DNA from: Candidatus Poribacteria bacterium
GTDB lineage: Bacteria > Poribacteria > WGA-4E > WGA-3G
Assembly: GCA_022826805.1 (NCBI GenBank)
Contig: JAJDUH010000024.1
Coordinates: 140,611-204,610 of the forward strand
Reading direction: 5' to 3'
Length of the DNA stretch: 64,000 nt
Shown in pieces: positions 1-64,000 of this stretch (the stretch's first letter is position 1; each line of letters begins with the position of its first letter). A program made the position numbers and the translations under genes. The notes beneath the pieces are model-generated. The model did no database searches, was not told where the DNA came from, and worked only from the letters and a program-made list of their open reading frames with translations.

Positions 1-1
1 G

Positions 2-3000
2 CAAATTACCCACGTTTTAGAAGAGCCTCTCGTCAGCCAAGATGGCCGCTATAGACTTGAAGTCCAAGTCGCCGATACGATCGGTAATATGGATATGGAG
101 GCGTTCTTATTTCTCTATGATACGCAATTGCCAACTCTTGTATCTACCTTTCCATCAGCAAATGAGACTGTCGACAATTTATCACAGGTACGGGTTGTTC
201 TCAATGAAGTGACCAGTGGTATGGATTTCACACAGAGTAGTTTTCGGTTAATACGCAATGTTGGTGGAACCCAGGTGGAGGTGCCTGTTAATATCACAAA
301 TAACGGAACGGATACTGCCACTTTGACGGTGTTAGAGCCGATTGCCTTGGATGGTTCTGACGATGGCACCTATGCTATAGAAGTTATACCAACTGACCGT
401 GCTGGCAATATTGGTGCTACTGCTCGGCGTGAGTTTTATCTTGTTAGCCAGAGTCGAGCTGAAGTTCGGTTAACAATGCCTGAAACGACAACGGTCAATA
501 ATTTGGATGTGATTGTCGCCGAACTTATTGATTATATCGGTCCTGGTATTGATGTCGACGAATCAACCTTTACAGTTGCCAATTCTCAGGGTGTTGTTAT
601 TCCAGAGAGAAAGATTGAAACCGATGCAACGAATACCATCTTAACTTGGAGTACCGATGCGGTAATTCCACGCGATGGCACTGCGGATGGCGAATACACG
701 ATAACGGCAACGTTCATTGATTTCACGGGTAAACGCTTTACGCAGGCATTTCCAATTCTCTTGGATACACAATTTCCGGCAATTGAAAGTGTCCGAGTCG
801 GCACCGAATCCGATTTGGTGCTTTCTACTGATAGTACAACGAACATCACTGTAGGCTTCTCACAGATCATTGTAAATTTTGAGGATCTGTCTCAGAACGT
901 AGCGGAAAATTTACCGATTTCCGGTAGTGACGTTGACTTTGCGAATACAAATATTACCCTTGTGAGTCCAGGTGGCGAAGATATACCTATCAACCGTTTC
1001 GATAATGGACGAACTACCTTAACACTCAATTTCCGAAATTTGACGCAGCCTGGTGAATATGTCCTCTCGATTACACCGCAAGATTTAACGGGTAACCAAA
1101 GCACAGCGCCGTTTGTTTATAGATTTCAGATTGATGTAGCTTTGCCTATTGTGGGTTCCGTTTTAATTGATGGAAGGGTTGGCACAATTGTCTACGTCAA
1201 TGGGACCTCTACGTCAATAGTCGCTACCTTCGCGGATCCGACTGGTGTTGGGTTGGCTTTGGGCGAGGGTGGTTCAACAATCACCGTTACCAACGAGAGT
1301 GGTCTCCCTGCCCCCGGTATCACCACATCCAATGGCACAAATCAGTTAACATGGATTCCCATAGTTCTCCCGACCGATGGGAGTGCAGATGGGCGTTACA
1401 CGGTCGCTGTCACGCCTGTGGATAGGACGGGTAGACAGGGTGAAGTCGTTTATCGTCAGTTCATTTACGATACACAAGAACCTCGCGTAACTGCGGCAGT
1501 GCCTGTCAACTTGACCCAACTTGTTTCCTATATTGGTGGTACCCTAACGCAACTTCAGTTCTCCGTTGAAGATGTGGGACCAGCCGATTTGGAGTTGGAA
1601 GATCAAACGATTGAACTCCATAATGCTGATGGTGTGCCTGTTGCCGGGACACTCACTACTGATGAGATAAACAATCAACTCTATCTGACTTTTGCTTCAC
1701 CTTTTCCTCGAGATGGTAGTGCAGATGGGGAATATTTGATAAAATTTTCACTTGTTGACAAATCGGGAAATCGTCTTGATGCTGAGCATAAACTTGTTTA
1801 TGATTCGCAAGCACCGCGGTTATCTTCTGTCATGGTAGATACTGCTTCACCGATGGCGCTTCTACCTCAGCAGGTTACTGAGATATTAGAACCTATAAGT
1901 AGTATTACGATTAAATTTGAAGAGGCGACCCGCGTTGATTTTTCCAATACTCAGCTTACATTACTGGGACCTGAGGAGTTTGATGCCTCTGATGAACTTG
2001 TGAGACTGCCAATCCCGCTGACGTTGGAAGACGATAGTATGTCTGAGGTCGTTGTTAATTTCTTGGAATTGACAGAGGTTGGTTCGTATATATTGTCTGT
2101 GACGCCTCAAGATATAGCGGGTAATTCGACATCAGGCGCGGCGACTTACGAATTCGTTCTGGATATACCGCTGCCGAGTGTGGATAGTGTTGCTATAGGT
2201 GATCAGACGAGCGATGTTGCTTATGTCAACGCCAGCAATATGGTTATAGTTGCTGCCCTCCTTGATCCGACAGAAACAGGTTTAGCTTTTGGCAATCAGA
2301 GTTCAAGAATCCTGGTGAGCACTCCTGATGGTACATCTATTTCGGGAGCTACTGGCACTAATAATGTGGACCTAATTGCTTGGGAACCGACGACATTTAC
2401 ATCTGACGGGAGTACAGATGGAAGATACAGTGTGTACGTTGTACCCGTTGATAAAGCCGGACGTCAAGGAAACGCTGTCTATCGTGAATTTGTTTATGAT
2501 ACCCAAGAACCAGAGATAACTTCTGCTGATCCGATTGATTTAAGTCAACCTGTCTCATATATCAGCCATAATTTGACGCAATTTCGCTTTACCGTCGTGG
2601 ATGTTGGTCCCGCAGAACTCGAATTGTCAGACCAGACAGTTAGCCTGCGCGATGCGAATGGCAACCTGATACCCACACAACTTACTCATGATACCAATAG
2701 CGAACTCTTTCTCACGCTTGATGAACCTTTGTCTCGTGATGGCAGTATGGATGGAGAATATACCGTCCTTATCGAGTTAACCGACAAAGCATCGAATGCG
2801 TTCACTGTTGAACACCTTATTGTCTATGATACCCAAGCGCCGACGCTTGTGAGTACTGTCCCTGCTGACGGTGCTTTGGTCACCGCTGATCGTACGCAGG
2901 TGCAAGTAACACTCAATGATGACGGAGGCAGTGGTATAGACTGGGAGGTAACTACGGTGACGTTAGTTGACCCGAATGGATCTCAAATATCGGGTGAACT

Positions 3001-4855
3001 TGTGAGTGACGGGACGACACACTTAACACTAAATACCAATCAGCTCATTGAGGATGGACGATACATTATTCGTGTCCAAGCCGTTGACCGTGCAGGTAAC
3101 GGAGGTGCAACCGTCTTCGAGCGTAGTTTCCTGCTTTCGAGGCGTTTGCCAGCTATTGTTTCGACATCACCGACGACTGCACCGGCAGATGAAGCGTTTA
3201 CCAATGAGGAAGTTGAGGAGATAGAAATAATGCTTGAAACAGATGATGAAAATCATCTATCAACGCTTCGGTTACTGAATTCTGCGAATCAAGTCATTGC
3301 TGGGCAACAGCTGCGAGAGCCTGACCGATTGGTCTATAATCTTGTTCGTCCGCTTGCGATAGACGGTTCCGACGATGGCATCTATACTATCGAGTTTACC
3401 CCAATCAGTTCCTCTGGACGAGCGGGGGACGTTCAGTTATTAAACTTCACGCACGACACGGAAGCACCCGAAATTGAACCTGAAGCGATTAACCTTGTTG
3501 TCGCGTCTCCTGAGGTTAATAACTCCTTGACGGAAATTCATGTTAACCCTACCGATGAACAGTCTGGTATTGATTGGAAAAACGTTGATGAAGAGTGGGT
3601 AATCTTTGAACGCGTTTCGCCGAACCCAGCCAAAATTGCTGGACGGGTGGAGGATGATAACCAAAGTGTTCTTAGCTTCATACTTACTGTACCGCTGGCA
3701 GACAATGGATCGGCTGATGGTGAATATCGGGTCACTATTACACCCAAGGATCAGGCGGGAAACGGTGATATATCTTATGAAAAGGTTTTTACCTATGATA
3801 CCAGTCCACCGCTGATTGATGCGAGTACTTTACTTCTTAATGACGCTCCGCTACTTGTTGATATCGATGCAGAAGATTATCCGACAGCGGTTTCTACGAC
3901 CGGTGGGGTCGTCATACAGGCGAATATGTTTGACACCGGTTTAGGTGTGAATCTTGCCCAGTCGAGAATTGTCGTCAGAAGTCCCGATGGCACTGAAATT
4001 TCGGGCAATACACAGCAAAACGGTGTAGACACCATCGTCTTCAAATCGGATGGTCTATCGACCCAAGGGCTTTATCAGGTTACGGTTATTAGTATCGGAA
4101 ATGACTCGGAACTACTGGGGTTTGCTCCGACAAATTCCATTACAACAGAATTTCTTTATGAAACTACAGCACCCACTGCCGCTGTAACGAGCGATGGTGG
4201 TGAAACCGAACTCACTGACAAAGCATTGCCGTTAGAAGGGACAGCTTCCGACCCAAGCGGCACGCAGGGCGGCGGTGAGGGCGCGATCTCAATTCCAGCC
4301 TCTGGTGTGTGGCTTGTTGAAATCGTCGGTATTGGTCCCGACAAGCAACCTATAGATCCTGTCCCTGTTGTAGATGATAGTAGTGCGGAGCAGGAACCGT
4401 GGAGCGTTTGGTCGATTGATTTCTTACCCACTCGTTCTGGTGAGTACGATCTGGATGTTCGCGTCACCGACAATGCGGGAAACTACGAGGTCTACGACAT
4501 TGGGGAATATACCATGTCGGTATCACTTACCTTCCGCGAACCGACGTTTGGGTGGCCGAATCCACTCCGAATCTCCAGAGGGGACGTTGCATTTTTCTCG
4601 TTTGATGTTAACGTACCACTCGGAGAGACCGTTGAGCTCACTTTGAGTATCTATGATTGGGGTGGCGACATGGTCCTTTCACAAACCTATCCGGATGTTG
4701 TGTCAGGGCAACGGAACGACCAGTTGCTGAAGTGGAATTTGGAGAACCAAGCGGGTAATGCTGTTGCACGAGGGCTCTATATCTTCCATTTGGAAGCGAT
4801 CAATGCGGCGGGAAATAGCGCAAACGCTGTTGGCAAAGTGCTTGTTGTTGAATAG
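2..4855 (+). CDS. Giant Ig-like repeat surface protein (5' partial)
   Basis: The frame is open from base 2, so the gene begins upstream of the window; 1,617 residues are visible. It consists of about 13 tandem Ig/cadherin-like modules of roughly 95-125 residues. Each has an acidic turn of the type DGSADGEY, then D-x-x-GN, and ends in a strand like YDTQxPxL. The last ~95 residues form a FlgD-like Ig fold (FGWPNPLRIS ... GLYIFHLEA), the kind of C-terminal domain found on type IX-secreted proteins of the FCB group. This indicates an exported adhesin or structural protein; no catalytic domain is visible. A PorV-family gene follows 179 bp downstream on the same strand, which fits export through a PorV-type route (inference). 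The ligand is unknown. Confidence 0.85.
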   Translation, partial: QITHVLEEPLVSQDGRYRLEVQVADTIGNMDMEAFLFLYDTQLPTLVSTFPSANETVDNLSQVRVVLNEVTSGMDFTQSSFRLIRNVGGTQVEVPVNITNNGTDTATLTVLEPIALDGSDDGTYAIEVIPTDRAGNIGATARREFYLVSQSRAEVRLTMPETTTVNNLDVIVAELIDYIGPGIDVDESTFTVANSQGVVIPERKIETDATNTILTWSTDAVIPRDGTADGEYTITATFIDFTGKRFTQAFPILLDTQFPAIESVRVGTESDLVLSTDSTTNITVGFSQIIVNFEDLSQNVAENLPISGSDVDFANTNITLVSPGGEDIPINRFDNGRTTLTLNFRNLTQPGEYVLSITPQDLTGNQSTAPFVYRFQIDVALPIVGSVLIDGRVGTIVYVNGTSTSIVATFADPTGVGLALGEGGSTITVTNESGLPAPGITTSNGTNQLTWIPIVLPTDGSADGRYTVAVTPVDRTGRQGEVVYRQFIYDTQEPRVTAAVPVNLTQLVSYIGGTLTQLQFSVEDVGPADLELEDQTIELHNADGVPVAGTLTTDEINNQLYLTFASPFPRDGSADGEYLIKFSLVDKSGNRLDAEHKLVYDSQAPRLSSVMVDTASPMALLPQQVTEILEPISSITIKFEEATRVDFSNTQLTLLGPEEFDASDELVRLPIPLTLEDDSMSEVVVNFLELTEVGSYILSVTPQDIAGNSTSGAATYEFVLDIPLPSVDSVAIGDQTSDVAYVNASNMVIVAALLDPTETGLAFGNQSSRILVSTPDGTSISGATGTNNVDLIAWEPTTFTSDGSTDGRYSVYVVPVDKAGRQGNAVYREFVYDTQEPEITSADPIDLSQPVSYISHNLTQFRFTVVDVGPAELELSDQTVSLRDANGNLIPTQLTHDTNSELFLTLDEPLSRDGSMDGEYTVLIELTDKASNAFTVEHLIVYDTQAPTLVSTVPADGALVTADRTQVQVTLNDDGGSGIDWEVTTVTLVDPNGSQISGELVSDGTTHLTLNTNQLIEDGRYIIRVQAVDRAGNGGATVFERSFLLSRRLPAIVSTSPTTAPADEAFTNEEVEEIEIMLETDDENHLSTLRLLNSANQVIAGQQLREPDRLVYNLVRPLAIDGSDDGIYTIEFTPISSSGRAGDVQLLNFTHDTEAPEIEPEAINLVVASPEVNNSLTEIHVNPTDEQSGIDWKNVDEEWVIFERVSPNPAKIAGRVEDDNQSVLSFILTVPLADNGSADGEYRVTITPKDQAGNGDISYEKVFTYDTSPPLIDASTLLLNDAPLLVDIDAEDYPTAVSTTGGVVIQANMFDTGLGVNLAQSRIVVRSPDGTEISGNTQQNGVDTIVFKSDGLSTQGLYQVTVISIGNDSELLGFAPTNSITTEFLYETTAPTAAVTSDGGETELTDKALPLEGTASDPSGTQGGGEGAISIPASGVWLVEIVGIGPDKQPIDPVPVVDDSSAEQEPWSVWSIDFLPTRSGEYDLDVRVTDNAGNYEVYDIGEYTMSVSLTFREPTFGWPNPLRISRGDVAFFSFDVNVPLGETVELTLSIYDWGGDMVLSQTYPDVVSGQRNDQLLKWNLENQAGNAVARGLYIFHLEAINAAGNSANAVGKVLVVE

Positions 4856-4864
4856 TTGTCAGTC

Positions 4865-4899
4865 AATCAACGGTATGAAGCCCGTGTGGGCTTCCCCGA
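4865..4899. repeat. AATCAACGGTAT-family intergenic repeat
   Basis: One unit of a dispersed repeat: AATCAACGGTATGAAG followed by a small hairpin (AAGCCCgtgtGGGCTT). The same start recurs at 19329, 19812 and 63892 onward. Fragments of the AGTTGTCAGT repeat family lie on both sides (4854 and about 4923). Confidence 0.7.
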
Positions 4900-4983
4900 G
4901 ATTGCTATGCGACCCTTTCAGTGGTCAGTCGTCAGTTAAGACTTGCGGGCGATTGAAAATGTATGTCATGTCACAAGCGAGTC

Positions 4984-5014
4984 ACTGAAAACTGAAAACT
5001 GAAAACTGAAAACT
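4984..5014. repeat. Short tandem repeat (ACTGAAAA)n
   Basis: Four consecutive copies of the octamer ACTGAAAA sit directly upstream of the ribosome binding site (AAGGAG, 5021-5026) of the PorV-like gene. Copy number could vary by slippage and change the leader length; this is an inference. Confidence 0.75.
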
Positions 5015-5034
5015 ATCAAAAAGGAGAATGTATA

Positions 5035-6006
5035 ATGGAGAAAAGGGGAGCCGTTGTAATTGTAATAGCACTTCTCATAATAGCCACAGTTGCCCCACGC
5101 GCCAGTGCAGTTAATATCCACGATGGAGCAGGTACTGTAGGTGCCGCTTTCCTCAAGGTTGAAGGCGGAAGTCGACCTGTCGGAATGGGTGGCGCATTTA
5201 CAGGGCTTGCCAATGATGTTAACACCATTTTTTGGAATCCTGCTGGTCTGACTGCCGTTCAGGATCAGGAATTAACCGCAATGCAACACTTCTCATTCGC
5301 GGACATTAACAATCAATCTATCGGTTACGCGCAACGGATGGAACGATTCGTGTGGGGGGCAAGTTTCCTCGGCAGTTTCACAGAGATTGAGCGGCGACAA
5401 GGCCCAACAGAGGATCCGGATAGTACTGTGACTGTCGGAGGTTTTGCTACAGGCTTGTCTTTTGCTTATCAGCTTGGTGGGGCTATGTCTGTCGGTGGTA
5501 CGGCGAAGGTAATTTCGGAACAATTGGATATTCAGAACGTCTACGGTGCTGCCGCTGATGTCGGTTTAATCTTACGGCTGCTTGACAATCACCTCGGTAT
5601 CGGGGTTGCTGTCCAAAATGCTGGGGTCTTAGATGGTGCTGAGAATTTGCCGATGGCGCTTCGCGCGGGTTTCGCTTATAGAACTTGGAAAGAGGCAGAA
5701 GCAGAAGCATCGATGCCTGAACGTGAAGTGTGGGCATTCGTTGCGGACGCACACCTCCCACTCATTGATGCGAATCCGAGTTTCCATGTTGGAGCGGAAC
5801 GCTGGTTCTACGATAGCGTGGCGGCGCGTATTGGATACCGTATCGGTTTGAATGAGAATCCGAGTGATGGATTGTCACTCGGTGTTGGTGTAAGACGGAG
5901 CGGCGAGGACGCGTTGGCGAATATTGATTTCCAATTCGATTATGCTTTCGTGCCAGATGCTTATGTCGGGAATGCGCATCGCGTCTCTTTTATCACCCGT
6001 TTTTAA
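5035..6006 (+). CDS. PorV/PorQ family outer-membrane protein
   Basis: A protein of 323 residues with an N-terminal signal peptide (hydrophobic residues 8-24, cut near ASA-V). It then carries the family signature AGTVGAAFLKVEGGSRPVGMG, followed by the NPAGL motif near residue 70 and a beta-barrel-rich remainder ending in an aromatic residue. Members of this family are FadL-like barrels; PorV is the shuttle/attachment component of type IX secretion in Bacteroidetes. The start is supported by AAGGAG 8 nt upstream. Its place right after the giant Ig-repeat gene suggests a partner role in export or surface anchoring, but many Poribacteria-like genomes may carry several such genes, so a specific PorV function is inference. 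Confidence 0.8.
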   Translation: MEKRGAVVIVIALLIIATVAPRASAVNIHDGAGTVGAAFLKVEGGSRPVGMGGAFTGLANDVNTIFWNPAGLTAVQDQELTAMQHFSFADINNQSIGYAQRMERFVWGASFLGSFTEIERRQGPTEDPDSTVTVGGFATGLSFAYQLGGAMSVGGTAKVISEQLDIQNVYGAAADVGLILRLLDNHLGIGVAVQNAGVLDGAENLPMALRAGFAYRTWKEAEAEASMPEREVWAFVADAHLPLIDANPSFHVGAERWFYDSVAARIGYRIGLNENPSDGLSLGVGVRRSGEDALANIDFQFDYAFVPDAYVGNAHRVSFITRF

Positions 6007-6008
6007 AT

Positions 6009-6138
6009 GGTTGTCAGTTATCGGTCTTCGGTTAAGAGCAGTTTGTAACAATTTCCCCAAACTTGGGACTCCAAAAAGTGATGAATTGTTACATCAAAGT
6101 CTTTTAACTGACGACTGACAACCAACAACCGATAACTA
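6009..6138. repeat. Long palindromic repeat, family R1
   Basis: Outer arms GGTTGTCAGTTATCGGT and ACCGATAACT, inner arms TTGTAACAATT/AATTGTTACA, and a centre CCCCAAACTTGGG. Nearly the whole gene-free space between the PorV-like gene and nadA is this element. Close relatives lie at 8562, 9383, 25048 and 26370. Confidence 0.8.
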
Positions 6139-7266
6139 TTAAACACTTGCTTCAAGCATTCGCTCAATTGGTGCACGCGCTTTATCAATAGTCTCAGAAC
6201 TTAGTGTAATCTCATATTCACTGAGATCGTCGTCCCGATCAATTGCTTCCAGAATATTCGCAATTTTGCCCAAATTCACCTGTGCCATGTGTGAGCATCG
6301 GACTGAACAGGCTGTCCAGAATTGAACTTCTGGAAATTCCTGTGCCAGATTCGAGGTCAGTTCACATTCCGAGGCGACAAAAGCACGTTCCAATTGGTTC
6401 ACTGCGACACGCTCTGCAATGTCTTTCATAATCTGACTGGTGCTGCCGTAAAAATCCGCTTCTTGTAGTACATTCGGACGGCATTCCCAGTGGGCATAGA
6501 GTTTACGGTGGGGGTGCCCTTTCGGAATTTCAAAGGATTCGCGCACGTTGAGAAGATCGTCGAGTGTGAATCTCTCGTGAACTTCACAAACTGCGCCCCG
6601 CGCTGTATTGTCTTTACCAGGGTAGACAACGTTTTTCTCGTCCTTCAATTCTTCCTCTAAGTTTTGCGCAAAGAAGATATCTGGCACAAAGATTACTGTA
6701 TCGCCCGGTAGTGTTTTTGCGATGTGTGCTGCATTCGCCGATGTACAACAGATATCCGATTCTGCTTTCGCGTCTGCATAGCTATTCACATAGATCATCA
6801 CCGGCGCGCCTGGGTAGAGATCTTTCAATTTCTTGACGTCTTCCGCACCGAAGTTATCGGCGAGTGAGCATCCTGCCGTTTTATCTGCAACTAACACCGT
6901 TTTGTCTGGACTTAAGATTTTCGCTGTTTCTGCCATAAACGGCACACCGTTAAAGATTAAGTACGGTGCTTCCGTTTTTGCGGCGAACATACTCAGCCCG
7001 AGTGAATCGCCCTGTTCCTCTTTTTCAGACAATCCGAAGACGAGTGGCTCCATATAATTGTGACCGAGCATCACAACGTCATGTTTTTGCTTTAGTGTGC
7101 GTATTCTGTGGATGGTCTTGGCGTGTGCCTCTATATCGAGAAACGTTAAACTGGGATGGTGGCGATTGTATAGTTCTTTCTTAACGTCCTCAATGCTGAG
7201 GTCGGTTGTACAATTCGGTGTATCTGTTGCGTGAGGAGTTTCTCCGTTAGAACGCATAACAGTCAT
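6139..7266 (-). CDS. nadA: Quinolinate synthase NadA
   Basis: Condenses iminoaspartate with dihydroxyacetone phosphate to quinolinate in de novo NAD synthesis, using an oxygen-sensitive 4Fe-4S cluster in the cytosol. Visible family motifs: GHNYMEP near residue 68, GCSLAD (Cys ~133), AVCEVHERF (Cys ~227), HWECRPNV and TACSVRCSHM (Cys ~320/324). Three of these cysteines would bind the cluster. The frame extends to a TTG at 7284, but ATG 7266 has GGAG at a sensible distance and is preferred. No nadB or nadC lies nearby, so it is a stand-alone copy. Confidence 0.95.
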   Translation of the reverse strand: MTVMRSNGETPHATDTPNCTTDLSIEDVKKELYNRHHPSLTFLDIEAHAKTIHRIRTLKQKHDVVMLGHNYMEPLVFGLSEKEEQGDSLGLSMFAAKTEAPYLIFNGVPFMAETAKILSPDKTVLVADKTAGCSLADNFGAEDVKKLKDLYPGAPVMIYVNSYADAKAESDICCTSANAAHIAKTLPGDTVIFVPDIFFAQNLEEELKDEKNVVYPGKDNTARGAVCEVHERFTLDDLLNVRESFEIPKGHPHRKLYAHWECRPNVLQEADFYGSTSQIMKDIAERVAVNQLERAFVASECELTSNLAQEFPEVQFWTACSVRCSHMAQVNLGKIANILEAIDRDDDLSEYEITLSSETIDKARAPIERMLEASV

Positions 7267-7454
7267 TTTTTTGGTACGCTCCAAGTCATCGCTAATCAGA
7301 TGCTCCCTGTCTATGGGTAGCGAATCAATTAATCTACGAGCTCGCGATATCGAAAATCTACAAGTATGGGCGGCTCACAGGATTAGCGATTCTTTTTTAA
7401 TCGTTCCTATTAAGATACCTGAAAAATGGTTTTTTTGTCAAGGTTAACACACTA

Positions 7455-8012
7455 ATGAAAAATTTATGTCAAATTTGCTGTGAAAAAACAAAAAAAATGT
7501 GCGCTTTTGCCCTTATTCTGTGTCTAATTTGGGGGTTGACACCGGCTGCGAAGGGTATTTCGGTTAAATTAAGAGGGAAAATTGCGTTGGCTGGGATTTT
7601 GTCAGGGCTTACATATTTGACACACGCCCTTGTTACGCGTGACAGGCGGGCAGTGGAGAAACTACGGCTCCATCTTGGCCCACCTGAGCGTATGGTTCAG
7701 TTTGAACAGGGATTCGATTTGTGGCGTATTGACTATTATGAGGAACAGTGCTATATGTTTCGGAACAACCGATTTATCAAGTCTGCACCGTGCCTTGACC
7801 TGCAGTCGGAACATCAAGGGCATATTCGTATTGAGACTTGCAGGTGTAGGTTTGTTCCACCATTTCTTATTGATACGCCTGTTTTAGGGACCCCCAGGTT
7901 GTTGCGGCTTTGCCCTTTGCATCCACAGCGAGCCCCTCAATTTGTATCTTCCGGTCTCTATCGGTTGGAAGACGGACGTTTGCTTGATCCGCAGCCGTGG
8001 CTTTCACGTTAG
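7455..8012 (+). CDS. Hypothetical exported/membrane protein
   Basis: A 185-residue frame not recognised as a known family. Residues 13-35 form a hydrophobic signal-like segment and residues 42-60 a second apolar stretch. The middle (about residues 65-115) is basic and aromatic and looks like genuine coding sequence. The last ~48 codons run antisense to the 3' end of the convergent carbohydrate-binding-like gene, so the natural C-terminus may have been lost and the frame may simply read through. No ribosome binding site is evident before the ATG. Confidence 0.45.
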   Translation: MKNLCQICCEKTKKMCAFALILCLIWGLTPAAKGISVKLRGKIALAGILSGLTYLTHALVTRDRRAVEKLRLHLGPPERMVQFEQGFDLWRIDYYEEQCYMFRNNRFIKSAPCLDLQSEHQGHIRIETCRCRFVPPFLIDTPVLGTPRLLRLCPLHPQRAPQFVSSGLYRLEDGRLLDPQPWLSR

Positions 8013-8541
8013 TTGTCACGAAAATTGCGTCTAACATAGTAGCATCTTCGCGCACTGCGATACGTAGAAACGTCTCACCCGCTTTGTTGAACTTCCATTC
8101 TCGGTCGAATGTCCCACCGTCTAACCAGTGATTGATGCGGTCCCAATGCCATTCGGCACCTTGACCAACGCCCCAACGAAACTGTGTATTCTGGGTCGCC
8201 TGTGCATTTTCGTCTGGGTCGGCGGGTTGCCATGTCACCCAGAAAGAATCGCTATTGCCATCCCATGCGATGACGTGGCCCCAGAGAGCGTACTTACCGG
8301 CTTCGGGAATGTTGATAATAAAATCGGCGTGGCCTGCACCGCCGCCCCCGGCTACCGGTGCACCTTCCATCCAGATGAATTTTCCATCAGATGCGTTTTT
8401 ATCGTCCGTAATAATCATCGGATCTACGATATCTTGGGCTAACTCTGCTTCAAGGGCAATCTCAACCTCGGCACCGAGTTTTGCTGATCCAAATACAAAT
8501 GCCGTTAATATAGCCAGCAACAAAATTGTGCGGTATTTCAT
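7867..8541 (-). CDS. Secreted carbohydrate-binding-like protein with C-terminal tail motif
   Basis: Protein of 224 residues: signal peptide (residues 1-24, no lipobox), then a jelly-roll type module resembling CBM6/CBM35-like galactose-binding domains (AExA at the start, G-rich FIWMEG-x-PVAGGGG, SFWVTWQP, WHWDRINHWLDGG, IAVREDATMLDAIFVT). The end is KAATTWGSLKQAYQ, a tail shared with four other secreted proteins here. Start supported by AAGGAGG 5 nt upstream. It is a clear paralogue of the next gene (8708-9361). Probably binds glycans outside the cell; the sugar specificity cannot be read from the sequence. Confidence 0.75.
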   Translation of the reverse strand: MKYRTILLLAILTAFVFGSAKLGAEVEIALEAELAQDIVDPMIITDDKNASDGKFIWMEGAPVAGGGGAGHADFIINIPEAGKYALWGHVIAWDGNSDSFWVTWQPADPDENAQATQNTQFRWGVGQGAEWHWDRINHWLDGGTFDREWKFNKAGETFLRIAVREDATMLDAIFVTTNVKATAADQANVRLPTDRDRKIQIEGLAVDAKGKAATTWGSLKQAYQ

Positions 8542-8561
8542 TGTTACCTCCTTCCTTATTT

Positions 8562-8702
8562 TAGTTATCGGTTATCAGTTATCAGTTGTCGGTTAAGAGC
8601 GATTTGTAACAATCTCCCCAAACTTGGGGTATTCCAAACAGTGGTGAATTGTTGCAGAGATCCTCTTTGACTGATAACTGACAACTAACAACTGACAACT
8701 AT
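8562..8702. repeat. Long palindromic repeat, family R1
   Basis: Arms TTAGTTATCGGTTATCAGTTATCAGTTGTCGGTT and AACTGATAACTGACAACTAACAACTGACAACT enclose TTGTAACAATCTCCCCAAACTTGGGG and GAATTGTTGC. Fills the whole gap between the two paralogous carbohydrate-binding-like genes. Confidence 0.8.
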
Positions 8703-8707
8703 TAAAA

Positions 8708-9361
8708 CTATCTTCCGGCTTTGAGTTTCGCCCATGTTGTAGCGAGCTTATCTTGGGGTTCAACAGGTACTAAGGAATCAGCTGGAATAGGATCGCGAGG
8801 TCCTACTTCTGCTTCATCGTCAGAAAGATTGTCGGTGATGAAGATCACATCCAACATAGTAGCGTCTTCCCGAACTGCTATCCGGAGTGTGGTTTCCCCA
8901 GCGTCCTCTATTTCCCATTCCCGTTCAAACGTGCCACCGTCAAGCCAGTGGTTAATTCGATCCCAGTGCCAGTCGTTGCCTTGGGCGACGCCCCAGCGGA
9001 ACTCGGTGTTCTGGGTTTCTTGAGCGTTTTCATCTGGGTCGGCGGGTTGCCATGTCACCCAGAAGGAATCACTGTTACCATCCCATGCGATGACTTTGCC
9101 CCAGAGTGCGTAGGTGCCGGCTTCTGGAATAGGCAAAATGTATTCTGCCCAACCTTCACCACCGCCACCGGCGACTGGAGGTCCTTCCATCCATATAAAC
9201 TGACCTCCAGAAGCATCTGCGTCGTCGGCGACTTCCATCGGTGCTTCGATCGCATCCGCCATTTCTGCCTCAATTGCCCACTCATAGCCATAACTTATAC
9301 CGCTTGTTAGCAGTAAGCCGAACATGAAAAGTATACCTAATACTAAAGTTGTGAAACGCAT
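8708..9361 (-). CDS. Secreted carbohydrate-binding-like protein with C-terminal tail motif (paralogue)
   Basis: Same architecture as the 7867-8541 product: signal peptide (residues 1-24, LLTSGISYG, no lipobox cysteine), a CBM6/35-like module with FIWMEGPPVAGGGG, SFWVTWQPADPDEN, WHWDRINHWLDGG and IAVREDATMLD, then a Pro/Asp-rich linker and the tail KLATTWAKLKAGR at the stop. The frame opens at 9496, but ATG 9361 is followed directly by a typical signal peptide and preceded by AGGAG, so it is chosen. Tandem duplication with its neighbour is evident; the linker is longer here. Function is probably extracellular glycan binding. Confidence 0.75.
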   Translation of the reverse strand: MRFTTLVLGILFMFGLLLTSGISYGYEWAIEAEMADAIEAPMEVADDADASGGQFIWMEGPPVAGGGGEGWAEYILPIPEAGTYALWGKVIAWDGNSDSFWVTWQPADPDENAQETQNTEFRWGVAQGNDWHWDRINHWLDGGTFEREWEIEDAGETTLRIAVREDATMLDVIFITDNLSDDEAEVGPRDPIPADSLVPVEPQDKLATTWAKLKAGR

Positions 9362-9382
9362 AAGGTTTCTCCTTTTTTTAAG

Positions 9383-9684
9383 GGTTATTAGTTGTTGGTT
9401 AAGAGTTCTCTGGGAACAATCACTCCAAATTTTTCCCATACGCGGAGAACTATGGTGGATTATACAATTAACTTTACACTTCAATCGGCGCGGCATGTAA
9501 AGCTAAGACAAATTGTGCTTTAATAGCACAATTTCAAACCGCGCCTATCAGTAGGGGTCAATATATTTTGATAATTCACTATAAATCTGTCTTGGCTTTA
9601 CATTCTTGGAATACGCCGAGAATCGGTAAATTGTTACATAAAGACCTCTTCGCTGATAACTGACAACTAACAACTGACAACTAT
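9383..9684. repeat. R1-family repeat, apparently split by an insertion
   Basis: The left part (GGTTATTAGTTGTTGGTTAAGAG, GAACAATCACTCC) and the right part (AAATTGTTACATAAAGACCTC ... ACTGACAACTAACAACTGACAACT) look like two halves of an R1 element, separated by about 100 bp that carry their own terminal inverted repeats (see 9496-9602). Confidence 0.6.
9496..9602. mobile_element. MITE-like 107-bp element nested in R1
   Basis: Ends are TGTAAAGCTAAGACA (9496-9510) and TGTCTTGGCTTTACA (9588-9602), inverted repeats matching at 14 of 15 positions. Inside is a hairpin (AATTGTGCTttaatAGCACAATT). No open frame and no clear target-site duplication. A related half-end, TGTAAAGCAAAGACAAA, occurs at about 26520. 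Confidence 0.55.
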
Positions 9685-9688
9685 TTTG

Positions 9689-10648
9689 TTATGGGGTTCG
9701 GATTTTGCCCCACTGTTGAATTCGTAACCCTAACGGTTCTATAGGGAGCGTGTCTGAACCGATGTGCCATTTCGGTTGTGCTGCCCATGCCCCGTTGTTA
9801 ATCAATTCGCGGCGTTCACTACCATCAGCACGCATGAGATGAATAACCCATCTGCCGTCTTTCTCAAATTGGAAAGCGATGGTATCACCATCAGGTGCCC
9901 ATGCTGGGACGGCTTCATCTGTTGGTGTGTCAGTAAGTGCTTGTTTATTTCCGCCATCTGCTGCGTCCATGACGTACAAGTCAAAGTCAGCAAGTACTGC
10001 CTTTTGGTGCATGGCGGCGTATACAATCCGTGTACCGTCGGGTGCCCATGCCGGATAGGTATCCATTAACGGTTGATGTGTCAGCCTCCGTTCAACTCGG
10101 CTGTTTACATTGACGACGTATATGTCCCAGTTAAGTTCCCGTTTTGAGTGAAAGACAAGCGTATTTCCATCAGGTGCCCAGGTGGGTGCTTCGTCTTCAA
10201 ACAGATTTTCCGTAACATGGACTACCTTATTGTTATCAAGATGGAACAGGTAGATGTTAAAATGCCCGTCGCGATTTGATGTGAAAGCGAGGCGTTTACC
10301 ATCGGGTGCCCACGCTGGGGCTTTATCCGTTGCGGGGTGATGCGTTAATCGCTGCTGATTGGTGCCATCAGCCTGCATGAGGTAAATTTCATGATTTCCA
10401 TCACGCCGTGAAAAAAATGCGATCCGCGTGCCGTTAGGTGCCCACGTTGGATAGTAGTCCGCGGCAGGATTACGCGTGAGATTTACCGGAGGTTTCCCGA
10501 CGGTATCTGTCAGGTAGATTTCCCAGTCGCCACTCACATCCGAAGCGAACGCTATCGTCACTGGCGGATGTGGCTGGCACAAGGCACTGTCGATTAAAAG
10601 GGCAAACACCCAAAAAAAACTACTCTGACATACTAACAGAATTCGCAT
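9689..10648 (-). CDS. TolB-like beta-propeller protein (PD40 repeats)
   Basis: Protein of 319 residues with a signal peptide (to about residue 24) and six PD40 repeats of the pattern PxWAPDGxxIAFxSxRDGxxxIYLM. These build a TolB-type six-bladed propeller in the periplasm or outside the cell. Family members usually mediate protein contacts; no enzyme motif is seen. The C-terminus (EPLGLRIQQWGKIRTP) may be a weak version of the tail motif shared by its neighbours. It is not the pal-linked tolB, since no tol/pal genes are present. Confidence 0.75.
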   Translation of the reverse strand: MRILLVCQSSFFWVFALLIDSALCQPHPPVTIAFASDVSGDWEIYLTDTVGKPPVNLTRNPAADYYPTWAPNGTRIAFFSRRDGNHEIYLMQADGTNQQRLTHHPATDKAPAWAPDGKRLAFTSNRDGHFNIYLFHLDNNKVVHVTENLFEDEAPTWAPDGNTLVFHSKRELNWDIYVVNVNSRVERRLTHQPLMDTYPAWAPDGTRIVYAAMHQKAVLADFDLYVMDAADGGNKQALTDTPTDEAVPAWAPDGDTIAFQFEKDGRWVIHLMRADGSERRELINNGAWAAQPKWHIGSDTLPIEPLGLRIQQWGKIRTP

Positions 10649-10729
10649 TTTTTTGTCTATGGTTTTTATGGTTGTCGGTTTTTGGTTGTCAGTTATCGGT
10701 AAATGATCTTAACGGTGTAGTGCTAAGAA

Positions 10730-11749
10730 TCAAAATTTTCCGTCGCGCACCTCGAAATGGGTTGGTTTGCGAAGCGTTGTGCCATTAATCTGAACCCATT
10801 CCGCTACCCATTCGATCATTTGCCCTAAGGAGACGCGTGGATATCCAAATAACTGGTGACACAGAGAGGCGTTGCTTAACAGGGCTGTTGCTGCCTCTTC
10901 ACCTTCAAAACGTGGTGATTTCTTGAAAAACGCGCCGAAACATGACGCAAGGTATCGGACAGAGACAGTCTCTGGGCCTGTTACGTTGAGAATCAACGGT
11001 GGACTTTGACAGTGTGCTAAAGCCCGTAATGCTATCGCATTCGCATCGCCTTGCCAGATTACATTCACATTTCCCATTTCGAGGGAGATTGGTGCTTCCG
11101 TGTAAACTTTTTTGGCGATATCCAGGAGTATTCCGTAGCGGAGGTCTATGGCGTAGTTCAATCGTAAAATTGCCATCGGGGTACCGAATTGTGATGAGAA
11201 ATGGGTGCATATCCGTTCACGGCTTAGACAGGATTGTGCGTATTCACCGATCGGTGCAACGGGTGAACTCTCAGTTGAACCGCCGTAAGAGACCGGGGTC
11301 AGCGGATAGACATTCCCGGTTGAGAAAACGACTAACCGAGAATCGCGGAATTTTTCCGCCACGCGTCCAGGCATGTAGCTGTTCATCGCCCAAGTCAGAT
11401 TTTCATTGCCTGTAGAACCAAACTTCCTTCCCACCATAAAAATTACGTTTTGCGTATCAGGTAGGTTTTGCAGGCTGTTTTCTGAGAGCAGGTCAGCAGT
11501 GATTGTTTCGATACCGGCTTCTTGTAAGTTTTCTTGTACACTGGGTGTCGAAAAACGGGAGACTCCAATTACTTTTTTGGTAAGACCTGCGCGGTCGATG
11601 GCGCGTTTTGCCTGTTTAGCGAGCGTTGGTCCCATCTTTCCGCCGACGCCGAGGATAAGGATATCCCCTTCCAGTGCAGCGATTGCCGCTACCACCTCGT
11701 CTGTCGGTTTGGATAAATACGATTCTAATTGGATTTCTGTTTTAATCAA
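10730..11749 (-). CDS. NAD(P)-dependent epimerase/dehydratase (atypical SDR)
   Basis: A 339-residue protein with a Rossmann fold. The nucleotide loop GVGGKMG (residues 34-40) replaces the usual GxxGxxG, followed by VVFSTGNVYP and EYAQSCLSRE (the YxxxR/K region of extended SDRs) and RLNYAIDLRYG. The YxxxK lysine is not obvious, so the catalytic type is uncertain; substrates of related proteins are sugar nucleotides or similar. The frame starts with TTG (11749); no better ATG exists near the N-terminus. No operon partner suggests a pathway. Confidence 0.65.
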   Translation of the reverse strand: MIKTEIQLESYLSKPTDEVVAAIAALEGDILILGVGGKMGPTLAKQAKRAIDRAGLTKKVIGVSRFSTPSVQENLQEAGIETITADLLSENSLQNLPDTQNVIFMVGRKFGSTGNENLTWAMNSYMPGRVAEKFRDSRLVVFSTGNVYPLTPVSYGGSTESSPVAPIGEYAQSCLSRERICTHFSSQFGTPMAILRLNYAIDLRYGILLDIAKKVYTEAPISLEMGNVNVIWQGDANAIALRALAHCQSPPLILNVTGPETVSVRYLASCFGAFFKKSPRFEGEEAATALLSNASLCHQLFGYPRVSLGQMIEWVAEWVQINGTTLRKPTHFEVRDGKF

Positions 11750-11836
11750 GAGAGAGGACCTGTAGATCTAAGATGTTAAAAAATTTGACGACGATTGGGA
11801 TTTTTCGTCGCCTTTCTCTAAAGCAGATATGTATGA

Positions 11837-11860
11837 GGGACAGGCTCTGAAACCTGTCCC
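11837..11860. repeat. Hairpin GGGACAGG/CCTGTCCC
   Basis: An 8-bp perfect stem with an 8-nt loop in the gap between the LamG gene (stop at 11874, minus strand) and the SDR gene. There is no T-run directly after the stem on either strand, so it is more likely a repeat remnant than an intrinsic terminator. Confidence 0.4.
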
Positions 11861-11873
11861 CATTGTCTTTCGA

Positions 11874-12662
11874 CTAATATTCAGCCTTGATACTTGCCCA
11901 TGTAGTGCTTAGTTTCTCTCTGGGATCAACGGCAAATAGAACGCCGTCGTTCATGTCAGCCTTAATCTCGTCCTCACTCAAGGCGCGCGTATAGAAGGCG
12001 AACTCGTCAACGAACCCGTTGAGGTATTGAATATCTGCCTCGTTATCCTTACAGAGGACGATGGCACCGGTGGGTGCAGCGAAGATCGAAGTTTTTCCAC
12101 TCCAATCCTCTTCCCCTGTCACTCTACCGTTGAAGTAAGACTTCTGAACCTTGCCGTCATAAGTGCCAGCGATATGTACCCACTTTTTAGTCGGTAGAGT
12201 TGGGATGGGTGTACGATGTGCTGTGCTTTTGGTATCGTAGACGTAGAAAGTCATGTCCGCGGGTCCTTCAATGAAGGTTTCGGCGGGCCACGCTCCGGCG
12301 GCATTCAATGATTCCCAGACTTGCTGGACACCGCCGGTAAGTGCATTAAGCATTACCCAATGTTCCACAGTAAACTCTGTTAACTCAGTATCGGTGATAC
12401 CTGGTATCTCTGGTGGCGATTTGATAGCAGTTTTCGCGCCATCACACTCCAGTGCGCCACCAAGTTTGCCTTCCTTGCTCCATTCCCCGCCATCTATTTC
12501 AGCATCAAACCCGTTACCTGTGTCATCTATAGCCTCTTTATCATCATCTTCGTCGAAGGAGTAGTAGATTATCAGGTCGGGGTCGTTCCGAATCGCTTCA
12601 ACGTTTGCTGAAAGTGCGAGGACAGCACAGAAAACTAACCAAAAGAGTAACCTTTTCATCAT
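11874..12662 (-). CDS. Secreted LamG-domain protein with C-terminal tail motif
   Basis: A 262-residue protein: signal peptide (residues 1-24), then a concanavalin-like LamG/pentraxin fold opening with IIYYSFDEDD and continuing with GLGGALECDG-like strands, WVHIAGTYDG, and YLNGFVDEFAFYTRALSEDEI. It ends in PREKLSTTWASIKAEY, the tail shared with four other exported proteins. LamG modules bind glycans or proteins outside the cell. GGAG stands 4 nt before the first ATG and 7 nt before the second (12659), so initiation may be at either. It is paralogous in fold, not closely in sequence, to the next gene. Confidence 0.75.
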   Translation of the reverse strand: MMKRLLFWLVFCAVLALSANVEAIRNDPDLIIYYSFDEDDDKEAIDDTGNGFDAEIDGGEWSKEGKLGGALECDGAKTAIKSPPEIPGITDTELTEFTVEHWVMLNALTGGVQQVWESLNAAGAWPAETFIEGPADMTFYVYDTKSTAHRTPIPTLPTKKWVHIAGTYDGKVQKSYFNGRVTGEEDWSGKTSIFAAPTGAIVLCKDNEADIQYLNGFVDEFAFYTRALSEDEIKADMNDGVLFAVDPREKLSTTWASIKAEY

Positions 12663-12809
12663 GATTCTCCTTTTCTATTTTTAGACAGAAAGCCTAAAGT
12701 GTTAGAGGTTTTAATGGTTGGTTGACAAGTTATCGTTCGATGGGTCATTGCTGGCGAAATTTTAAACCTCGCCAGCGACAGTGTATATGTCTTTAGACAA
12801 TAAACCGGG

Positions 12810-13595
12810 TTATCTGTTCGACTTGATGTTCGCCCAAGACGTGGTGAGTTTTCCTTGTGGTTCTACGGGAGTTAGAAATGACGCTGCATCTTGGTCCATG
12901 CTCGCTTTGATCTCGTCGGCTGAGAGTGCGCGATTCCAAAGCCGAACCTCGTCCACGGTCCCCGTCCACGCTTCACCGCCCCAGGTGCCGATTGTCACCG
13001 CACTTGTATTTGCGGCAGGGGCAACAGGGTTGCCGGATTCTTCAGAGTGGGTTACCTCACCATCTACGTAAATTTCCACTAAGCCGTTGGTGTCGTCTGT
13101 ATGGGTATAGGCGAGATAATACCATTTGCCTGTATCGAGTGCTGTTGCGTTATCATTGATGTCTTTGAATCCACCGGCTGCCCCGTTTGTCCAGACTTTG
13201 ATACCGTTTGCTGGATTCATACCGAACCCGAAACCGATATGCCGGGTGGCAGCACTCTGCCGAGTACCGAAGATAATAGCGTGTGCGCTTGGTAGCCTAT
13301 CGAGGTTCACCCATGCTGCTTGCGTGATTGCACCTTCGATGTGGAAGGCAGCATCGTCTTCAATGAGGACGTGATCTGCAGCAGCCGCAAATTGGAGTGC
13401 TTGTCCGTGTTGTCCGGCGACCCATTTTGCGTTACCCATGACTTCGCCTTCAAAGCCGTTTACGGAGAAGTCTTGCGTCGCGGTCCCTGAGCCTTCATCG
13501 AGAGGCATGTATAGAACAAGCCCATCCATTAGGTCGGCGTGAGAAAATGCGGCGCAGAGAAGTAGGCAGAATGTGATAATTGAAAAGATTTTCAT
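12810..13595 (-). CDS. Secreted LamG-domain protein with C-terminal tail motif
   Basis: Protein of 261 residues from ATG 13595, chosen because AAGGAG precedes it and a signal peptide follows; the open frame itself reaches 13646. The LamG fold is visible as LVLYMPLDEGSG, GQALQFAAAADHVLIED, ITQAAWVNLDRL, KWYYLAYTHTDD, IYVDGEV and VDEVRLWNRALSADEI. The end is PQGKLTTSWANIKSNR, the shared tail. Probably extracellular, binding polysaccharide or matrix. It lies 147 bp upstream of the other LamG gene and may be co-transcribed with it. Confidence 0.78.
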   Translation of the reverse strand: MKIFSIITFCLLLCAAFSHADLMDGLVLYMPLDEGSGTATQDFSVNGFEGEVMGNAKWVAGQHGQALQFAAAADHVLIEDDAAFHIEGAITQAAWVNLDRLPSAHAIIFGTRQSAATRHIGFGFGMNPANGIKVWTNGAAGGFKDINDNATALDTGKWYYLAYTHTDDTNGLVEIYVDGEVTHSEESGNPVAPAANTSAVTIGTWGGEAWTGTVDEVRLWNRALSADEIKASMDQDAASFLTPVEPQGKLTTSWANIKSNR

Positions 13596-13752
13596 CTGGT
13601 CTCCTTCGTTGAAAATTGAGAAGTCTAATGTTATTCTGGAATACAAAGAGTAAAAGATAATAGTTGTTCTCTTCTATCTCAATTAAATTCTAACAGATTA
13701 TGATTTCTGTTTCAATAGAGAAAATTTTGCAAGGCAAAGCGTTAGGCGCACG

Positions 13753-14703
13753 TCATGGAGATACACTTTTTGCACAGCGGAATCCAAGCGCACCGATACC
13801 GGCGTATGCTGGCGTCGTACCGTGGCGATTTGAGGCACGCAACCACTCAGGTTCGCTGTTCCATCCACCACCCCGCAGTACACGGAAATCTACAATATTC
13901 TCGAAATCATTGACAATTTCCTCAACATTGTTTGCCCCTGCGGTCGGATTACGACGTGGGGAATTGGCATAGAAATCAACCTCGTATCCGTCAAGGCACC
14001 ATTCCCAGACATTTCCGGCGATGTCATATACACCGTATTCGTTGGGAGGATACTCGCTGATAGGGGTTGTCTCGCCGATGTTTTTGCCGTAGTTTGCCCT
14101 ATTAAAATTGATTCCGTTACCCCACGGATACTGTTTTCTTTTTAATCCGCCGCGTGCTGCTTTCTCCCATTCCGCTTCAGTCGGTAAACGCTTATCCACC
14201 CAGACTGCATAAGCCATCGCAGCGTACCAGCTTACATAACGCACAGGATGATCGCTTTTTCCAAGCGGATAGTTATTTCCATTCCAGTCATTTAGGTAAT
14301 TAGCATCGGCGAATCTGTCGTCAATAAGTTCTTTTTGCCACGCTGGATTCGCGAGAACGAAGTCCTTAAATTTCCTGTTGGTTACCTCGTTTGCGTCTAT
14401 GTAAAACGTGTCAAGGTGAACGGTGTGCACCGGCTGTTCGTCGTTATCGGCATCACCGTCGTTGCTACCCATCTGAAACTCGCCTTCTGGAATTAGGACC
14501 ATTCCGTCTGGAATAATGGGTTCGGGTTCAGGGATAATTTCCGGTTCGAGTGCAGGATCGGGATCGGTCGCTGCGTTTGGCTCCGCGCTTATCAGTTCTT
14601 CTGAGGTAAGCTCTGAGTCATCTTCGCGCGTACCGCAGCTGAGTATGTAAATGGAGAACAGACATACAAGTGCGAAGCTTAACAGTTTCAATACGTTTTT
14701 CAT
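13753..14703 (-). CDS. Lipoprotein with formylglycine-generating-enzyme-like (SUMF1) domain
   Basis: A 316-residue lipoprotein: signal peptide with lipobox YILSC (Cys ~23), an acidic Pro-rich linker (EPEPIIP), then a full FGE-sulfatase domain from about residue 66 (DGMVLIPEGEFQMGS, DEVTN-like DANEVTNRKF, HPVRYVSWYAAMAYAVW, RLPTEAEWEKAARGG, GNVWEWCLDGY, RGGGWN, GFRCAK). Classic FGE activates sulfatases by oxidising a cysteine, but most bacterial lipoprotein members have other or no known activity, and no sulfatase gene is near. The protein lacks the KLxTTW tail of its neighbours, consistent with lipid anchoring. Confidence 0.8.
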   Translation of the reverse strand: MKNVLKLLSFALVCLFSIYILSCGTREDDSELTSEELISAEPNAATDPDPALEPEIIPEPEPIIPDGMVLIPEGEFQMGSNDGDADNDEQPVHTVHLDTFYIDANEVTNRKFKDFVLANPAWQKELIDDRFADANYLNDWNGNNYPLGKSDHPVRYVSWYAAMAYAVWVDKRLPTEAEWEKAARGGLKRKQYPWGNGINFNRANYGKNIGETTPISEYPPNEYGVYDIAGNVWEWCLDGYEVDFYANSPRRNPTAGANNVEEIVNDFENIVDFRVLRGGGWNSEPEWLRASNRHGTTPAYAGIGALGFRCAKSVSP

Positions 14704-14730
14704 AATTTTAACACAAGTTGCCCTTTCACA

Positions 14731-14803
14731 GACATAGCACTCCGCTGGAGTGCGGCAGTTTACACATCCCCTTTTCTATAGACATAGCACTCCGCTGGAG
14801 TGC
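14731..14803. repeat. Duplicated palindrome GCACTCC-GCT-GGAGTGC
   Basis: Two copies of a unit (GACATAGCACTCCGCTGGAGTGC) at 14731-14753 and 14781-14803, each a 7-bp hairpin with a 3-nt loop, 50 bp apart. They lie between glnT-like and FGE-like genes; no T-run follows, so they are repeats rather than clear terminators. Confidence 0.7.
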
Positions 14804-14817
14804 AAGAATGATATGCT

Positions 14818-16152
14818 TTAATAGACTTCTAAATAGTTATCGGTTTCCCACTGACTGATACTCAAATGATAGTTCTGCCATTCCTCACGTTTGACCTGAA
14901 TGTAGTAGTCAGCATACTCATTCCCAAGTGCATTCTTGATGGCCTCATCCTTTTCAAGAGCGTCTACGGCTGCGCTGAGCGTTGGGGGTAGGGAGCCGAT
15001 GCCCCGTTGTTGTAATTCGTCTTCTGGTACTTCATAAAGATTATCCTCGTTTTGCCCCCCTGGATCAATCTGATTTTCGATGCCATCCAGCCCGGCTGCA
15101 AGCATCACCGTCGCTGCAAGATAGGGATTTACTGCCCCATCGCTGAGTCGATTTTCTATGCGTCCTGGTGCTGGAATACGAATCATCTGTGTTCGATTGT
15201 TCGCACCGTAGGTGACGTAAACGGGTGCCCACGATGAACCTGAACGTGGTGGTCTGCGCACTAAGCGTTTGTAGCTATTGACAAGCGGATTTGTAACTGC
15301 TGTTATCGCTTTTGCGTGTTTGAGGACACCCCCCGTGAACCAGTAAGCGAGTTGGGACAAACCGTTTCTATCGTTCTCATCAAGGAACAGATTTGTCTGA
15401 TTTTCTTCATCCCAAAGACTCATGTGAAAGTGGGCACCATTGCCCGTCAGATTGGTGAACGGCTTTGGCATAAATGTTGCCAACAATCCTCGTTCCTCAG
15501 CAATCGTTTTAACCATCCACTTGAAGAAGGTATGTCGGTCGGTTGTCGTTAGTGCGTCCGAATAAGTCCAGTTTGCCTCGAACTGACAGGTTCCGTCTTC
15601 ATGGTCATTCGCGTAAGGTTCCCATCCCAATTCTTGCATGTATTTGATGAGGGTTGTCATCATATCGAGATTGCGGTGCAGCGCTCTCAGATCATAACAC
15701 GGCTTATCGAGTGTATCGAGTTTGTCCCATGGGGCGTAATACCCTGTCTCATTCTGCTTCAGAAGCATGAATTCAGCTTCGATGCCGACGTTAAAGATGT
15801 ACCCTTTTTCTCTTGTCTTTTCTAATTGCTGTCGCAGGATGGTCCTCGGACAATAGTGCCACGATTTACCTTCGACGTACATATCCCCGGCTACCCAAGC
15901 AAGGTTTTTCCGCCACGGTACGATTGTCAACGAATTAAAGTCAGGGATACTTGCCATTTCTGGGTCGTGTGGGTATTGTCCTATCTCGCCTGCGGCGAAT
16001 CCACCGAAGCCCGCGCCCTCTTCTGCCATATCCTCAAGATGCGTGGATGGGATAACCTTTCCCTTCGGGGTCCCGCTCATTTCTACGAAAGAGCAGAGAA
16101 AAAACTCAACACCGTTCTCTTCAACGAAATGTTCAACTTGATCTCGGGTCAT
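14818..16152 (-). CDS. glnT: Type III glutamate--ammonia ligase-like enzyme (GlnT family)
   Basis: A 444-residue ATP-dependent ligase of the glutamine synthetase fold. Visible are the N-terminal beta-Grasp domain (FVEMSGTPKGKVIP), the metal/ATP site GIEAEFMLL, NDHEDGTCQFEANW, GNGAHFHMSLW and the Arg-rich NSYKRL with NRTQMIRIP. The family includes GlnT and gamma-glutamylmethylamide synthetase GmaS, so the amine acceptor could be ammonia or methylamine. The frame begins with TTG (16167); ATG 16152 with GGAG 8 nt upstream is more likely. No gmaS partner genes (N-methylglutamate synthase) are present, so ammonia assimilation is the simpler reading. Confidence 0.82.
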   Translation of the reverse strand: MTRDQVEHFVEENGVEFFLCSFVEMSGTPKGKVIPSTHLEDMAEEGAGFGGFAAGEIGQYPHDPEMASIPDFNSLTIVPWRKNLAWVAGDMYVEGKSWHYCPRTILRQQLEKTREKGYIFNVGIEAEFMLLKQNETGYYAPWDKLDTLDKPCYDLRALHRNLDMMTTLIKYMQELGWEPYANDHEDGTCQFEANWTYSDALTTTDRHTFFKWMVKTIAEERGLLATFMPKPFTNLTGNGAHFHMSLWDEENQTNLFLDENDRNGLSQLAYWFTGGVLKHAKAITAVTNPLVNSYKRLVRRPPRSGSSWAPVYVTYGANNRTQMIRIPAPGRIENRLSDGAVNPYLAATVMLAAGLDGIENQIDPGGQNEDNLYEVPEDELQQRGIGSLPPTLSAAVDALEKDEAIKNALGNEYADYYIQVKREEWQNYHLSISQWETDNYLEVY

Positions 16153-16377
16153 GAAATTAGTCTCCAATGGTTTACATAGAAGATGATGTCTTGGAAGTAA
16201 AATTAAAAATTGCTTCTACGATGGTATGATGGGACTGGTATAAATATACTAACTACAAAATGGGGAAACATGGTAACATTATAACTGAAGTCCTGAAAAT
16301 TGCAATATCTAATCTTTGAGCAGCACGTTTTAGAAACCTATAAGCTGCGCCAAAAGCGTGGGTTGAGGAGGCAACTG

Positions 16378-17907
16378 ATGGTAGACTTCTCTCGCTTCTA
16401 TACAAGATGGTCGCTTCTGATTGGGGTCTTAATTCTTATTTATCTGCTGCCGATATGGTTGTTCCCCTATTTTCCGACACAAGACGGTGTGAGCCACGTC
16501 TATAACTCCCAGATCCTGACAGAATACAACAATCCCCAGTATCAATTTCAAGATTATTACGAGATTAACTGGTACCCGTTTCCTAATTGGCTTTCACATT
16601 TTTCATTGGCGATACTAATGTTTGTCTTTCCACCCATCATCGCCGAGAAAGTCTTTCTGAGTTTCTATGTTATCTTGTTCCCGCTCGCAATCTATTATTT
16701 TCTTAACGCTGTCGAGCGCGGACGACATACCCTTGTCATACTTAGTTTTACCTTTGTCTATAACTATCTCTTTCTCATGGGGTTCTACAATTTTGCTGTT
16801 AGCGTGCCTCTCTTTTTCCTCGCGCTCGGTTACTGGTGGAAACACAAGGAGCAGATGAACAGAAGGCGTATCATTCTCCTAAACCTGCTCATCATTGTTA
16901 CCTATTTTGCACATCTTATCTCTTATGCCTTCATTTTATTCTCTATCGCTTTGCTGGCATTGTGGCATTTCAGGCGAGACTTCAAACGGATCCTCATTAC
17001 AGGATGCTATCTCCTACCTGCAGCCTTCTTCCTTCTCGTCTACCTCCCTACTTCTGATCTGTTGGCAGGGGAACCTCCTGAATTTGCGATTGGGCGAATT
17101 GGAGAACTGTTTGCTAACTTGATTGGTATGCACGTGCTCATTTCCTACACCGACCCTCCGAGTTGGCTTTCCCTTACTGTCACTGCTTTTTTAATTTTTC
17201 TCGGGGGTGTAACAATCTGGCAAAACAGGCGAGAAAAAACAGCAGTCCGTCCCGGACAGAAAGCGTTTCTCTGTCTTGTTGGTGTGCTTTTTGGGCTCTA
17301 TTTTATCCTGCCAAACTCTATCGGTCCGGGTGGTTGGGTCAATGATCGGATTGCCATTTTAGCCACGCTTGCGCTATTTACATGGTTTCGTGAATTTGAC
17401 AAGCTGCAGTGGAAACGTCTGTTCACAGCCGTGGTCATGCTTCTGGCACTGATTAACATTGTCTATGTCGGTGTTCTCTTCAGAAACCTCAACGCTGAGA
17501 TAGGCGAGTTTAACGCTTTCGTAGAACGGGTTGGAAAGAACAAGGTCATCCTCCCGCTCCACTTTGATCCAAGGGGCAGCTCAAAACGTGTGGGTATCTT
17601 TGTCAATGCCGCTAACTACTACTGTCTTGACAATGGTTGTATCAATCTCGGCAACTATGAAATACAGTTTGATTACTTTCCGGTCCGCTTCAATGCTGAT
17701 TTTGAGACCCCATTAGAAGAGAAAGAGTGGGTGCAAATGGTCCACTGGCAGCCGGAAAAAATCGATCTCTGTGATTATGCTGACAATGTGGATTATCTGC
17801 TGCTATGGGATACGCCGAACAAACCGGTCGTCGCTGAGGGGATTGAAGCGTGCTATACGCTGATTGCGTCGGAAGGGAAATTGAAACTCTTTAGAGGGAA
17901 GCGGTAA
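16378..17907 (+). CDS. Polytopic membrane protein, glycosyltransferase-like
   Basis: A 509-residue integral membrane protein with about 10-11 hydrophobic helices and a soluble C-terminal ~120 residues. The loop after helix 1 holds FPTQDGVSHVYN, resembling the acidic first loop of GT-C type transferases that use lipid-linked sugars, so a role in glycan transfer is possible but unproved. GAGGAGG 6 nt before ATG 16378 fixes the start, although the frame is open from 16300. It stands alone on the plus strand between two minus-strand genes. Confidence 0.6.
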   Translation: MVDFSRFYTRWSLLIGVLILIYLLPIWLFPYFPTQDGVSHVYNSQILTEYNNPQYQFQDYYEINWYPFPNWLSHFSLAILMFVFPPIIAEKVFLSFYVILFPLAIYYFLNAVERGRHTLVILSFTFVYNYLFLMGFYNFAVSVPLFFLALGYWWKHKEQMNRRRIILLNLLIIVTYFAHLISYAFILFSIALLALWHFRRDFKRILITGCYLLPAAFFLLVYLPTSDLLAGEPPEFAIGRIGELFANLIGMHVLISYTDPPSWLSLTVTAFLIFLGGVTIWQNRREKTAVRPGQKAFLCLVGVLFGLYFILPNSIGPGGWVNDRIAILATLALFTWFREFDKLQWKRLFTAVVMLLALINIVYVGVLFRNLNAEIGEFNAFVERVGKNKVILPLHFDPRGSSKRVGIFVNAANYYCLDNGCINLGNYEIQFDYFPVRFNADFETPLEEKEWVQMVHWQPEKIDLCDYADNVDYLLLWDTPNKPVVAEGIEACYTLIASEGKLKLFRGKR

Positions 17908-17947
17908 AAGCGGCGGCAGCAACAATAGGGGAAAGCCGCAAGCGACT

Positions 17948-19210
17948 TTAATACTCTCCTTTAAGTGTGAGAGTTGCGATGGTATGCGTGTAGTTGAGGA
18001 AGTCGAGCAACGGATCCATTTCGTTCGTGCGATTTTGTGTAACCTGATAATCGGCGTTGAATGTTAAATACGGATTGAATTGCCAGTTTAATTGCACGTT
18101 CACACCTATCTGTGTATCGCGACGATTTGGGGTATCTTCTGAGATAAGTCCCGTTTCGTCGAGGATTTGCCTACCTTCAAACCGCAACCAGAGCCTAGAG
18201 AGTCGAAGCCGTATCCATCGTCCGGTATCGAGTCGGTAGAATGAGCTCGCTGCTACTTCGGTGCTGAGGAAGTTGAAAAAATCAGCACTGGAGCGATTTA
18301 GAAATAAGTTAACCTCTTCCTGAAACATGATATGTTCAGTTGCTACTTGTATTAGTTTCGCTGAACTGATGTGTCTCCAGTCCATTCGGCGTTCGTTGTC
18401 TTCAAGCCCTGTGATACCTAAGATGAGGTTATTTAGATTGGTTTCGTATCTGCCGTGTTCTATTCCGTATTCGATTTTGCCGAGCACCTGTTTGAGGAGT
18501 CCGAATTGCAAACGCCCGGTCATTTTGTGGCTGTTAGAGCCGATGAGTAGGAAATCCTCTCTGAGTTCCTCGTCATCGTCAAATCGGTGTATCCGTAGAT
18601 TATATTCAAGGATGCGTCCGAAGCGCAGACCGAGTTGCCGTTCAGTGTTATTATAGACATCGGAGGCGCGCACGAAGCGTTGCAACCGATGCGATGCTAC
18701 GAGTGGTGGTAAGTTTGCAACAGGTCGAAAACTGAGTTCAGTTAAGAAAATATCACTGAACGCGTCGAATTCGTTAAGTTTCCCCTCTGCTCCTGTATAG
18801 TTTTCGACTTGAGGGATGTATTGCAATTTGAGTCTGAGTTTATCGGTTACGGGCAAATCCCCGTACAAGTCAACACCGAAGCGGTTAATTAGTCCCGCAA
18901 GTTGTGGATCGTCTTGTCCTGCCAAGCTGCTGGTGTATGGATCTACACTTAAACCGAGTTCAATATGATTGTTGTAGGTATTAGAGAAATGGGAACTGAT
19001 TGTCAGTTCTGCGGGGTCGGTTTCAGAAGTTTCGGGTTCTTGTTGTAATAAACTTTGTCCGAATTCGGTCTGAAGTTGTGCTGAGGCACTTTGAATATTG
19101 TGTAAAAATGCGCTACCTACCCCTTGCGTAAGAACGATGAGAAAAATCCCTACTTTTAATAGCAAGTTTTGGTTCGTAGGTCGCGCCAGAAAGTGAATTG
19201 TTTTTTTCAC
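17948..19210 (-). CDS. Putative outer-membrane beta-barrel protein
   Basis: A 420-residue protein with a signal peptide ending near residue 45 (SAFLHNIQSASA) and alternating amphipathic strands for the rest, ending in LTLKGEY with an aromatic C-terminal residue as in barrel proteins. GTG start with GGAG 7 nt upstream. No family is recognised. Aromatic girdle-like patterns (WIRLRLSRLWLRFEG, LNWQFNPYLTFNADY) support an outer-membrane location. Convergent with the membrane protein gene, 40 bp away. Confidence 0.6.
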   Translation of the reverse strand: MKKTIHFLARPTNQNLLLKVGIFLIVLTQGVGSAFLHNIQSASAQLQTEFGQSLLQQEPETSETDPAELTISSHFSNTYNNHIELGLSVDPYTSSLAGQDDPQLAGLINRFGVDLYGDLPVTDKLRLKLQYIPQVENYTGAEGKLNEFDAFSDIFLTELSFRPVANLPPLVASHRLQRFVRASDVYNNTERQLGLRFGRILEYNLRIHRFDDDEELREDFLLIGSNSHKMTGRLQFGLLKQVLGKIEYGIEHGRYETNLNNLILGITGLEDNERRMDWRHISSAKLIQVATEHIMFQEEVNLFLNRSSADFFNFLSTEVAASSFYRLDTGRWIRLRLSRLWLRFEGRQILDETGLISEDTPNRRDTQIGVNVQLNWQFNPYLTFNADYQVTQNRTNEMDPLLDFLNYTHTIATLTLKGEY

Positions 19211-19328
19211 AAAGACTCCGATTCTATGGTGAGAGATTTTATGGTGAATTTTACAATTACTTGGACACTATCAAGAAGTGCCCAACCGCCCTTTATCATT
19301 TCTTCAGTGTCAAAACCCCGTTCTTTAG

Positions 19329-19367
19329 AATCAACGGTATGAATGCCTTATGGCATTCCCCGGGGGA
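19329..19367. repeat. AATCAACGGTAT-family intergenic repeat
   Basis: AATCAACGGTAT followed by hairpin GAATGCC-ttat-GGCATTC and CCGGGGG. Same family as 4865, 19812 and 63892. Upstream, 19243-19268 holds GTGAATTTTACAATTACTTGGACAC, whose relatives occur at about 9455 and 53704. Confidence 0.7.
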
Positions 19368-19402
19368 TGTAGACACTGCCTATGTTTGTGTCAAAAAAAC
19401 AC

Positions 19403-19431
19403 TTGACTTTTCCTAAAAAAAGTCGTATAAT
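19403..19431 (+). promoter_or_regulatory. Near-consensus sigma-70 promoter
   Basis: TTGACT (19403-19408), exactly 17 bp, then TATAAT (19426-19431). Predicted start of transcription at about 19436-19438. No coding gene follows on the plus strand for several kilobases; a structured RNA region follows immediately. Confidence 0.75.
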
Positions 19432-19435
19432 ATTA

Positions 19436-19720
19436 GCAACTATCTGGACAACGCTCTCACCCTGCACATACCTTGTGCAGGAGTTGTCCGCCACTGTGAG
19501 AGGTGGTGAAAAATAGTTGATAGTGCCACCTATCTAAAAACATGTATCGGTAGCAGTTTACGGGTAAGTTTCGGAGCGGAGGTGAAAGTCCGCGCGTTCT
19601 ATTGCTGCTACCTTCATTTCACTTTTTCTATCCATTTCGGATAGAGGTAGGCGGGGATAGCCAAGAGTTTTCACCTTGATATGCCCGAGGGATTTTTCAC
19701 CGGCGGGGAATCGCCTACTG
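19436..19720 (+). ncRNA. Candidate structured non-coding RNA with pseudoknot
   Basis: Starts where the strong promoter predicts. Perfect helices seen by eye: P1 19437-19443 with 19513-19519; A 19446-19452 (GGACAAC) with 19483-19489; B 19454-19460 (CTCTCAC) with 19496-19502; hairpin 19461-19467 with 19475-19481. A and B interlock as an H-type pseudoknot around the hairpin, inside P1. Downstream: 19549-19556 with 19605-19612 (8 bp) enclosing 19576-19580/19589-19593; 19627-19633 with 19639-19645; 19647-19653 with 19712-19718; and a possible long-range pairing 19505-19514 with 19692-19701 (10 bp). No long open frame with a good ribosome site. I could not match it to rnpB, ssrA, 6S, SRP or a known riboswitch. 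The 3' end is uncertain. Confidence 0.55.
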
Positions 19721-19811
19721 GTGGAGCGGACGTTAGACGGTTGACTCCAAGAGAACACCGCAGCTGCTATGAAGCCGAAGCCCCACGCTTTAGCGTGTGG
19801 GTGCTATCACA

Positions 19812-19881
19812 AATCAACGGTATCTATGCCTGTGGGCATAAACCGGGGTATGAAGCCCGTGTGGTATTCCCTGTATGGCAT
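19812..19881. repeat. AATCAACGGTAT-family repeats between ncRNA and thiG
   Basis: Two adjoining units: AATCAACGGTATCTATGCC-tgtg-GGCATA and CCGGGGTATGAAG with its small hairpin. Just upstream is a hairpin CCCACGC-ttta-GCGTGtGGG (about 19784-19804). Together with the RNA candidate these explain most of the 730-bp gap 19211-19941. Confidence 0.6.
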
Positions 19882-19941
19882 TTATTCTCCACCCTTATCA
19901 GGGCTTGGGGAATGCCGAGTTATCGTAATGTCTACATATTT

Positions 19942-20712
19942 CTATTCAATAATTCCGTCTTGTGGGCTTGAGGCAGTGGCGTAAAGTTTCCGAGGGATAC
20001 GTCCGGCTAAAAATGCAGCTCTACCGGCTTGAACCGCTTTTTTCATTGCTTCTGCCATCAGGACGGGACGATGTGCTTTCGCTACTGCTGTATTGAGCAA
20101 GACGCCGTCACATCCTAACTCCATCGCGATCGCTGCGTCTGATGCTGTCCCAACGCCGGCATCTACGATCAGTGGCACCTGCACAAGGTCGCGAATAATC
20201 TGGATATTATAGGGATTGCGGATCCCCATTCCTGAACCGATCGGTGCGCCTAATGGCATCACTGCTGCACAGCCGAGATCTTCTAATTTCTTACAGGTAA
20301 TCGGATCGTCGTTACAATATGGCAACACCGTGAAACCGTCTTTAACGAGTGCTTCTGCTGCGTTGAGCAACTGTTCTACATCTGGGAATTGTGTCTCTTC
20401 ATCACCGATAACTTCGAGTTTGATGAGCGATGTCTCAAGGGCTTCTCTGGCGAGGTTTGCTGTCAAAATCGCATCCTTTGCCGTGAAACAGCCTGCGGTA
20501 TTCGGCAGAATCGTCATGCCGCGTTCACGCAGGAGTGCGAATAGATTCTCGCCGGATGTATCTGTAAATTTCACACGACGCATCGACACCGTCGCAATTT
20601 CAGCACCACTCGCGGTAATAGACTCCGTCATTATATGGAAATTCGGGTAACCCGCTGTTCCGATGAGTAGTCTTGATGTATATGTCTGGTCTGAGATTTT
20701 GAAGTCTTGCAT
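19942..20712 (-). CDS. thiG: Thiazole synthase ThiG
   Basis: Forms the thiazole phosphate moiety of thiamin from deoxyxylulose-5-phosphate, dehydroglycine and ThiS-thiocarboxylate, in the cytosol. 256 residues, full length. The Schiff-base lysine is Lys98 in IKLEVIGD; other family blocks are [63 protein letters not shown]. It is the last gene of the thiamin cluster and is separated from thiS by a toxin-antitoxin pair. Dehydroglycine would come from ThiO upstream. Confidence 0.95.
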
Positions 20713-20736
20713 TTTTTGTTTTTTTCAGTGCTAAGC

Positions 20737-21042
20737 CTATTTTTTGTAGAGTGCTACGCCTATCTGCTCAATTTGTTCAACCATTTCAGGGTTACGGATA
20801 TTCTTGAAGATACATAGATCAATAGTATACGGAAGCAATTGATCGTCCAAGTCGTTTGCAATCCGGGATACGAGTATGTGTGTTAGCTCGCTACTGCCAC
20901 GGAGCGTTAAGTCAATGTCAGAACCGTTTTTGTAATCGCCTCTGGCACGGGAACCGTATAGTACTACCTCTTCTAACTGTGGATACCGCCCAAAAACATC
21001 GCGGATTTTTTCGAGCGTCTGGACAGACAAACCGTATTGCAT
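20737..21042 (-). CDS. MntA-type nucleotidyltransferase antitoxin
   Basis: A 101-residue minimal nucleotidyltransferase. The GSX10DXD motif is intact: Gly30-Ser31, Asp42 and Asp44, with the third acidic residue Asp75 in TIDLCIF. In characterised pairs MntA adenylylates the tyrosine of the HEPN toxin and neutralises it. Starts 2 nt after the HEPN gene's stop, with its ribosome site (AAGGAAGGG) inside that gene, so translation is coupled. 24 bp upstream of thiG. Confidence 0.85.
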   Translation of the reverse strand: MQYGLSVQTLEKIRDVFGRYPQLEEVVLYGSRARGDYKNGSDIDLTLRGSSELTHILVSRIANDLDDQLLPYTIDLCIFKNIRNPEMVEQIEQIGVALYKK

Positions 21043-21044
21043 TT

Positions 21045-21470
21045 TTAAGAGTTCCCTTCCTTTTTCAATTGCTGTAGTCGGACGAGCAATCTCTCAAATT
21101 CAGTGAAGTAGGCAGTACGGATAACTATGACAACTTGGGCTGCGGTTTCTTCATCATAAGTATGTGAGGTTAGATTGCGTTTGTCAACCATATCCATCCA
21201 GACTTCGCCGTTTTCAATTAGGTTGTTCCTAAAAGCTTCTCGGGTTGTGTCCCGTGAACCATACAGATTCAGCACGCCTTGTGTTTCAAGGAAGTTCTTC
21301 AAAGTCTTCCAAGCGAGTTCGTGCGTATATTCAAAACCTTGTATCAGTCCTTGTGCTTCTAAGTCTGAAAGTTCCCTTTGCTCCGCAAGTTTGACAGCTG
21401 CATTTAATCGACTAAAAGCCCTTTCAAAGCTATTTGCGCGTTGAATCCAGCGAACTTCTTGGCTTTTCAT
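21045..21470 (-). CDS. HepT/HI0074-like HEPN toxin
   Basis: All-helical HEPN protein of 141 residues from ATG 21470 (a GTG at 21494 is also possible; neither has a strong ribosome site). Belongs to the nucleotidyltransferase substrate-binding HI0074 group. The RX4HXY motif is complete: Arg98, His103, Tyr105, which in HepT toxins forms the RNase site and carries the modified tyrosine. Forms a toxin-antitoxin operon with the following MntA-type gene. Its place between thiS and thiG looks like an insertion into the thiamin operon. Confidence 0.82.
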   Translation of the reverse strand: MKSQEVRWIQRANSFERAFSRLNAAVKLAEQRELSDLEAQGLIQGFEYTHELAWKTLKNFLETQGVLNLYGSRDTTREAFRNNLIENGEVWMDMVDKRNLTSHTYDEETAAQVVIVIRTAYFTEFERLLVRLQQLKKEGNS

Positions 21471-21584
21471 AATATTCTGCTTATAGTTTATCACTGTGCA
21501 TTTTCAATTAGTATAGCATTGTCAAAGTCTGTTTATCAAGAGTTTTTGGTGCCGACTCTCCTGTCGGTTTGCTGTATAGTTATA

Positions 21585-21791
21585 CTATCCCCCTTGGACG
21601 GCGCGGATAATTTCTACTTCACTGTTCTCGCAAAGTTCTGTTGCTTGCCACGCCGTTTTCGGGATGACTTCTCGGTTCACAGCTACAGCGATGCCTGCCT
21701 GCGTGGGGTTCAGTTCTAAAGCGATGAGCAGGTCATAGATATTTAGGTTCGGACGAACCGTTTTTTCTTCGCCATTAACGTGTATCTTCAT
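21585..21791 (-). CDS. thiS: Sulfur carrier protein ThiS
   Basis: 68-residue ubiquitin-like carrier ending in the required Gly-Gly (RAVQGG). The family N-terminus MKIHVNGEE and the VAVNREVIPK segment are clear. Its C-terminal glycine is converted to a thiocarboxylate and donates sulfur to ThiG. No ThiF adenylyltransferase is seen in this window. The gene is 34 bp downstream of thiO, across a GGCACAC-gac-GTGTGCC palindrome (21810-21826). Confidence 0.93.
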   Translation of the reverse strand: MKIHVNGEEKTVRPNLNIYDLLIALELNPTQAGIAVAVNREVIPKTAWQATELCENSEVEIIRAVQGG

Positions 21792-21825
21792 TTTTTTTAA
21801 TGTGGTTACGGCACACGACGTGTGC

Positions 21826-22965
21826 CTATTGCCTTAAAAACCGGTCTAACTGAAACGGAGCGATTGTCTCTGAAGTTTCACCGGTCAGAATCAGCTTGGC
21901 GATCTCATAAGCCGTAATTGGCGTGAGCAGGATGCCGTTACGATAGTGCCCTGTTGCGTATATCAGATTCTCAACGGGTGTTTTGCCGAGTATGGGAGCG
22001 TTGTCTCTGCTGCCGGGACGTAAACCTGCCCATGTTTCGAGGATCGGCAGTTCATAAACACTCGGCACCGCTTCCCATGCGCCGCGCAGGAGTTCAAACA
22101 CACCACCAGCAGTCAAACGTGTATCGAATCCCATCTCTTCACTCGTTGCTCCGACGATGAGCCTGCCATCGGTTCTCGGTACCAGATATACCGAGGTTGA
22201 ATATCTTGCCCTGACAGTGCGGATGACGTTTTTGACCGTAATACCGGCTTCCATTTGCAGTGCCAACATCTGTCCTTTTACAGGACGCACCGGGGGGATG
22301 ATGGTGTCTGGTAACCCTTCGATCTGTGCAGACCAGCATCCTGCTGCAAGAATGAGCGCGTCTGCTGTTTGAAAACCGTCTTGTGTTTGAACACCAGTTG
22401 CGGTTCCGTTTTCTATGACAATTTTTTCAATAGTGCTGTTCTCATGCAACACGCCACCGTACACTTGATAGGCACGCTGGAGTGCCCTTACCATCAGCCG
22501 GTTATCGACTTGATAATCGGTCGCGCAGCGGATGGCTGCAGTCACGCGTGGCGAGAGCACAGACTCAATTTCACGCGCCTCTCGTCCGGTCAACCACTCG
22601 ACGTTCAGCCCTAAATCTTGTTGTGCCGTGTAAAGATGCCGAAGTTGATGTGTATCGTCGGGTTCTAACCCAACAATGAGGGTGCCTTCCACCCGATAGC
22701 CGATGGACAGCCCTCCGTCTGCTTCTAATTCACCAACCCATTGTGGATAACGTGCTAAGCTTTGACTACCCAACTTAAGCAGTTCCGGTTCTTCGCTATG
22801 TGCTTCGGCGAGTGGTGCGAGCATACCGGCAGCTGCCCAGGAGGCTGCCCGTCCGGCTTGCGATCTCTCATAAATGGTGACGGTGGTACCCGCTTTCGCA
22901 AGTTGCCACCCAATACCGAGTCCAATCACGCCGCCACCGATGATAATAATCTTCTTATTTGCCAT
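21826..22965 (-). CDS. thiO: Glycine oxidase ThiO
   Basis: FAD-dependent amino acid oxidase of 379 residues (DAO family) that converts glycine to dehydroglycine for ThiG. The FAD-binding GGGVIGLGIGW is at residues 8-18, followed by YERSQAGRAASWAAAGMLAP typical of ThiO, and C-terminal TWAGLRPGSRDNAPILG and ATGHYRNGILLTP, which hold substrate-binding Arg and Tyr. Part of the minus-strand thiamin cluster with thiS and thiG; the gap of about 190 bp to thiY upstream has no recognisable promoter. Confidence 0.92.
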   Translation of the reverse strand: MANKKIIIIGGGVIGLGIGWQLAKAGTTVTIYERSQAGRAASWAAAGMLAPLAEAHSEEPELLKLGSQSLARYPQWVGELEADGGLSIGYRVEGTLIVGLEPDDTHQLRHLYTAQQDLGLNVEWLTGREAREIESVLSPRVTAAIRCATDYQVDNRLMVRALQRAYQVYGGVLHENSTIEKIVIENGTATGVQTQDGFQTADALILAAGCWSAQIEGLPDTIIPPVRPVKGQMLALQMEAGITVKNVIRTVRARYSTSVYLVPRTDGRLIVGATSEEMGFDTRLTAGGVFELLRGAWEAVPSVYELPILETWAGLRPGSRDNAPILGKTPVENLIYATGHYRNGILLTPITAYEIAKLILTGETSETIAPFQLDRFLRQ

Positions 22966-23157
22966 TTTTTAACTATGGCGGTTTTCGCTCGGTTTTTTTC
23001 GTTGTCAAAAACCGGTTATCGCCTAGCCTTGCGCGTATCTGGAACCTATTATATTCTTCTTTGGTTAGGATCTCTCGCCAACAGGAGACGCGTCTGCATA
23101 CAGATTAATAGCGTAAAAACTTGATTTTCATCAACTCCGCCGATGTGAAGTAAGCGA

Positions 23158-24144
23158 TTATTCTTTTAAAACATTGATGAAGCAATCTGTTGCTTCGACT
23201 GTTTTGGAGATTAACCCTTTTTCGTAGGCGAATTTTGCGAATGCGTTCCACTTTTCTGCGGATTGTACCTGCGTTGTCGCGAATACATCTAATGTATCCC
23301 GAAACGCAAGTTCTTCTAAATCTTTACGGGCATCAGGATTCGCCTTGAAGAACAATTTCAGAGTTTCATCAGGATTTTCTTTCGTGAATTGAATTGCCTC
23401 CTGAATCGCTGTCATCAGTTTTTTAGCAGTTTCTGGATGTTTTTCCAAATAAGCGTCGTTGGAGACAACCACTAACTCGTAATAGTCGGGAATGCCGTGC
23501 TTCTCAAGGGCGAAATAATCGGCTTCTGCCCCTTCAAGTTTCAACTCATTAATCTCGTAGTTCCGAAATGGACCGATCACTGCGTCTATTTGTCCACTTA
23601 GAAGAGAAGCTGAAATATTCGTACTCACGTTTATCAATTCGTAGTCATCTTCTGATAGTCCAGCATTCGCTGCGATCGCATTAAACAGAAGTACGTCCAG
23701 AGGTGCGACCGTGTATCCAATTTTCTTCCCTTTGAAATCCGCTGGTGTCTTAATGCCTGTCTTTTTCAGAAAACTAATCGTGTTGAGCGGGTGTTCTACG
23801 AGTAAGCCGATCGATTTAACCGGTAGAACTTCTTCACTTGCCCGTGCAATTGTGACGCTCTGTTGGTAACTCACAGCGAACGGATATTTTTCAGCCGCCA
23901 CGAGTTTGAGTGGAGCGTCCGGGTCACCCCCCCAAAGGAGTTCGACTTCCAACCCGTGTTTGGCAAACACCTTGTTTTCTTGTGCGACGTAAAGGGGCGC
24001 GTGATCTACGTTGGGGAACCAGTCGAGAAGCAGTGTGACCTTCTCCATTTCGGTTTTCTGGTGACTGTCTGCATGACTGTTAATTTGTCCCATTAAAAGT
24101 ATACCACAACCGATGAGAAACATTAAGCAAATTGCTGTTTTCAT
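23158..24144 (-). CDS. thiY: Thiamin-precursor ABC transporter substrate-binding protein (NMT1/THI5-like)
   Basis: A 328-residue periplasmic binding protein of the NMT1/THI5 family, which in bacteria (ThiY) binds formyl-aminopyrimidine for thiamin salvage. Signal peptide at residues 1-25, then TLLLDWFPNVDHAPLYVAQ, GKKIGYT, and DAVIGPFRNYEI. The frame reaches 24189, overlapping thiX, but ATG 24144 with GAGGAA upstream and a signal peptide directly after is preferred. Follows a TPP riboswitch and thiX, which supports a thiamin role over nitrate/taurine binding proteins of the same fold. Confidence 0.88.
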   Translation of the reverse strand: MKTAICLMFLIGCGILLMGQINSHADSHQKTEMEKVTLLLDWFPNVDHAPLYVAQENKVFAKHGLEVELLWGGDPDAPLKLVAAEKYPFAVSYQQSVTIARASEEVLPVKSIGLLVEHPLNTISFLKKTGIKTPADFKGKKIGYTVAPLDVLLFNAIAANAGLSEDDYELINVSTNISASLLSGQIDAVIGPFRNYEINELKLEGAEADYFALEKHGIPDYYELVVVSNDAYLEKHPETAKKLMTAIQEAIQFTKENPDETLKLFFKANPDARKDLEELAFRDTLDVFATTQVQSAEKWNAFAKFAYEKGLISKTVEATDCFINVLKE

Positions 24145-24178
24145 GAGGATTTCCTCTCTTATTAATTGTTCGATGCAT

Positions 24179-24946
24179 TTACCGAACATCTGACTTGTTG
24201 TATTGGTGCTGCCGCCACGGCATTGCGTACCGCTCCAACAGCGTCATCAATCCGAAAAGACTTAATCCTAAGAGTGTTAGGCAGAAAATAGCGGCGAATA
24301 CAAGTGAAATTTGGAGTTGTCCGTTGGCATACAGCATGAGATATCCGAGTCCTGCCTTCGCTCCGACCCATTCGCCGATAACGGCACCGATTGTGGAAAT
24401 AGATATGCCTATCTTCGCGCCTGAGAAAATGAAAGGCAGTGCCGAAGGGATGCGTACTTTCCAGAGTATCTGCCACCGGGTTGCTCGCAAAATCCGAAAC
24501 AGGTTTACTGTATCTGGATCAGTGGACTTCAAGCCGTCTAAAGTATTTAGCACAATCGCGAAAAACACAATCAGTGCCGCCATAACGACTTTTGAGGCGA
24601 TCCCGAAGCCAAACCACAGCACCAACAGCGGCGCGATCGCAAATACTGGAACCGTTTGTGAACCGATAACATACGGATAGAAGGCTTTCTCCAGCATAGG
24701 GAACTCGAACATCAATATGGCTAACGGGATGCCGATGCTGGTTGCAAGGGCAAATCCGAGAAGCATCTCTTGTAGTGTCACGAGTGTATGTTTCTGTAAT
24801 TGTGCATGTTCCACAAATAGCGTTGCCACAATTTTCGAGGGTGGCGGTAGAATGTAGCGAGGGATATCGAATAGATGCACAGCAGCTTCCCATATTCCTA
24901 ACACTACGAGCAAGATAGCCACAGGCACCAAGAATTTGCTAAACAT
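24179..24946 (-). CDS. thiX: Thiamin-precursor ABC transporter permease
   Basis: A 255-residue inner-membrane permease of the BPD-transport type (SsuC/TauC-like) with six helices and the EAA loop near residues 130-160 (LKSTDPDTVNLFRILRATRWQ, then IPSALPFIFSGAKIGIS). AGGAG lies 10 nt before the ATG. It is the first gene after the TPP riboswitch and is followed by thiY. The ATPase (ThiZ) that such a transporter needs is not encoded here and must come from elsewhere. Confidence 0.87.
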   Translation of the reverse strand: MFSKFLVPVAILLVVLGIWEAAVHLFDIPRYILPPPSKIVATLFVEHAQLQKHTLVTLQEMLLGFALATSIGIPLAILMFEFPMLEKAFYPYVIGSQTVPVFAIAPLLVLWFGFGIASKVVMAALIVFFAIVLNTLDGLKSTDPDTVNLFRILRATRWQILWKVRIPSALPFIFSGAKIGISISTIGAVIGEWVGAKAGLGYLMLYANGQLQISLVFAAIFCLTLLGLSLFGLMTLLERYAMPWRQHQYNKSDVR

Positions 24947-25047
24947 CCGTGTCTGCTCCTTAACGCGAAAAAACCGTCTTCCGTTTTCGGTATAGGGAAC
25001 ATGCCCGTCTGCAGCCTTGGCAGTGCCAAAAGGAAGCGGCTTTGATG

Positions 25048-25123
25048 GTTATCAGTTCTCGGTTCTCAGTTAGGAGGTGTCTGATGTATATCAAAACCTC
25101 TTGTAACTGACGACTGACAACTG
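25048..25123. repeat. Short R1-family repeat inside the thiX leader
   Basis: Arms GGTTATCAGTTCTCGGTTCTCAGTTA and TAACTGACGACTGACAACTG, without the long R1 core. It sits between the TPP aptamer and thiX, so it would be transcribed as a hairpin in the riboswitch expression region. Confidence 0.7.
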
Positions 25124-25128
25124 CGTTT

Positions 25129-25212
25129 GCATATTTCCCTACGCTGGTATGATCCAGATCAGGTTCAAAGGGTGTTTTCTCAGCTCTTAAGCAAGTAAGA
25201 GCACCCCATAAT
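25129..25212 (-). promoter_or_regulatory. TPP riboswitch (THI element)
   Basis: Read on the minus strand the segment contains all conserved blocks in order: GGGGTGC, GCTGAGAAAACACCC, GAACCTGATCTGGATCATACCAGCGTAGGGAA. This binds thiamin pyrophosphate and lowers expression of downstream genes, here thiX-thiY and probably thiO-thiS-thiG. About 180 nt separate it from the thiX start codon, including a repeat hairpin. Confidence 0.95.
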
Positions 25213-25223
25213 GTCACTGAACA

Positions 25224-25252
25224 ATTATAGCATATTCTCCGTTTTAAAGCAA
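25224..25252 (-). promoter_or_regulatory. Promoter of the thiamin operon
   Basis: On the minus strand TTGCTT (25247-25252), 17 bp, TATAAT (25224-25229). Transcription would begin about 25217, just before the TPP aptamer. Confidence 0.7.
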
Positions 25253-25277
25253 TTTCTGAAAAAATAAGCGTTTTTCT

Positions 25278-26339
25278 TTAGTCCATTGGCATTGCGTGTG
25301 CGGGAATTTCGACACCTTGTTCACTCCAGAATTTGTATGCCCCGCGGTGAAGCGGAATAACAAATGCCTTTGGTCCATTTCCTATCGTCATATCTGCAGC
25401 GGCTTGGTTCGTTTGGAGCATCGACTGATGTCCTTCTGGTGAGTAGACGTGCTTTAGGAGTTTGTAAATTGTTTCTTCGTTCACTGCTTTGTTTGAGATG
25501 AGGACTGTTGGCATCACGATGGTCTTCACTGGTTTAACCTTACCTTCGTAGGCGCCTTCTGGTAGAGATCCGGGAAGATAGAACGGGTACTTTTCGTAGA
25601 AGCCGTATTTTTTCGCAGGTGTGTCGAGATCTATCATCCGGATAGATTTGATGGTAGTTAGTTGGATAACAGCGCTGTTTGGGACGCTGACAAGCCACTG
25701 GAAGGCATCCACTTGTCCGTCTTGAAGTGCTTCGGCAGCAGCGGTGCCACCTTTGTAAATCGGCGTAAACTCTCCCCAAATACCTGCTAATTTCGACAAA
25801 CGTTCTAACGTCTGAGCGGTACCGGATCCACTCGCTCCAGAAGCGATTTTTTTACCAACAATGTCCTCAAACTGATGAACGTCACTGTTTGCGAGCGTTG
25901 AAAATTGGTCGTAAGCAATAAAGAGCAATGTCACCATACGGATATTGGTTTTTGGTCCTTCTTCTGCGAAGATTTCCTGTCCATGGTAGCCGAGGTAGCT
26001 TTCAGAGGCAAAGACGACACCAAGCCCTTCTGTATCTTCGTTCACACGTCGCGTGTTTTCGATTGAACCCGCTGAGGCTTCAATAGATATTTTTATATGG
26101 GACTCTTGGTGTGTCAAAACGTGGCTAATGCCGCCTGCAAATTGTGAAAAACTACCGCCTATTACGCCGCCCATAATTGAGAGCCATTCCTTCTCTTGAC
26201 GGGAGGAATCATCACCGGTCGAGACTTTTTCACTTGATTGCTTGTCACTACACCCATAAAAGGCAACTAACACAGCCAATGCAACGAATATGGATATATG
26301 TAGTAAGTTGCGATGTGAAAATCTGTCTTTTGTAAACAT
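25278..26339 (-). CDS. TAXI-family TRAP transporter solute-binding lipoprotein
   Basis: Protein of 353 residues with an N-terminal hydrophobic segment and candidate lipobox AFYGC (Cys ~30), then the TAXI family blocks IMGGVIGGSFSQFAGGIS, ISIEASAGSIENTRRV, FASESYL, GASGSGTAQTLERL and DAFQWLVSVPNSAV. TAXI proteins capture glutamate-like or other organic acids for a DctQM-type symporter. No TRAP membrane subunit lies next to it, so the partner is elsewhere. Located upstream of the thiamin promoter with about 60 bp between. Confidence 0.85.
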   Translation of the reverse strand: MFTKDRFSHRNLLHISIFVALAVLVAFYGCSDKQSSEKVSTGDDSSRQEKEWLSIMGGVIGGSFSQFAGGISHVLTHQESHIKISIEASAGSIENTRRVNEDTEGLGVVFASESYLGYHGQEIFAEEGPKTNIRMVTLLFIAYDQFSTLANSDVHQFEDIVGKKIASGASGSGTAQTLERLSKLAGIWGEFTPIYKGGTAAAEALQDGQVDAFQWLVSVPNSAVIQLTTIKSIRMIDLDTPAKKYGFYEKYPFYLPGSLPEGAYEGKVKPVKTIVMPTVLISNKAVNEETIYKLLKHVYSPEGHQSMLQTNQAAADMTIGNGPKAFVIPLHRGAYKFWSEQGVEIPAHAMPMD

Positions 26340-26369
26340 AGGATTTCCTTTTGCGTTTGTATATTAAAT

Positions 26370-26499
26370 AGTTGTCAGTCGTCTGCTGCGCAGGTTTTCA
26401 GTTATCAGTTAAGATATCGTCATGTAACAATCAAGCCGAGGGTAGATTGTGACAAAGGAGGCTCTGAACCCACAACCCATAACCGATAACTGATGACTA
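26370..26499. repeat. Long palindromic repeat, family R1
   Basis: AGTTGTCAGTCGTC ... TTTTCAGTTATCAGTTAAGA, core TGTAACAATCaagccgaggGTAGATTGTGACA, closing AACCGATAACTGATGACT. Lies in the divergent gap between the TAXI protein and the CsgG-like gene. Confidence 0.75.
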
Positions 26500-26595
26500 T
26501 AAGAATACCAGATATTTAATGTAAAGCAAAGACAAATTTTGCCGCGTGTGGGCAAAAGGTTTGGGTGGGTGTGTTCCTCCAAGGCTTAAATTTTC

Positions 26596-26624
26596 TTGAT
26601 AAATGTCTACGGAACTGTTACACT
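26596..26624 (+). promoter_or_regulatory. Promoter upstream of CsgG-like gene
   Basis: TTGATA (26596-26601), 17 bp, TACACT (26619-26624), about 40 bp before the chosen ATG at 26664. Confidence 0.5.
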
Positions 26625-26663
26625 TTAAAGTCAAGAGACAAACAAAGGAGGCTACAAAAAACA

Positions 26664-27929
26664 ATGAGACGTTTCTGCTCATATGTATTATTGGTGGGAT
26701 TTAGCCTGTGTTTCATTATCGGTCCTGTCGCTGTTAGCGACGCTGCGACAAAAAAACGGATTGCTGTTCTCTATTTTGAGGACCACAGCCGCTTTGATTC
26801 GCCCACCGGGTGTGGTTGTATACCCAGTTTTATCGGAAATATGGTCACCACAAAGAAACGATGGGATTTGGAGGCAGGATTTGCCAAAATGCTTAACCGG
26901 AAATTGGTGGAAACGAACGTGTATGAACCGATAAGCAAGGATGAACTTTTGGATGCTATGGCGTCTATGACGCTCTCGCGGCAGAGCTTAAGGAAACTGG
27001 ATCAGGAGCAACGCGCTACACTTGCTAAGCGTTTGAATGCGGATGTGATTGTGATGGGTGATATCCGTACGTTTAATCAGGAACGTTTGAGAACTAACGC
27101 TTCTCGTACACTCCGTGAGGGTGGACGTCAGTCGCAGCGGGGGACTGCAAGCTACATGGCTCCCGTTATTTTGCGTGGTTCCCTCCACCGTGCCACGATT
27201 AAACTGAATATGAAATTTTACAATACCGCGGGTAGTGTTGTCGCTGAACCGCGCGTTTCTGCCAGTCGTGACCATTCATACGCTGGTACAAAATTTGCTT
27301 CCCTTGAAGCGAGCGTGACTGAGGAAGGGACGAACCTTACTTTTGGTCAGACACCGGACACTCGGCGGAAAAATCCACGCCCAATCGTCAAGCCGACGGA
27401 GTTAAATGAAATCCAGTTTGCGAGTGCTGAATATGATAGAACACTTTTCGGTTTCGTAACGCATGAGGTGCTCATCAAAGTCGTTTTAGCGCTCCGTGAT
27501 AGTGTCGGACCCAATTTTATTACACCTTGGGAATCGAAGACCGACGCTGGAAAAAAAGCAAAGGAAACGCCCACAAAGGCAGATGGGCCTATCAAAGGGA
27601 AGATCCAATATGTGGATAACGAGGACCTTGATAAGATTTATATTAATATCGGCTCTAACAGAGGTATTGCTATCAACCAAGAGTTTGCTGTTTATACCAG
27701 AGGTAAACCGGTGCGGGACTTAGACACTGGTGAAGTCCTGACTTACCTTGAAAAGCAGGTAGCGGTCGTGGCGGTTGCCGAAATCCTCAATGATAAGATT
27801 TCCGTGTTCCGTGTCGTTGAAATGACAGAACAGCTCAAAATCGGCGATGTTGTTCGCGAGTTTACCGCCGATTCCGCCGCATCCGGACAATCCGCTTCTG
27901 AAGCAGATGCGGCTAAAGAGGAGAAATAG
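26664..27929 (+). CDS. CsgG-like lipoprotein-type secretion/assembly protein
   Basis: A 421-residue exported protein. The start is ATG 26664, with AAAGGAGG upstream and a signal peptide after it (to about residue 28); the open frame itself begins at 26565. The N-terminal half is CsgG/curli-assembly-like (KRIAVLYFEDHS, LNRKLVETNVYEPISKDEL, LAKRLNADVIVMGDI), and the C-terminal part resembles FlgT-type domains (KIYINIGSNRGIAINQEFAVYTRG). No lipobox cysteine is obvious and no curli subunit gene is nearby. Likely periplasmic or outer-membrane; precise role unknown. Followed after 20 bp by a XylF-like gene, probably one transcript. Confidence 0.7.
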   Translation: MRRFCSYVLLVGFSLCFIIGPVAVSDAATKKRIAVLYFEDHSRFDSPTGCGCIPSFIGNMVTTKKRWDLEAGFAKMLNRKLVETNVYEPISKDELLDAMASMTLSRQSLRKLDQEQRATLAKRLNADVIVMGDIRTFNQERLRTNASRTLREGGRQSQRGTASYMAPVILRGSLHRATIKLNMKFYNTAGSVVAEPRVSASRDHSYAGTKFASLEASVTEEGTNLTFGQTPDTRRKNPRPIVKPTELNEIQFASAEYDRTLFGFVTHEVLIKVVLALRDSVGPNFITPWESKTDAGKKAKETPTKADGPIKGKIQYVDNEDLDKIYINIGSNRGIAINQEFAVYTRGKPVRDLDTGEVLTYLEKQVAVVAVAEILNDKISVFRVVEMTEQLKIGDVVREFTADSAASGQSASEADAAKEEK

Positions 27930-27949
27930 AATTTTGAAAAGGAGTGCTT

Positions 27950-29062
27950 ATGATACGTCTCTCGACTTCTTACGGCAAAGTTTGTGTGCGGTCATTGCTT
28001 TTCTGCTTTTTGGCAATGGGGCTTGTAATACTATTCGGGTGTGCAGATCCGAGTACGGAAAAGAAAGGTGAGCAAACAGACTCCACTGCCGGTCAGTCAT
28101 CCTCAGATGGAATGGACAAGAAAATTAAGATCGGTTTGTCCATGGACTCCTTACGTGTGGAACGGTGGCAAAAAGACAGGGATATCTTCATAGCTGAAGC
28201 GGAGAAACTCGGTGCCGAAGTTATTGTTCAGTCTGCCGATGGCGATGAAAGGCGACAAAATGCACAAGCGGAGAACATGATCACACAGGGTGTGGATGTT
28301 CTCGTTGTCATTCCCAAGGATAGTGTTGCTGCCGCCCAAATTGTCCAAGCCGCGCATGCAGAGGGGATCAAGGTGGTGGCGTATGACCGGTTGATTCGTG
28401 AAAGTTCGCCGGATCTTTATATCTCTTTCGACAATGAGCAGGTTGGATATCTGCAAGCTGAGTATCTGATTCGTCAGAAGCCGGAGGGGGACTATTTCCT
28501 ACTCGGTGGTGCGCCAACGGACAATAACGCGCAGCTCCTTCGGAAAGGGCAGATGCGTGCTTTGCAAGCCGCAATTGATAGTGGGGACATCCGATTGGTA
28601 GCAGATGGACAACACTGGGCGGTCAATTGGGATCCACGCGATGCCCTTAAGAAGGCGGAACAGGTCTTAACACAGACGAACAACCAAGTAGATGCTGTAG
28701 TCGCCTCCAACGATGGAACTGCTGGTGGTGTTATCCAGGCGCTTGAAGGGCAAAACTTGGCAGGAAGCGTCCTTGTTTCGGGTCAGGACGCGGAACTCGC
28801 TGCGTGTCAGCGGATTGTCAAGGGTTCGCAAACGATGACGGTTTATAAACCGATTCATCTCATCGCAACGAAAGCGGCACAAGCTGCTGTCGCACTCGCA
28901 AAGGGTGAAATAATCACTGAAGCCACGCAGACCGTTAATAACGGCAAAGTTGAGGTGCCATCGATACTGCTTACGCCTATCCAAGTTGACAAGATGAACC
29001 TTGATGAGGTCGTCATTAAGGATGGATTTCACACACGCGAAGCCGTTTATCAGACGGAGTAG
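27950..29062 (+). CDS. XylF-like sugar ABC transporter substrate-binding lipoprotein
   Basis: 370-residue periplasmic binding protein of the D-xylose/ribose type (peripla_BP_4). Lipobox ILFGC near residue 31, then KIKIGLSMDSLRVERWQKDRDIF, AQAENMITQGVDVLVVIPKD, VVAYDRLI, YISFDNEQVGYLQAEYL, VVASNDGTAGGVIQAL and SGQDAE, all hallmarks of XylF. AAGGAG precedes ATG 27950. The ATPase and permease (XylG, XylH) are not adjacent; the next gene is an unrelated peptide-type permease. Confidence 0.85.
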   Translation: MIRLSTSYGKVCVRSLLFCFLAMGLVILFGCADPSTEKKGEQTDSTAGQSSSDGMDKKIKIGLSMDSLRVERWQKDRDIFIAEAEKLGAEVIVQSADGDERRQNAQAENMITQGVDVLVVIPKDSVAAAQIVQAAHAEGIKVVAYDRLIRESSPDLYISFDNEQVGYLQAEYLIRQKPEGDYFLLGGAPTDNNAQLLRKGQMRALQAAIDSGDIRLVADGQHWAVNWDPRDALKKAEQVLTQTNNQVDAVVASNDGTAGGVIQALEGQNLAGSVLVSGQDAELAACQRIVKGSQTMTVYKPIHLIATKAAQAAVALAKGEIITEATQTVNNGKVEVPSILLTPIQVDKMNLDEVVIKDGFHTREAVYQTE

Positions 29063-29074
29063 TTGTCAGTCAAC

Positions 29075-30247
29075 ATGCCTATTTTTTTATTTGGAATAGA
29101 TACTGCGGACATCGGCATTGGGGACCGACTCGGGTGGGTGTGGTATTCTGATGCTTATCAGAATGTCATCATTTTTGCCTGTGGGGTCTTTGTATGGTGG
29201 CTTCTTCGATACGCCTCTCAACTGGAACATTGGCGGAACGCTGCGAGACAGATTCGTAAAAATCGGATTGCTATTGTCTGTTTCTTTATTCTTTTAGGAT
29301 ACCTTCTCATCGGTGTACTGGATAGCATTAGTTGGCGGGACCCGTTATTTAACCAAGAAAGTGTTCTAACCCGCAGCGAGAATGGGCGGGTTGTTTACAG
29401 ACCGAGATCACTCAGTCTCCTCGACAGACTTTGCACACCCCTTCGGGAGCGGACGGAGAAAACTTATTCTGCCCCCTTAGCAACGCACTTATATGCCAAA
29501 AGTACAGTCCAGACGCCTGATGGACGGACGACTCGCGAATACCCACCTCTTGAATATCCGCGCGCACACCTTTTGGGCACCGATAAGGTCGGTAGCGATG
29601 TCTTTTATCGTGCCTTAAAGGGCATCCGTACCGGACTCATCATCGGTGGATTTACCACTTTAATTGCTGTACCTTTTGCTATATTTTTCGGTGTTGTTGC
29701 TGGTTACTTCGGTGGTTGGATAGATGATATTATTCAGTATATCTACGCCACGCTTGAGTCGATTCCGGCTATCCTTCTTATTATTGCTTTCATGCTCCTC
29801 TTTGGACAGGGCTTATTCAATCTCTGCCTCATCATGGGTATTAGCAGTTGGGTGGGTCTGTGCCGTATCTTGCGTGGTGAGACGCTGAGACTCCGGGAGT
29901 TGGAGTACGTACAAGCCGCTGAAGCCTTCGGTGTACGTCGTGGATTCATTATTCTCAAGCATCTCGTTCCGAACCTCCTGCATATCGTGTTGATTACCTC
30001 TATCTTGGGGTTTAGCAATTTCGTGCTGGCAGAAGCCGTGCTCAGCTATCTCCAAATTGGCGTTGAGCCGACAATGGGAAGTTGGGGGAATATGATTAAC
30101 ACTGCGCGTTTGGAACTCGCGCGTGATCCGATTGTCTGGTGGAATCTTACCGCAGCGTTTGCTTTCATGTTTGGGTTGGTGCTACCGGCGAATCTGTTCG
30201 GTGATGCTGTCCGCGATGCCTTGGATCCGAGGTTGCGGACGGGGTGA
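29075..30247 (+). CDS. DppC/OppC-type ABC transporter permease
   Basis: About 390 residues. One helix at the start (FACGVFVWWLL), then the conserved OppC N-terminal region with a second helix, a ~115-residue periplasmic insert, HLLGTDKVGSDVFYRALKGIRTGL (the family entry motif), five more helices and the EAA loop LRELEYVQAAEAFGV. Ends GDAVRDALDPRLRTG, the typical C-terminus. It would import oligopeptides or nickel with a partner permease DppB and ATPases that are not in the window. ATG 29075 is preferred over an upstream TTG (29063); no clear ribosome site. Confidence 0.85.
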   Translation: MPIFLFGIDTADIGIGDRLGWVWYSDAYQNVIIFACGVFVWWLLRYASQLEHWRNAARQIRKNRIAIVCFFILLGYLLIGVLDSISWRDPLFNQESVLTRSENGRVVYRPRSLSLLDRLCTPLRERTEKTYSAPLATHLYAKSTVQTPDGRTTREYPPLEYPRAHLLGTDKVGSDVFYRALKGIRTGLIIGGFTTLIAVPFAIFFGVVAGYFGGWIDDIIQYIYATLESIPAILLIIAFMLLFGQGLFNLCLIMGISSWVGLCRILRGETLRLRELEYVQAAEAFGVRRGFIILKHLVPNLLHIVLITSILGFSNFVLAEAVLSYLQIGVEPTMGSWGNMINTARLELARDPIVWWNLTAAFAFMFGLVLPANLFGDAVRDALDPRLRTG

Positions 30248-30274
30248 ACAAACAATTTCTTGTCTGTTTAAAAA

Positions 30275-30304
30275 CAAACAACGGGCGGCATTGCCCGTTG
30301 TTTG
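30275..30304. terminator. Bidirectional intrinsic terminator
   Basis: Perfect 12-bp stem CAAACAACGGGC/GCCCGTTGTTTG with a 6-nt loop between convergent genes. On the minus strand it is followed by GTTTTTAAAC and on the plus strand by CATTTTC, so it can end both the ferritin-side operon and the permease transcript. Confidence 0.85.
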
Positions 30305-30333
30305 CATTTTCAGTATGTTTTGTTCTCGTGAGA

Positions 30334-30795
30334 TTACTTTTGCTCAAATTCCTTGAGGAACCCGATAAATTCCCTGCGGTGTTTCTCTTCATCGGCGAGA
30401 AGTTTGATGCAGAGGTCTTGCGTAACATAATCAATCCCGTCGCACATACGAATAATCTTATTGTATTGATCGCACGCGAGGTTTTCTGCCTCGATGACCC
30501 CACGGATCGTTGATATAAGGTCTGTGGAATCTTTCGGCGGTTGGAGCGATGCCTGCTCTGCTTTAAAGCTGAACGAACCTGGCACCCTGCCGCCGATTTC
30601 CTTGATACGATTTGCTAATTCTTGGGCGTGTGCTAATTCCGCTTCGATATCTGTTGCTAGGGATTTCTTAATCTCTTCGGCGCGGATACCATCTAAATCG
30701 ACCGAAATTGCAATATAGTTAATTGTTGCCTCTACTTCGAGCCAATAGGCACAGGTGAGTTCTTCTATGATAGTGTTGGTTGTTACTTGACTCAT
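30334..30795 (-). CDS. Ferritin-like di-iron protein
   Basis: Four-helix ferritin-like protein of 153 residues. Metal-ligand candidates are spaced as expected: Glu in YWLEVEATINY, the ExxH pair in DIEAELAHAQEL, Glu in VIEAENLACDQY, and the ExxH of LLADEEKHRREF. Resembles bacterioferritin/Dps-like ferritin-domain proteins; could store iron or detoxify peroxide in the cytosol. As the last gene of the heme-uptake cluster it may take up iron released from heme. AGGAG upstream supports the start. Confidence 0.8.
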   Translation of the reverse strand: MSQVTTNTIIEELTCAYWLEVEATINYIAISVDLDGIRAEEIKKSLATDIEAELAHAQELANRIKEIGGRVPGSFSFKAEQASLQPPKDSTDLISTIRGVIEAENLACDQYNKIIRMCDGIDYVTQDLCIKLLADEEKHRREFIGFLKEFEQK

Positions 30796-30913
30796 GATGT
30801 ATCTCCTATGTAGATGATTACATTTTAATTAAACTGTTAATTTGCCTAATTAGTTTACCATAACTTAAGACGAAGTTCAACTGTTTTCTGTTTCAGAAAT
30901 GTCGATGAAATTT

Positions 30914-31684
30914 CTACAGGATATTCAAACTCGGCATCACCCACGGATAGCCATTGGGATGTGGTAGCACCTCAAATGGGATACCGTAGGTTTCTGATAG
31001 GAGATCCAAAGTTAGCACAGTTTTGGGGGGACCGCACGCAATAGAAATCCCATTTTTCAATAGCAACAGTTGATCGGCGTACATTGATGCGAGATTCAGA
31101 TCGTGGATGGCTGTAATAACGGTTTTGCCTCGACTGCAAATCGTTTTGCACAAGTTGAGTATCTGAACTTGGTGCTTCGGGTCCAGATGATTGGTGGGTT
31201 CGTCGAGTAAAAACAGTCCTGGGACTTGCGTAAGAATTCGAGCAAAATCGACGCGACTCGCTTCGCCACCGGATAGGGTCGGATAGAGCCGTTCCTCAAA
31301 TATATCAGCTTCGACTTGTTGTAGCGCTTCTTTGGCAATTGAGACGTCGTCGGTTGTCTCTTTTGTGCCGTTGAGGTGCGGATGTCGACCAAACAGCGCG
31401 ACCTCCAAACTGGTAAAAGGGAAGTTTATATCTCGTTTTTGTTGGAGATAGGCACGGAGGCGTGCTAATTCTTTTGGTTCGTAGTTATGAATAGGTTTGT
31501 CAAAGAGCCGAATTTCACCAGTCGTTGGTATAAGTTCTCCAGAAATTAGCCGCAGAAGTGTCGATTTCCCCGCCCCGTTGGGACCGACGAAACCCCACAA
31601 CATTCCGCTTTTGATTGTGGCGTTGATGTTCCGGACTAACCACTTCCCGCCAATGCGGTAACCAACCTGTTCCAATTCAATCAT
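30914..31684 (-). CDS. hmuV: Heme ABC transporter ATPase
   Basis: 256-residue ATPase of the iron/heme (FecE/HmuV) family. Walker A is GPNGAGKS at residues 34-41, Q-loop YLQQKRDINFPFT, signature LSGGEASRV, Walker B LFLLDEPTNHLD, switch His in AIHDL. Pairs with the FecCD permease gene 12 bp upstream and HmuT. HmuV members use the LSGGE signature and the short size seen here; other metallo-chelate ATPases are possible but the HmuR/HmuY neighbours favour heme. Confidence 0.92.
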   Translation of the reverse strand: MIELEQVGYRIGGKWLVRNINATIKSGMLWGFVGPNGAGKSTLLRLISGELIPTTGEIRLFDKPIHNYEPKELARLRAYLQQKRDINFPFTSLEVALFGRHPHLNGTKETTDDVSIAKEALQQVEADIFEERLYPTLSGGEASRVDFARILTQVPGLFLLDEPTNHLDPKHQVQILNLCKTICSRGKTVITAIHDLNLASMYADQLLLLKNGISIACGPPKTVLTLDLLSETYGIPFEVLPHPNGYPWVMPSLNIL

Positions 31685-31696
31685 TGTATTTGCTTC

Positions 31697-32692
31697 CTAT
31701 AGAAAGACTTCGCGTTTAAATCTGAGTAGTAGCCAGAGGAAGAATGGACCACCGATGAGTGCTGTGACGATGCCAACGGGCAATTCTGCAGGTGCAACGA
31801 TAGTTCGTGAAAATAGGTCTGCTGAGACGAGCAGTATCGCGCCTCCTACTGCTGAACCGGGGAGTACATACCGATGATCTGCCCCGCCTAAGAGTCTTAA
31901 GAGATGTGGCACGACGAGTCCGACAAAACCGATACCACCTGCTGCTGAGACTGCAGCACCTACCGTTAGCGCAACACCAAAAACCGACCACCGTTTCAAA
32001 GTATCTGTTGAAACGCCGAGATGATACGCTTCAGATTCTCCCAAACTCATTGCATTCAGTGCCGCTGCCTGTCGTGACAACACAAACAACCCTATAATTG
32101 CAATCGGCAGGGTAATAAACACAACGGGCCATGTTGAACCGCCGAAACCGCCAAGCAGCCAAAAGGTTAGACTGCGCAGTTCCTCTTCGTCAGCAAGGAA
32201 GGTCATTAATCCGATACCTGCGCCAGCGAAACTGTTGAGGGCGATACCTGCGAGTAATAACGTTAGCGTTTGAACTTTTCCCTCTCCCTCCGCAATTTTC
32301 CATACACAGATCGTCACAAGCATCCCACATATAAAAGCGGCAATAGGTAGTCCCCACACACCTAACGCACCCCCACCGACAAGGACGATCCAGAGCGTTG
32401 CACCTAACCCTGCACCGGCTGTGACACCGATTAATCCCGGGTCTGCCAGTGGATTGCGAAAAATGCCTTGGAGTGTGGCGCCTGATATTGCTAACATCGC
32501 ACCAACAACAGCGGATAGAATGACACGCGGAAACCGTACGTGGACCAGAACTGCGAAGCCGTTTTCTCGGAAAAATAGAATCTCAGGGATGCGCCACGGT
32601 AGAATTTGATATGCCCCTATCCCCGCCGCGAGGCACATTGATACTGGAAGTAAACTGATGAGGATGAGCAGAATTTTCGTTCGCTTTTGCAT
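31697..32692 (-). CDS. hmuU: Heme ABC transporter permease (FecCD family)
   Basis: 331-residue FecCD permease with about nine to ten helices; typical motifs are RFPRVILSAVVGAMLAISGATLQGIFRNPLADPGLIGVTAGAGLGA, and GFVGLVVPHLLRLLGGADHRYVLPGSA. Forms the membrane channel of the HmuTUV transporter, moving heme from periplasm to cytosol. Followed by hmuV after 12 bp. Separated from hmuT by rpsD and a short propeller remnant. Confidence 0.92.
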   Translation of the reverse strand: MQKRTKILLILISLLPVSMCLAAGIGAYQILPWRIPEILFFRENGFAVLVHVRFPRVILSAVVGAMLAISGATLQGIFRNPLADPGLIGVTAGAGLGATLWIVLVGGGALGVWGLPIAAFICGMLVTICVWKIAEGEGKVQTLTLLLAGIALNSFAGAGIGLMTFLADEEELRSLTFWLLGGFGGSTWPVVFITLPIAIIGLFVLSRQAAALNAMSLGESEAYHLGVSTDTLKRWSVFGVALTVGAAVSAAGGIGFVGLVVPHLLRLLGGADHRYVLPGSAVGGAILLVSADLFSRTIVAPAELPVGIVTALIGGPFFLWLLLRFKREVFL

Positions 32693-32746
32693 ACGTGGGA
32701 TTCGACTTGGATTTGAGAGTGTTGTGTGAGTACCTCAGTTGTGTTT

Positions 32747-33055
32747 TTACGGCTTTCCAATACAAATCAGTCTTTTTCCTGTATGAATCAGGAACGCACC
32801 ATTAATAGCTGCTACCCCATAGACTCGACTTTCTATTGTTAATGCATTCTTACTCACGATAGAGGGTGCTGCTGCCTGCTGTTTTGAGGGAGCTTGTATT
32901 ACAGTTGTGTCTCCATCCTTGCCGAAGAAGTAGAGTTTGTCTCCTGCAACAATCGGTGATGCCCAACTTGAATCTTCTTGGAAAGCCGAATTTTCGAGTA
33001 TTACTGCAAAGAGTAAACAAAAGAACAGTGATGATTTGACTGTCATTTCTTTCAT
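32747..33055 (-). CDS. Short PQQ-propeller-like protein, probable remnant
   Basis: 102 residues: signal-like N-terminus (residues 6-23), then one repeat SSWASPIVAGDKLYFFGKDG, a spacer, and VYGVAAINGAFLIHTGKRLICIG. These two pieces match the start and end of a blade pair in PQQ-like beta-propeller proteins, which normally have six to eight blades over more than 350 residues. The simplest reading is a gene reduced by internal deletion but still in frame. Function doubtful. It lies between rpsD and hmuU. Confidence 0.5.
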   Translation of the reverse strand: MKEMTVKSSLFFCLLFAVILENSAFQEDSSWASPIVAGDKLYFFGKDGDTTVIQAPSKQQAAAPSIVSKNALTIESRVYGVAAINGAFLIHTGKRLICIGKP

Positions 33056-33074
33056 AACGTTTCTGAAGTGCAGG

Positions 33075-33689
33075 TCAAAGTAGACGCGAATAGTATTCTA
33101 TTACCAAGGGAAGTTCTAAAGGGAAGGGAACAGCATCAGCCTTTGGGAGCGACATAATTCGTATGGACACTGTTGATTCGTCAAATTCAAGCCACTCGGG
33201 ATGGCGCAATTCGGGACCGTCTAACAGTGCGATCTGAATGGGCTCAAGTTTTAGACTTTTTTCACGCGGTCGAATTACATCACCAATCTTGACACGGTAT
33301 GATGCGATATTGACGCGTTTATTGTTAACTGTTATATGATTATGATTGACTATTTGGCGTGCCGCAGGGATTGTCGGTGCAAGCCCTCCTCGAAAAACGA
33401 CATTATCAAGGCGGCGTTCGAGTAGTTCAATTATTTTATCGCCTGTTAAAGTTTTGCTTCGGATCGCTTCGCGAATAATTCGGCGAAGTTGGCGTTCGCT
33501 TACACCATAATTGAAACGTAGTTTCTGTTTTTCGATCAAACGAAGTTTATAGTCTTTAGGTCTCTGGGAATCTTGTCCGTGTTCACCTGGTCTGTAAGGG
33601 CGCTTGGCTATTGTTTTTCGGGAAAGTCCGGGTAGATCTACACCCAAAGCCCGCATCTTTTTTACCCTCGGTCCAGTATGTCGTGCCAT
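33075..33689 (-). CDS. rpsD: 30S ribosomal protein S4
   Basis: 204 residues, full length. Binds 16S rRNA early in 30S assembly. N-terminal RHTGPRVKKMRALGVDLPGLSRK and KRPYRPGEHG, then the S4 RNA-binding domain (ERRLDNVVFRGGLAPTIPAARQIVNHNHITVNN) and the GDVI block. The zinc-binding cysteines of the C+ type are absent. AGGAG precedes the ATG. Its position inside a heme-uptake cluster, away from the alpha operon (rpsM-rpsK-rpsD-rpoA-rplQ), is unusual. Whether it is the only copy cannot be told here. Confidence 0.95.
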   Translation of the reverse strand: MARHTGPRVKKMRALGVDLPGLSRKTIAKRPYRPGEHGQDSQRPKDYKLRLIEKQKLRFNYGVSERQLRRIIREAIRSKTLTGDKIIELLERRLDNVVFRGGLAPTIPAARQIVNHNHITVNNKRVNIASYRVKIGDVIRPREKSLKLEPIQIALLDGPELRHPEWLEFDESTVSIRIMSLPKADAVPFPLELPLVIEYYSRLL

Positions 33690-33798
33690 CTAAATGTTCT
33701 CCTATGAATAAAATTGTGCTTATGTTTTTATATAGATTCTACTGCAATGGAGTGCAGCGTTTAAGCCTTTCTGGGTTTTGAAATAGATTAGTCCGTTC

Positions 33799-34764
33799 TT
33801 AAGGCTTTTCTTTCTCTCCTGTGGCAGCGAAATACCCTTTGGTTTCGTAAATGCCTCGGAACAGATCGAGCGCAGCGCGCCCACAGCGGGGCCCGAATCC
33901 AGATAGATATTGTCCATCTAATGTTACGACGCGTCTGTTCTGTCCTGCTGGTGTGTGTGCTAAGCCCGGCAATTTAAGCAATCCGTCGATACCACCAACA
34001 GATTTCAGACTTGTGGGAAATAGGACATAGACATCTGGTTGTGCAGCAATTACTGCTTCCGCCGTCATTGGTTTGCTTCCTTCGATGTTTGCTGCTGCAT
34101 TCTCAGCCCCAATAATATCAAACATTGCCCCGGGTGCTGTGTCTGTTCCTAACACCAAAGTGGTTTGTGTGCCTCGTAAGTAGAGGAACAGTGCTTTCTG
34201 TTTCGACTGTTCCTTTCGCGAAGCGAGTTTGATTTCCAGTTTTTTAATATCAGCGTCTAAGGCTTCTATTAATTTCTCAGCCTGTTCCTTGCTTCCCACT
34301 GCTTTACCGATTGTTTGTAAGCGTTGCTTGGCTGTCTCAAAGCTGCGCGGCTCCTCAAGCAGTAAAACGGTTACGCCCGCCATACGGAGTTGTTGCACGA
34401 CCTGTGGTGGTCTCACATCGATGCGTCCAATTACCAGTGTTGGATTCAGAGAGAGAATCCCTTCGGCGTTGAGTCCATACTGATAGCCGACGCTTGGCAG
34501 CTTCTCTCTCACACCTTTTGGATATGTTGATGAAGCATCGCAGCCGACTACGTTATCGCCGACCTCTAAGGCAAACAAGATTTCGGTGGTGCTACCGTTG
34601 AGACTCACAATACGTTCTGATGATGTGATGACCACGGTATTGCCGTCTGCATCTGTTACCTCAATTGAATCTGCGACAGCGATGCAGAGTAGCATGCCGA
34701 ACAGGATGAAGAGCGAGACACTTAATATCCATGCCTTGAACAAGATTGACTGAAGGATTTGCAT
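33799..34764 (-). CDS. hmuT: Heme ABC transporter substrate-binding protein
   Basis: 321 residues from ATG 34764 (signal peptide follows directly; frame open to 34854). Cluster A periplasmic binding protein of the HmuT/BtuF fold: VTDADGNTVVITSSERIVSLNGSTTEILFALEVGDNVVGCD, PSVGYQYGLNAEGILSLNPTLVIG, and FGPRCGRAALDLFRGIY. Delivers heme to HmuUV. HmuT proteins usually coordinate heme with a tyrosine; a Tyr in VGYQYG is a candidate. Upstream lies HmuY, downstream rpsD. Confidence 0.9.
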   Translation of the reverse strand: MQILQSILFKAWILSVSLFILFGMLLCIAVADSIEVTDADGNTVVITSSERIVSLNGSTTEILFALEVGDNVVGCDASSTYPKGVREKLPSVGYQYGLNAEGILSLNPTLVIGRIDVRPPQVVQQLRMAGVTVLLLEEPRSFETAKQRLQTIGKAVGSKEQAEKLIEALDADIKKLEIKLASRKEQSKQKALFLYLRGTQTTLVLGTDTAPGAMFDIIGAENAAANIEGSKPMTAEAVIAAQPDVYVLFPTSLKSVGGIDGLLKLPGLAHTPAGQNRRVVTLDGQYLSGFGPRCGRAALDLFRGIYETKGYFAATGEKEKP

Positions 34765-35036
34765 TTTTTTTCTCCGTATGAAAATGAGTAGTTGGGCATG
34801 GTACCCGTCCAGGTTTAAGGAGTTTATGATGTACGGTGTTTCCATACCCAACATTCATGGACTCGGTGTCCAGTTGTTCAGTATAAAGTTCTTTACCACT
34901 GGGTCGCTGGTAACTTTCCTTAAGTTTGTCAAAAGAGAAATACAATAGTAACTCTGGAATCTGCCTATCACAGTTGTGGCTGTGAAAATCGAATATTTAA
35001 ACCAGAAACAGATACGAGTTTTATATTCTGCGTTGT

Positions 35037-35759
35037 TTAAAAATTAGGGCTGCCGTCCGGTTGATGGACATATTCAAACGTTATGAAACCGCTATCCTTC
35101 TTGTTTTCGTTATCTTTGTAATACCCAACAAAGCGAAGTTTGGCGAATGTCCCATCTGCGGCTTTCACGACAAACACTCGATCTTCTAAAGGGAGAATCC
35201 AGTGTGCCGGCGGACCCGTGTAGACATACCAACCTTTCTCGCTTTGCGGGACGATCCCAAGTGTGTCTTCTGTGTCAGCGAGGTAACCATCTGCTGGTGC
35301 TACAGTTACGGCTTCAAAAGTTGTTTCAGTGAGCATGACAACGCTACCCATTCCTGGACCGCTGATGCCACCATTAAGTTTGACTTGCGTCCGTTGGAAC
35401 CCGATGTCCCATGCTTCCGAATTTACGGCATCTGCAACTTCAACAACGTCGCCAGTCGCGAAAGAGAAGTACGCCCACCCTTCTCTATTTGTCGCGTCGA
35501 TTGTGAACGTCATAGCCTCTGGACCTATGGGTTGGTCAACTGGTACCTGGGCATCAGTTACAGTCGCTGTGGATGACGTTGCCTCGGTGGTTTCCTCCGC
35601 TTGAAGCAGATGGTTAAGATTTTCGTCGTCAACGGTATCGCAACTGGAAGCAAAAAGGACGATAACGCCAAATGTTAATACAAAAAAGGTCTTCGCAATA
35701 TGAGCTTGCAAACTGCGCTCTAAAGCGTGTCGCTTGACAAAATCTTTTGTTTTTTCCAT
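35037..35759 (-). CDS. hmuY: HmuY-family heme-binding lipoprotein
   Basis: 240-residue lipoprotein from ATG 35759 (AGGAG upstream). The lipobox is ASSC near residue 40, after an unusually long N-region. HmuY domain blocks: FTIDATNREGWAYFSFATGD, EAWDIGFQRTQVKLNGGISGPG, WYVYTGPPAHWILP, AKLRFVGYYKDN, GFITFEYVHQPDGSPNF. HmuY captures heme at the cell surface and passes it to the receptor HmuR, encoded upstream. Unlike its paralogue at 36156 it has a lipid anchor and no KLxTTW tail. Confidence 0.88.
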   Translation of the reverse strand: MEKTKDFVKRHALERSLQAHIAKTFFVLTFGVIVLFASSCDTVDDENLNHLLQAEETTEATSSTATVTDAQVPVDQPIGPEAMTFTIDATNREGWAYFSFATGDVVEVADAVNSEAWDIGFQRTQVKLNGGISGPGMGSVVMLTETTFEAVTVAPADGYLADTEDTLGIVPQSEKGWYVYTGPPAHWILPLEDRVFVVKAADGTFAKLRFVGYYKDNENKKDSGFITFEYVHQPDGSPNF

Positions 35760-35893
35760 GATAATTCTCCTATTAGTAAACAGCACAAGTGAGTTGAAGT
35801 TCCTACCCCGGTTTTGCGTAGGATTAAAACGATGTAGGGAAATTGGGCTGTTAAAGCCCAATTGAAACCTCAGTAGTTTCCCTACACGCTGGT

Positions 35894-36124
35894 TTAAACT
35901 TTCACAAGTGTATTCATTTTTTGTAAGTCGATTTCCTCGTTTACTGAATCTTCATTCTTCTGTAAAACACGCAATGCTTCGACAAAGACTCCGGCGACCT
36001 GATGGAAATCACAGGCATCCATAGCTATATCTAAGGTACGGTATTTCAGGTGAATATGACCATCAAGACATTGGTAGATGGCGCATACTTGATCTTGTGA
36101 TAAAAATTCTGCTTTGTATCCCAT
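35894..36124 (-). CDS. Small hypothetical protein in heme operon
   Basis: 76 residues, no signal peptide, family not recognised. Cys14, Cys19, His23 and His25 (CAIYQCLDGHIHL) form a possible metal- or heme-binding cluster, and the C-terminal half is helical and acidic. A good ribosome site (AAGGAG) precedes the ATG and it lies between the two hmuY genes, so it is very likely expressed with them. Confidence 0.6.
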   Translation of the reverse strand: MGYKAEFLSQDQVCAIYQCLDGHIHLKYRTLDIAMDACDFHQVAGVFVEALRVLQKNEDSVNEEIDLQKMNTLVKV

Positions 36125-36155
36125 TTCTAATCTCCTTATGGCACGGGGGGCGTGC

Positions 36156-36812
36156 CTATTGGTTAGACTTAATCGCTGCCCACGTTGTTGTTAACTGTCG
36201 TTGTGCATCAACGCTTGTGGGGACAGACTCGATAAAGGAACGGGTGCCATCGTCTTGCAAGGCGTATTCTATGGTAATGTTTCCCGACCCCTCTTTGGTT
36301 TCGTTATTCTCGTAGTAACCGATAAAACGGACTTTCGCATAGTAATATGGACTTGGAGGCTGTGTCTTTGGATCGACGGCAATTCGCAAAGCGTAAACTA
36401 TCGGGTTTGGCAAAACCCAGTGATTCGGCGGTCCAGTATAGGTATACCAACCGTCGCCTCGTGCGAATGTCGCAATTTGGTCGGTGTCTGACACATAGTC
36501 GCCTTCTGGGGCTTCGCGGACATCTTCAAAAGGGATGTCCTTCAAAACCAATGTCCCGGTTTTCCCAGGACCGCTGACGCCCCCATTGGCGATGACCGCG
36601 GTTCGTTTAAAACCGAGGTCCCACGCCATTGAGGTTGCCGGATCGGCTATATCAACTGTTTCGCCTTTAGTGAGGTTGACATAAGCCCAATTCTCACGGT
36701 CGGTCGCATCAACCGTGAGCGTGTTTTGATGGAGTTCAGCAGACGCTGTAAGAACAACGATGCTGACGGTGATAGCCAAGAGTGAAGTTGTGTGAAACAT
36801 GAGCCGTGTCAT
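36156..36812 (-). CDS. hmuY: HmuY-family protein with C-terminal tail motif
   Basis: 218 residues: cleavable signal peptide (SIVVLTASAE, no lipobox), then an HmuY domain (TVDATDRENWAYVNLTKGE, MAWDLGFKRTAVIANGGVSGPGKTG, WYTYTGPPNHWVLP, YAKVRFIGYYENNE, GNITIEYALQDDG). It ends in AQRQLTTTWAAIKSNQ, the tail found on four other exported proteins of this window. The pair of HmuY proteins therefore differs mainly in how it is held at the surface. 37 bp downstream of the HmuR-like receptor gene. Confidence 0.88.
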   Translation of the reverse strand: MTRLMFHTTSLLAITVSIVVLTASAELHQNTLTVDATDRENWAYVNLTKGETVDIADPATSMAWDLGFKRTAVIANGGVSGPGKTGTLVLKDIPFEDVREAPEGDYVSDTDQIATFARGDGWYTYTGPPNHWVLPNPIVYALRIAVDPKTQPPSPYYYAKVRFIGYYENNETKEGSGNITIEYALQDDGTRSFIESVPTSVDAQRQLTTTWAAIKSNQ

Positions 36813-36849
36813 GCTTTTCGTATCCTTTCTGTTATAATAGAATAAAGTA

Positions 36850-38856
36850 TTAATAGGTTAAGGATATACCGCCGTAAAATGAGCGGCCCGTAAACGTATA
36901 AAATGTGGGAATTTTGAAGTCAAAAATATTGTTGCATCCGATTGAGGCTTTGAACATTTTAAAGAGCGTCTTTGAAACGCGAATGTTCCAGACCCAATAA
37001 CTTGGTGCTAATTCTTCAGGTTCGAGCACTTTGTCACCATCATCAAAGAATCCCCAAGAGCTGGCGTATCGTCCGCGTAGATCAGCCTGAAAACCGCTGT
37101 TGGAATGTAGATATGCCAATTTGAACGTGCCACTATGTGTAGAGCGGTTTAGTAGCTGGAGTCCGGTCTCTTTGTCGGCGCCGCGGAGGTAAGCATATCC
37201 AATAGTTGAAGTGAATCCACCTATTGAACCGGCATCTATATCAACTTGGGCTTCAGCATCGAATCCTTCTGTGTAAGCTCTGCTGATGTTTTGGTATTCA
37301 AACTTGCTTCCACCTGCAGCACTTTGCCCGATGCGCTCTGCTTCAATCAGATTCTGCAAATCGTTCCGGTAAATGTGGATTCTCCCAAGGAGGTCGTCTA
37401 ATACTTGGTATTCCACGCCGAGGTTCCAGCTGTGTGAGGATTCAGGTTGAAGATTTGGGTTGCCTAAGACTTGATAGCCAGATGTCACGTTTGTGAAGTC
37501 GAGATAGAGGTTTTTGAAATCTGGTGCACGAAACCCTTGCCCATACGAGGCGCGAACCCGTAAATCGTCTGTCACCCGATATAGTGAACTCAATTTTGGG
37601 CTAAAATGGCTGCCGAATTCGGAGTGGTTGTCTAAACGTCCTCCAATGACGAATGCGAACGCAGAAATGGGACGGAATTCGTCTTGGATAAAGAGAGAAT
37701 TCGTGAAAATGTCTCGTTCACCACCTGTGATCCGTTGAGATTGGAGGTTCTCAAGGATAACCTCGCTGCCCAAAGTCAGTTGATGTTTTTCCCAGAGGGT
37801 TGTATCAAATTGAATTTCACCCTTGAGCATGTCTTGGATATTGAGGTTTCCAGAGCTTATTTCGTTTGTTTTTCTGTTGATAACGGTTGATTCATCATCA
37901 TATCGGGTTGCATAGAGTTTGCCGGTCAGTAGCGTTGCTGGTTTACCTCGCGTGGGCTCGCCGAATTCATGCTCTATTCCCACGCTTCCAATAAAGTTCT
38001 TGATATCACCGAGTCGGTCAAAAGCGACGGGACCATTTTCGCTGATACCCTCTTGGTTCTGTGTGAAGTATTGTCCAGAAACCATGAGGTTTGTCGCTGG
38101 TGTGAGTTGATATTCAGTTCGCGCGGAACCTGTCACATTGGCATAGCCGTCGATGGTGGTTGTGAGATCAGACGTATCCAGATCAATCGGACTTCGGCGG
38201 TTACGACTGAGCGTTAGAAGCGCATTGAGTTTGTCGCGTTGCAATTCGACCGTGCCTCGGCTGTCGAGTGTGCTGTTTTGCTCAAAACTTTGAGAGACCT
38301 GTACTGAAAAGGGGGAGGTTGCTTTGCGAGTGATGATATTGATAACCCCACCGAGTGCGGCATTGCCAAAGAGCGAGGCGGTGGCGCCTTTGACGATTTC
38401 TATCCTCTCAACGTTTTCAACGGCAAGCCGTGCCATATCGAGTTTGCCAGCGATGCGTCCGACCTGTGGTTCGCCATCCACGAGAATTAGCACGTATTCA
38501 GAGTCAAGCCCTTGGAGCTGTACACCGTCGCCGTGTCCATCGCGGTGGATAATAATACCTGCTGTGTGTTCTAAGATTTCTCCGATATTTTCTGCTCCGG
38601 TTGCTTCAATCTCCGAGCGTGTAATGAGGTTTGTGATAACGGGTGTATCTTTCAGGCGTTGAGGGGTCTTTGTCGCGGTTACCACGACAGGGTCTAATTC
38701 CACCGGACGGCCGGTTTCAGGTGTATCATCTGTATTCTCTGCTGAACTCAGTAATACGAATGCAAACAGTCCCAATACAAGGTTTGGCAGTATCTGTAAA
38801 AACCACTTGAAAGTGAGATTTGCCTTGGGAAAATCAATTATTCTGTTTGAGGGCAT
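36850..38856 (-). CDS. hmuR: TonB-dependent heme receptor
   Basis: 668-residue outer-membrane receptor from ATG 38856 (GAGGAA 7 nt upstream; frame open to 38892). Signal peptide, then plug domain: TATKTPQRLKDTPVITNLITRSEIEATG, the loop VQLQGLDSEYVLILVDGEPQVGR, and VERIEIVKGATASLFGNAALGGVINIITR. The 22-strand barrel ends in YGGISLTY with terminal Tyr. The HmuY, HmuTUV and heme-oxygenase-like neighbours make heme the likely ligand. Energy comes from a TonB complex not encoded here. Confidence 0.92.
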   Translation of the reverse strand: MPSNRIIDFPKANLTFKWFLQILPNLVLGLFAFVLLSSAENTDDTPETGRPVELDPVVVTATKTPQRLKDTPVITNLITRSEIEATGAENIGEILEHTAGIIIHRDGHGDGVQLQGLDSEYVLILVDGEPQVGRIAGKLDMARLAVENVERIEIVKGATASLFGNAALGGVINIITRKATSPFSVQVSQSFEQNSTLDSRGTVELQRDKLNALLTLSRNRRSPIDLDTSDLTTTIDGYANVTGSARTEYQLTPATNLMVSGQYFTQNQEGISENGPVAFDRLGDIKNFIGSVGIEHEFGEPTRGKPATLLTGKLYATRYDDESTVINRKTNEISSGNLNIQDMLKGEIQFDTTLWEKHQLTLGSEVILENLQSQRITGGERDIFTNSLFIQDEFRPISAFAFVIGGRLDNHSEFGSHFSPKLSSLYRVTDDLRVRASYGQGFRAPDFKNLYLDFTNVTSGYQVLGNPNLQPESSHSWNLGVEYQVLDDLLGRIHIYRNDLQNLIEAERIGQSAAGGSKFEYQNISRAYTEGFDAEAQVDIDAGSIGGFTSTIGYAYLRGADKETGLQLLNRSTHSGTFKLAYLHSNSGFQADLRGRYASSWGFFDDGDKVLEPEELAPSYWVWNIRVSKTLFKMFKASIGCNNIFDFKIPTFYTFTGRSFYGGISLTY

Positions 38857-38876
38857 AATTTTTCCTCTTGAATTCG

Positions 38877-39551
38877 TTAGAAGGTTTGCCAAACAAAGAT
38901 AATGGCAAGCGTTAGGGACCCAAAGACGAGTCCCGCTGCAAGCAACCGTGGTCCGTGTAAACGCGTCCAGAGCAGTATGCCGCTAATGGCGAGAATAATT
39001 AAACTACCGGCAATCGTATCGGCGAGGAGGATCCATGCGACTCCCATTCCGCTTGCCATGTGCAACCGATTGAGAAAGGCGAATATATTCCTATCGAACT
39101 GCTTGACGGTGGTGTAGGCGTTGCCGACCCAATATTCTGCGTTGTAACTCCGTTTCGGGTTACTGAAACTAACACTCCATCTTTCAGGTTGCGTGACGGA
39201 TTTCCCGCCCCAACTAATTTCTCGGGGCTCTTGTGAGCGTGCGCGGCTCCATTTTTTATCGAGATCAAGTTCTACTTGCAACCACGCTGCGAACACCTCA
39301 ATATTTTCAGGTCTCGGATTACACAATGGAAGTTCCCGCGCTGTCTGTTCGGTTTTGGCAGCGTTGATTCTGAGTGTTCCTCGGTGATTGAGTAGGATGC
39401 CGGTGACGCCGAACAGAATACCTAAAGTCGCACCCCATAATCCGAGCCATGCGTGTGTTCGCCGGAGCCATTTGAGAAACGCCCCTCTACTCCATGAGAG
39501 GGGCAGAAAGGAATATGGCGAACGTCGGCGCTTTTTCTCCAATTTTTTCAC
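38877..39551 (-). CDS. PepSY-associated membrane protein
   Basis: 224 residues: basic N-terminus, then WLRRTHAWLGLWGATLGILFGVTGILLNHRG (first PepSY-TM helix with the conserved RxxHxxxG pattern), a ~90-residue periplasmic part, FAFLNRLHMASGMGVAWILLADTIAGSLIILAISGILLW, and a last helix. Such proteins often accompany TonB receptors and may reduce iron or shuttle electrons through histidines in the membrane. The frame begins with GTG (39551) without a clear ribosome site. Ends 20 bp before the receptor start. Confidence 0.78.
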   Translation of the reverse strand: MKKLEKKRRRSPYSFLPLSWSRGAFLKWLRRTHAWLGLWGATLGILFGVTGILLNHRGTLRINAAKTEQTARELPLCNPRPENIEVFAAWLQVELDLDKKWSRARSQEPREISWGGKSVTQPERWSVSFSNPKRSYNAEYWVGNAYTTVKQFDRNIFAFLNRLHMASGMGVAWILLADTIAGSLIILAISGILLWTRLHGPRLLAAGLVFGSLTLAIIFVWQTF

Positions 39552-39639
39552 CGTTTTTTTCGACTGACGCTGAATTTGTAGGGCTTGGCATGTTGTTTCT
39601 GAATTCTCTTGACAATCACAACGCTGATAGCGTATTCTA

Positions 39640-39735
39640 AATTAAGGCAGAAAAGGCATTGGACAAGGAACGCTCCGGTAAACCGGGCGTGAGAGTCCGC
39701 AGTACGCGAAACGCTGTCAATTTGTAATTGACTTG
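39640..39735 (-). other. Possible structured leader of the PepSY gene
   Basis: On the minus strand: hairpin GTCAATT-aca-AATTGAC near 39716-39732, then a stem of GGAC ... GTCC enclosing ACGC-CCGG-ttta-CCGG-A-GCGT (about 39660-39700). The pairing is suggestive of a regulatory RNA fold, but no known riboswitch was recognised. The short open frame that spans it (39548-39763) has no recognisable features. Confidence 0.35.
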
Positions 39736-39830
39736 TGTTGATTTCCTTTAGAAACATGGACATTCGCTAACAATTGGCAGTTGGGAGCATGTCCAGTTTC
39801 TTGCGTCGCTTTTTCTGCTATTATTTTGTT

Positions 39831-40187
39831 TTAATGAACATTAAAAGGACCACCCGCTGGTTCTTCCTTTAGGTCTGGTCGAGCGGAATCGAGAAACACT
39901 TCGTGAAGTTCGAGTTTGTTCGATTGTGTGAACGCTTCTTTGGGCATCGTACCGGATTGTGCGTGCCCTTTGCGAAACTCCTCAGACTCTACCCAGTTTT
40001 CAAAATCCTTCCGCGATTCCCAAAGTGTGAAGACAATGTATGGATCACCATCATTGACAGGACGCAGCACTTGGTTTGAGATGAACCCTGGCATTCCGTC
40101 AACGAGGCGAGCCCGGTTTCTGAACCGTTCCTCAAATTCGCCCTGGTATTCAGGTGCGACATAGATTCGGTTCGCAACAGTTATCAT
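39831..40187 (-). CDS. Heme-degrading monooxygenase (HmoA/IsdG-like, ABM fold)
   Basis: 118-residue ferredoxin-like ABM-domain protein. Matches the heme-degrading group: ANRIYVAPEYQGEFEERFRNRARLVDGMPGF, VNDGDPYIVFTLWESRKDFENWVESEEFRKGHA. These enzymes open the heme ring and release iron in the cytosol. First gene of the heme cluster; AAGGAG upstream, and two Fur-like boxes plus a strong promoter lie in the 440 bp above it. Conserved Trp in TLWES is the family active-site residue. Confidence 0.88.
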   Translation of the reverse strand: MITVANRIYVAPEYQGEFEERFRNRARLVDGMPGFISNQVLRPVNDGDPYIVFTLWESRKDFENWVESEEFRKGHAQSGTMPKEAFTQSNKLELHEVFLDSARPDLKEEPAGGPFNVH

Positions 40188-40203
40188 GAATGTGCTCCTT
40201 ATT

Positions 40204-40222
40204 GAAAATGAACTTCATTATC
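40204..40222. promoter_or_regulatory. Fur-like operator
   Basis: GAAAATGAACTTCATTATC, a 19-bp inexact palindrome 17 bp upstream of the heme monooxygenase start codon. One of nine similar sites in the window. Confidence 0.6.
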
Positions 40223-40379
40223 AAGATTCATGGTAAGGCGGGGTATCCTGTTCCCCGCCCAACCATTGTTGAACAGGCTATATCTTGATGGATATGGTTT
40301 TAGTTCCCTATGACAAATTTCTCATTTTCAAGTTTTATCTGTAAGGGAAGTTGATATACCTGAAAGCACCTCAATAAAA

Positions 40380-40398
40380 GAGAATGAGACTCATTATC
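40380..40398. promoter_or_regulatory. Fur-like operator
   Basis: GAGAATGAGACTCATTATC, close to consensus, about 50 bp downstream of the promoter at 40446-40474 in the minus-strand direction. Confidence 0.7.
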
Positions 40399-40445
40399 AC
40401 TTTTTGAGATGTTTATTTGGGTAATCTGTGTATCAACACGTATAT

Positions 40446-40474
40446 ATTATACTATTCTTGTAAACCGATGTCAA
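40446..40474 (-). promoter_or_regulatory. Promoter of the heme uptake cluster
   Basis: Minus strand: TTGACA (40469-40474), 17 bp, TATAAT (40446-40451). Perfect hexamers. Same design as the promoters at 52194, 52266, 53827 and 60543. Confidence 0.75.
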
Positions 40475-40628
40475 ATTTTTTTTATTTGCTGCTAAATTCG
40501 CCTAAATTTATTTATCTTTTGGTTGTGATGGACCATAATATACCCTGCAATTATACAAATTTCAGTTTTATAGTCAACAAAAAATTTCTTTCAATCCAGC
40601 AGGCAGATTTCGATCTGTCTCTATAGTC

Positions 40629-42032
40629 TTAATCATCTGTGATCTGTTCTACTACTTCTTTTCCTGCTTTAAACAGGTCGTGTAGATGTAGGTAGCGGAA
40701 GAGCGAGCTCCTACCTGTTAAGTATAGATTTTCAAACGTCTCAAAGTAAGCGACAAGGCTCGCGACTTTCTCTTCAAATCCCACCTCAAGCACAGGATAG
40801 GCAAATGGTAGTTTGTAGCTTTGGTAGTGGATAATCTCCTCTGGAAATAGTGGCTTGACCTGCCGTAGTGCTTCCCATACCTCGGCTTGCAATGTTGCCT
40901 CTGACATATTCCACAGGGCATCATCGCTGTAGCAAGGTAGTTCTAACACGATGACTGTTTGTCCCTTAGGTGCCATGTGCGGGCTTCGGTTCTTGGGTTC
41001 ATACAGACGTGTAAACGGAAATTCTTTACTGGGGAAGTAGAGCGAGGCATTCGAGGAAAAAGCGTCTCGATTCAAACAGAAAACACAAAGCACGAGGTGG
41101 CGGTATTTAATTGTGTCTGCAACCTCACAAAGTTCTGGTGGCGGTGCCGGTTCTAACATGCGCATTGAGAGCGTCAGCGGTAGTGTGTTAATCACTATAG
41201 ACGCGGGTATTTCAATGTCGTTTTGAGCGTCAGTAGAGCCGAGCGTGTCTGTCCCCTTGTTTACGATGATGCGTTCAATTTTGCCATTCTTGTGAATTAA
41301 TCGATTAACTCGGTGTTGCAACTTGATGTGCTTTTCTCCGATAAATTCGCACAATTTATCGCTAATCATGCCGATACCGTATTTCGGGTAAAAGAACGAT
41401 CCATCTAAATGATTTGGATTTTGCGGTGTTCCGAGTATAACTGAACGGAGAAAACTTCGCAGATCCAGTCCTTTAAGTCGGTTTCCTGTGATGGCAGTAG
41501 AGAGTTTGTGTGTTGGTTGTCCCCATAGTTTTTCGGAGTAGTTCAGCAAAAAGTGTTCTGCTAACGTTTTTCCGTATTGGTTAACAGCGAATTCAGCGAA
41601 ATTTTGTGCCTGTTTTTCTTGTTTACTATATAGTTTCTCCCATGCGATTTTCAGCAGCGTCTTCATTTCCAGTTTCTGGATTAGGTCGCTCAATAAAAGC
41701 GGAAATCGGTAGAATTTGCCTTGGAAAAAAATTTCACTGGGTGCTGTTACGTGTAATAAATTATCACCGAGAAGATTTTTCACCTCTTCAGTAACTTGAG
41801 GATCCTTGTCGTGGAAACGGTGTGCACCGGTATCAAATCGGAAATCGCCGCTCTGCTTAGTATCAGATCGACAATCTGCTCCCTTGATTTTGAGCGTGCG
41901 ACAGTTTCCACCTGGGTGTTCGCCAGCTTCAAAGATAGTGAAGTTGGGGAAACCGTGTTTCTTAGCGTAGTATCCGGTTGTCAATCCAGCAGGACCGCCG
42001 CCGAGGATATGAATATTAGTGGTTTCCATCAT
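40629..42032 (-). CDS. FAD-dependent oxidoreductase, protoporphyrinogen-oxidase/UGM-like
   Basis: 467 residues. FAD-binding GGGPAGLTTGYYAKKHG at about residues 11-27, then EAGEHPGGNCRT, FDTGAHRFHDKD and a C-terminal LYLTGRSSLFRYLHLHDLFKAG block. This arrangement is shared by amine-oxidase-fold proteins such as UDP-galactopyranose mutase-like and glycan-modifying FAD enzymes; the exact reaction is not clear. GGAG upstream of ATGATG. It is followed upstream by a GT-C type membrane protein only 32 bp away, which favours a polysaccharide or lipid-glycan role over porphyrin chemistry. Confidence 0.65.
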   Translation of the reverse strand: MMETTNIHILGGGPAGLTTGYYAKKHGFPNFTIFEAGEHPGGNCRTLKIKGADCRSDTKQSGDFRFDTGAHRFHDKDPQVTEEVKNLLGDNLLHVTAPSEIFFQGKFYRFPLLLSDLIQKLEMKTLLKIAWEKLYSKQEKQAQNFAEFAVNQYGKTLAEHFLLNYSEKLWGQPTHKLSTAITGNRLKGLDLRSFLRSVILGTPQNPNHLDGSFFYPKYGIGMISDKLCEFIGEKHIKLQHRVNRLIHKNGKIERIIVNKGTDTLGSTDAQNDIEIPASIVINTLPLTLSMRMLEPAPPPELCEVADTIKYRHLVLCVFCLNRDAFSSNASLYFPSKEFPFTRLYEPKNRSPHMAPKGQTVIVLELPCYSDDALWNMSEATLQAEVWEALRQVKPLFPEEIIHYQSYKLPFAYPVLEVGFEEKVASLVAYFETFENLYLTGRSSLFRYLHLHDLFKAGKEVVEQITDD

Positions 42033-42064
42033 GTTCTCCGCCTCAAGGATCGGTTTCTACAGAC

Positions 42065-43516
42065 TCAGTACTCAAATAAAGGTAATTCGGGCCACATCCG
42101 ATTGACGTACGGGTTGTGATAGAACACCTTTTTGACTTTAGGTACCCGATTCGCCAATGGACTTCCGATAACAACAAGTCCGGTTTCCAATTTATCGAGT
42201 TGGGCAAGGTCCGCCTCGTTTTTAATTGGTATATAGTCTGCTTCTACTGCTTGGGAAGCCAAGTAGTACTTAATCAGTGGTACGGATACAATATACAGTT
42301 TATCGTCCTGTTCACGTTGTTTGGTGCTTATATATTTGTGTATCTGAGCAATTGCTGTTGGTTTCGTGTGTTGGACAACAGTATGTAGTGTGACGTAACT
42401 ATAACCGAGAAAGAAGATGATAACGGGACCCCAGGCGAACAAATATCGAGATTTATCCTGCAATGTTATGATTCGACTGCACGTAATCGCAATGCCTAAT
42501 GCTAAAAAGGGTAACAATGGTAAAACGTGTCGGCTTTTATGAATGACGTTCTGTGCTAAGAATATCCATACGAGATAGATTATACACCCAATGAGGATAG
42601 CATTGAAAAATAGCGTGTTATCTCCTGACGATTCTTTTACAACCCGTTTCTTTAGCATTTGCCAACTGGCGATTCCAACAATCCCAATTAAAGCAATTGC
42701 TGTGCAAGCGGTTATAAAGTGCCGACCTTGCCAATAGAGTCCAAATCCATCAGCCCACACGCTCTCAAAGACTTTTGTCAAACGGAACCATAATTGGGGA
42801 TGCGTGGAAACAGTCCCACCGAAATCTGAAAAATGCCCTTGGCTTTGGGTTTGTGCGGCGGTTATTAGTGTGTTCCATCCAGTAATCGAGAGCAGTGGAA
42901 TGAGCCAGACAAGAATACCGATAGTCCCCGCTACGATACATTTCAATCGCCCAGGACCCTTCAACCGCACTAACAATGCAGGTGCCAACAGCGGGAGATA
43001 GGAGAGTCGGATTCCGAGTAAAATGCCAGCGAGGAGGAAGCCAAGGGCATTACGCAAACCTGACAATGTGTCTCTTCTACTTTCCTCTTGTGTTGTTGAA
43101 AAGTAAAGACTCGCCAATAGACAAGCGACTCCCATTGCATCCGGCATGTAGCGGTTGCTCATCAACCAGAACAAGGGATTCATGAATACCACAAAGATGG
43201 TGATTTTTCCCAACAGTGTGGTGATATTGATCTTCGCAATCTTTAGTGTAAAAAAGATCGTGAAGAAGGTTGACAACCCTCCAAGTAGCGAAAATACTAA
43301 TGCGTAACGACGGATGACCGCATAGAGCAGTTTGGCGATGAAACAGAAAACAGGGTATGCTGGAAAATGCGGTTGCAACTTGGCGACATCGTAGTCTATC
43401 ATGCTCAGCGCGAAGCGGAGACTGTCTAAGTCTTCGATGTAGTAGATCGTACTAAACAATCGAGAGGCTATGCAGCTGATAAAGACAATACTCCAGACTC
43501 TGAATTCTGTTGTCAT
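42065..43516 (-). CDS. GT39/GT-C-like glycosyltransferase membrane protein
   Basis: 483 residues with about ten to eleven helices. The first periplasmic loop contains YIEDLDSLRFALSMIDYD, an acidic motif typical of GT-C enzymes that use polyprenyl-phosphate sugars, and LFWLMSNRYMPDAMGVACLLAS recalls ArnT/PMT-type transferases. A short soluble C-terminus follows. Likely co-transcribed with the FAD enzyme downstream. Confidence 0.65.
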   Translation of the reverse strand: MTTEFRVWSIVFISCIASRLFSTIYYIEDLDSLRFALSMIDYDVAKLQPHFPAYPVFCFIAKLLYAVIRRYALVFSLLGGLSTFFTIFFTLKIAKINITTLLGKITIFVVFMNPLFWLMSNRYMPDAMGVACLLASLYFSTTQEESRRDTLSGLRNALGFLLAGILLGIRLSYLPLLAPALLVRLKGPGRLKCIVAGTIGILVWLIPLLSITGWNTLITAAQTQSQGHFSDFGGTVSTHPQLWFRLTKVFESVWADGFGLYWQGRHFITACTAIALIGIVGIASWQMLKKRVVKESSGDNTLFFNAILIGCIIYLVWIFLAQNVIHKSRHVLPLLPFLALGIAITCSRIITLQDKSRYLFAWGPVIIFFLGYSYVTLHTVVQHTKPTAIAQIHKYISTKQREQDDKLYIVSVPLIKYYLASQAVEADYIPIKNEADLAQLDKLETGLVVIGSPLANRVPKVKKVFYHNPYVNRMWPELPLFEY

Positions 43517-43638
43517 TTATTGAGCAGTTTGATAGGCGCGCTTTATAAGCACGCCTATTGTTTCCCGATAGCGCGCTTTGTAAACACGCTACGGGTGGAA
43601 AGACATCTTTGCAGTTTGAACCCCACCTACATTGATGT

Positions 43639-44961
43639 CTACCAGTTGTCCATGTTCGTGTTGGAAAATCCGTATGCTGCCTGCATGACATCCTTGGCTC
43701 GCTCGTAGTTGGCTACCTGTGTCTTGTAGCCATTGCTACCGGGTTCATCATATATGGGTGCTTCCCCCATGATACCATGTAATTTCGCCAGTTGTCCATT
43801 GGTAATCAATCGAAATGGATTGTACTGTAGTGCGACGGTGTACCCCTTCATCTCTGCCCAATGTTTATTTAAGTTAGCAATGTTCTCCTCTGCTGTACCT
43901 AACTTAGACATATCACTGAGGGTGTCGTTGATGTAGTGGACTACTGTCGCTGCGATCACTTTTTCCATACCTTCTGCAGCAGTTTGACGATACCCGATAA
44001 TTTCTGCCTCCGTGCCTTGATTCGTTATCGCTGTTCTACCAGCGAGGAAGGCGCTGAAAATCTGTTGTGTGAAATCAACGCCTGAGCCACCCTTATCTCG
44101 CTTACCGGCGTTTCTGGAGAGCCCGAAGTTGTATTCCGATTTAAAGTCGATACTTCCATCGCCATTGGAATCGAATGTGAAATCATCAACCTTTCCGGCG
44201 AGCTGTGCATCACTGTAACGGAAATAGTCGCGGGCAGCACCGAAGTAACCAAAGGCTTCATCCCATGCGTGCTCCATTGCGGTATACGGATCGGTACCAT
44301 CTCTTGCTTCGCTATTGTCGCGTTCAAGGAGGCTGTTAAGGTAAACGCCTGTCGCTTGGTAATAGGGGACTGCACCGATAAGCACTTTGTTAACCGTCTG
44401 CGACATATCAACACCGTCATCGGTGGTGTAAGCCATTGGTGTGCCGAGTTTGCTTGAGTCTTGCGAATTTTCTGCGATAGTTTCGAACCACTCGCGGACC
44501 AAGTCATCTGCTGTACGATTGTAACCTATAACTGGCTCGTCTGAAATCTTGCCGACAAGATTTTTCCCCGTCGAAAGCGAGGAATATTGGCTTTCAAGTG
44601 CAGAGACTGCTCCTGTGCTCGTGCGTGTTTTCAGGTTGAGCGCATCATCGTATTCATAAAGTTTAAGCATGTCCTGTACGGTAATAGGACGTCCGCCATC
44701 TTTTCCTACGCTGTCTGTGAGGGATTTCAGATCCTGCAACAACAGATTACGTACGACCTGTCCTGAGTAAGAGACACTACTATCGCCTTCTACAAAGCGA
44801 CTATCGAAGACATACGCTTGTGGAACAGGAATTGTGGCGGTGCCACTTTCCTCTAATTCGTCGGCGGTATCTTCTTCGTCGCTGCCACAAGCGGATAGAA
44901 ATAGACTGGCAATGGTTAATAATACAGCTAACCATTGGAACTTTTTCGTTAAGTAATTCAT
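43639..44961 (-). CDS. DUF4856 lipoprotein of iron-uptake island
   Basis: 440-residue lipoprotein (lipobox FLSAC, Cys ~25) matching DUF4856: YVFDSRFVEGDSSVSYSGQVVRNLLLQDLKSL, AMEHAWDEAFGYFGAARDY, NFGLSRNAGKRD and NLNKHWAEMKGYTVALQYNP. Members occur with imelysins and TonB receptors and are thought to belong to iron or metal acquisition; mechanism unknown. AAGGAG precedes the ATG and a near-perfect Fur box lies 20 bp upstream. It follows the FecA-like receptor gene. Confidence 0.82.
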   Translation of the reverse strand: MNYLTKKFQWLAVLLTIASLFLSACGSDEEDTADELEESGTATIPVPQAYVFDSRFVEGDSSVSYSGQVVRNLLLQDLKSLTDSVGKDGGRPITVQDMLKLYEYDDALNLKTRTSTGAVSALESQYSSLSTGKNLVGKISDEPVIGYNRTADDLVREWFETIAENSQDSSKLGTPMAYTTDDGVDMSQTVNKVLIGAVPYYQATGVYLNSLLERDNSEARDGTDPYTAMEHAWDEAFGYFGAARDYFRYSDAQLAGKVDDFTFDSNGDGSIDFKSEYNFGLSRNAGKRDKGGSGVDFTQQIFSAFLAGRTAITNQGTEAEIIGYRQTAAEGMEKVIAATVVHYINDTLSDMSKLGTAEENIANLNKHWAEMKGYTVALQYNPFRLITNGQLAKLHGIMGEAPIYDEPGSNGYKTQVANYERAKDVMQAAYGFSNTNMDNW

Positions 44962-44981
44962 GTTTCTCCTTTAAGATTAGA

Positions 44982-45000
44982 GATAATGAGACTCGTTATC
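44982..45000. promoter_or_regulatory. Fur-like operator
   Basis: GATAATGAGACTCGTTATC, one mismatch from a perfect palindrome, 20 bp upstream of the DUF4856 gene. The best-matching of the nine sites. Confidence 0.75.
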
Positions 45001-45086
45001 TTCAAAATTATTAGTTGTTAATAAGCGCAGTTTCAAAAATGGGAGGTATCTCCGATTGATACGCCTTTTTTCAACATGCGCTGAGC

Positions 45087-47603
45087 CTAAAAACCTTGTT
45101 TGATACCCATAAATATCTGTCGTCTGGGTCCGATTAGGATGCCCGAACTCAGATTGGCTTCGGGTTGACCGGCATTTGAGTGTAGCCGCGACCCGATATA
45201 TACGTGATCGAAAATATTTTTGGCAGTAAGAAATATCTGCCACTGTTTGGTTAGTTTGTAGTTTATGCTTGCGTTGACAATCGCGTAACTCGGAATAGGT
45301 CCGGTGTCTCCGCGATTAAAGGTTTGTTGGAGGTTTTCAAAGTCGGTGAAAACTTCATCGACGAACCGCATATCTGCGCGCATGCGGAGAAAATTGCCGA
45401 TTTGTTTTGCTAATCCAACCGTGAAAGTGTGCCGTGGGGCGTAGGGTAATTCATTGCCGTTTAGCTCTACATCAACGTTCCCGGCGATCGTAGCGGATTT
45501 CACGATGCCGTCAATAATTTTTGTCTGGAGGTATGTGTAGGAGAGGTTGATGTCAGGCAGTATTGACACGAATTCTGATATTCCCAATGTCGTTGCCATC
45601 TCGAATCCTGATAGATCGACCTTACCTAAGTTTTTGAAGGCGGTACCACGTCCAGCTGCGACCAAGTCTTCGACCTTAATCAGAAATCCAGCAGTTTCTA
45701 CAATAACTCCAGGTATCCATGAGCGAAATCCCACTTCCATGTTCCAGCTTTTTTCAGGTTTGAGGTCAAGTCCACCGATATCAATATTTTCTCCGAAATT
45801 GGTAACCTTCAGTGCTCCGCTGGAAGGTGCTGTATATCCTCGGTGGATGCCACCGAAAAGGTTGAATTGCCCAAGTTCGTAGTTCACGCCGATTCCTGGT
45901 AACAGGACTGACGAGACCTTGTCTGCGAGTACCGAACCGCGTAATCTATCTACTCGGTCCTGTTTAAATATCTCAAATCGCAGTCCGGGTGTAAGGGTCA
46001 ACCTTCTAAAATTTATCTGCTCCTTCGCGTAAAGTGCCAATGCCATTGTTTCGTAATGGTGGCTTTGCCCTACAATCTTCACTGGGTCTTCTTCGGAATT
46101 CGGGGTGCCGGTATAGTAAACACCGTCGCGAGCATCTGGAGCATTTCCTGTTTTCTTGTCATCAATGAAGCGTTCCCAGTGTATTCTGCCCCCGATTTCG
46201 GCGCGTCCCAAATTGCCAGCAATTCCGTGGTTGAGTGTATAGTTTTGCTCGATTCCACCTACATAGAAGGTACGGAGGATACCGAAGTTGCTTTTCCCAT
46301 TCCCGGTTCTGATGAGATCACCTGTTTGGAAATAAGGGACGGGTGCGAGATTCCCGGTTTCAAGGGCAATAGGACGCACAAATATGTCATCCTCACGCCA
46401 CCACCGCCGGTCGAAGAGGCTTGTATACATCGTCGTATTGCTCACAAGATTCGTCGAAATTTTGTTGGTGTAGATGAGGTCGAGTGATGTCCGCAGGATT
46501 TTAAAATTGTCATCCTCTTTCGGATTGAAGTTTGGATCGGTTTTGAAAGTATACTCCGTCAAACCGGTATACGTTGCGTTTGAGTTTTCAAAATTGCCGT
46601 TTAGTTTGAGGTAGAGCGTTTTTTCCTCACTCAATTGGAAAAGTGTTTTTACTGTACCATTTACTTGGTCAAAGGTGTTATTTTCTCTAAAGCCGTCTCC
46701 GTGTTTGTAGAGGAGTTGGACATCAGACACGACCTTTTCGGGGTTTCCGATACCCCTCCACTCTGAAAAGGCACTGTAGTATCCGTTGTTGCCGACCGTT
46801 AGTTGATTTGCCAATCCTTTTGTCCCATCGGGTTTTCGTGTTGTGTAATTGATGACACCACCCATCGTTTGTGGTCCATATCGTAGTGCAGCACTCCCTT
46901 TAATAACCTCAACAGCTCCAATGCGGTCTGCGGGTGGGTTGTAGTATGCATTTGGATAAATGTAGACTGCGGGTTGTATGGGGACACCGTCCTCCAGTAG
47001 CAGGACCCGCGCACTCCGACGTGGGTTCAAACCGCGGATGCCAACGCTCAAGCGCGAGTTACCAAAACCATCGTCTGCATAGCCGTTGATACCCGGTATT
47101 AATTCGAGTAATTCTTGTGTTCCGATGGGCTTTATGAGATCAACGGTTTCAGGTTCCAACATGCTCATCGTTCCGGTGAGTTTTCTGTGCTGACGTGATG
47201 ATTCTCCAATAATTTCTATCGGTGCAAGTTGGAAGGTTTGAGGAGGTAGCGAAATCTCTAAAGTGTGTGTTGAATCGGAGGTAAACGTAAACGTCTCGCT
47301 GTAGCGATTGTAACCAATTGAACTCACTTGGATATGCTGCTTTCCTTGGGCATCCTGCGTAAGGCGGAAATTCCCATCTTTATCTGTTGTTGTTTCTGCT
47401 AAAATTTGTCCATCTAATTCAATCTTAACGATGGCACCTAAAATCGGTTGTCCCGTCTCTTTATCAATCACTTTGCCAGTAATTTCAGTTGAACCTTGGC
47501 AGAAATATGGCGCGCTTAATAGAAGAGCTGATGTGATGGCAATTGCTATTGTTCTGAGACAGGTGTTTGAAAACCTGCAATTTATCGCTAAAAATTGACT
47601 CAT
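45087..47603 (-). CDS. TonB-dependent receptor, FecA-like, with regulatory-like N-domain
   Basis: 838 residues from ATG 47603 (frame open to a TTG at 47627). Order: signal peptide, CarboxypepD_reg-like domain (GKVIDKETGQPILGAIVKI, IQVSSIGYNRY) at about 40-125, plug domain (SVGIRGLNPRRSARVLLLEDGVPIQPAVYIYPN, VEVIKGSAALRYGPQTMGGVINYTTR) and a barrel. The YPNAYYNPP loop and overall plug resemble Fe(III)-dicitrate receptors. Transcribed after a 83-residue lipoprotein gene that carries a Fur box. Imports a ferric chelate; the chelator is not determined. Confidence 0.9.
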   Translation of the reverse strand: MSQFLAINCRFSNTCLRTIAIAITSALLLSAPYFCQGSTEITGKVIDKETGQPILGAIVKIELDGQILAETTTDKDGNFRLTQDAQGKQHIQVSSIGYNRYSETFTFTSDSTHTLEISLPPQTFQLAPIEIIGESSRQHRKLTGTMSMLEPETVDLIKPIGTQELLELIPGINGYADDGFGNSRLSVGIRGLNPRRSARVLLLEDGVPIQPAVYIYPNAYYNPPADRIGAVEVIKGSAALRYGPQTMGGVINYTTRKPDGTKGLANQLTVGNNGYYSAFSEWRGIGNPEKVVSDVQLLYKHGDGFRENNTFDQVNGTVKTLFQLSEEKTLYLKLNGNFENSNATYTGLTEYTFKTDPNFNPKEDDNFKILRTSLDLIYTNKISTNLVSNTTMYTSLFDRRWWREDDIFVRPIALETGNLAPVPYFQTGDLIRTGNGKSNFGILRTFYVGGIEQNYTLNHGIAGNLGRAEIGGRIHWERFIDDKKTGNAPDARDGVYYTGTPNSEEDPVKIVGQSHHYETMALALYAKEQINFRRLTLTPGLRFEIFKQDRVDRLRGSVLADKVSSVLLPGIGVNYELGQFNLFGGIHRGYTAPSSGALKVTNFGENIDIGGLDLKPEKSWNMEVGFRSWIPGVIVETAGFLIKVEDLVAAGRGTAFKNLGKVDLSGFEMATTLGISEFVSILPDINLSYTYLQTKIIDGIVKSATIAGNVDVELNGNELPYAPRHTFTVGLAKQIGNFLRMRADMRFVDEVFTDFENLQQTFNRGDTGPIPSYAIVNASINYKLTKQWQIFLTAKNIFDHVYIGSRLHSNAGQPEANLSSGILIGPRRQIFMGIKQGF

Positions 47604-47623
47604 TGTTTCTATTTCCTGCGCTT

Positions 47624-47875
47624 TCAAAAGATTTTTGGATTTGTAATTGGGACGCGATTACTGTCGATTTTACTGTTTTGTTCGTCTTTGACCGTACTTC
47701 CAGCGTTTCCGACTCCACTAACTGGCAGATTTGTGTTCCCGTAACTGCCGCCCTCTTCAGCGACTTCGGATTGGGGGGCAAGTATAGGGTCGCTTTCACA
47801 ACCGAACAGAGTCAGAGTAGTTGCTACAGTGCAGACCAACAACAAGATTCTGAAAAGGGTAAAGGTTAGGTTCAT
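47624..47875 (-). CDS. Small lipoprotein upstream of FecA-like receptor
   Basis: 83 residues: signal peptide with lipobox LFGC (Cys ~26), then a polar Gly/Ser/Asn-rich chain with no predicted domain. AAGGA lies 9 nt before the ATG. 20 bp upstream of the receptor start and 34 bp downstream of a Fur-like box, so it is very probably the first gene of an iron-regulated operon (83-aa lipoprotein, receptor, DUF4856). Function unknown. Confidence 0.7.
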   Translation of the reverse strand: MNLTFTLFRILLLVCTVATTLTLFGCESDPILAPQSEVAEEGGSYGNTNLPVSGVGNAGSTVKDEQNSKIDSNRVPITNPKIF

Positions 47876-47908
47876 TTGCTAATCCTTAGTCTAATACGGT
47901 TATATTTT

Positions 47909-47927
47909 GAAACTGAGATTCATTTTC
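47909..47927. promoter_or_regulatory. Fur-like operator
   Basis: GAAACTGAGATTCATTTTC, 33 bp upstream of the small lipoprotein and receptor genes. Confidence 0.6.
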
Positions 47928-47970
47928 TTTATGTGTTGGCACCAACTGATATTGGTGCGAAAGTCCACTT

Positions 47971-49371
47971 TTACAGAGACTCTAAGAATGCAATAAGGGC
48001 ATCACGTTCTGTTTTTGACATCTGTTCGACAATTTGCCGGGATCTCTCTGCTTCCCCACCATGCCAGAGAATAGCTTCCATCAAGTCGCGCGCCCTGCCG
48101 TCATGGAGGAAGTTGGTATGACCGTTGACTCTTCTTACCAAACCGATTCCCCACAAAGGTGGTGTCCGCCATTCACTACCACTGGCGTGGAAATCGGGGC
48201 GATTGTCCGCCAATTCGGGTCCCATGTCGTGCAATAACAAATCCGTGTATGGGTGAATCGTCTGATTGCTAACCGAAGGAACACCATTTAAAACACCAGT
48301 TCTGAATGTCGGTATATGACAACTGGCGCATTGCGCTTTGGCAAAAAGTTGTTCACCGTGTTTAACCTGTGGATCATCCACGTTGCGTCTGGCTGGTACT
48401 GCCAATGTCTGAACGTAAAACGTTACTACGTCTAAAATCTCGTCGCTAACCTCTGGTGCTTCACTGTGTCCAGTGAGTTGAGGTTGTCCTGCCGAGTTTT
48501 CAATTGAGAAGAGCGAGGTCGTTATCCCCATGTCGTCGTGATATGCTGCCGCGACTTGCTGGATGAGTGTCGGTTGGTTTGCTTTCCATCCGAAACGTCC
48601 CAAAGTGTAACGTTGGTTGACAACATCCCACACATAATTAGGTTTGCCGGAAATGTCGTCCCCGTCAATATCGACTTCGTCTGCGTAAGCGATGATAATT
48701 TCTTCAGGGATCGCTTCCAGCAGACCGAGTCCAAAGACAGCTGGTGCGACGCGGGGCGATACTTCAACGTTTTCTGGCAGGGGCTGGTAAGTTTCCGTAA
48801 CGGTATAGTTCGGATAGCGCAGGTGTACGCGCGTACCATCTGCTGTTGTCAGCGTCTGTTCGGTATAATCAATCTTGACTTTGCCTTCCGGGTCTGCGTT
48901 AACAATAGCACGATTGTTAAGTTGTCTGCCAAAACCAGGCACCGGGGTTGGTGGCGTTCCGACTCCCGAATCCTCTGACTTTGGAAGACTGAGTCTGAAG
49001 AGTAGGGATACAAGTCCCTCGTTAGCACCCGGTGGTCGCCCGCGACCATCACGAGAATGGCAGTTGATGCAGGAAACGTTGTTGTAGATTGGTCCCAATC
49101 CAGGATTCACCACTGCGGGTGCTGTGACAAAAACGGCTTCAAACTCAACATCGCCTTCCAGATGTTTTTCAAATGCTGCTGTGGAAAGGTTAGGTGCGGG
49201 AATTGAGAATGCGTGGCTGGAGGCGTCAAAAACAGTCGTCTCACCACCGGAAAATTCGCTTGTGGAAAATACTGGTATTGATTCTACTGCTACAGGAGAC
49301 TCGGAGTCACATGCGGTCAGTAGCATTGATACTGAGAGAATTAGGGACAGTAAACTCTGAAAGTGTTTCAT
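47971..49371 (-). CDS. Di-heme oxidoreductase lipoprotein (DHOR family)
   Basis: 466 residues: lipobox LLTAC (Cys ~21), first heme site CINCH at 101-105, FGLGLLEAIP motif near 213-222, FGWKANQPTL at about 260, second heme site CASCH at 348-352, and LLLHDMGPELAD ... NFLHDGRA near the end. These are the marks of the di-heme 'thiol oxidoreductase' family, usually encoded beside imelysins as here. Acts outside the inner membrane, presumably as an electron-transfer protein for iron oxidation state changes (inference). Two hemes would need cytochrome c maturation. Confidence 0.88.
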   Translation of the reverse strand: MKHFQSLLSLILSVSMLLTACDSESPVAVESIPVFSTSEFSGGETTVFDASSHAFSIPAPNLSTAAFEKHLEGDVEFEAVFVTAPAVVNPGLGPIYNNVSCINCHSRDGRGRPPGANEGLVSLLFRLSLPKSEDSGVGTPPTPVPGFGRQLNNRAIVNADPEGKVKIDYTEQTLTTADGTRVHLRYPNYTVTETYQPLPENVEVSPRVAPAVFGLGLLEAIPEEIIIAYADEVDIDGDDISGKPNYVWDVVNQRYTLGRFGWKANQPTLIQQVAAAYHDDMGITTSLFSIENSAGQPQLTGHSEAPEVSDEILDVVTFYVQTLAVPARRNVDDPQVKHGEQLFAKAQCASCHIPTFRTGVLNGVPSVSNQTIHPYTDLLLHDMGPELADNRPDFHASGSEWRTPPLWGIGLVRRVNGHTNFLHDGRARDLMEAILWHGGEAERSRQIVEQMSKTERDALIAFLESL

Positions 49372-49488
49372 CTCTTTTGCTATTGATGACCTAATAAGAC
49401 TATAGGTGTATGGTAAGGGAACAGCGCAAGCACTGTTCCCTGTAAAAACGAAATAGCCCTTTCGCGTTTACATGAATTGAGAGTTTGC

Positions 49489-49506
49489 GGCACGACGGAG
49501 CGTGCC
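49489..49506. repeat. GGCACG/CGTGCC palindrome
   Basis: GGCACG-acggag-CGTGCC followed by TACTG. Similar hairpins followed by TATTG occur at 21810-21826, 36140-36156 and 43533-43557, each in the gap between minus-strand genes. Confidence 0.55.
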
Positions 49507-49513
49507 TACTGCT

Positions 49514-50608
49514 TTAATTAAACTCACTTGACTGAACGAGTGGGAGTATATCTTGTTCAAGTGTCAGTTGTACTTTGCTGACGGCATCGATTGCAGCTTG
49601 GACAGCACCCCGGTTCGCAGTAATTGAATCGCGGAAGGGATCTGGAATAGCCCCAATAGCGTCAATTGCTGCCTGCACTTCTGATTGGAAACGGGAGTCC
49701 AATCCAGGATCCTTGCTACTTACAAAATCGTTAAGCCCTTGACCATCGCTCGTGTATTTCCCCATGTAGACGTTCTGAATTCCACGGATATTGTCTTGAA
49801 AATCCGAGATGGAGTTGAAACTGAACTGGGATTCAACAAGGGTTGTGTCTGATTCGTTGTAGGGATCGGATATTTTACCGTTTGCGACCTCATCGGCGAT
49901 GGTTATCATACCATTTACCATCTCTTGTACGGCTGCACTCTGCGATGGATAGACAACACTTCCCGTGCCGGCTTGTGCGACTGCGCTGCTGAAGTTTTCA
50001 CCTTCCGGTGCCCACGCCAAACGTAGTTGAGAGGTACTCGCCTTGAGATTTTCGGTCGTTGAAACGAGATACTCCAGTTCACGATCGGTTATATCTGATG
50101 CTTTGCGTTGATCGCCTTCGCGGAACAGCAGAAACTCGATTGTGTGAAATCCTTTCTGAGTATCTTCTAATCCACTGACAAAGTCTACTGTTAGTGTATC
50201 GCCACTGTCGAGGACAGACTGCAAGTTAACGTGGTCAACGGGCCAACTATCTAACGCTGGATCGAGTCCTTGTGTATCAACAGGACCGAACAGGAACGAT
50301 TCACTCTGTTCCCACGGTGTTCGTGTGGCTTTCCACGCCTCTTGCGCTTTTTGCAGGTTGCCTTGTGAGGTATCGGCTTCCAGCGCCTTGACGGCTGTCA
50401 ACAGGTCACCTGCTTTTTTATCCAGTTCGGTGTATGTGGCTAACACAACACCGTTAGCAAAATTATTGAGCATTGTGCTCGCATCAAAAGCCTCAGCGTG
50501 GTCGTGTTCATCGTGTTCATCTGTTTCTTCATCGCTTCCACACCCGACAGCAAAGGCGAATGCGAGTAACAAACAACAGGACAGTGCCCAAAATTTATAG
50601 AGTTTCAT
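49514..50608 (-). CDS. Imelysin-family lipoprotein
   Basis: 364 residues from ATG 50608 (GGAGG 5 nt upstream). Lipobox AVGC (Cys ~23), then a His/Asp/Glu-rich stretch (DEHDEHDHAE) that may bind metal, and the imelysin domain with WEQSESFLFGP near 99-109 and the GxHxxE motif Gly153-x-His155-x-x-Glu158. Imelysin-like proteins such as IrpA and the EfeO C-domain are induced under iron limitation and take part in periplasmic iron uptake. Paired with the di-heme oxidoreductase gene downstream. Confidence 0.9.
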   Translation of the reverse strand: MKLYKFWALSCCLLLAFAFAVGCGSDEETDEHDEHDHAEAFDASTMLNNFANGVVLATYTELDKKAGDLLTAVKALEADTSQGNLQKAQEAWKATRTPWEQSESFLFGPVDTQGLDPALDSWPVDHVNLQSVLDSGDTLTVDFVSGLEDTQKGFHTIEFLLFREGDQRKASDITDRELEYLVSTTENLKASTSQLRLAWAPEGENFSSAVAQAGTGSVVYPSQSAAVQEMVNGMITIADEVANGKISDPYNESDTTLVESQFSFNSISDFQDNIRGIQNVYMGKYTSDGQGLNDFVSSKDPGLDSRFQSEVQAAIDAIGAIPDPFRDSITANRGAVQAAIDAVSKVQLTLEQDILPLVQSSEFN

Positions 50609-50628
50609 AGAAACCTCCATTTTTGTAT

Positions 50629-50728
50629 TAGTTATTGGTTGTCAGTTATTAGTCATCAGTGTTCAGTAGTTGTGGTACAAACTGTCAGTTTGTGTGGCGT
50701 TTTGTCGTGTACACAAACTAACAGTTTG
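50629..50728. repeat. R1 half-repeat plus CAAACT/AGTTTG hairpins
   Basis: TTAGTTATTGGTTGTCAGTTATTAG is half of an R1 element. It is followed by ACAAACT-gtc-AGTTTGT (50677-50693) and CAAACT-aac-AGTTTG (50714-50728). A relative, CGCAAACT-ttt-AGTTTGCG, is at 53740-53758. These fill the gap between porin and imelysin genes. Confidence 0.6.
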
Positions 50729-50804
50729 CGCTGCGGAGACTTTTAGCAAACTCACGTTCTTTTAACGACATACCGAAGTTTGAAGACTAATGATTATCCC
50801 TTTG

Positions 50805-52067
50805 TTAATATTGAAAACCGAAACCGAGTGCAAAGGTATTTTCCTTATTTTTATCCTTCGTTGCTAACCGTCGGAGTGAGTAGTGGCTCTTGAAAACCAT
50901 TTTTGGATGGATGTGGTAGTTAATACCAAAGGTCCATGTGCTTCTTTCCCACCGCGGATTGTCGAAAATGATACCTTCAACACTCGCCATCGTATCGTAA
51001 AAGTCATAACGCGCGAAAATATCTAAAGCTTTATCTGAAGGCACATCCGTCGGATCAGCATTTTCAGCGCTGTTATTTGGTTGTCTGAAGAAAGATAAAA
51101 TGTCATAGCCAGCCTCAATGTACCAACCTAAGGCTGAGCTACCTATAGGTGTACGCTTTACATTGAGGTTGTTGGAGAGGGTTCGGTTAACTTTAGATAG
51201 TTGATCGGCGTTTTCGAGTATTCCCCATAGGAACAACCCTCGGACTTTTATCGCATTCATCTCGTAAAATCCGTGAAGGCTTACAATCCCAACGTGCGCG
51301 TCGAAATCCACATCGGGTTTCGGTCGGTTTGCTGCTGTGTCTCCGAAGTAACCGGAGATGCCGATGGTGGCGTTTTCATTAAACGCATAATCAAGTCGTC
51401 CGACGAACGCGGGTGCCTCGGCGTTGACTGTCTCGAATCGCAGTTGGTGTCCGCGAACTACCCAGTGCCGAGAACTGAAACCGGTTGAATCCAATCCGTT
51501 AACAATTTGTGCCTGATAGTTCAGTGAGCCAAGCGATCCAAAAATTTCAACGCCGGTTTCGTGCCAGATTGTCGGGATGATGTGTGCTTCCGCTTCGGGA
51601 CGGGTTGTCGTGAAGTAGTGTTGCGGTCGATGCCGTTTCGCGACAAGCCCTACAGGAACGATGATATGTCCAACACGGAGGTTGAAAGAGGGTTGGAAGG
51701 AGAAGACAGCAGCGAGTTTTTCGACGATAACTTCGCCACCTTTCTCGATTTCTGTCTCAAATTCTCCGAACTCTTCAAATTTGTCAAATTCCATCGTACT
51801 ACCGGTACCACCGTGTTCAAATTCCAGTTCGGATTCAAGCTGGATGGTATCGTTAATGCGGTATTTAGGTGCGATGACGAAACGTTCTATGTCAATAGCG
51901 GCACGCCTACCTGGGTCAAGTTCCCAATCGAAGTGGGAATAGTGAATTATCCCATATCCAGAGACTGAGAATGGATTTGATTCAGCAAAAGCAGGGTCGC
52001 GATTAAAAATCGCTCCTACCAGAATAAACATTCCCCAAACGGCGAGGAATATCGGTTGTTTTCTCAT
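50805..52067 (-). CDS. Putative porin of iron-regulated island
   Basis: 420 residues with a signal peptide (cut near AFA-ES at residue 29) and a beta-barrel pattern ending in LGFGFQY with terminal Tyr. Resembles phosphate-selective porin O/P-type or general outer-membrane channels (YGIIHYSHFDWE at the N-terminus, FARYDFYDTM later). Upstream are a Fur-like box 20 bp from the ATG and two tandem promoters, so it is probably expressed under iron limitation. Substrate unknown. Confidence 0.7.
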   Translation of the reverse strand: MRKQPIFLAVWGMFILVGAIFNRDPAFAESNPFSVSGYGIIHYSHFDWELDPGRRAAIDIERFVIAPKYRINDTIQLESELEFEHGGTGSTMEFDKFEEFGEFETEIEKGGEVIVEKLAAVFSFQPSFNLRVGHIIVPVGLVAKRHRPQHYFTTTRPEAEAHIIPTIWHETGVEIFGSLGSLNYQAQIVNGLDSTGFSSRHWVVRGHQLRFETVNAEAPAFVGRLDYAFNENATIGISGYFGDTAANRPKPDVDFDAHVGIVSLHGFYEMNAIKVRGLFLWGILENADQLSKVNRTLSNNLNVKRTPIGSSALGWYIEAGYDILSFFRQPNNSAENADPTDVPSDKALDIFARYDFYDTMASVEGIIFDNPRWERSTWTFGINYHIHPKMVFKSHYSLRRLATKDKNKENTFALGFGFQY

Positions 52068-52087
52068 AAATATAGATTTTCTAATAT

Positions 52088-52106
52088 GATACTGAGATTC
52101 ATTATC
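52088..52106. promoter_or_regulatory. Fur-like operator
   Basis: GATACTGAGATTCATTATC, 20 bp upstream of the porin gene. Confidence 0.7.
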
Positions 52107-52170
52107 ATATTAGATGGTATTTAGTCTGAAATTTCTTGATTTATGTTAGAGATTACGCTGTTAAGAAGTT

Positions 52171-52189
52171 GGTAACGAATCTCATTATC
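52171..52189. promoter_or_regulatory. Fur-like operator overlapping a transcription start
   Basis: GGTAACGAATCTCATTATC. It begins 5 bp beyond the -10 box of the promoter at 52194-52222, so a bound repressor would cover the start site. Confidence 0.6.
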
Positions 52190-52193
52190 TTTA

Positions 52194-52222
52194 ATTATAC
52201 CCGCGATTTCTACGAATGTCAA
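52194..52222 (-). promoter_or_regulatory. Promoter, proximal of a tandem pair
   Basis: Minus strand: TTGACA (52217-52222), 17 bp, TATAAT (52194-52199). Directs transcription toward the porin. Confidence 0.7.
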
Positions 52223-52265
52223 AAAAATTGCGATAAACTTTCAGGGAATCGCACAGATTACATTA

Positions 52266-52294
52266 ATTATACTCACAATTTTTATGAATGTCAA
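52266..52294 (-). promoter_or_regulatory. Promoter, distal of a tandem pair
   Basis: Minus strand: TTGACA (52289-52294), 17 bp, TATAAT (52266-52271). The spacer (TTCATAAAAATTGTGAG) is nearly the same as in the proximal copy and in the promoters at 53827 and 60543. Confidence 0.7.
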
Positions 52295-52375
52295 AAAAAT
52301 ATGCAAAAAATATTAAAGTTTCTAAAAATCCGACAGTACCTCAAGGTGGAAGATATTCACCCGATTGTTCGTTAT

Positions 52376-53545
52376 TTAAGGCACAGCAATATTTCCAAAT
52401 GCTGCAGCAACCAGCGTCAAATCCAGTATATTCACGAGGCCATCGGCGTTGACATCCGCATCGTTTTTTCCGCTTTTACCGAAGTTGGACGCAACTAAAG
52501 TTAAATCGAGAATGTTAACAGCACCATCCTTGTTGACATCTTCAGCAAGTTGCGCTGGTGCAGCAGCGGGCAACTCCCACAATAACACCGTGCCATCCAA
52601 CCCGATACTTGCGAGGGTGTTTCCATCCGGACTAAATGCTATGCCAATAACCGGCCCCGTATGTGCTGTGAAGGTGTGTATTTCGTTGCCAGTTGCGACA
52701 TCCCACAGCCGGAGTGTGTTGTCCCTACTACCACTTGCAACGGTCTTGCTATCTGGACTAAACGCTATGCTAACGACCGCATCTGTATGCGCTGTAAGGG
52801 TTTGTATCTCATTACTAGTTGCGACATCCCACAGCCGGGCAATGCCTTCCTGCCAAGCGCCACCACTCGCCAGGGTATTGCCATCCGGACTGAACGCTAT
52901 GCTAATAACTACATCTGTATGTCCTGTGAACGTTCGTATCTCGCTACCAGTTGCGACATCCCACAGCCGGACAGTGCGATCCGAACCACCACTGGTAAGG
53001 GTCTTACTATTTGGACTGAACGCTATGCTACTGACCCAACCTACATGTCCTTTAAGGATTCGTATCTCGCTGTCAGTCGCAATGTCCCACAGCCGGATGA
53101 TACCGTCTCTATTACCACTTGCCAAGGTGTTGCCATCCGGACTAAACGCTATGCTAATGGCTCCAGTATGCGCTGTGAACGTTCGTATCTTGCTGCGAGT
53201 TGCAACGTCCCACAGATGGGCAGTCCCGACGGTCCCGTCTGAACTACCACTCATAAGGGTATTGCTATCCGGACTAAACGCTATACTAATGACCACATCC
53301 GTATGCTCTGCAAGCAGGTCAAGTTCCTCGCCTGTCTGCGCGTTGTAAAGCCAAATCTCAGTTCCACTCGCTACCGCGAGGTGCTTGCCATCGGGAGAAT
53401 ACGCGATTTCGCTTATCGTCCCTTTGTCGAGGCGGGCTTTAGCGCCTTCTGGTAAATCCGATTGTGTAAAATCTTGGGCAAAGGTGTTTGCTGTCAAGAC
53501 AAATATGGCAAGCCAAATCAATGAAATGGAAAATCTATTTCTCAT
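52376..53545 (-). CDS. Exported WD40 propeller with dockerin-like C-terminus
   Basis: 389 residues: signal peptide (residues 1-23), seven WD40 blades from about residue 43 to 325 (SIAFSPDGNTLASG ... RLWDVATG repeated), then two dockerin type I repeats, each DVNxDGxVNILDLTLVAxxFG, with the calcium-binding Asp/Asn pattern intact. Likely extracellular, with the propeller as a binding scaffold and the dockerin for docking to a cohesin or for calcium-dependent folding. AAAGGAG precedes the ATG; a Fur-like box and promoters lie upstream, an unusual control for such a protein. Confidence 0.85.
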   Translation of the reverse strand: MRNRFSISLIWLAIFVLTANTFAQDFTQSDLPEGAKARLDKGTISEIAYSPDGKHLAVASGTEIWLYNAQTGEELDLLAEHTDVVISIAFSPDSNTLMSGSSDGTVGTAHLWDVATRSKIRTFTAHTGAISIAFSPDGNTLASGNRDGIIRLWDIATDSEIRILKGHVGWVSSIAFSPNSKTLTSGGSDRTVRLWDVATGSEIRTFTGHTDVVISIAFSPDGNTLASGGAWQEGIARLWDVATSNEIQTLTAHTDAVVSIAFSPDSKTVASGSRDNTLRLWDVATGNEIHTFTAHTGPVIGIAFSPDGNTLASIGLDGTVLLWELPAAAPAQLAEDVNKDGAVNILDLTLVASNFGKSGKNDADVNADGLVNILDLTLVAAAFGNIAVP

Positions 53546-53604
53546 AAATTTCTCCTTTTATTTTCGTAATTGCGAATGTTACCAGAGAAACTGTTCTGAA
53601 AATT

Positions 53605-53623
53605 GATAGTGAGTCTTATTATC
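53605..53623. promoter_or_regulatory. Fur-like operator
   Basis: GATAGTGAGTCTTATTATC, 60 bp upstream of the WD40-dockerin gene and 7 bp beyond the -10 region of the promoter copy at 53631-53659. Confidence 0.65.
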
Positions 53624-53630
53624 AATTTAA

Positions 53631-53659
53631 ATCCGACCCACAATTTTCGAGAATGTCAA
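53631..53659 (-). promoter_or_regulatory. Promoter copy with degraded -10
   Basis: Minus strand: TTGACA (53654-53659), 17 bp, TCGGAT (53631-53636). The -35 and spacer match the other iron-island promoters but the -10 is poor. Confidence 0.45.
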
Positions 53660-53826
53660 AAAATCGTGGTAAATTTGCAGATAATCGCACGAATTATTTT
53701 ATAGTGAATTCCATAATTAATTGGACACTTTTTTTCTAGCGCAAACTTTTAGTTTGCGTCCCACCCCTACACGCAAACAAACAGGAATCAGTGTCAAATG
53801 TTCACATATTTTTGGGCTTTACTATA

Positions 53827-53855
53827 ATTATACTCACAATTTCCGTGAATGTCAA
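53827..53855 (-). promoter_or_regulatory. Promoter, distal copy
   Basis: Minus strand: TTGACA (53850-53855), 17 bp, TATAAT (53827-53832). About 280 bp upstream of the WD40-dockerin gene; no Fur box directly at its start site. The rest of the 409-bp gap holds the GTGAATT...TTGGACAC repeat (about 53704-53728) and a CGCAAACT hairpin (53740-53758). Confidence 0.65.
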
Positions 53856-53954
53856 AAAATCTGCAAAAATATAAAAGTTTTTAAAAATCCGAATGAACTT
53901 GCCCCAAAGTTTGTTAAAGTAAAGACTATAATGAATAGGTGAACTTCCCGTCCA

Positions 53955-55109
53955 CTAAAATCGGTCGGACCACCAAATGTGTGAATGACCGAGTGGGAAG
54001 AGGGTATCCAGCACGGGAATGATTCCTACATTTACCCAAACATCGGGTTCAACGGCAAGATCTTCGATGCTTCGCCTTCCCATCATCAGTTGAATCAGCT
54101 TGTCCTGGGGCATCTCAAGGTGGAAGGCGTTCGCCTGACTGTTGGTGTATGCAACGTTGCCCTGATCAATTTCTAAGCAATCCTGTCCAAGATCTGTCGA
54201 GATGAGAATTTTCCCACGCCACTGTGAAGGTTCGGCAGCGCGTTGTAGTCGTTTTTCCAACTCACCGGTAATCTTTTTTAAGGTGCTTGATTGGTTGATA
54301 ATCCGCATCATACCCATGTGATCTTTCGGGGTATAGGTATTGGTCCGGCATCCATAGCGTCGGCAGAAGATAGCAAACGGATGATCTGCGGGTATCGCAC
54401 ATATAATCCGCTCCGCACTGGTGTAGTTCACGCTGTAGGCGAGGAAGTGGACAATCGTCTCAAAGATCGTTCTGTCCTGAAACCCAATATCGAAAAGAGT
54501 GCAGCTTTGATCAATCATGTCTTTTTTAGTATTATCACTATTACAGACGAAATAGCCGATCACCTCATCGGTTTCGTTAAGGACGACATAAGGATCAGGG
54601 ACAATTCCAGCTCTCCTCGTGAATTCTTTCCAACCGATTCCTGTTCTCAAGGGTGTCCCTGTTCGTTCGGCATTGTTAGTTGAATAGAGCTCGACGATTT
54701 TCGGTGTGTCCTCTGTCTGGAATCTTCGGACTTGATATGTGGAGACAGCTGCTGGTACATCTTTTGTATCAAATTCCACGTATGTTTCGGGTATCACAGT
54801 TGCATATCCGAATTTATGGTAGAAGTTTGGAATGCCAAAGAGCATGGAGACATCATACCTGTTCTCGTTCATGAACGCTATGGTGTGCTCCATGACCTGT
54901 CGGGAGTATCCTTTGTTGCGATGTTCCTCCTTTGTGCCGACTCCGTCGATGCCGCCCAGTTTGAGTTGTGCAGATCCAAACCGCATTTGATATTCACGGA
55001 GCCCGAGTTGGCTTACCATTTTCTCGTCTTCTGTTAGAAGCGAGATCCACGTGACACTTAAAGCCGGTCGCTCCACCCTATTCCGGGCATCATAGTAGCT
55101 AAATTTCAT
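53955..55109 (-). CDS. Eis-like GNAT N-acetyltransferase with SCP2-like C-domain
   Basis: 384 residues. N-terminal GNAT fold with acetyl-CoA loop region GIDGVGTKEEHRNKGYSRQVMEHTI at about 53-77, GIPNFYHKFGY, a second GNAT-like half (~130-280), and a C-terminal SCP2-like domain (CLEIDQGNVAY, PVLDTLFPLGHSHIW). This three-part plan is that of Eis-type lysine/aminoglycoside acetyltransferases, usually hexameric. Substrate cannot be deduced. A remnant of the C-terminus of a second copy is at 56588-56644. Confidence 0.8.
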   Translation of the reverse strand: MKFSYYDARNRVERPALSVTWISLLTEDEKMVSQLGLREYQMRFGSAQLKLGGIDGVGTKEEHRNKGYSRQVMEHTIAFMNENRYDVSMLFGIPNFYHKFGYATVIPETYVEFDTKDVPAAVSTYQVRRFQTEDTPKIVELYSTNNAERTGTPLRTGIGWKEFTRRAGIVPDPYVVLNETDEVIGYFVCNSDNTKKDMIDQSCTLFDIGFQDRTIFETIVHFLAYSVNYTSAERIICAIPADHPFAIFCRRYGCRTNTYTPKDHMGMMRIINQSSTLKKITGELEKRLQRAAEPSQWRGKILISTDLGQDCLEIDQGNVAYTNSQANAFHLEMPQDKLIQLMMGRRSIEDLAVEPDVWVNVGIIPVLDTLFPLGHSHIWWSDRF

Positions 55110-55188
55110 TGAGGGACCTCTGTTTTTGCAGTTGTCATTCTCAGACCTTACGTTATGTGAGCGTTTAACTTTTAGAAAGTTCTAGCCG

Positions 55189-56559
55189 TTATTCACGCCG
55201 CTGAAACATGCCACCTCGTCCTGACAGTAGGCTGGTGACATTTCCCTCTGCCCCTCGCACAAAATGAATTGGTCTTGGTCCCCCGTATGGGTCCATAAAT
55301 ATATCTGAACTGATAGCGATAAGGGATGTCGCCTCCCCATCGGAAGGTCGGGCTATCAACGTTCCTCCGTCCATTTCTATGGTAATCTGTGCCTCTTCAT
55401 TTTGCTGGTAAACCCATGTATACGTCCCAACATATTGCGCGAGGGTGTTAGCACTTGGAGCGGGGTAGCGCGTGTTGACAGGAAGCGGATCTTCATAGGT
55501 AGGTCGCAAAAGAGGTGTGTCCAAAGTGCTGTTTGCCAATTGATTGGCAATCTGTCGCGCGCCCCAACCGCTCAAATTCGTCAATACCACCACACCCAAT
55601 TGTTCCGACGGAATTATTAGCGCGCGGGTGGCAATGCCAGGAAGCCCACCGCTGTGTGAAACGACCTTTCGTCCTGCATTTCCGATAATTTCCCAACCTA
55701 AGCCGTAGCCCCAACCGGTGTCACCATAGGGCATTGAAACGGTCTGCATTGTATCCAGTGAACCCAATGAAAGTAAAGCACTGTTAGCATAATTCATCGA
55801 AGCGATGAGGTAGTTGGCATAGTCATAAGCCGTGCTACAGATACCACCCGTAGAGAGCGAAATGCTATAATCTGCAACGAGTTGCGTCTCCTCATAAGCT
55901 CCCTCTTTTTTCACATAACCGTGCGATTTATCTGGGTCCGATTGCCACTGCGAAAATCTTGGATATGTTCGTTGCATGCCCACTGCCTCAAAGATCTGCG
56001 ACTGAAAGTAATCTTCGAGAGGGGTACTACTTATTGTTTCTACAAGGACCCCCAAGGTGATGTAGCCTTCGTTGGAGTAAGAGAAAGCAACGTTTGGTGG
56101 TGTTTGTAACCGAACTTCCGCCAACTGGTTGACAAGGTCGGCTCGATCCTTGTAAGGATTCACTTCCTCATGCCATATTCTGTCGCGATGCCCAGTATTG
56201 CCCATTCCACTCTTATGGCAGAGTAGACTGCGCGGAGTAATCTTACGGCTAGCTTCTATATCTGCGACGCGGAAGTTTGACAGGTAACTCGCCACGGGTT
56301 CATCGAGCGAGAGCTTCCCGGAGTCAACGAGCTGCATCACTGCGACCCCTGTGAAGGATTTTGTTAGGGAACAGAGGGGCAAGACAGTATGCGCGGTCAT
56401 CGGCAACTGTGCATCCCGGTTTCGATGGCCAAATCCGTCGGCAGCGATAATCTCTCTATCCTTAACAATTGCAGCGGCTACCCCTGGAATCCCTCTTGTC
56501 ACTCTAATGGATTCAATGATGTCCTCTTGTTCAGGTGAAAAATCGAAGTTTTGTGTCAT
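55189..56559 (-). CDS. Beta-lactamase-fold serine hydrolase
   Basis: 456 residues from ATG 56559 (AAAGGAG upstream); the longer open frame to 56664 runs through the acetyltransferase remnant and is not used. Class C beta-lactamase/DD-peptidase fold: SLTK (Ser64, Lys67), YSN (161-163), and HSGG in place of KTG. A C-terminal ~100-residue beta domain (NTLAQYVGTYTWVY) follows. No signal peptide is evident. Such enzymes are esterases or D-amino-acid peptidases; substrate unknown. Confidence 0.82.
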   Translation of the reverse strand: MTQNFDFSPEQEDIIESIRVTRGIPGVAAAIVKDREIIAADGFGHRNRDAQLPMTAHTVLPLCSLTKSFTGVAVMQLVDSGKLSLDEPVASYLSNFRVADIEASRKITPRSLLCHKSGMGNTGHRDRIWHEEVNPYKDRADLVNQLAEVRLQTPPNVAFSYSNEGYITLGVLVETISSTPLEDYFQSQIFEAVGMQRTYPRFSQWQSDPDKSHGYVKKEGAYEETQLVADYSISLSTGGICSTAYDYANYLIASMNYANSALLSLGSLDTMQTVSMPYGDTGWGYGLGWEIIGNAGRKVVSHSGGLPGIATRALIIPSEQLGVVVLTNLSGWGARQIANQLANSTLDTPLLRPTYEDPLPVNTRYPAPSANTLAQYVGTYTWVYQQNEEAQITIEMDGGTLIARPSDGEATSLIAISSDIFMDPYGGPRPIHFVRGAEGNVTSLLSGRGGMFQRRE

Positions 56560-56587
56560 CGTGCCTTCTCCTTTAAAATCTGTCAGA

Positions 56588-56644
56588 CTACCAAACGTGT
56601 GAATGACCGAGTGGGAAGAGGGTATCCAGCACGGGGATAATTTC
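56588..56644 (-). pseudogene. 3' remnant of a second Eis-like acetyltransferase
   Basis: The minus strand encodes EIIPVLDTLFPLGHSHVW followed by a stop, nearly identical to the C-terminus of the 53955 gene (GIIPVLDTLFPLGHSHIW). Nothing of the preceding domain remains; GC-rich DNA of the siderophore-interacting gene starts about 20 bp further on. Confidence 0.75.
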
Positions 56645-56667
56645 CTCGGCTGCCGAATGAGCAATCC

Positions 56668-57462
56668 TCAGACATCGTTCGCTTGGTCGGCAAGCCAGGC
56701 GGATTTAATGATCCGCCACTCCTCATCAGTCATCGTGCGTCGCCAATACGGAGAGATCGAGGCATTTTTTCCATCGATCCCGCGTTCAGACAATAAGTGC
56801 TTGCGCACTGCTCGAACCTCGCCGGCCTCCCCGTGGACGAACACGTCCACTGGCCCCGGGGCAAAGTCCAGGGCAGCAACGGCATCGGGTAGCAGCGTCG
56901 CAGGGTTCTCGGCGCTGCGCCGATGTAACCAGGTGATGTTGGCATCGCCTGGCGTGGTGAGCACCAGTTCGTCATCGGGACCGTCTACTACCACCAATAC
57001 CACGGCGCGAGTTCCTGGTGTGAGTGCGTCCAGCGATGCGCCAATGGCAGGCAACGCGCTCTCGTCGCCCGCCATGAGGTGCCACGCCGCATCGGGGTCA
57101 GGAGCGTATGCGCCGTTCGGTCCCGTGAACTGGAGACAGTCACCCGGCTGGGCTCGCTGCGCCCAGGGACCTGCGTAGCCGTGGTCGCCATGGACGACGA
57201 AGTCGACGGTGAGTTCCTGTTGGTCGTCGTCCCAGGCGCGCACTGTGTAGCGGCGGCCCCGGGGCCGCTGGTCGCTGTCGAGTGATTCGAAGTCAGCCGG
57301 GTCGAATGGGGCTGTGTAGGATGCCCCGCCGGGAAAGAACTGGGCGTTGATATATTGATCCGAATAGGGGGTGGAAATGAATCCGTCTAGGTTGCCACCG
57401 CCTAACACGACGCGCACCATTGACGGGGTCAAGTGTTGGGTGCTTCGTACTACTCCATACAT
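56668..57462 (-). CDS. Siderophore-interacting protein (FAD-binding, SIP family)
   Basis: 264-residue flavoprotein of the SIP/ViuB type that reduces ferric siderophores in the cytosol. FAD motif RRYTVR near residue 90; FVVHGDHGYAGPWAQRAQPGD and GPNGAYAPDPDAAWHLMAGDESALPAIGASL follow; the C-terminal block is SPYWRRTMTDEEWR. The sequence is strikingly GC-rich (one line, 57241-57300, has 42 of 60 G+C, against 31 of 60 at 55801-55860) and uses GC-ending codons, unlike its neighbours; the protein reads like an actinobacterial member. A native-type ribosome site (GGAGG) and a truncated promoter precede it. Confidence 0.9.
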   Translation of the reverse strand: MYGVVRSTQHLTPSMVRVVLGGGNLDGFISTPYSDQYINAQFFPGGASYTAPFDPADFESLDSDQRPRGRRYTVRAWDDDQQELTVDFVVHGDHGYAGPWAQRAQPGDCLQFTGPNGAYAPDPDAAWHLMAGDESALPAIGASLDALTPGTRAVVLVVVDGPDDELVLTTPGDANITWLHRRSAENPATLLPDAVAALDFAPGPVDVFVHGEAGEVRAVRKHLLSERGIDGKNASISPYWRRTMTDEEWRIIKSAWLADQANDV

Positions 57463-57497
57463 AGGTCTACCTCCATTTTTCAGTTGATTTTCGTGAA

Positions 57498-57503
57498 TGT
57501 CAA
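57498..57503 (-). promoter_or_regulatory. Orphan -35 of an iron-island promoter
   Basis: TTGACA with the same upstream TGCAGATTTTT and downstream TTCACGAAAAT as the other promoters, but 17 bp on there is AAAAAT (57475-57480) directly against the ribosome site instead of TATAAT. The copy appears cut at the junction with the SIP gene. Confidence 0.45.
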
Positions 57504-57547
57504 AAAAATCTGCAAAAAATTCCTAAAATTTTCTATAAGTTGGATGA

Positions 57548-58727
57548 TTACATACCGAACCAATATCGGCATTTCACCAGAAAGATGTTCTCCCCTTCAT
57601 CGGTGAAACTGCTTCCCAAACTCTGCAATGGACGAAACTCAAGATCAGTTTCCCCGACTGATGGCAAGTCAGCTTCTCGCGATTGCGTCCAAACCAAAAA
57701 TAGCGTGCTTCCGGGTTGGAACTCCCAGCGAAGGACGGCGTTGCCTCGCAAAGACCGGTAGTGGAAGTCTCGATTTCTCTTCAGGGGATACGATTTGAAC
57801 TGATAGGTCTTCGGGGCCACGAGTTCCTTGAAGTTGATATATTCGCCGATCGTCAAGAAGGGTTGCAGGTAGAGTTGCAGACTCAGTGTTGATGTAAAAT
57901 TGTTCTCCCAATAATAGATAGGTGTTCTCCACCAACGAGGATTCAACTGCAACTGAACCCTTTTTCAGCTGTCGGTCGAAAGCGATGTAAACATCCACCA
58001 GACTGCTGGTCTCTTAATCAGGACGCCGCGGCGAACATCGCGATCGCTAAGCGATTCAAGGTTGCGTCCAGCTCCCAACGTATATGTCCAATAATTCTTG
58101 AATTGCGCCTCTACTGCTATATCATGGTAACGACTCAGACTGTCACCCTCGTAGGTCCAGATGCGATCACCAGAGACGTAAAGAGAAACGCGTCTGAAGA
58201 TGCTAAAAGGTCTCTCCTTGTCTGACAAGAGGTAATAGGGTCAATCCAGTCTACCAATGTTCCAAATGATACCGAGGTCGTTTATATCGAAGTCAGGTGA
58301 TATCGTTTCCGGACAGCTCAGTTCGGTAGCATCGTGGAGAATCTGAAAATGCTCCGGTCTTCGCCCAATCCGACGCGAATAAAAGAACAGATAATCCGCG
58401 TGGTCAAAGGCAGTCGAATCTTTAACAAAGAAGGGACGGCGTTCCGAAAAATATTCCTCATAAGCGGAAAGATTTAGCGTCGCTGGATCGGCTTCCACCT
58501 GTCCAAAGTCGGGGTTAACTGTTGCGTCAGGTGTGATCCTGGGGGTAATCCCAAATCGCATATCGGTGCCGATGTTGCCCCACAGGTCGGGGGCATCGTC
58601 GAACCGCGTGCGTTCCATGACGTAAGGCACAATCTCGGGATGGGTTGATATTTTTGATGCTGGTGAGGCCCTCAAAGCGGGACACCCAGCTCGGCGCATC
58701 GAGCTTGACCAACCGCCAGTGGTCCAT
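57548..58727 (-). pseudogene. Broken DUF5916 outer-membrane protein gene
   Basis: Pieces of one protein family in order but different frames: WRLVKLDAPSWVSRFEGL (from 58727), then PEIVPYVMERT ... TVNPDFGQVEADPATLNLSAYEEYFSERRPFFV ... LFFYSRRIGR (58241-58660), a short segment near 57965-58228, and STLSLQLYLQPFLTIGEY ... ALRWEFQPGSTLFLVWTQSRE (57548-57952). DUF5916 proteins are normally 700-900 residues with an N-terminal CBM9-like domain, missing here. Frameshift(s), internal deletion and N-terminal loss make it non-functional. Confidence 0.8.
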
Positions 58728-58821
58728 CTCTTTTTTACGACTTAAGTCTGCTATCGAGGTTTATCGACCACTATCCTCAATAAACCCCGATAGAGATTTG
58801 TTGTTCTTCTAAACGGTTGAC

Positions 58822-59442
58822 TCAGTCTACCCATCGAAGGACGTGATTCAGAGGTTTCCGCTTTGGGGTTGGGATTTCCTCTGGATAGCCTATGTAATAG
58901 AAGCCTATGATGTACTCATTTTTTGGATTGATATCGAGTAGATTGTAAGTCCCATTTTCCATCGTAATCGCCCCAGTGCTCCACTGCATACCGATACCTT
59001 GCTCCCATCCGGCGAGTTGAATATTCTGCATCGAGCAACAGACAGAAGCATAGTCTTCCAACTGACGTTGTTCATTGCCCTCTTTAATGCAAGAGACTGC
59101 GACGATCGTCGGTTTGGACATGAACTTCTGGAATCCGCGCTCTCCGATTTCAGCGAGGGTTTCTTCTGTCGTTGCCTTAGCAGCTTCTGGATTAGATGTT
59201 ACTTTCTCAATCTGAATTTCGCTGTACCGCTCAGCGAGTGTCAATTTCACTGTTTCGCCCAGGACAGTAAACCGCCACGGCTCAGTAAGATGGTGGTTTG
59301 GTGCCCAGATGCCAGCATAAAGGATATCTTCAAGGATATTTTTCGGCACTGGGTCTGGCTTAAACTTAAAAATTGTCCGACGCGATTGGATTGCTTCCAT
59401 GACGGACAGTTTGCCATTGTTACTGATGTTAGTCTGTGCCAT
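58822..59442 (-). CDS. Nitroreductase family protein
   Basis: 206-residue FMN-dependent oxidoreductase. Family start SVMEAIQSRRTIFKFKPDPVP with the FMN-phosphate-binding Arg pair, AGIWAPNHHLTEPWRFTVLG, and ASVCCSMQNIQLAGWEQGIGMQWSTG, and the C-terminal IIGFYYIGYP. Closest in layout to YdjA-like single-domain members. Cytosolic; reduces quinones, nitro compounds or flavin-linked substrates. AAGGAG precedes the ATG. Possibly supplies reduced flavin for iron release, but that is speculation. Confidence 0.85.
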   Translation of the reverse strand: MAQTNISNNGKLSVMEAIQSRRTIFKFKPDPVPKNILEDILYAGIWAPNHHLTEPWRFTVLGETVKLTLAERYSEIQIEKVTSNPEAAKATTEETLAEIGERGFQKFMSKPTIVAVSCIKEGNEQRQLEDYASVCCSMQNIQLAGWEQGIGMQWSTGAITMENGTYNLLDINPKNEYIIGFYYIGYPEEIPTPKRKPLNHVLRWVD

Positions 59443-59511
59443 TGTTTTCTCCTTATTTAAAGGTATTGGTTCATCTACATTATTGTCGTGACTGGATAGA
59501 TTTCTTCGTTT

Positions 59512-60342
59512 TCAGTCGGAAAGATTATTCTGAAAATCTCGCTTTACACCGACTAACATAATAGCAGCGAGATGTTCCTCATACTTTTGGAATACCTTTC
59601 GCATGGTTTTCACCCGATGTCGAGCTTCTTTGTTACGCAAAACGTTCCCTACAAAGCGAAGTGTGCCCCAAAAGCCTTCATCTTGGATCAAACGATTGGG
59701 TTCTAGCAGATGCATTGGCGTGGTTGCTTCGGCTTGAATAATAAATCCTTCGGCTTCTAACAAGGTCTGCCACTCAGAAACCGTGAGCGGACGCGCGCCA
59801 ACATGTATCGCATCTGTTAGCGCTTTCTGAATTTCTTGTTTAGTATTTTCATCCAGATCTTCTGGTACAAGACAAAGTTCATGGATCCCATAGCGTCCCA
59901 TAGGTTTTATGAGTCGAGACGCTTCTTGCACAATCTGCTGCTTTTTACTTGGTGTCTGCATTGTCAGCATGGCTTCGCCGTACACGACACTTGCTGTTGC
60001 GTCTGGAAGTCCAGTCTCTTCTGCTCGTCCGATCAAACAGGTTTGGTTGTTCTTCGTCAAGTAACGGCGCACTACACTGGCAGCGGTTTCATCGCGTTCG
60101 ACAGCTGTGTAGGAAGCGGGTTTCTGGTTAAGAGTTAGTTGTGCTGTAAAGCCTAAACCTGGGGCAAACTCCACTACATCATCTGAAGGTTGAATGTCCA
60201 ACCCATCTAACATCTGTCGAGTGAGCTCTCTCCCGCCGGGTCGAAGGACACGCTTTCCGAGTCGAGCTAAGAGCCAGTGCCCAGGCATTTTGGTAGTGTC
60301 GAGTTCCTCGCCAAGTATTCCTTTTTGGTTGTTAGTATCCAT
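59512..60342 (-). CDS. SAM-dependent class I methyltransferase
   Basis: 276 residues. Motif I is VVEFAPGLGFTAQLTL at about 57-72 (more usual ExGxGxG is weakened), followed by TAVERDETAASVV and VVYGEAMLTMQT. The N-terminal ~45 residues and C-terminal helices are of a small-molecule methyltransferase; substrate unknown. A Fur-like box lies 22 bp upstream, so it appears to be iron-regulated, perhaps in metallophore metabolism (inference). AAAGGA precedes the ATG. Confidence 0.75.
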   Translation of the reverse strand: MDTNNQKGILGEELDTTKMPGHWLLARLGKRVLRPGGRELTRQMLDGLDIQPSDDVVEFAPGLGFTAQLTLNQKPASYTAVERDETAASVVRRYLTKNNQTCLIGRAEETGLPDATASVVYGEAMLTMQTPSKKQQIVQEASRLIKPMGRYGIHELCLVPEDLDENTKQEIQKALTDAIHVGARPLTVSEWQTLLEAEGFIIQAEATTPMHLLEPNRLIQDEGFWGTLRFVGNVLRNKEARHRVKTMRKVFQKYEEHLAAIMLVGVKRDFQNNLSD

Positions 60343-60364
60343 TGTTTGTCCTTTTAATTATATT

Positions 60365-60383
60365 GAAACTGAGTCTCACTATC
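60365..60383. promoter_or_regulatory. Fur-like operator
   Basis: GAAACTGAGTCTCACTATC, 22 bp upstream of the methyltransferase gene. Confidence 0.65.
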
Positions 60384-60449
60384 AAATGGAGTGATGTGGT
60401 AGCAACTTCCTTTTGCGCTGGAGCTTGCGCTTAGGAAATTGTGTTAAAT

Positions 60450-60468
60450 AATAATGAGACTCAGTTTC
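60450..60468. promoter_or_regulatory. Fur-like operator
   Basis: AATAATGAGACTCAGTTTC, between the promoter at 60543-60571 and the methyltransferase gene. Confidence 0.65.
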
Positions 60469-60542
60469 ATATTCGTGCCTCAGGTGTTCGCGAGGGTCCG
60501 AAAACTCGCGATAAATTGAAGATAAATGCACGAATTACATTA

Positions 60543-60571
60543 AGTATACCCGCAATTTTTCTAAATGTCAA
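60543..60571 (-). promoter_or_regulatory. Promoter of the methyltransferase gene
   Basis: Minus strand: TTGACA (60566-60571), 17 bp, TATACT (60543-60548). Same spacer type (TTTAGAAAAATTGCGGG) as the other iron-island promoters. The remaining gap to 60769 shows nothing convincing. Confidence 0.65.
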
Positions 60572-60769
60572 GAAAATCTGCAAAAAATGTGAAAATTTCT
60601 CGGCAAAATCTGGAATAAGTGATAAAAATTCAATGATTACATCTTTGCTAACGCTGTGGAGAGGATCTGGTGGCAGCATGAAACTCTCGCCAATCGTAGA
60701 GGTTGAGGTGCCGACGTTTGAGGACTTGCCAGAAATTTTGGATTGATGTTTTTGAACTGAACAATATCT

Positions 60770-61915
60770 TTATTTCAACCCTTTAGGTGCCAACTCTCCA
60801 ATGGAAGTTTCCAGGATATCGGATGCTTCGGTAGGTATATGCTTAGCCGTTGGCGGAAGCGGCGTATCAAAATAGTAGTCAGGGTCGGATTTCTGTTGTT
60901 GCCAAGTTTCGCGCATTTCTCGCCAAGCCCCTAAAAGCGTGCGCAGTTCGGGCATGTCTTCGGCAACGAGATGATGCAATTTTTTCAAATTGTAGCAAGG
61001 TACGCCTGCAAACATGTGATGCTCAATGTGCCAATTCATACGCCAGTACAAAAACTCGGCTACCGGATTGAGTTTGATTGACCGTGTGCATTTGCGGAAG
61101 TCAGGATCATTTTCCTTTAAACCACAATGTTGGGGCAGAGAAACGAGGTAGGATCCCCAGTTTGCAATAAATGCGCTGGCAGTGATGATGAGTGGAAAAA
61201 CCCAATAGCCTGTGGCAAGTGAAACGACAAGCAAGGTGCCGTGAAAAAGGAGCAGAATCCGGGACCACCCAATTGAATTTTTATATTCTTCGGGTTGGTC
61301 GATATGTAATGATGCCAGCCACTCCTGACTCGGAATGTCTGGCGGACCTTCTTTGGCAAAAGCACTACGGATGGTGCAGATAACTGCAGCAATCAATCCA
61401 CCTTTGCTAAAGGTGCGACCGGGTTGCGTGAGCAGATTTATGGTAAACAGCTGAAGGACGAAGAAGGATCCCAACGTTGGTTCGAGCGGGAGAAGGTTTT
61501 CGCGATCGCCTTCGGGGTATAAGGTGTAACGGTGATGATAGGTGTGGCTACTGGCGTAGTCAAAATGATCCCACCAACTTATGAGACTAAATAGGTAAAG
61601 AAAAAATTTGTTCAGCCACTTGGTAGAAAATACGGTCCCATGTCCCAATTCGTGATTGGCTGTCCCTTTGAAGAAGCTGGCGACCGTGCCGTGTACAAAT
61701 AGGGCAGTAAAAAATCCGATCCATATCGCTTGCGACCAAAAAAAGTAGACTAAGCTACCTGTCAATAACCAGAGGGCGAGATGCCCGCCTGCCTGAAACC
61801 AGCCTTGCGAGTCGCTTCGTTTTGATAGATTGCGTAAGATTGTGTGGTCTACTTTGCTCCTGTACCATTTTACACGGAGCGTTTTCCGTACTTCAGCAAG
61901 GGGTTGATAAGTCAT
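60770..61915 (-). CDS. Membrane fatty acid desaturase
   Basis: 381-residue integral membrane di-iron desaturase. The three His boxes are present: HELGHG (in TANHELGHGTVF), HTYHHR (in YASSHTYHHRYTL) and HIEHH (in MNWHIEHHMFAGVPCYNL). Hydrophobic hairpins flank them. Introduces a double bond in membrane lipid acyl chains or a related long-chain substrate. AGAGGAT upstream of the ATG. No partner electron carrier in sight. Confidence 0.88.
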   Translation of the reverse strand: MTYQPLAEVRKTLRVKWYRSKVDHTILRNLSKRSDSQGWFQAGGHLALWLLTGSLVYFFWSQAIWIGFFTALFVHGTVASFFKGTANHELGHGTVFSTKWLNKFFLYLFSLISWWDHFDYASSHTYHHRYTLYPEGDRENLLPLEPTLGSFFVLQLFTINLLTQPGRTFSKGGLIAAVICTIRSAFAKEGPPDIPSQEWLASLHIDQPEEYKNSIGWSRILLLFHGTLLVVSLATGYWVFPLIITASAFIANWGSYLVSLPQHCGLKENDPDFRKCTRSIKLNPVAEFLYWRMNWHIEHHMFAGVPCYNLKKLHHLVAEDMPELRTLLGAWREMRETWQQQKSDPDYYFDTPLPPTAKHIPTEASDILETSIGELAPKGLK

Positions 61916-62124
61916 TAGAATATCCTCTTTGTCGTGATACTCACAACACCTAAAGACGTGTGCTTTAGAGAATAGCTCACTCGGTGCCTACACAACAGGT
62001 TGTATCACTTTTTTGCGAAATTGACGACTTTTTTTGTGTTTGAAAAATATAAGGCACATCCTACTGACAAACCGGGGTACCCTGAAGTCTGCATCTCAGC
62101 GATTAGTAGACCGACTGTGGAGAT

Positions 62125-62856
62125 TCACAGATTGTAGAAATTGTAGAACCTCTCAATCGGACATTCAGGTCTCAGCACTTGGTATGGAAAACATTGAAGG
62201 CAGTCTTCAACTGTATTTTGCTTGCTGAGACATTCCAAGAATTGTGTAGCGGCAGGTCGTTGAATGGATCCGTTGCGAGCAATAAATTGTCCCCACAATG
62301 CCCAGAACCCGGTTTCATAACCGACCGGTTTTGCTGTCTCGATATAATCAGGTGGAAAGAGTCTAATGTAGGCAGATATGTTGTAAAGCCAAGAACCACC
62401 TCGCACTGTTTCTACATCAGGATGGTTGGCTTGGATGTATCGAAACATTGTTGATAGTTCCGATTTTCGGATGTGCATTCTGACTTTGCTCAGGGTGCCG
62501 TGTTCAGAGGTTTCACGGTTTTCAAAATGCATCCGAAGTTTTTTCGTGTTTCGCCATGGATAGACGTAGGAGAAACACCCAAAAAATCGCCGATCATCAG
62601 AAGGGTTTGGCTCCACAGCCGTGTGCTGAAGATAGAAGTCGTATGTCCAATCTTCAGGGGTACCAGATACGCGCAGACCTGCGATGAACGCATCCCATAG
62701 TGGATTGGGAATATCGTGGGAAACTCGCAGATTGAACAAATTTCGCAACATCGTGTAGTCCATTATCACATCTTCCAGTGTTTGATGGGAGACTTCAGCG
62801 ATTTTCTGGGCGAATTTAATTTGCAAGGTCAGGAATTCTTTTGCGTATTGTATCAA
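62125..62856 (-). CDS. Hypothetical protein
   Basis: 243 residues, not recognised. No signal peptide or membrane helix. Rich in aromatic residues (FFGCFSYVYPWRN, GGSWLYNISAYIRLFPPDYIE, GFWALWGQFIARNG), and contains VRGGSWLYN ... RLFP with W/R clusters. The frame begins with TTG without a clear ribosome site; a later ATG (codon 32) is possible but would remove what looks like coding sequence. Neighbours (desaturase, carbonic anhydrase) give no strong hint. Confidence 0.55.
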   Translation of the reverse strand: MIQYAKEFLTLQIKFAQKIAEVSHQTLEDVIMDYTMLRNLFNLRVSHDIPNPLWDAFIAGLRVSGTPEDWTYDFYLQHTAVEPNPSDDRRFFGCFSYVYPWRNTKKLRMHFENRETSEHGTLSKVRMHIRKSELSTMFRYIQANHPDVETVRGGSWLYNISAYIRLFPPDYIETAKPVGYETGFWALWGQFIARNGSIQRPAATQFLECLSKQNTVEDCLQCFPYQVLRPECPIERFYNFYNL

Positions 62857-62888
62857 GGGTTTTGTCTCGTTGCTGATTAAGTGGGGTT

Positions 62889-63701
62889 TTATTTATGTAC
62901 GGCATCCACAAGCAATTCGCGTCCATTCAGCGGTTGCACAGGTCGGTTGTTCCCAGAAAAAATCGCTTTAAACGCTGCGATTTGCGATTGAGACATCTCA
63001 ATTGGTGTCGTCAGCACAAACCACTCGACACCTTCTGAACAGGGGGGTGTTGTCAACGAGCCGTTGTAGCGATAGGTGTGTTTTGTGCTCGGCAATAAAT
63101 CGAAAGCGTTTAGGACAATCTCGTCAATCTGTTCGGACTCACCCGGAACGTGCGGTAAATAGTGCCAAAAGGGGGTAAACGCTGTGTTGATGCTCCCGCT
63201 CTTAATTAAGACTCCGATAACAGCCAACACACCGTTTTCACTTTCGTGAACGAGGTGCATCTCCATGTCATAAAGGTTTCCTACCACTGTATGTTCGCTG
63301 GGTGCGTGGAAATGGAATTGTAGAAGTTGATATTTTGTTCCATCAATCTCAATCCAACTTCCTTTCGAGTACGCTACTTCGATTGTATTACCAGTATTGT
63401 GGACATTCAGGGGTGTTGACTGGTAGTTGAAAGTAATAGGCGAAAGTTTCGCTGGTGTGGGATTCACAATATCAATCGGTGATTGGTGTATGCCTGCACA
63501 GCAAAGCCCATATTCTGGGCTGAGTTGCCCCCAAACGTTGGGTCCGTTTTCTGCTTCATAGCCCCAACGTGCTTGCTCAGTATGCTGGGTAACCTTCTTT
63601 GTTTTTGTGTAACAGTTCATATAAGTAGTAAACCCAAATGATGCCACTATGCATAATAAAAAGGTAGCAATATGGTTGCTTACCGTTGCCCAGTTGTTCA
63701 T
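62889..63701 (-). CDS. Alpha-type carbonic anhydrase
   Basis: 270 residues from ATG 63701. One N-terminal hydrophobic segment (residues 11-28) exports or anchors it. The alpha-CA fold is complete: WGYEAENGPNVWGQL, IHQSPIDI, zinc ligands His130 and His132 in QFHFHAPSEH and His149 in EMHLVHE, and the substrate-gating SLTTPPCSEGVEW. Interconverts CO2 and bicarbonate in the periplasm or at the cell surface, consistent with alpha-CAs of other Gram-negatives. Confidence 0.92.
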   Translation of the reverse strand: MNNWATVSNHIATFLLCIVASFGFTTYMNCYTKTKKVTQHTEQARWGYEAENGPNVWGQLSPEYGLCCAGIHQSPIDIVNPTPAKLSPITFNYQSTPLNVHNTGNTIEVAYSKGSWIEIDGTKYQLLQFHFHAPSEHTVVGNLYDMEMHLVHESENGVLAVIGVLIKSGSINTAFTPFWHYLPHVPGESEQIDEIVLNAFDLLPSTKHTYRYNGSLTTPPCSEGVEWFVLTTPIEMSQSQIAAFKAIFSGNNRPVQPLNGRELLVDAVHK

Positions 63702-63891
63702 CAAATCGGTTTTTCTATTTTCCTTTCCATATTATATTTATTTCGGTCGTGGTGGATGTAAAGTTTGCTAAAACATCTCTTACTGGTTCAGGACTTACGC
63801 AGATTGTGTAAAAAGGCGATATATTCCATCAAAAAAGGCGTTATTTCAGTGATTTACCGCCCTAAATCCCCAACCCCCCTTTATGAATCAG

Positions 63892-64000
63892 AATCAACGG
63901 TATTCATGCCTTAGGGCATGAAAAATCAGAATCAACGGTATTCATGCTATAAAGCATTCACCGGGTATGAAGTCCATATGGACTTCACCGGGGTATGAAG
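63892..64000. repeat. AATCAACGGTAT-family repeat array
   Basis: Three consecutive units: AATCAACGGTATTCATGCC-ttag-GGCATGAA, AATCAACGGTATTCATGC-tata-AAGCATTC, and CCGGGTATGAAGTCC-atat-GGACTTCACCGGGGTATGAAG. The array runs off the window. The 185 bp before it hold nothing else recognised. Confidence 0.75.

What the first reader, a model, noticed from the sequence alone, without database searches (positions are those of the whole stretch)
7867..36812. A common C-terminal tail on exported proteins of unrelated folds
Five products end within a few residues of the same motif: KAATTWGSLKQAYQ (7867), KLATTWAKLKAGR (8708), KLSTTWASIKAEY (11874), KLTTSWANIKSNR (12810) and QLTTTWAAIKSNQ (36156). Their domains differ (CBM-like, LamG, HmuY), so common descent of the whole protein cannot explain it. 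All five have a cleavable signal peptide with no lipobox, while the lipoproteins here (FGE-like, DUF4856, imelysin, di-heme oxidoreductase, HmuY1) lack the tail. A weak sixth may be LGLRIQQWGKIRTP (9689). I infer a C-terminal sorting or anchoring signal, analogous in position to T9SS CTDs or PEP-CTERM but different in sequence.
Basis: partly seen in the sequence, partly recalled or inferred. Interest (0 to 1): 0.85.

Follow-up and report, generated by a model that had tools for sequence, protein, structure and literature searches.

The report
Shared address tail on exported proteins
More than a hundred gene products of this bacterium, most with predicted export signals and many of unrelated kinds, end in the same roughly 17-residue tail, which likely works as an address label that a still unidentified partner in the cell envelope would recognise.

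Summary
The five tails stand at the stated places; the weak sixth (9689) is a degenerate copy. A strict codon pattern has 91 matches in the 5.09-Mb genome (reversed control 2); 89 end within 16 residues after the conserved K. Adding a LamG survey not chosen by the tail gives 129 distinct tailed ends. The 89 fall into about 20 families without detectable homology. Exported forms carry the tail; in two families, paralogues without signal peptide (0 of 7) and lipoprotein paralogues (HmuY, 0 of 30) do not. 83 of 84 genomes of the phylum match; the 84th carries a drifted version, changed in concert in LamG, 3-keto, CBM-like and propeller proteins, as one shared partner would predict. Constraint is on the peptide; the tail is modelled as disordered, almost never with a membrane helix, without cysteine, without a known sorting domain among matches shown. 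Exosortase is in 3 of 84 genomes, so it is not the partner. SprA-like and C25-peptidase proteins are phylum-wide candidates only. A second, Pseudomonadota-labelled lineage has the tail on one protein superfamily. A new sorting or anchoring tag is the best reading; receptor, location and processing are unknown.

The parts
7870..7926 (-). tail VDAKGKAATTWGSLKQAYQ at the end of a CBM-like exported protein (ORF 7867-8541)
8711..8764 (-). tail VEPQDKLATTWAKLKAGR at the end of a CBM-like exported protein (likely start 9361)
   Evidence: AlphaFold2 gives residues 197-217 pLDDT below 50 in a weak model
9692..9742 (-). degenerate tail IEPLGLRIQQWGKIRTP at the end of a PD40 propeller protein (ORF 9689-10648)
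   Evidence: sister PD40 proteins carry full tails
11877..11930 (-). tail VDPREKLSTTWASIKAEY at the end of a LamG protein (ORF 11874-12662)
12813..12866 (-). tail VEPQGKLTTSWANIKSNR at the end of a LamG protein (likely start 13595)
   Evidence: AlphaFold2 gives most of residues 244-258 pLDDT below 50
36159..36212 (-). tail VDAQRQLTTTWAAIKSNQ at the end of a HmuY-family protein with a non-lipoprotein signal peptide (ORF 36156-36812)
35037..35861 (-). contrast: neighbouring HmuY paralogue with a lipobox-like FASSC and no tail
5035..6006 (+). PorV/PorQ-family outer-membrane protein, candidate machinery only, not linked to the tail by any result
   Evidence: NF033709, 125 bits against a cut-off of 90

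Best explanation
The C-terminal tail V-[ED]-[PA]-x-x-K-[LA]-x-T-T-W-[GA]-x-[LI]-K-x(1-6) ends proteins of at least four unrelated domain families, most with predicted Sec signal peptides, and likely acts as a sorting or anchoring tag that one shared cell-envelope receptor is predicted to bind. Shown: strict C-terminal position, spread over families without detectable homology, absence from the lipoprotein and signal-less paralogues that were read, presence through the phylum, constraint on the peptide rather than the DNA, and concerted drift in one lineage. Inferred: after Sec export and signal-peptide cleavage the flexible tail is bound by the receptor, which holds the protein at the outer membrane or surface or passes it to an outer-membrane translocon, doing for soluble proteins what the lipid does for lipoproteins. 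Best candidate machinery, untested: the divergent T9SS-like set (SprA-like, PorV/PorQ-family and C25-peptidase proteins) found through the phylum. Whether the tail is cut off is unknown.
For: 91 matches against 2 for the reversed pattern, 89 at C-termini. 22 blastp components. LamG survey not chosen by the tail: 93 of 97 ORFs tailed in this genome; the four others are a lipoprotein, half of a frameshifted gene, an ORF that stops short, and an 831-aa protein of another kind. HmuY: 15 of 15 ORFs called SPI tailed, 30 of 31 called lipoprotein untailed, the one misfit having its Cys inside the h-region. 3-keto family: 0 of 7 without signal peptide tailed, 14 of 15 others tailed. Concerted drift in G009: T at W-2 in 0 of 27 LamG and 0 of 14 other tails, against 75 of 93 and 14 of 18 in G000 (p=3e-15 and 7e-6), with similar T content of LamG bodies. 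Random third codon positions and no conserved 3' flank. Tail modelled as disordered.
Against: No receptor, cleavage or location data. SprA-like and C25 proteins are also in G009 and only their co-presence is known. Some tails are degenerate (PD40). 131 of 509 untailed ORFs are SPI-like too, so the tail marks a subset of exported proteins. S at W-11 drifts only weakly outside LamG (p=0.027), and 2 of 18 plus 1 of 14 non-LamG tails are assigned to the wrong genome. A fused ECF-sigma/kelch ORF also ends in a tail-like stretch. A second lineage has the tail on one superfamily only, as far as seen.
Confidence: 0.72

Rival explanations
1. Docking peptide: the tail binds a periplasmic or extracellular scaffold, S-layer or matrix protein and builds complexes there, without sorting the protein.
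For: Disordered, invariant short motif; many cargos are sugar-binding or propeller domains.
Against: The trade-off with a lipid anchor in HmuY and in one LamG protein fits retention better than complex assembly.
Confidence: 0.18
2. Stability tag: the tail is read by a C-terminus-specific periplasmic protease or chaperone and controls turnover or folding.
For: Strict distance from the C-terminus, 1-4 residues after K in 74 of 89.
Against: 93 of 97 members of a large family carry it while exported lipoprotein paralogues do not.
Confidence: 0.06
3. No function: the tail spread by gene duplication and end-shuffling and is inherited passively.
For: LamG is a large paralogous family.
Against: Families without detectable homology; tail columns are among the few invariant ones in about 30%-identical LamG proteins, though those rows were chosen as tailed; random third codon positions; concerted drift.
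Confidence: 0.02
4. A DNA or RNA element, such as a recombination site or 3' regulatory element, that happens to be translated.
For: It sits at the 3' ends of genes.
Against: Third-base entropy close to 2 bits at most codons, sampled columns after the stop at 0.00-0.08 bits.
Confidence: 0.01

Closest known systems
MYXO-CTERM / myxosortase (PMC11980579; only the search listing with the start of the abstract seen)
   Same: C-terminal sorting tag, phylum-wide, dozens of proteins per genome according to that abstract
   Different: MYXO-CTERM is tripartite with an invariant cysteine; here 0 of 89 tails have a Cys in the last 20 residues and 1 of 89 has a membrane-helix-like stretch
PEP-CTERM / exosortase (recalled) and GlyGly-CTERM / rhombosortase (PMC3237569, search listing only)
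   Same: Many unrelated exported proteins with one C-terminal signal
   Different: Those signals hold a membrane helix and basic end (recalled); exosortase is in 3 of 84 genomes here. Rhombosortase was not searched
Type IX secretion C-terminal domains (TIGR04183 and kin)
   Same: C-terminal signal on Sec-exported proteins of a diderm; SprA-like and C25 proteins are phylum-wide. PMC3909097 (passages read) reports such domains on poribacterial proteins and no structural genes
   Different: Known T9SS domains are folded and about 70-100 residues (recalled); this tail is about 17 residues, modelled as disordered, and no T9SS domain is among the 25 of 26 matching families shown for 88 tailed proteins
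Encapsulin and microcompartment cargo peptides (recalled)
   Same: Short C-terminal peptides that send unrelated proteins to one place
   Different: Those cargos are cytosolic (recalled); here most tailed proteins have predicted signal peptides and the signal-less 3-keto paralogues lack the tail

Membership tests
PEP-CTERM / exosortase | C-terminal membrane helix followed by basic residues (recalled) | tested here: not met
   1 of 89 tailed proteins has a 15-residue stretch of mean hydropathy 1.6 or more in the last 45 residues
PEP-CTERM / exosortase | Exosortase in the genome | tested here: not met
   PF09721 in 3 of 84 genomes, none in the window's genome
MYXO-CTERM | Invariant cysteine in the C-terminal motif | tested here: not met
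   0 of 89 have Cys in the last 20 residues
GlyGly-CTERM / rhombosortase, LPXTG / sortase | Rhombosortase or sortase in the genome | not tested
   no search made
T9SS substrate with a known C-terminal domain | Match to a T9SS C-terminal domain model | tested here: not met
   none among the 25 of 26 matching NCBIfam families shown for 88 tailed proteins
T9SS substrate (by machinery) | SprA translocon and PorU-type C25 peptidase in the genome | tested here: inconclusive
   SprA model: matches in 83 of 84 genomes, over the cut-off in 1; Peptidase_C25 over the cut-off in 83 of 84; no link to the tail shown, other T9SS parts not searched genome-wide
Lipoproteins | Lipobox cysteine | tested here: not met
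   HmuY: 15 of 16 tailed ORFs have no lipobox-like Cys and the other has it inside the h-region. In LamG of G000 4 of 93 tailed ORFs were called lipo-like by the same rule; by eye they look like h-region cysteines
Encapsulin / microcompartment cargo peptides | Cargo is cytosolic (recalled) | tested here: not met
   76 of 84 tailed ORFs SPI-like
C-terminal sorting tag in general | Tail needed for the location of the protein | not testable with these tools
   needs an experiment

The most novel reading that the evidence does not exclude
Poribacteria have an undescribed protein-sorting pathway whose address label is a disordered C-terminal peptide of about 17 residues, without membrane helix, cysteine or folded domain. 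One co-evolving envelope receptor reads it for more than a hundred proteins per genome as an alternative to lipid anchoring, and a second bacterial lineage has acquired the label.
Probability: 0.5. Interest if true: 0.9.

Novelty: new variant of a known kind. Interest (0 to 1): 0.82.

Why it matters
It would give a whole, largely uncultured phylum a readable address label for its surface or envelope proteins, so that candidates can be listed from sequence alone, and it turns the search for the receptor into a defined problem. Because tail residues drift in concert in one lineage, the receptor should show matching changes, which can be tested by computation without growing the organism.

Tried and rejected
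DNA or RNA element: rejected. Amphipathic helix: not claimed; the hydrophobic moment of the 10-residue core (0.321) lies within its shuffles (mean 0.297, maximum 0.343). Exosortase as partner: rejected. Strict limitation to the phylum: I first took L147 for a misbinned contig; homologues of its two tailed proteins lie on contigs of 2.39-2.95 Mb and end in the tail, so this was dropped. G009 as a tail-less genome: rejected once its proteins were read.

Led nowhere: clustering of neighbour genes for a partner gave mainly families that look generally abundant (TPR-like, dioxygenase-like, oxidoreductase-like, ECF sigma); a one-sequence profile of the end of ORF 89-4855 found only itself; a search with the tail region of 8708 returned 47 proteins that look like the same family; the SprA-like protein has no convincing PDB match (best E 0.15). 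Literature: Poribacteria with C-terminal and sorting signal 0 papers; with genome, secretion, sorting 12; with type IX secretion 3; with LamG 1; with exosortase 2; two wider searches, in the second of which none of the 20 listed papers mentions Poribacteria. Of all these only passages of PMC3909097 were read; the rest were seen as listings. No description of this tail was met there; that is not proof of absence.

Dropped or special rows: 2 of 91 strict matches far from a stop were left out; a 24-aa fragment (L086) was left out of alignment A1; 6 of the 129 distinct tailed ends belong to ORFs or called starts shorter than 160 aa; L091 is a doubtful tail; L461 (SVDPKGKLASQWELYA) and L506 were counted as untailed; HmuY copy L425 (121 aa) fell below the length limit and L451 is a cut copy counted among the 30. 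In some searches, 144 of 147 matches in L095-L204 lie within 25 residues of a stop; the others are L104 (30), L123 (no stop in the piece) and L158. One search lists only part of its matches, so other genomes were read by samples.
Full report
What was checked. The five ORFs end as described: VDAKGKAATTWGSLKQAYQ (7867), VEPQDKLATTWAKLKAGR (8708), VDPREKLSTTWASIKAEY (11874), VEPQGKLTTSWANIKSNR (12810) and VDAQRQLTTTWAAIKSNQ (36156). Pfam gives LamG for two and HmuY for one; the two CBM-like ones have no Pfam match.

Genome scale. A codon pattern for T-[TS]-W-[GA]-x-[LIMF]-K has 91 matches in the 5.09-Mb genome against 2 for the reversed pattern. DNA around them was fetched. 89 of 91 are in frame close to a stop, with 1-16 residues after the conserved K, 1-4 in 74 of 89. 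The pattern itself fixes T, W and K; outside it V at W-10 (77 of 89), P at W-8 (61), K at W-5 (75) and L at W-4 (66) are strongly conserved. Third codon positions are close to random where the residue allows it, and the sampled columns after the stop carry 0.00-0.08 bits, so the constraint is on the peptide.

Unrelated cargos. With signal peptide and tail cut off, the 89 proteins form 22 blastp components: 50, 7, 4, 4, 3, 3, 2, 2 and 14 singletons, one of them a 24-aa fragment. Pfam on 88 of them: LamG 52, 3-keto-disaccharide hydrolase 7, PD40 4, and single matches to HmuY, CBM_4_9, CBM9, BNR, F5/8, LTD, dockerin and others; one SNase match.

Surveys not chosen by the tail. My LamG profile found 97 ORFs in the fetched DNA of this genome (one search reports 97 PF13385 matches; the two lists were not paired one by one). 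93 of 97 end in the tail, 45 with TTW and 48 with variants. The four others are a lipoprotein (L311), the front part of a frameshifted gene (L309), an ORF that stops short (L331) and an 831-aa protein of another kind (L328). The loose tail rule matches 114 of 593 gene calls and 3 of the 593 reversed. Strict and LamG sets together give 129 distinct tailed ends, 6 of them on short or cut ORFs. LamG ORFs of other genomes: 27 of 30 (G009), 21 of 21 (G011), 16 of 17 (G002), 14 of 14 (G004), 8 of 9 (G006), 8 of 9 (G008), 4 of 5 (G023); outside G009 these are samples.

Export link. With a simple rule, of 84 tailed ORFs 76 are SPI-like, 1 lipo-like and 7 neither; of 509 untailed ORFs in the same DNA 131 are SPI-like, 12 lipo-like, 68 otherwise hydrophobic and 298 none. 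Several of the 7 look like missed signal peptides or cut starts. A few tails missed by the strict rule count as untailed there. Paralogue pairs are sharper. HmuY occurs in 29 of 84 genomes; of 46 distinct ORFs read, 15 called SPI are tailed, 30 called lipoprotein are untailed, and one tailed ORF (L435) was called lipoprotein for a Cys inside its h-region (Fisher p=3e-11). In the 3-keto family of G000 and G009, none of 7 proteins that show no signal peptide by eye is tailed, and 14 of the 15 others are. Of PD40 ORFs complete in the fetched pieces, 12 of 14 match the tail rule; the misses are a clear lipoprotein (L505) and a degenerate end (L506). Two of 89 tailed proteins have a membrane-helix-like stretch past residue 50.

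Distribution. 83 of 84 genomes of the phylum have strict matches, 5-114 each against 0-4 for the reversed pattern. The exception, G009, has 31 LamG matches, and its proteins end in a drifted tail such as LSVDPRGKMAAAWASLKRAN. Of the other six, L158, L206 and L212 look like chance; L205 has ORFs 24-39% identical to ORFs of L031 and may be misbinned; L173 is undecided. L147 is titled Pseudomonadota and carries Lon, NifS-like and HU genes. Its two tailed proteins are distant paralogues (26% identity). Of the proteins listed for them (queries included) 17 of 18 and 18 of 20 end in the tail, several on contigs of 2.39-2.95 Mb. So the tail exists in a second lineage, as far as seen on one superfamily. 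That the window is poribacterial is inferred from these matches and from two similar proteins that sources call Candidatus Poribacteria.

Concerted drift. In G009, T at W-2 is found in 0 of 27 LamG tails and 0 of 14 tails from 3-keto, CBM-like and PD40 proteins; in G000 in 75 of 93 and 14 of 18 (p=3.2e-15 and 7.0e-6). S at W-11 rises in LamG (25 of 27 against 15 of 93) and more weakly in the others (6 of 14 against 1 of 18, p=0.027). A model trained on LamG tails alone separates the non-LamG tails of the two genomes (Mann-Whitney p=2.2e-5), with 2 of 18 and 1 of 14 on the wrong side; one G009 PD40 tail (L498) is doubtful. T content of LamG bodies is alike, 5.8% and 5.3%, though A is higher in G009, 10.7% against 7.7%. 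Unrelated proteins changing together is what a shared recognising partner predicts. Only this one strongly drifted genome was analysed in this way.

Structure. AlphaFold2 models the LamG body well (mean pLDDT 79.5) and most of the tail below 50. The CBM-like model is weak (62.4), its last 21 residues lowest. Yet V, K, T, W and K of the tail are among the 14 invariant columns of 24 LamG proteins about 30% identical to the first (rows chosen as tailed). This is how a linear motif bound by another protein behaves. An amphipathic helix is not supported.

Machinery. Exosortase is in 3 of 84 genomes. SprA-family matches are in 83 of 84, over the cut-off in one; the G000 protein is 53-62% identical to three relatives and weakly similar to the one over the cut-off (25% over 337 residues). 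Peptidase_C25 is in 83 of 84. The window holds a PorV/PorQ-family protein (5035-6006) next to a 1588-aa protein whose end weakly matches the end of the PorU model. PMC3909097 (passages) reports T9SS-type C-terminal domains in Poribacteria but no structural genes of the system. These proteins are candidates for reading the tail; only co-presence is known, and G009 has them too.

Verdict. A real, genome-wide and phylum-wide C-terminal tag, mostly on exported, non-lipidated proteins. Sorting or anchoring through one envelope receptor is the best explanation; receptor, final location and processing are open.

Noticed in passing
L147 915-1940 and 1968-3059: Two tailed paralogues in a MAG titled Pseudomonadota; homologues with the tail lie on contigs of 2.39-2.95 Mb, so the tail exists outside Poribacteria.
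   Followed up: partly
L269 7788-14537 and 83 of 84 genomes of the phylum: A 2249-aa protein matching the SprA model below its cut-off, with Peptidase_C25 proteins also in 83 of 84 genomes: a divergent T9SS-like apparatus that PMC3909097 reported as not found.
   Followed up: partly
window 89-6006: A 1588-aa protein whose end weakly matches the end of the PorU model sits next to a PorV/PorQ-family protein.
   Followed up: no
L079 1065-3054: One open frame joins an ECF-sigma-like start to a kelch-like end with a tail-like stretch (KLSTRWDQLKAQ).
   Followed up: no
G008 contigs C167, C29, C45, C114: Open frames of about 1,000-4,400 aa with several LamG matches each.
   Followed up: no
G003, G015, G017 (L265-L268): Exosortase appears in only these three of 84 genomes.
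   Followed up: no
window 7867-10648 and G009 C14 117169-120135: CBM-like genes next to a PD40 propeller gene in both distant genomes.
   Followed up: no
L309: A frameshifted LamG gene in G000 whose second part still ends in the tail.
   Followed up: no
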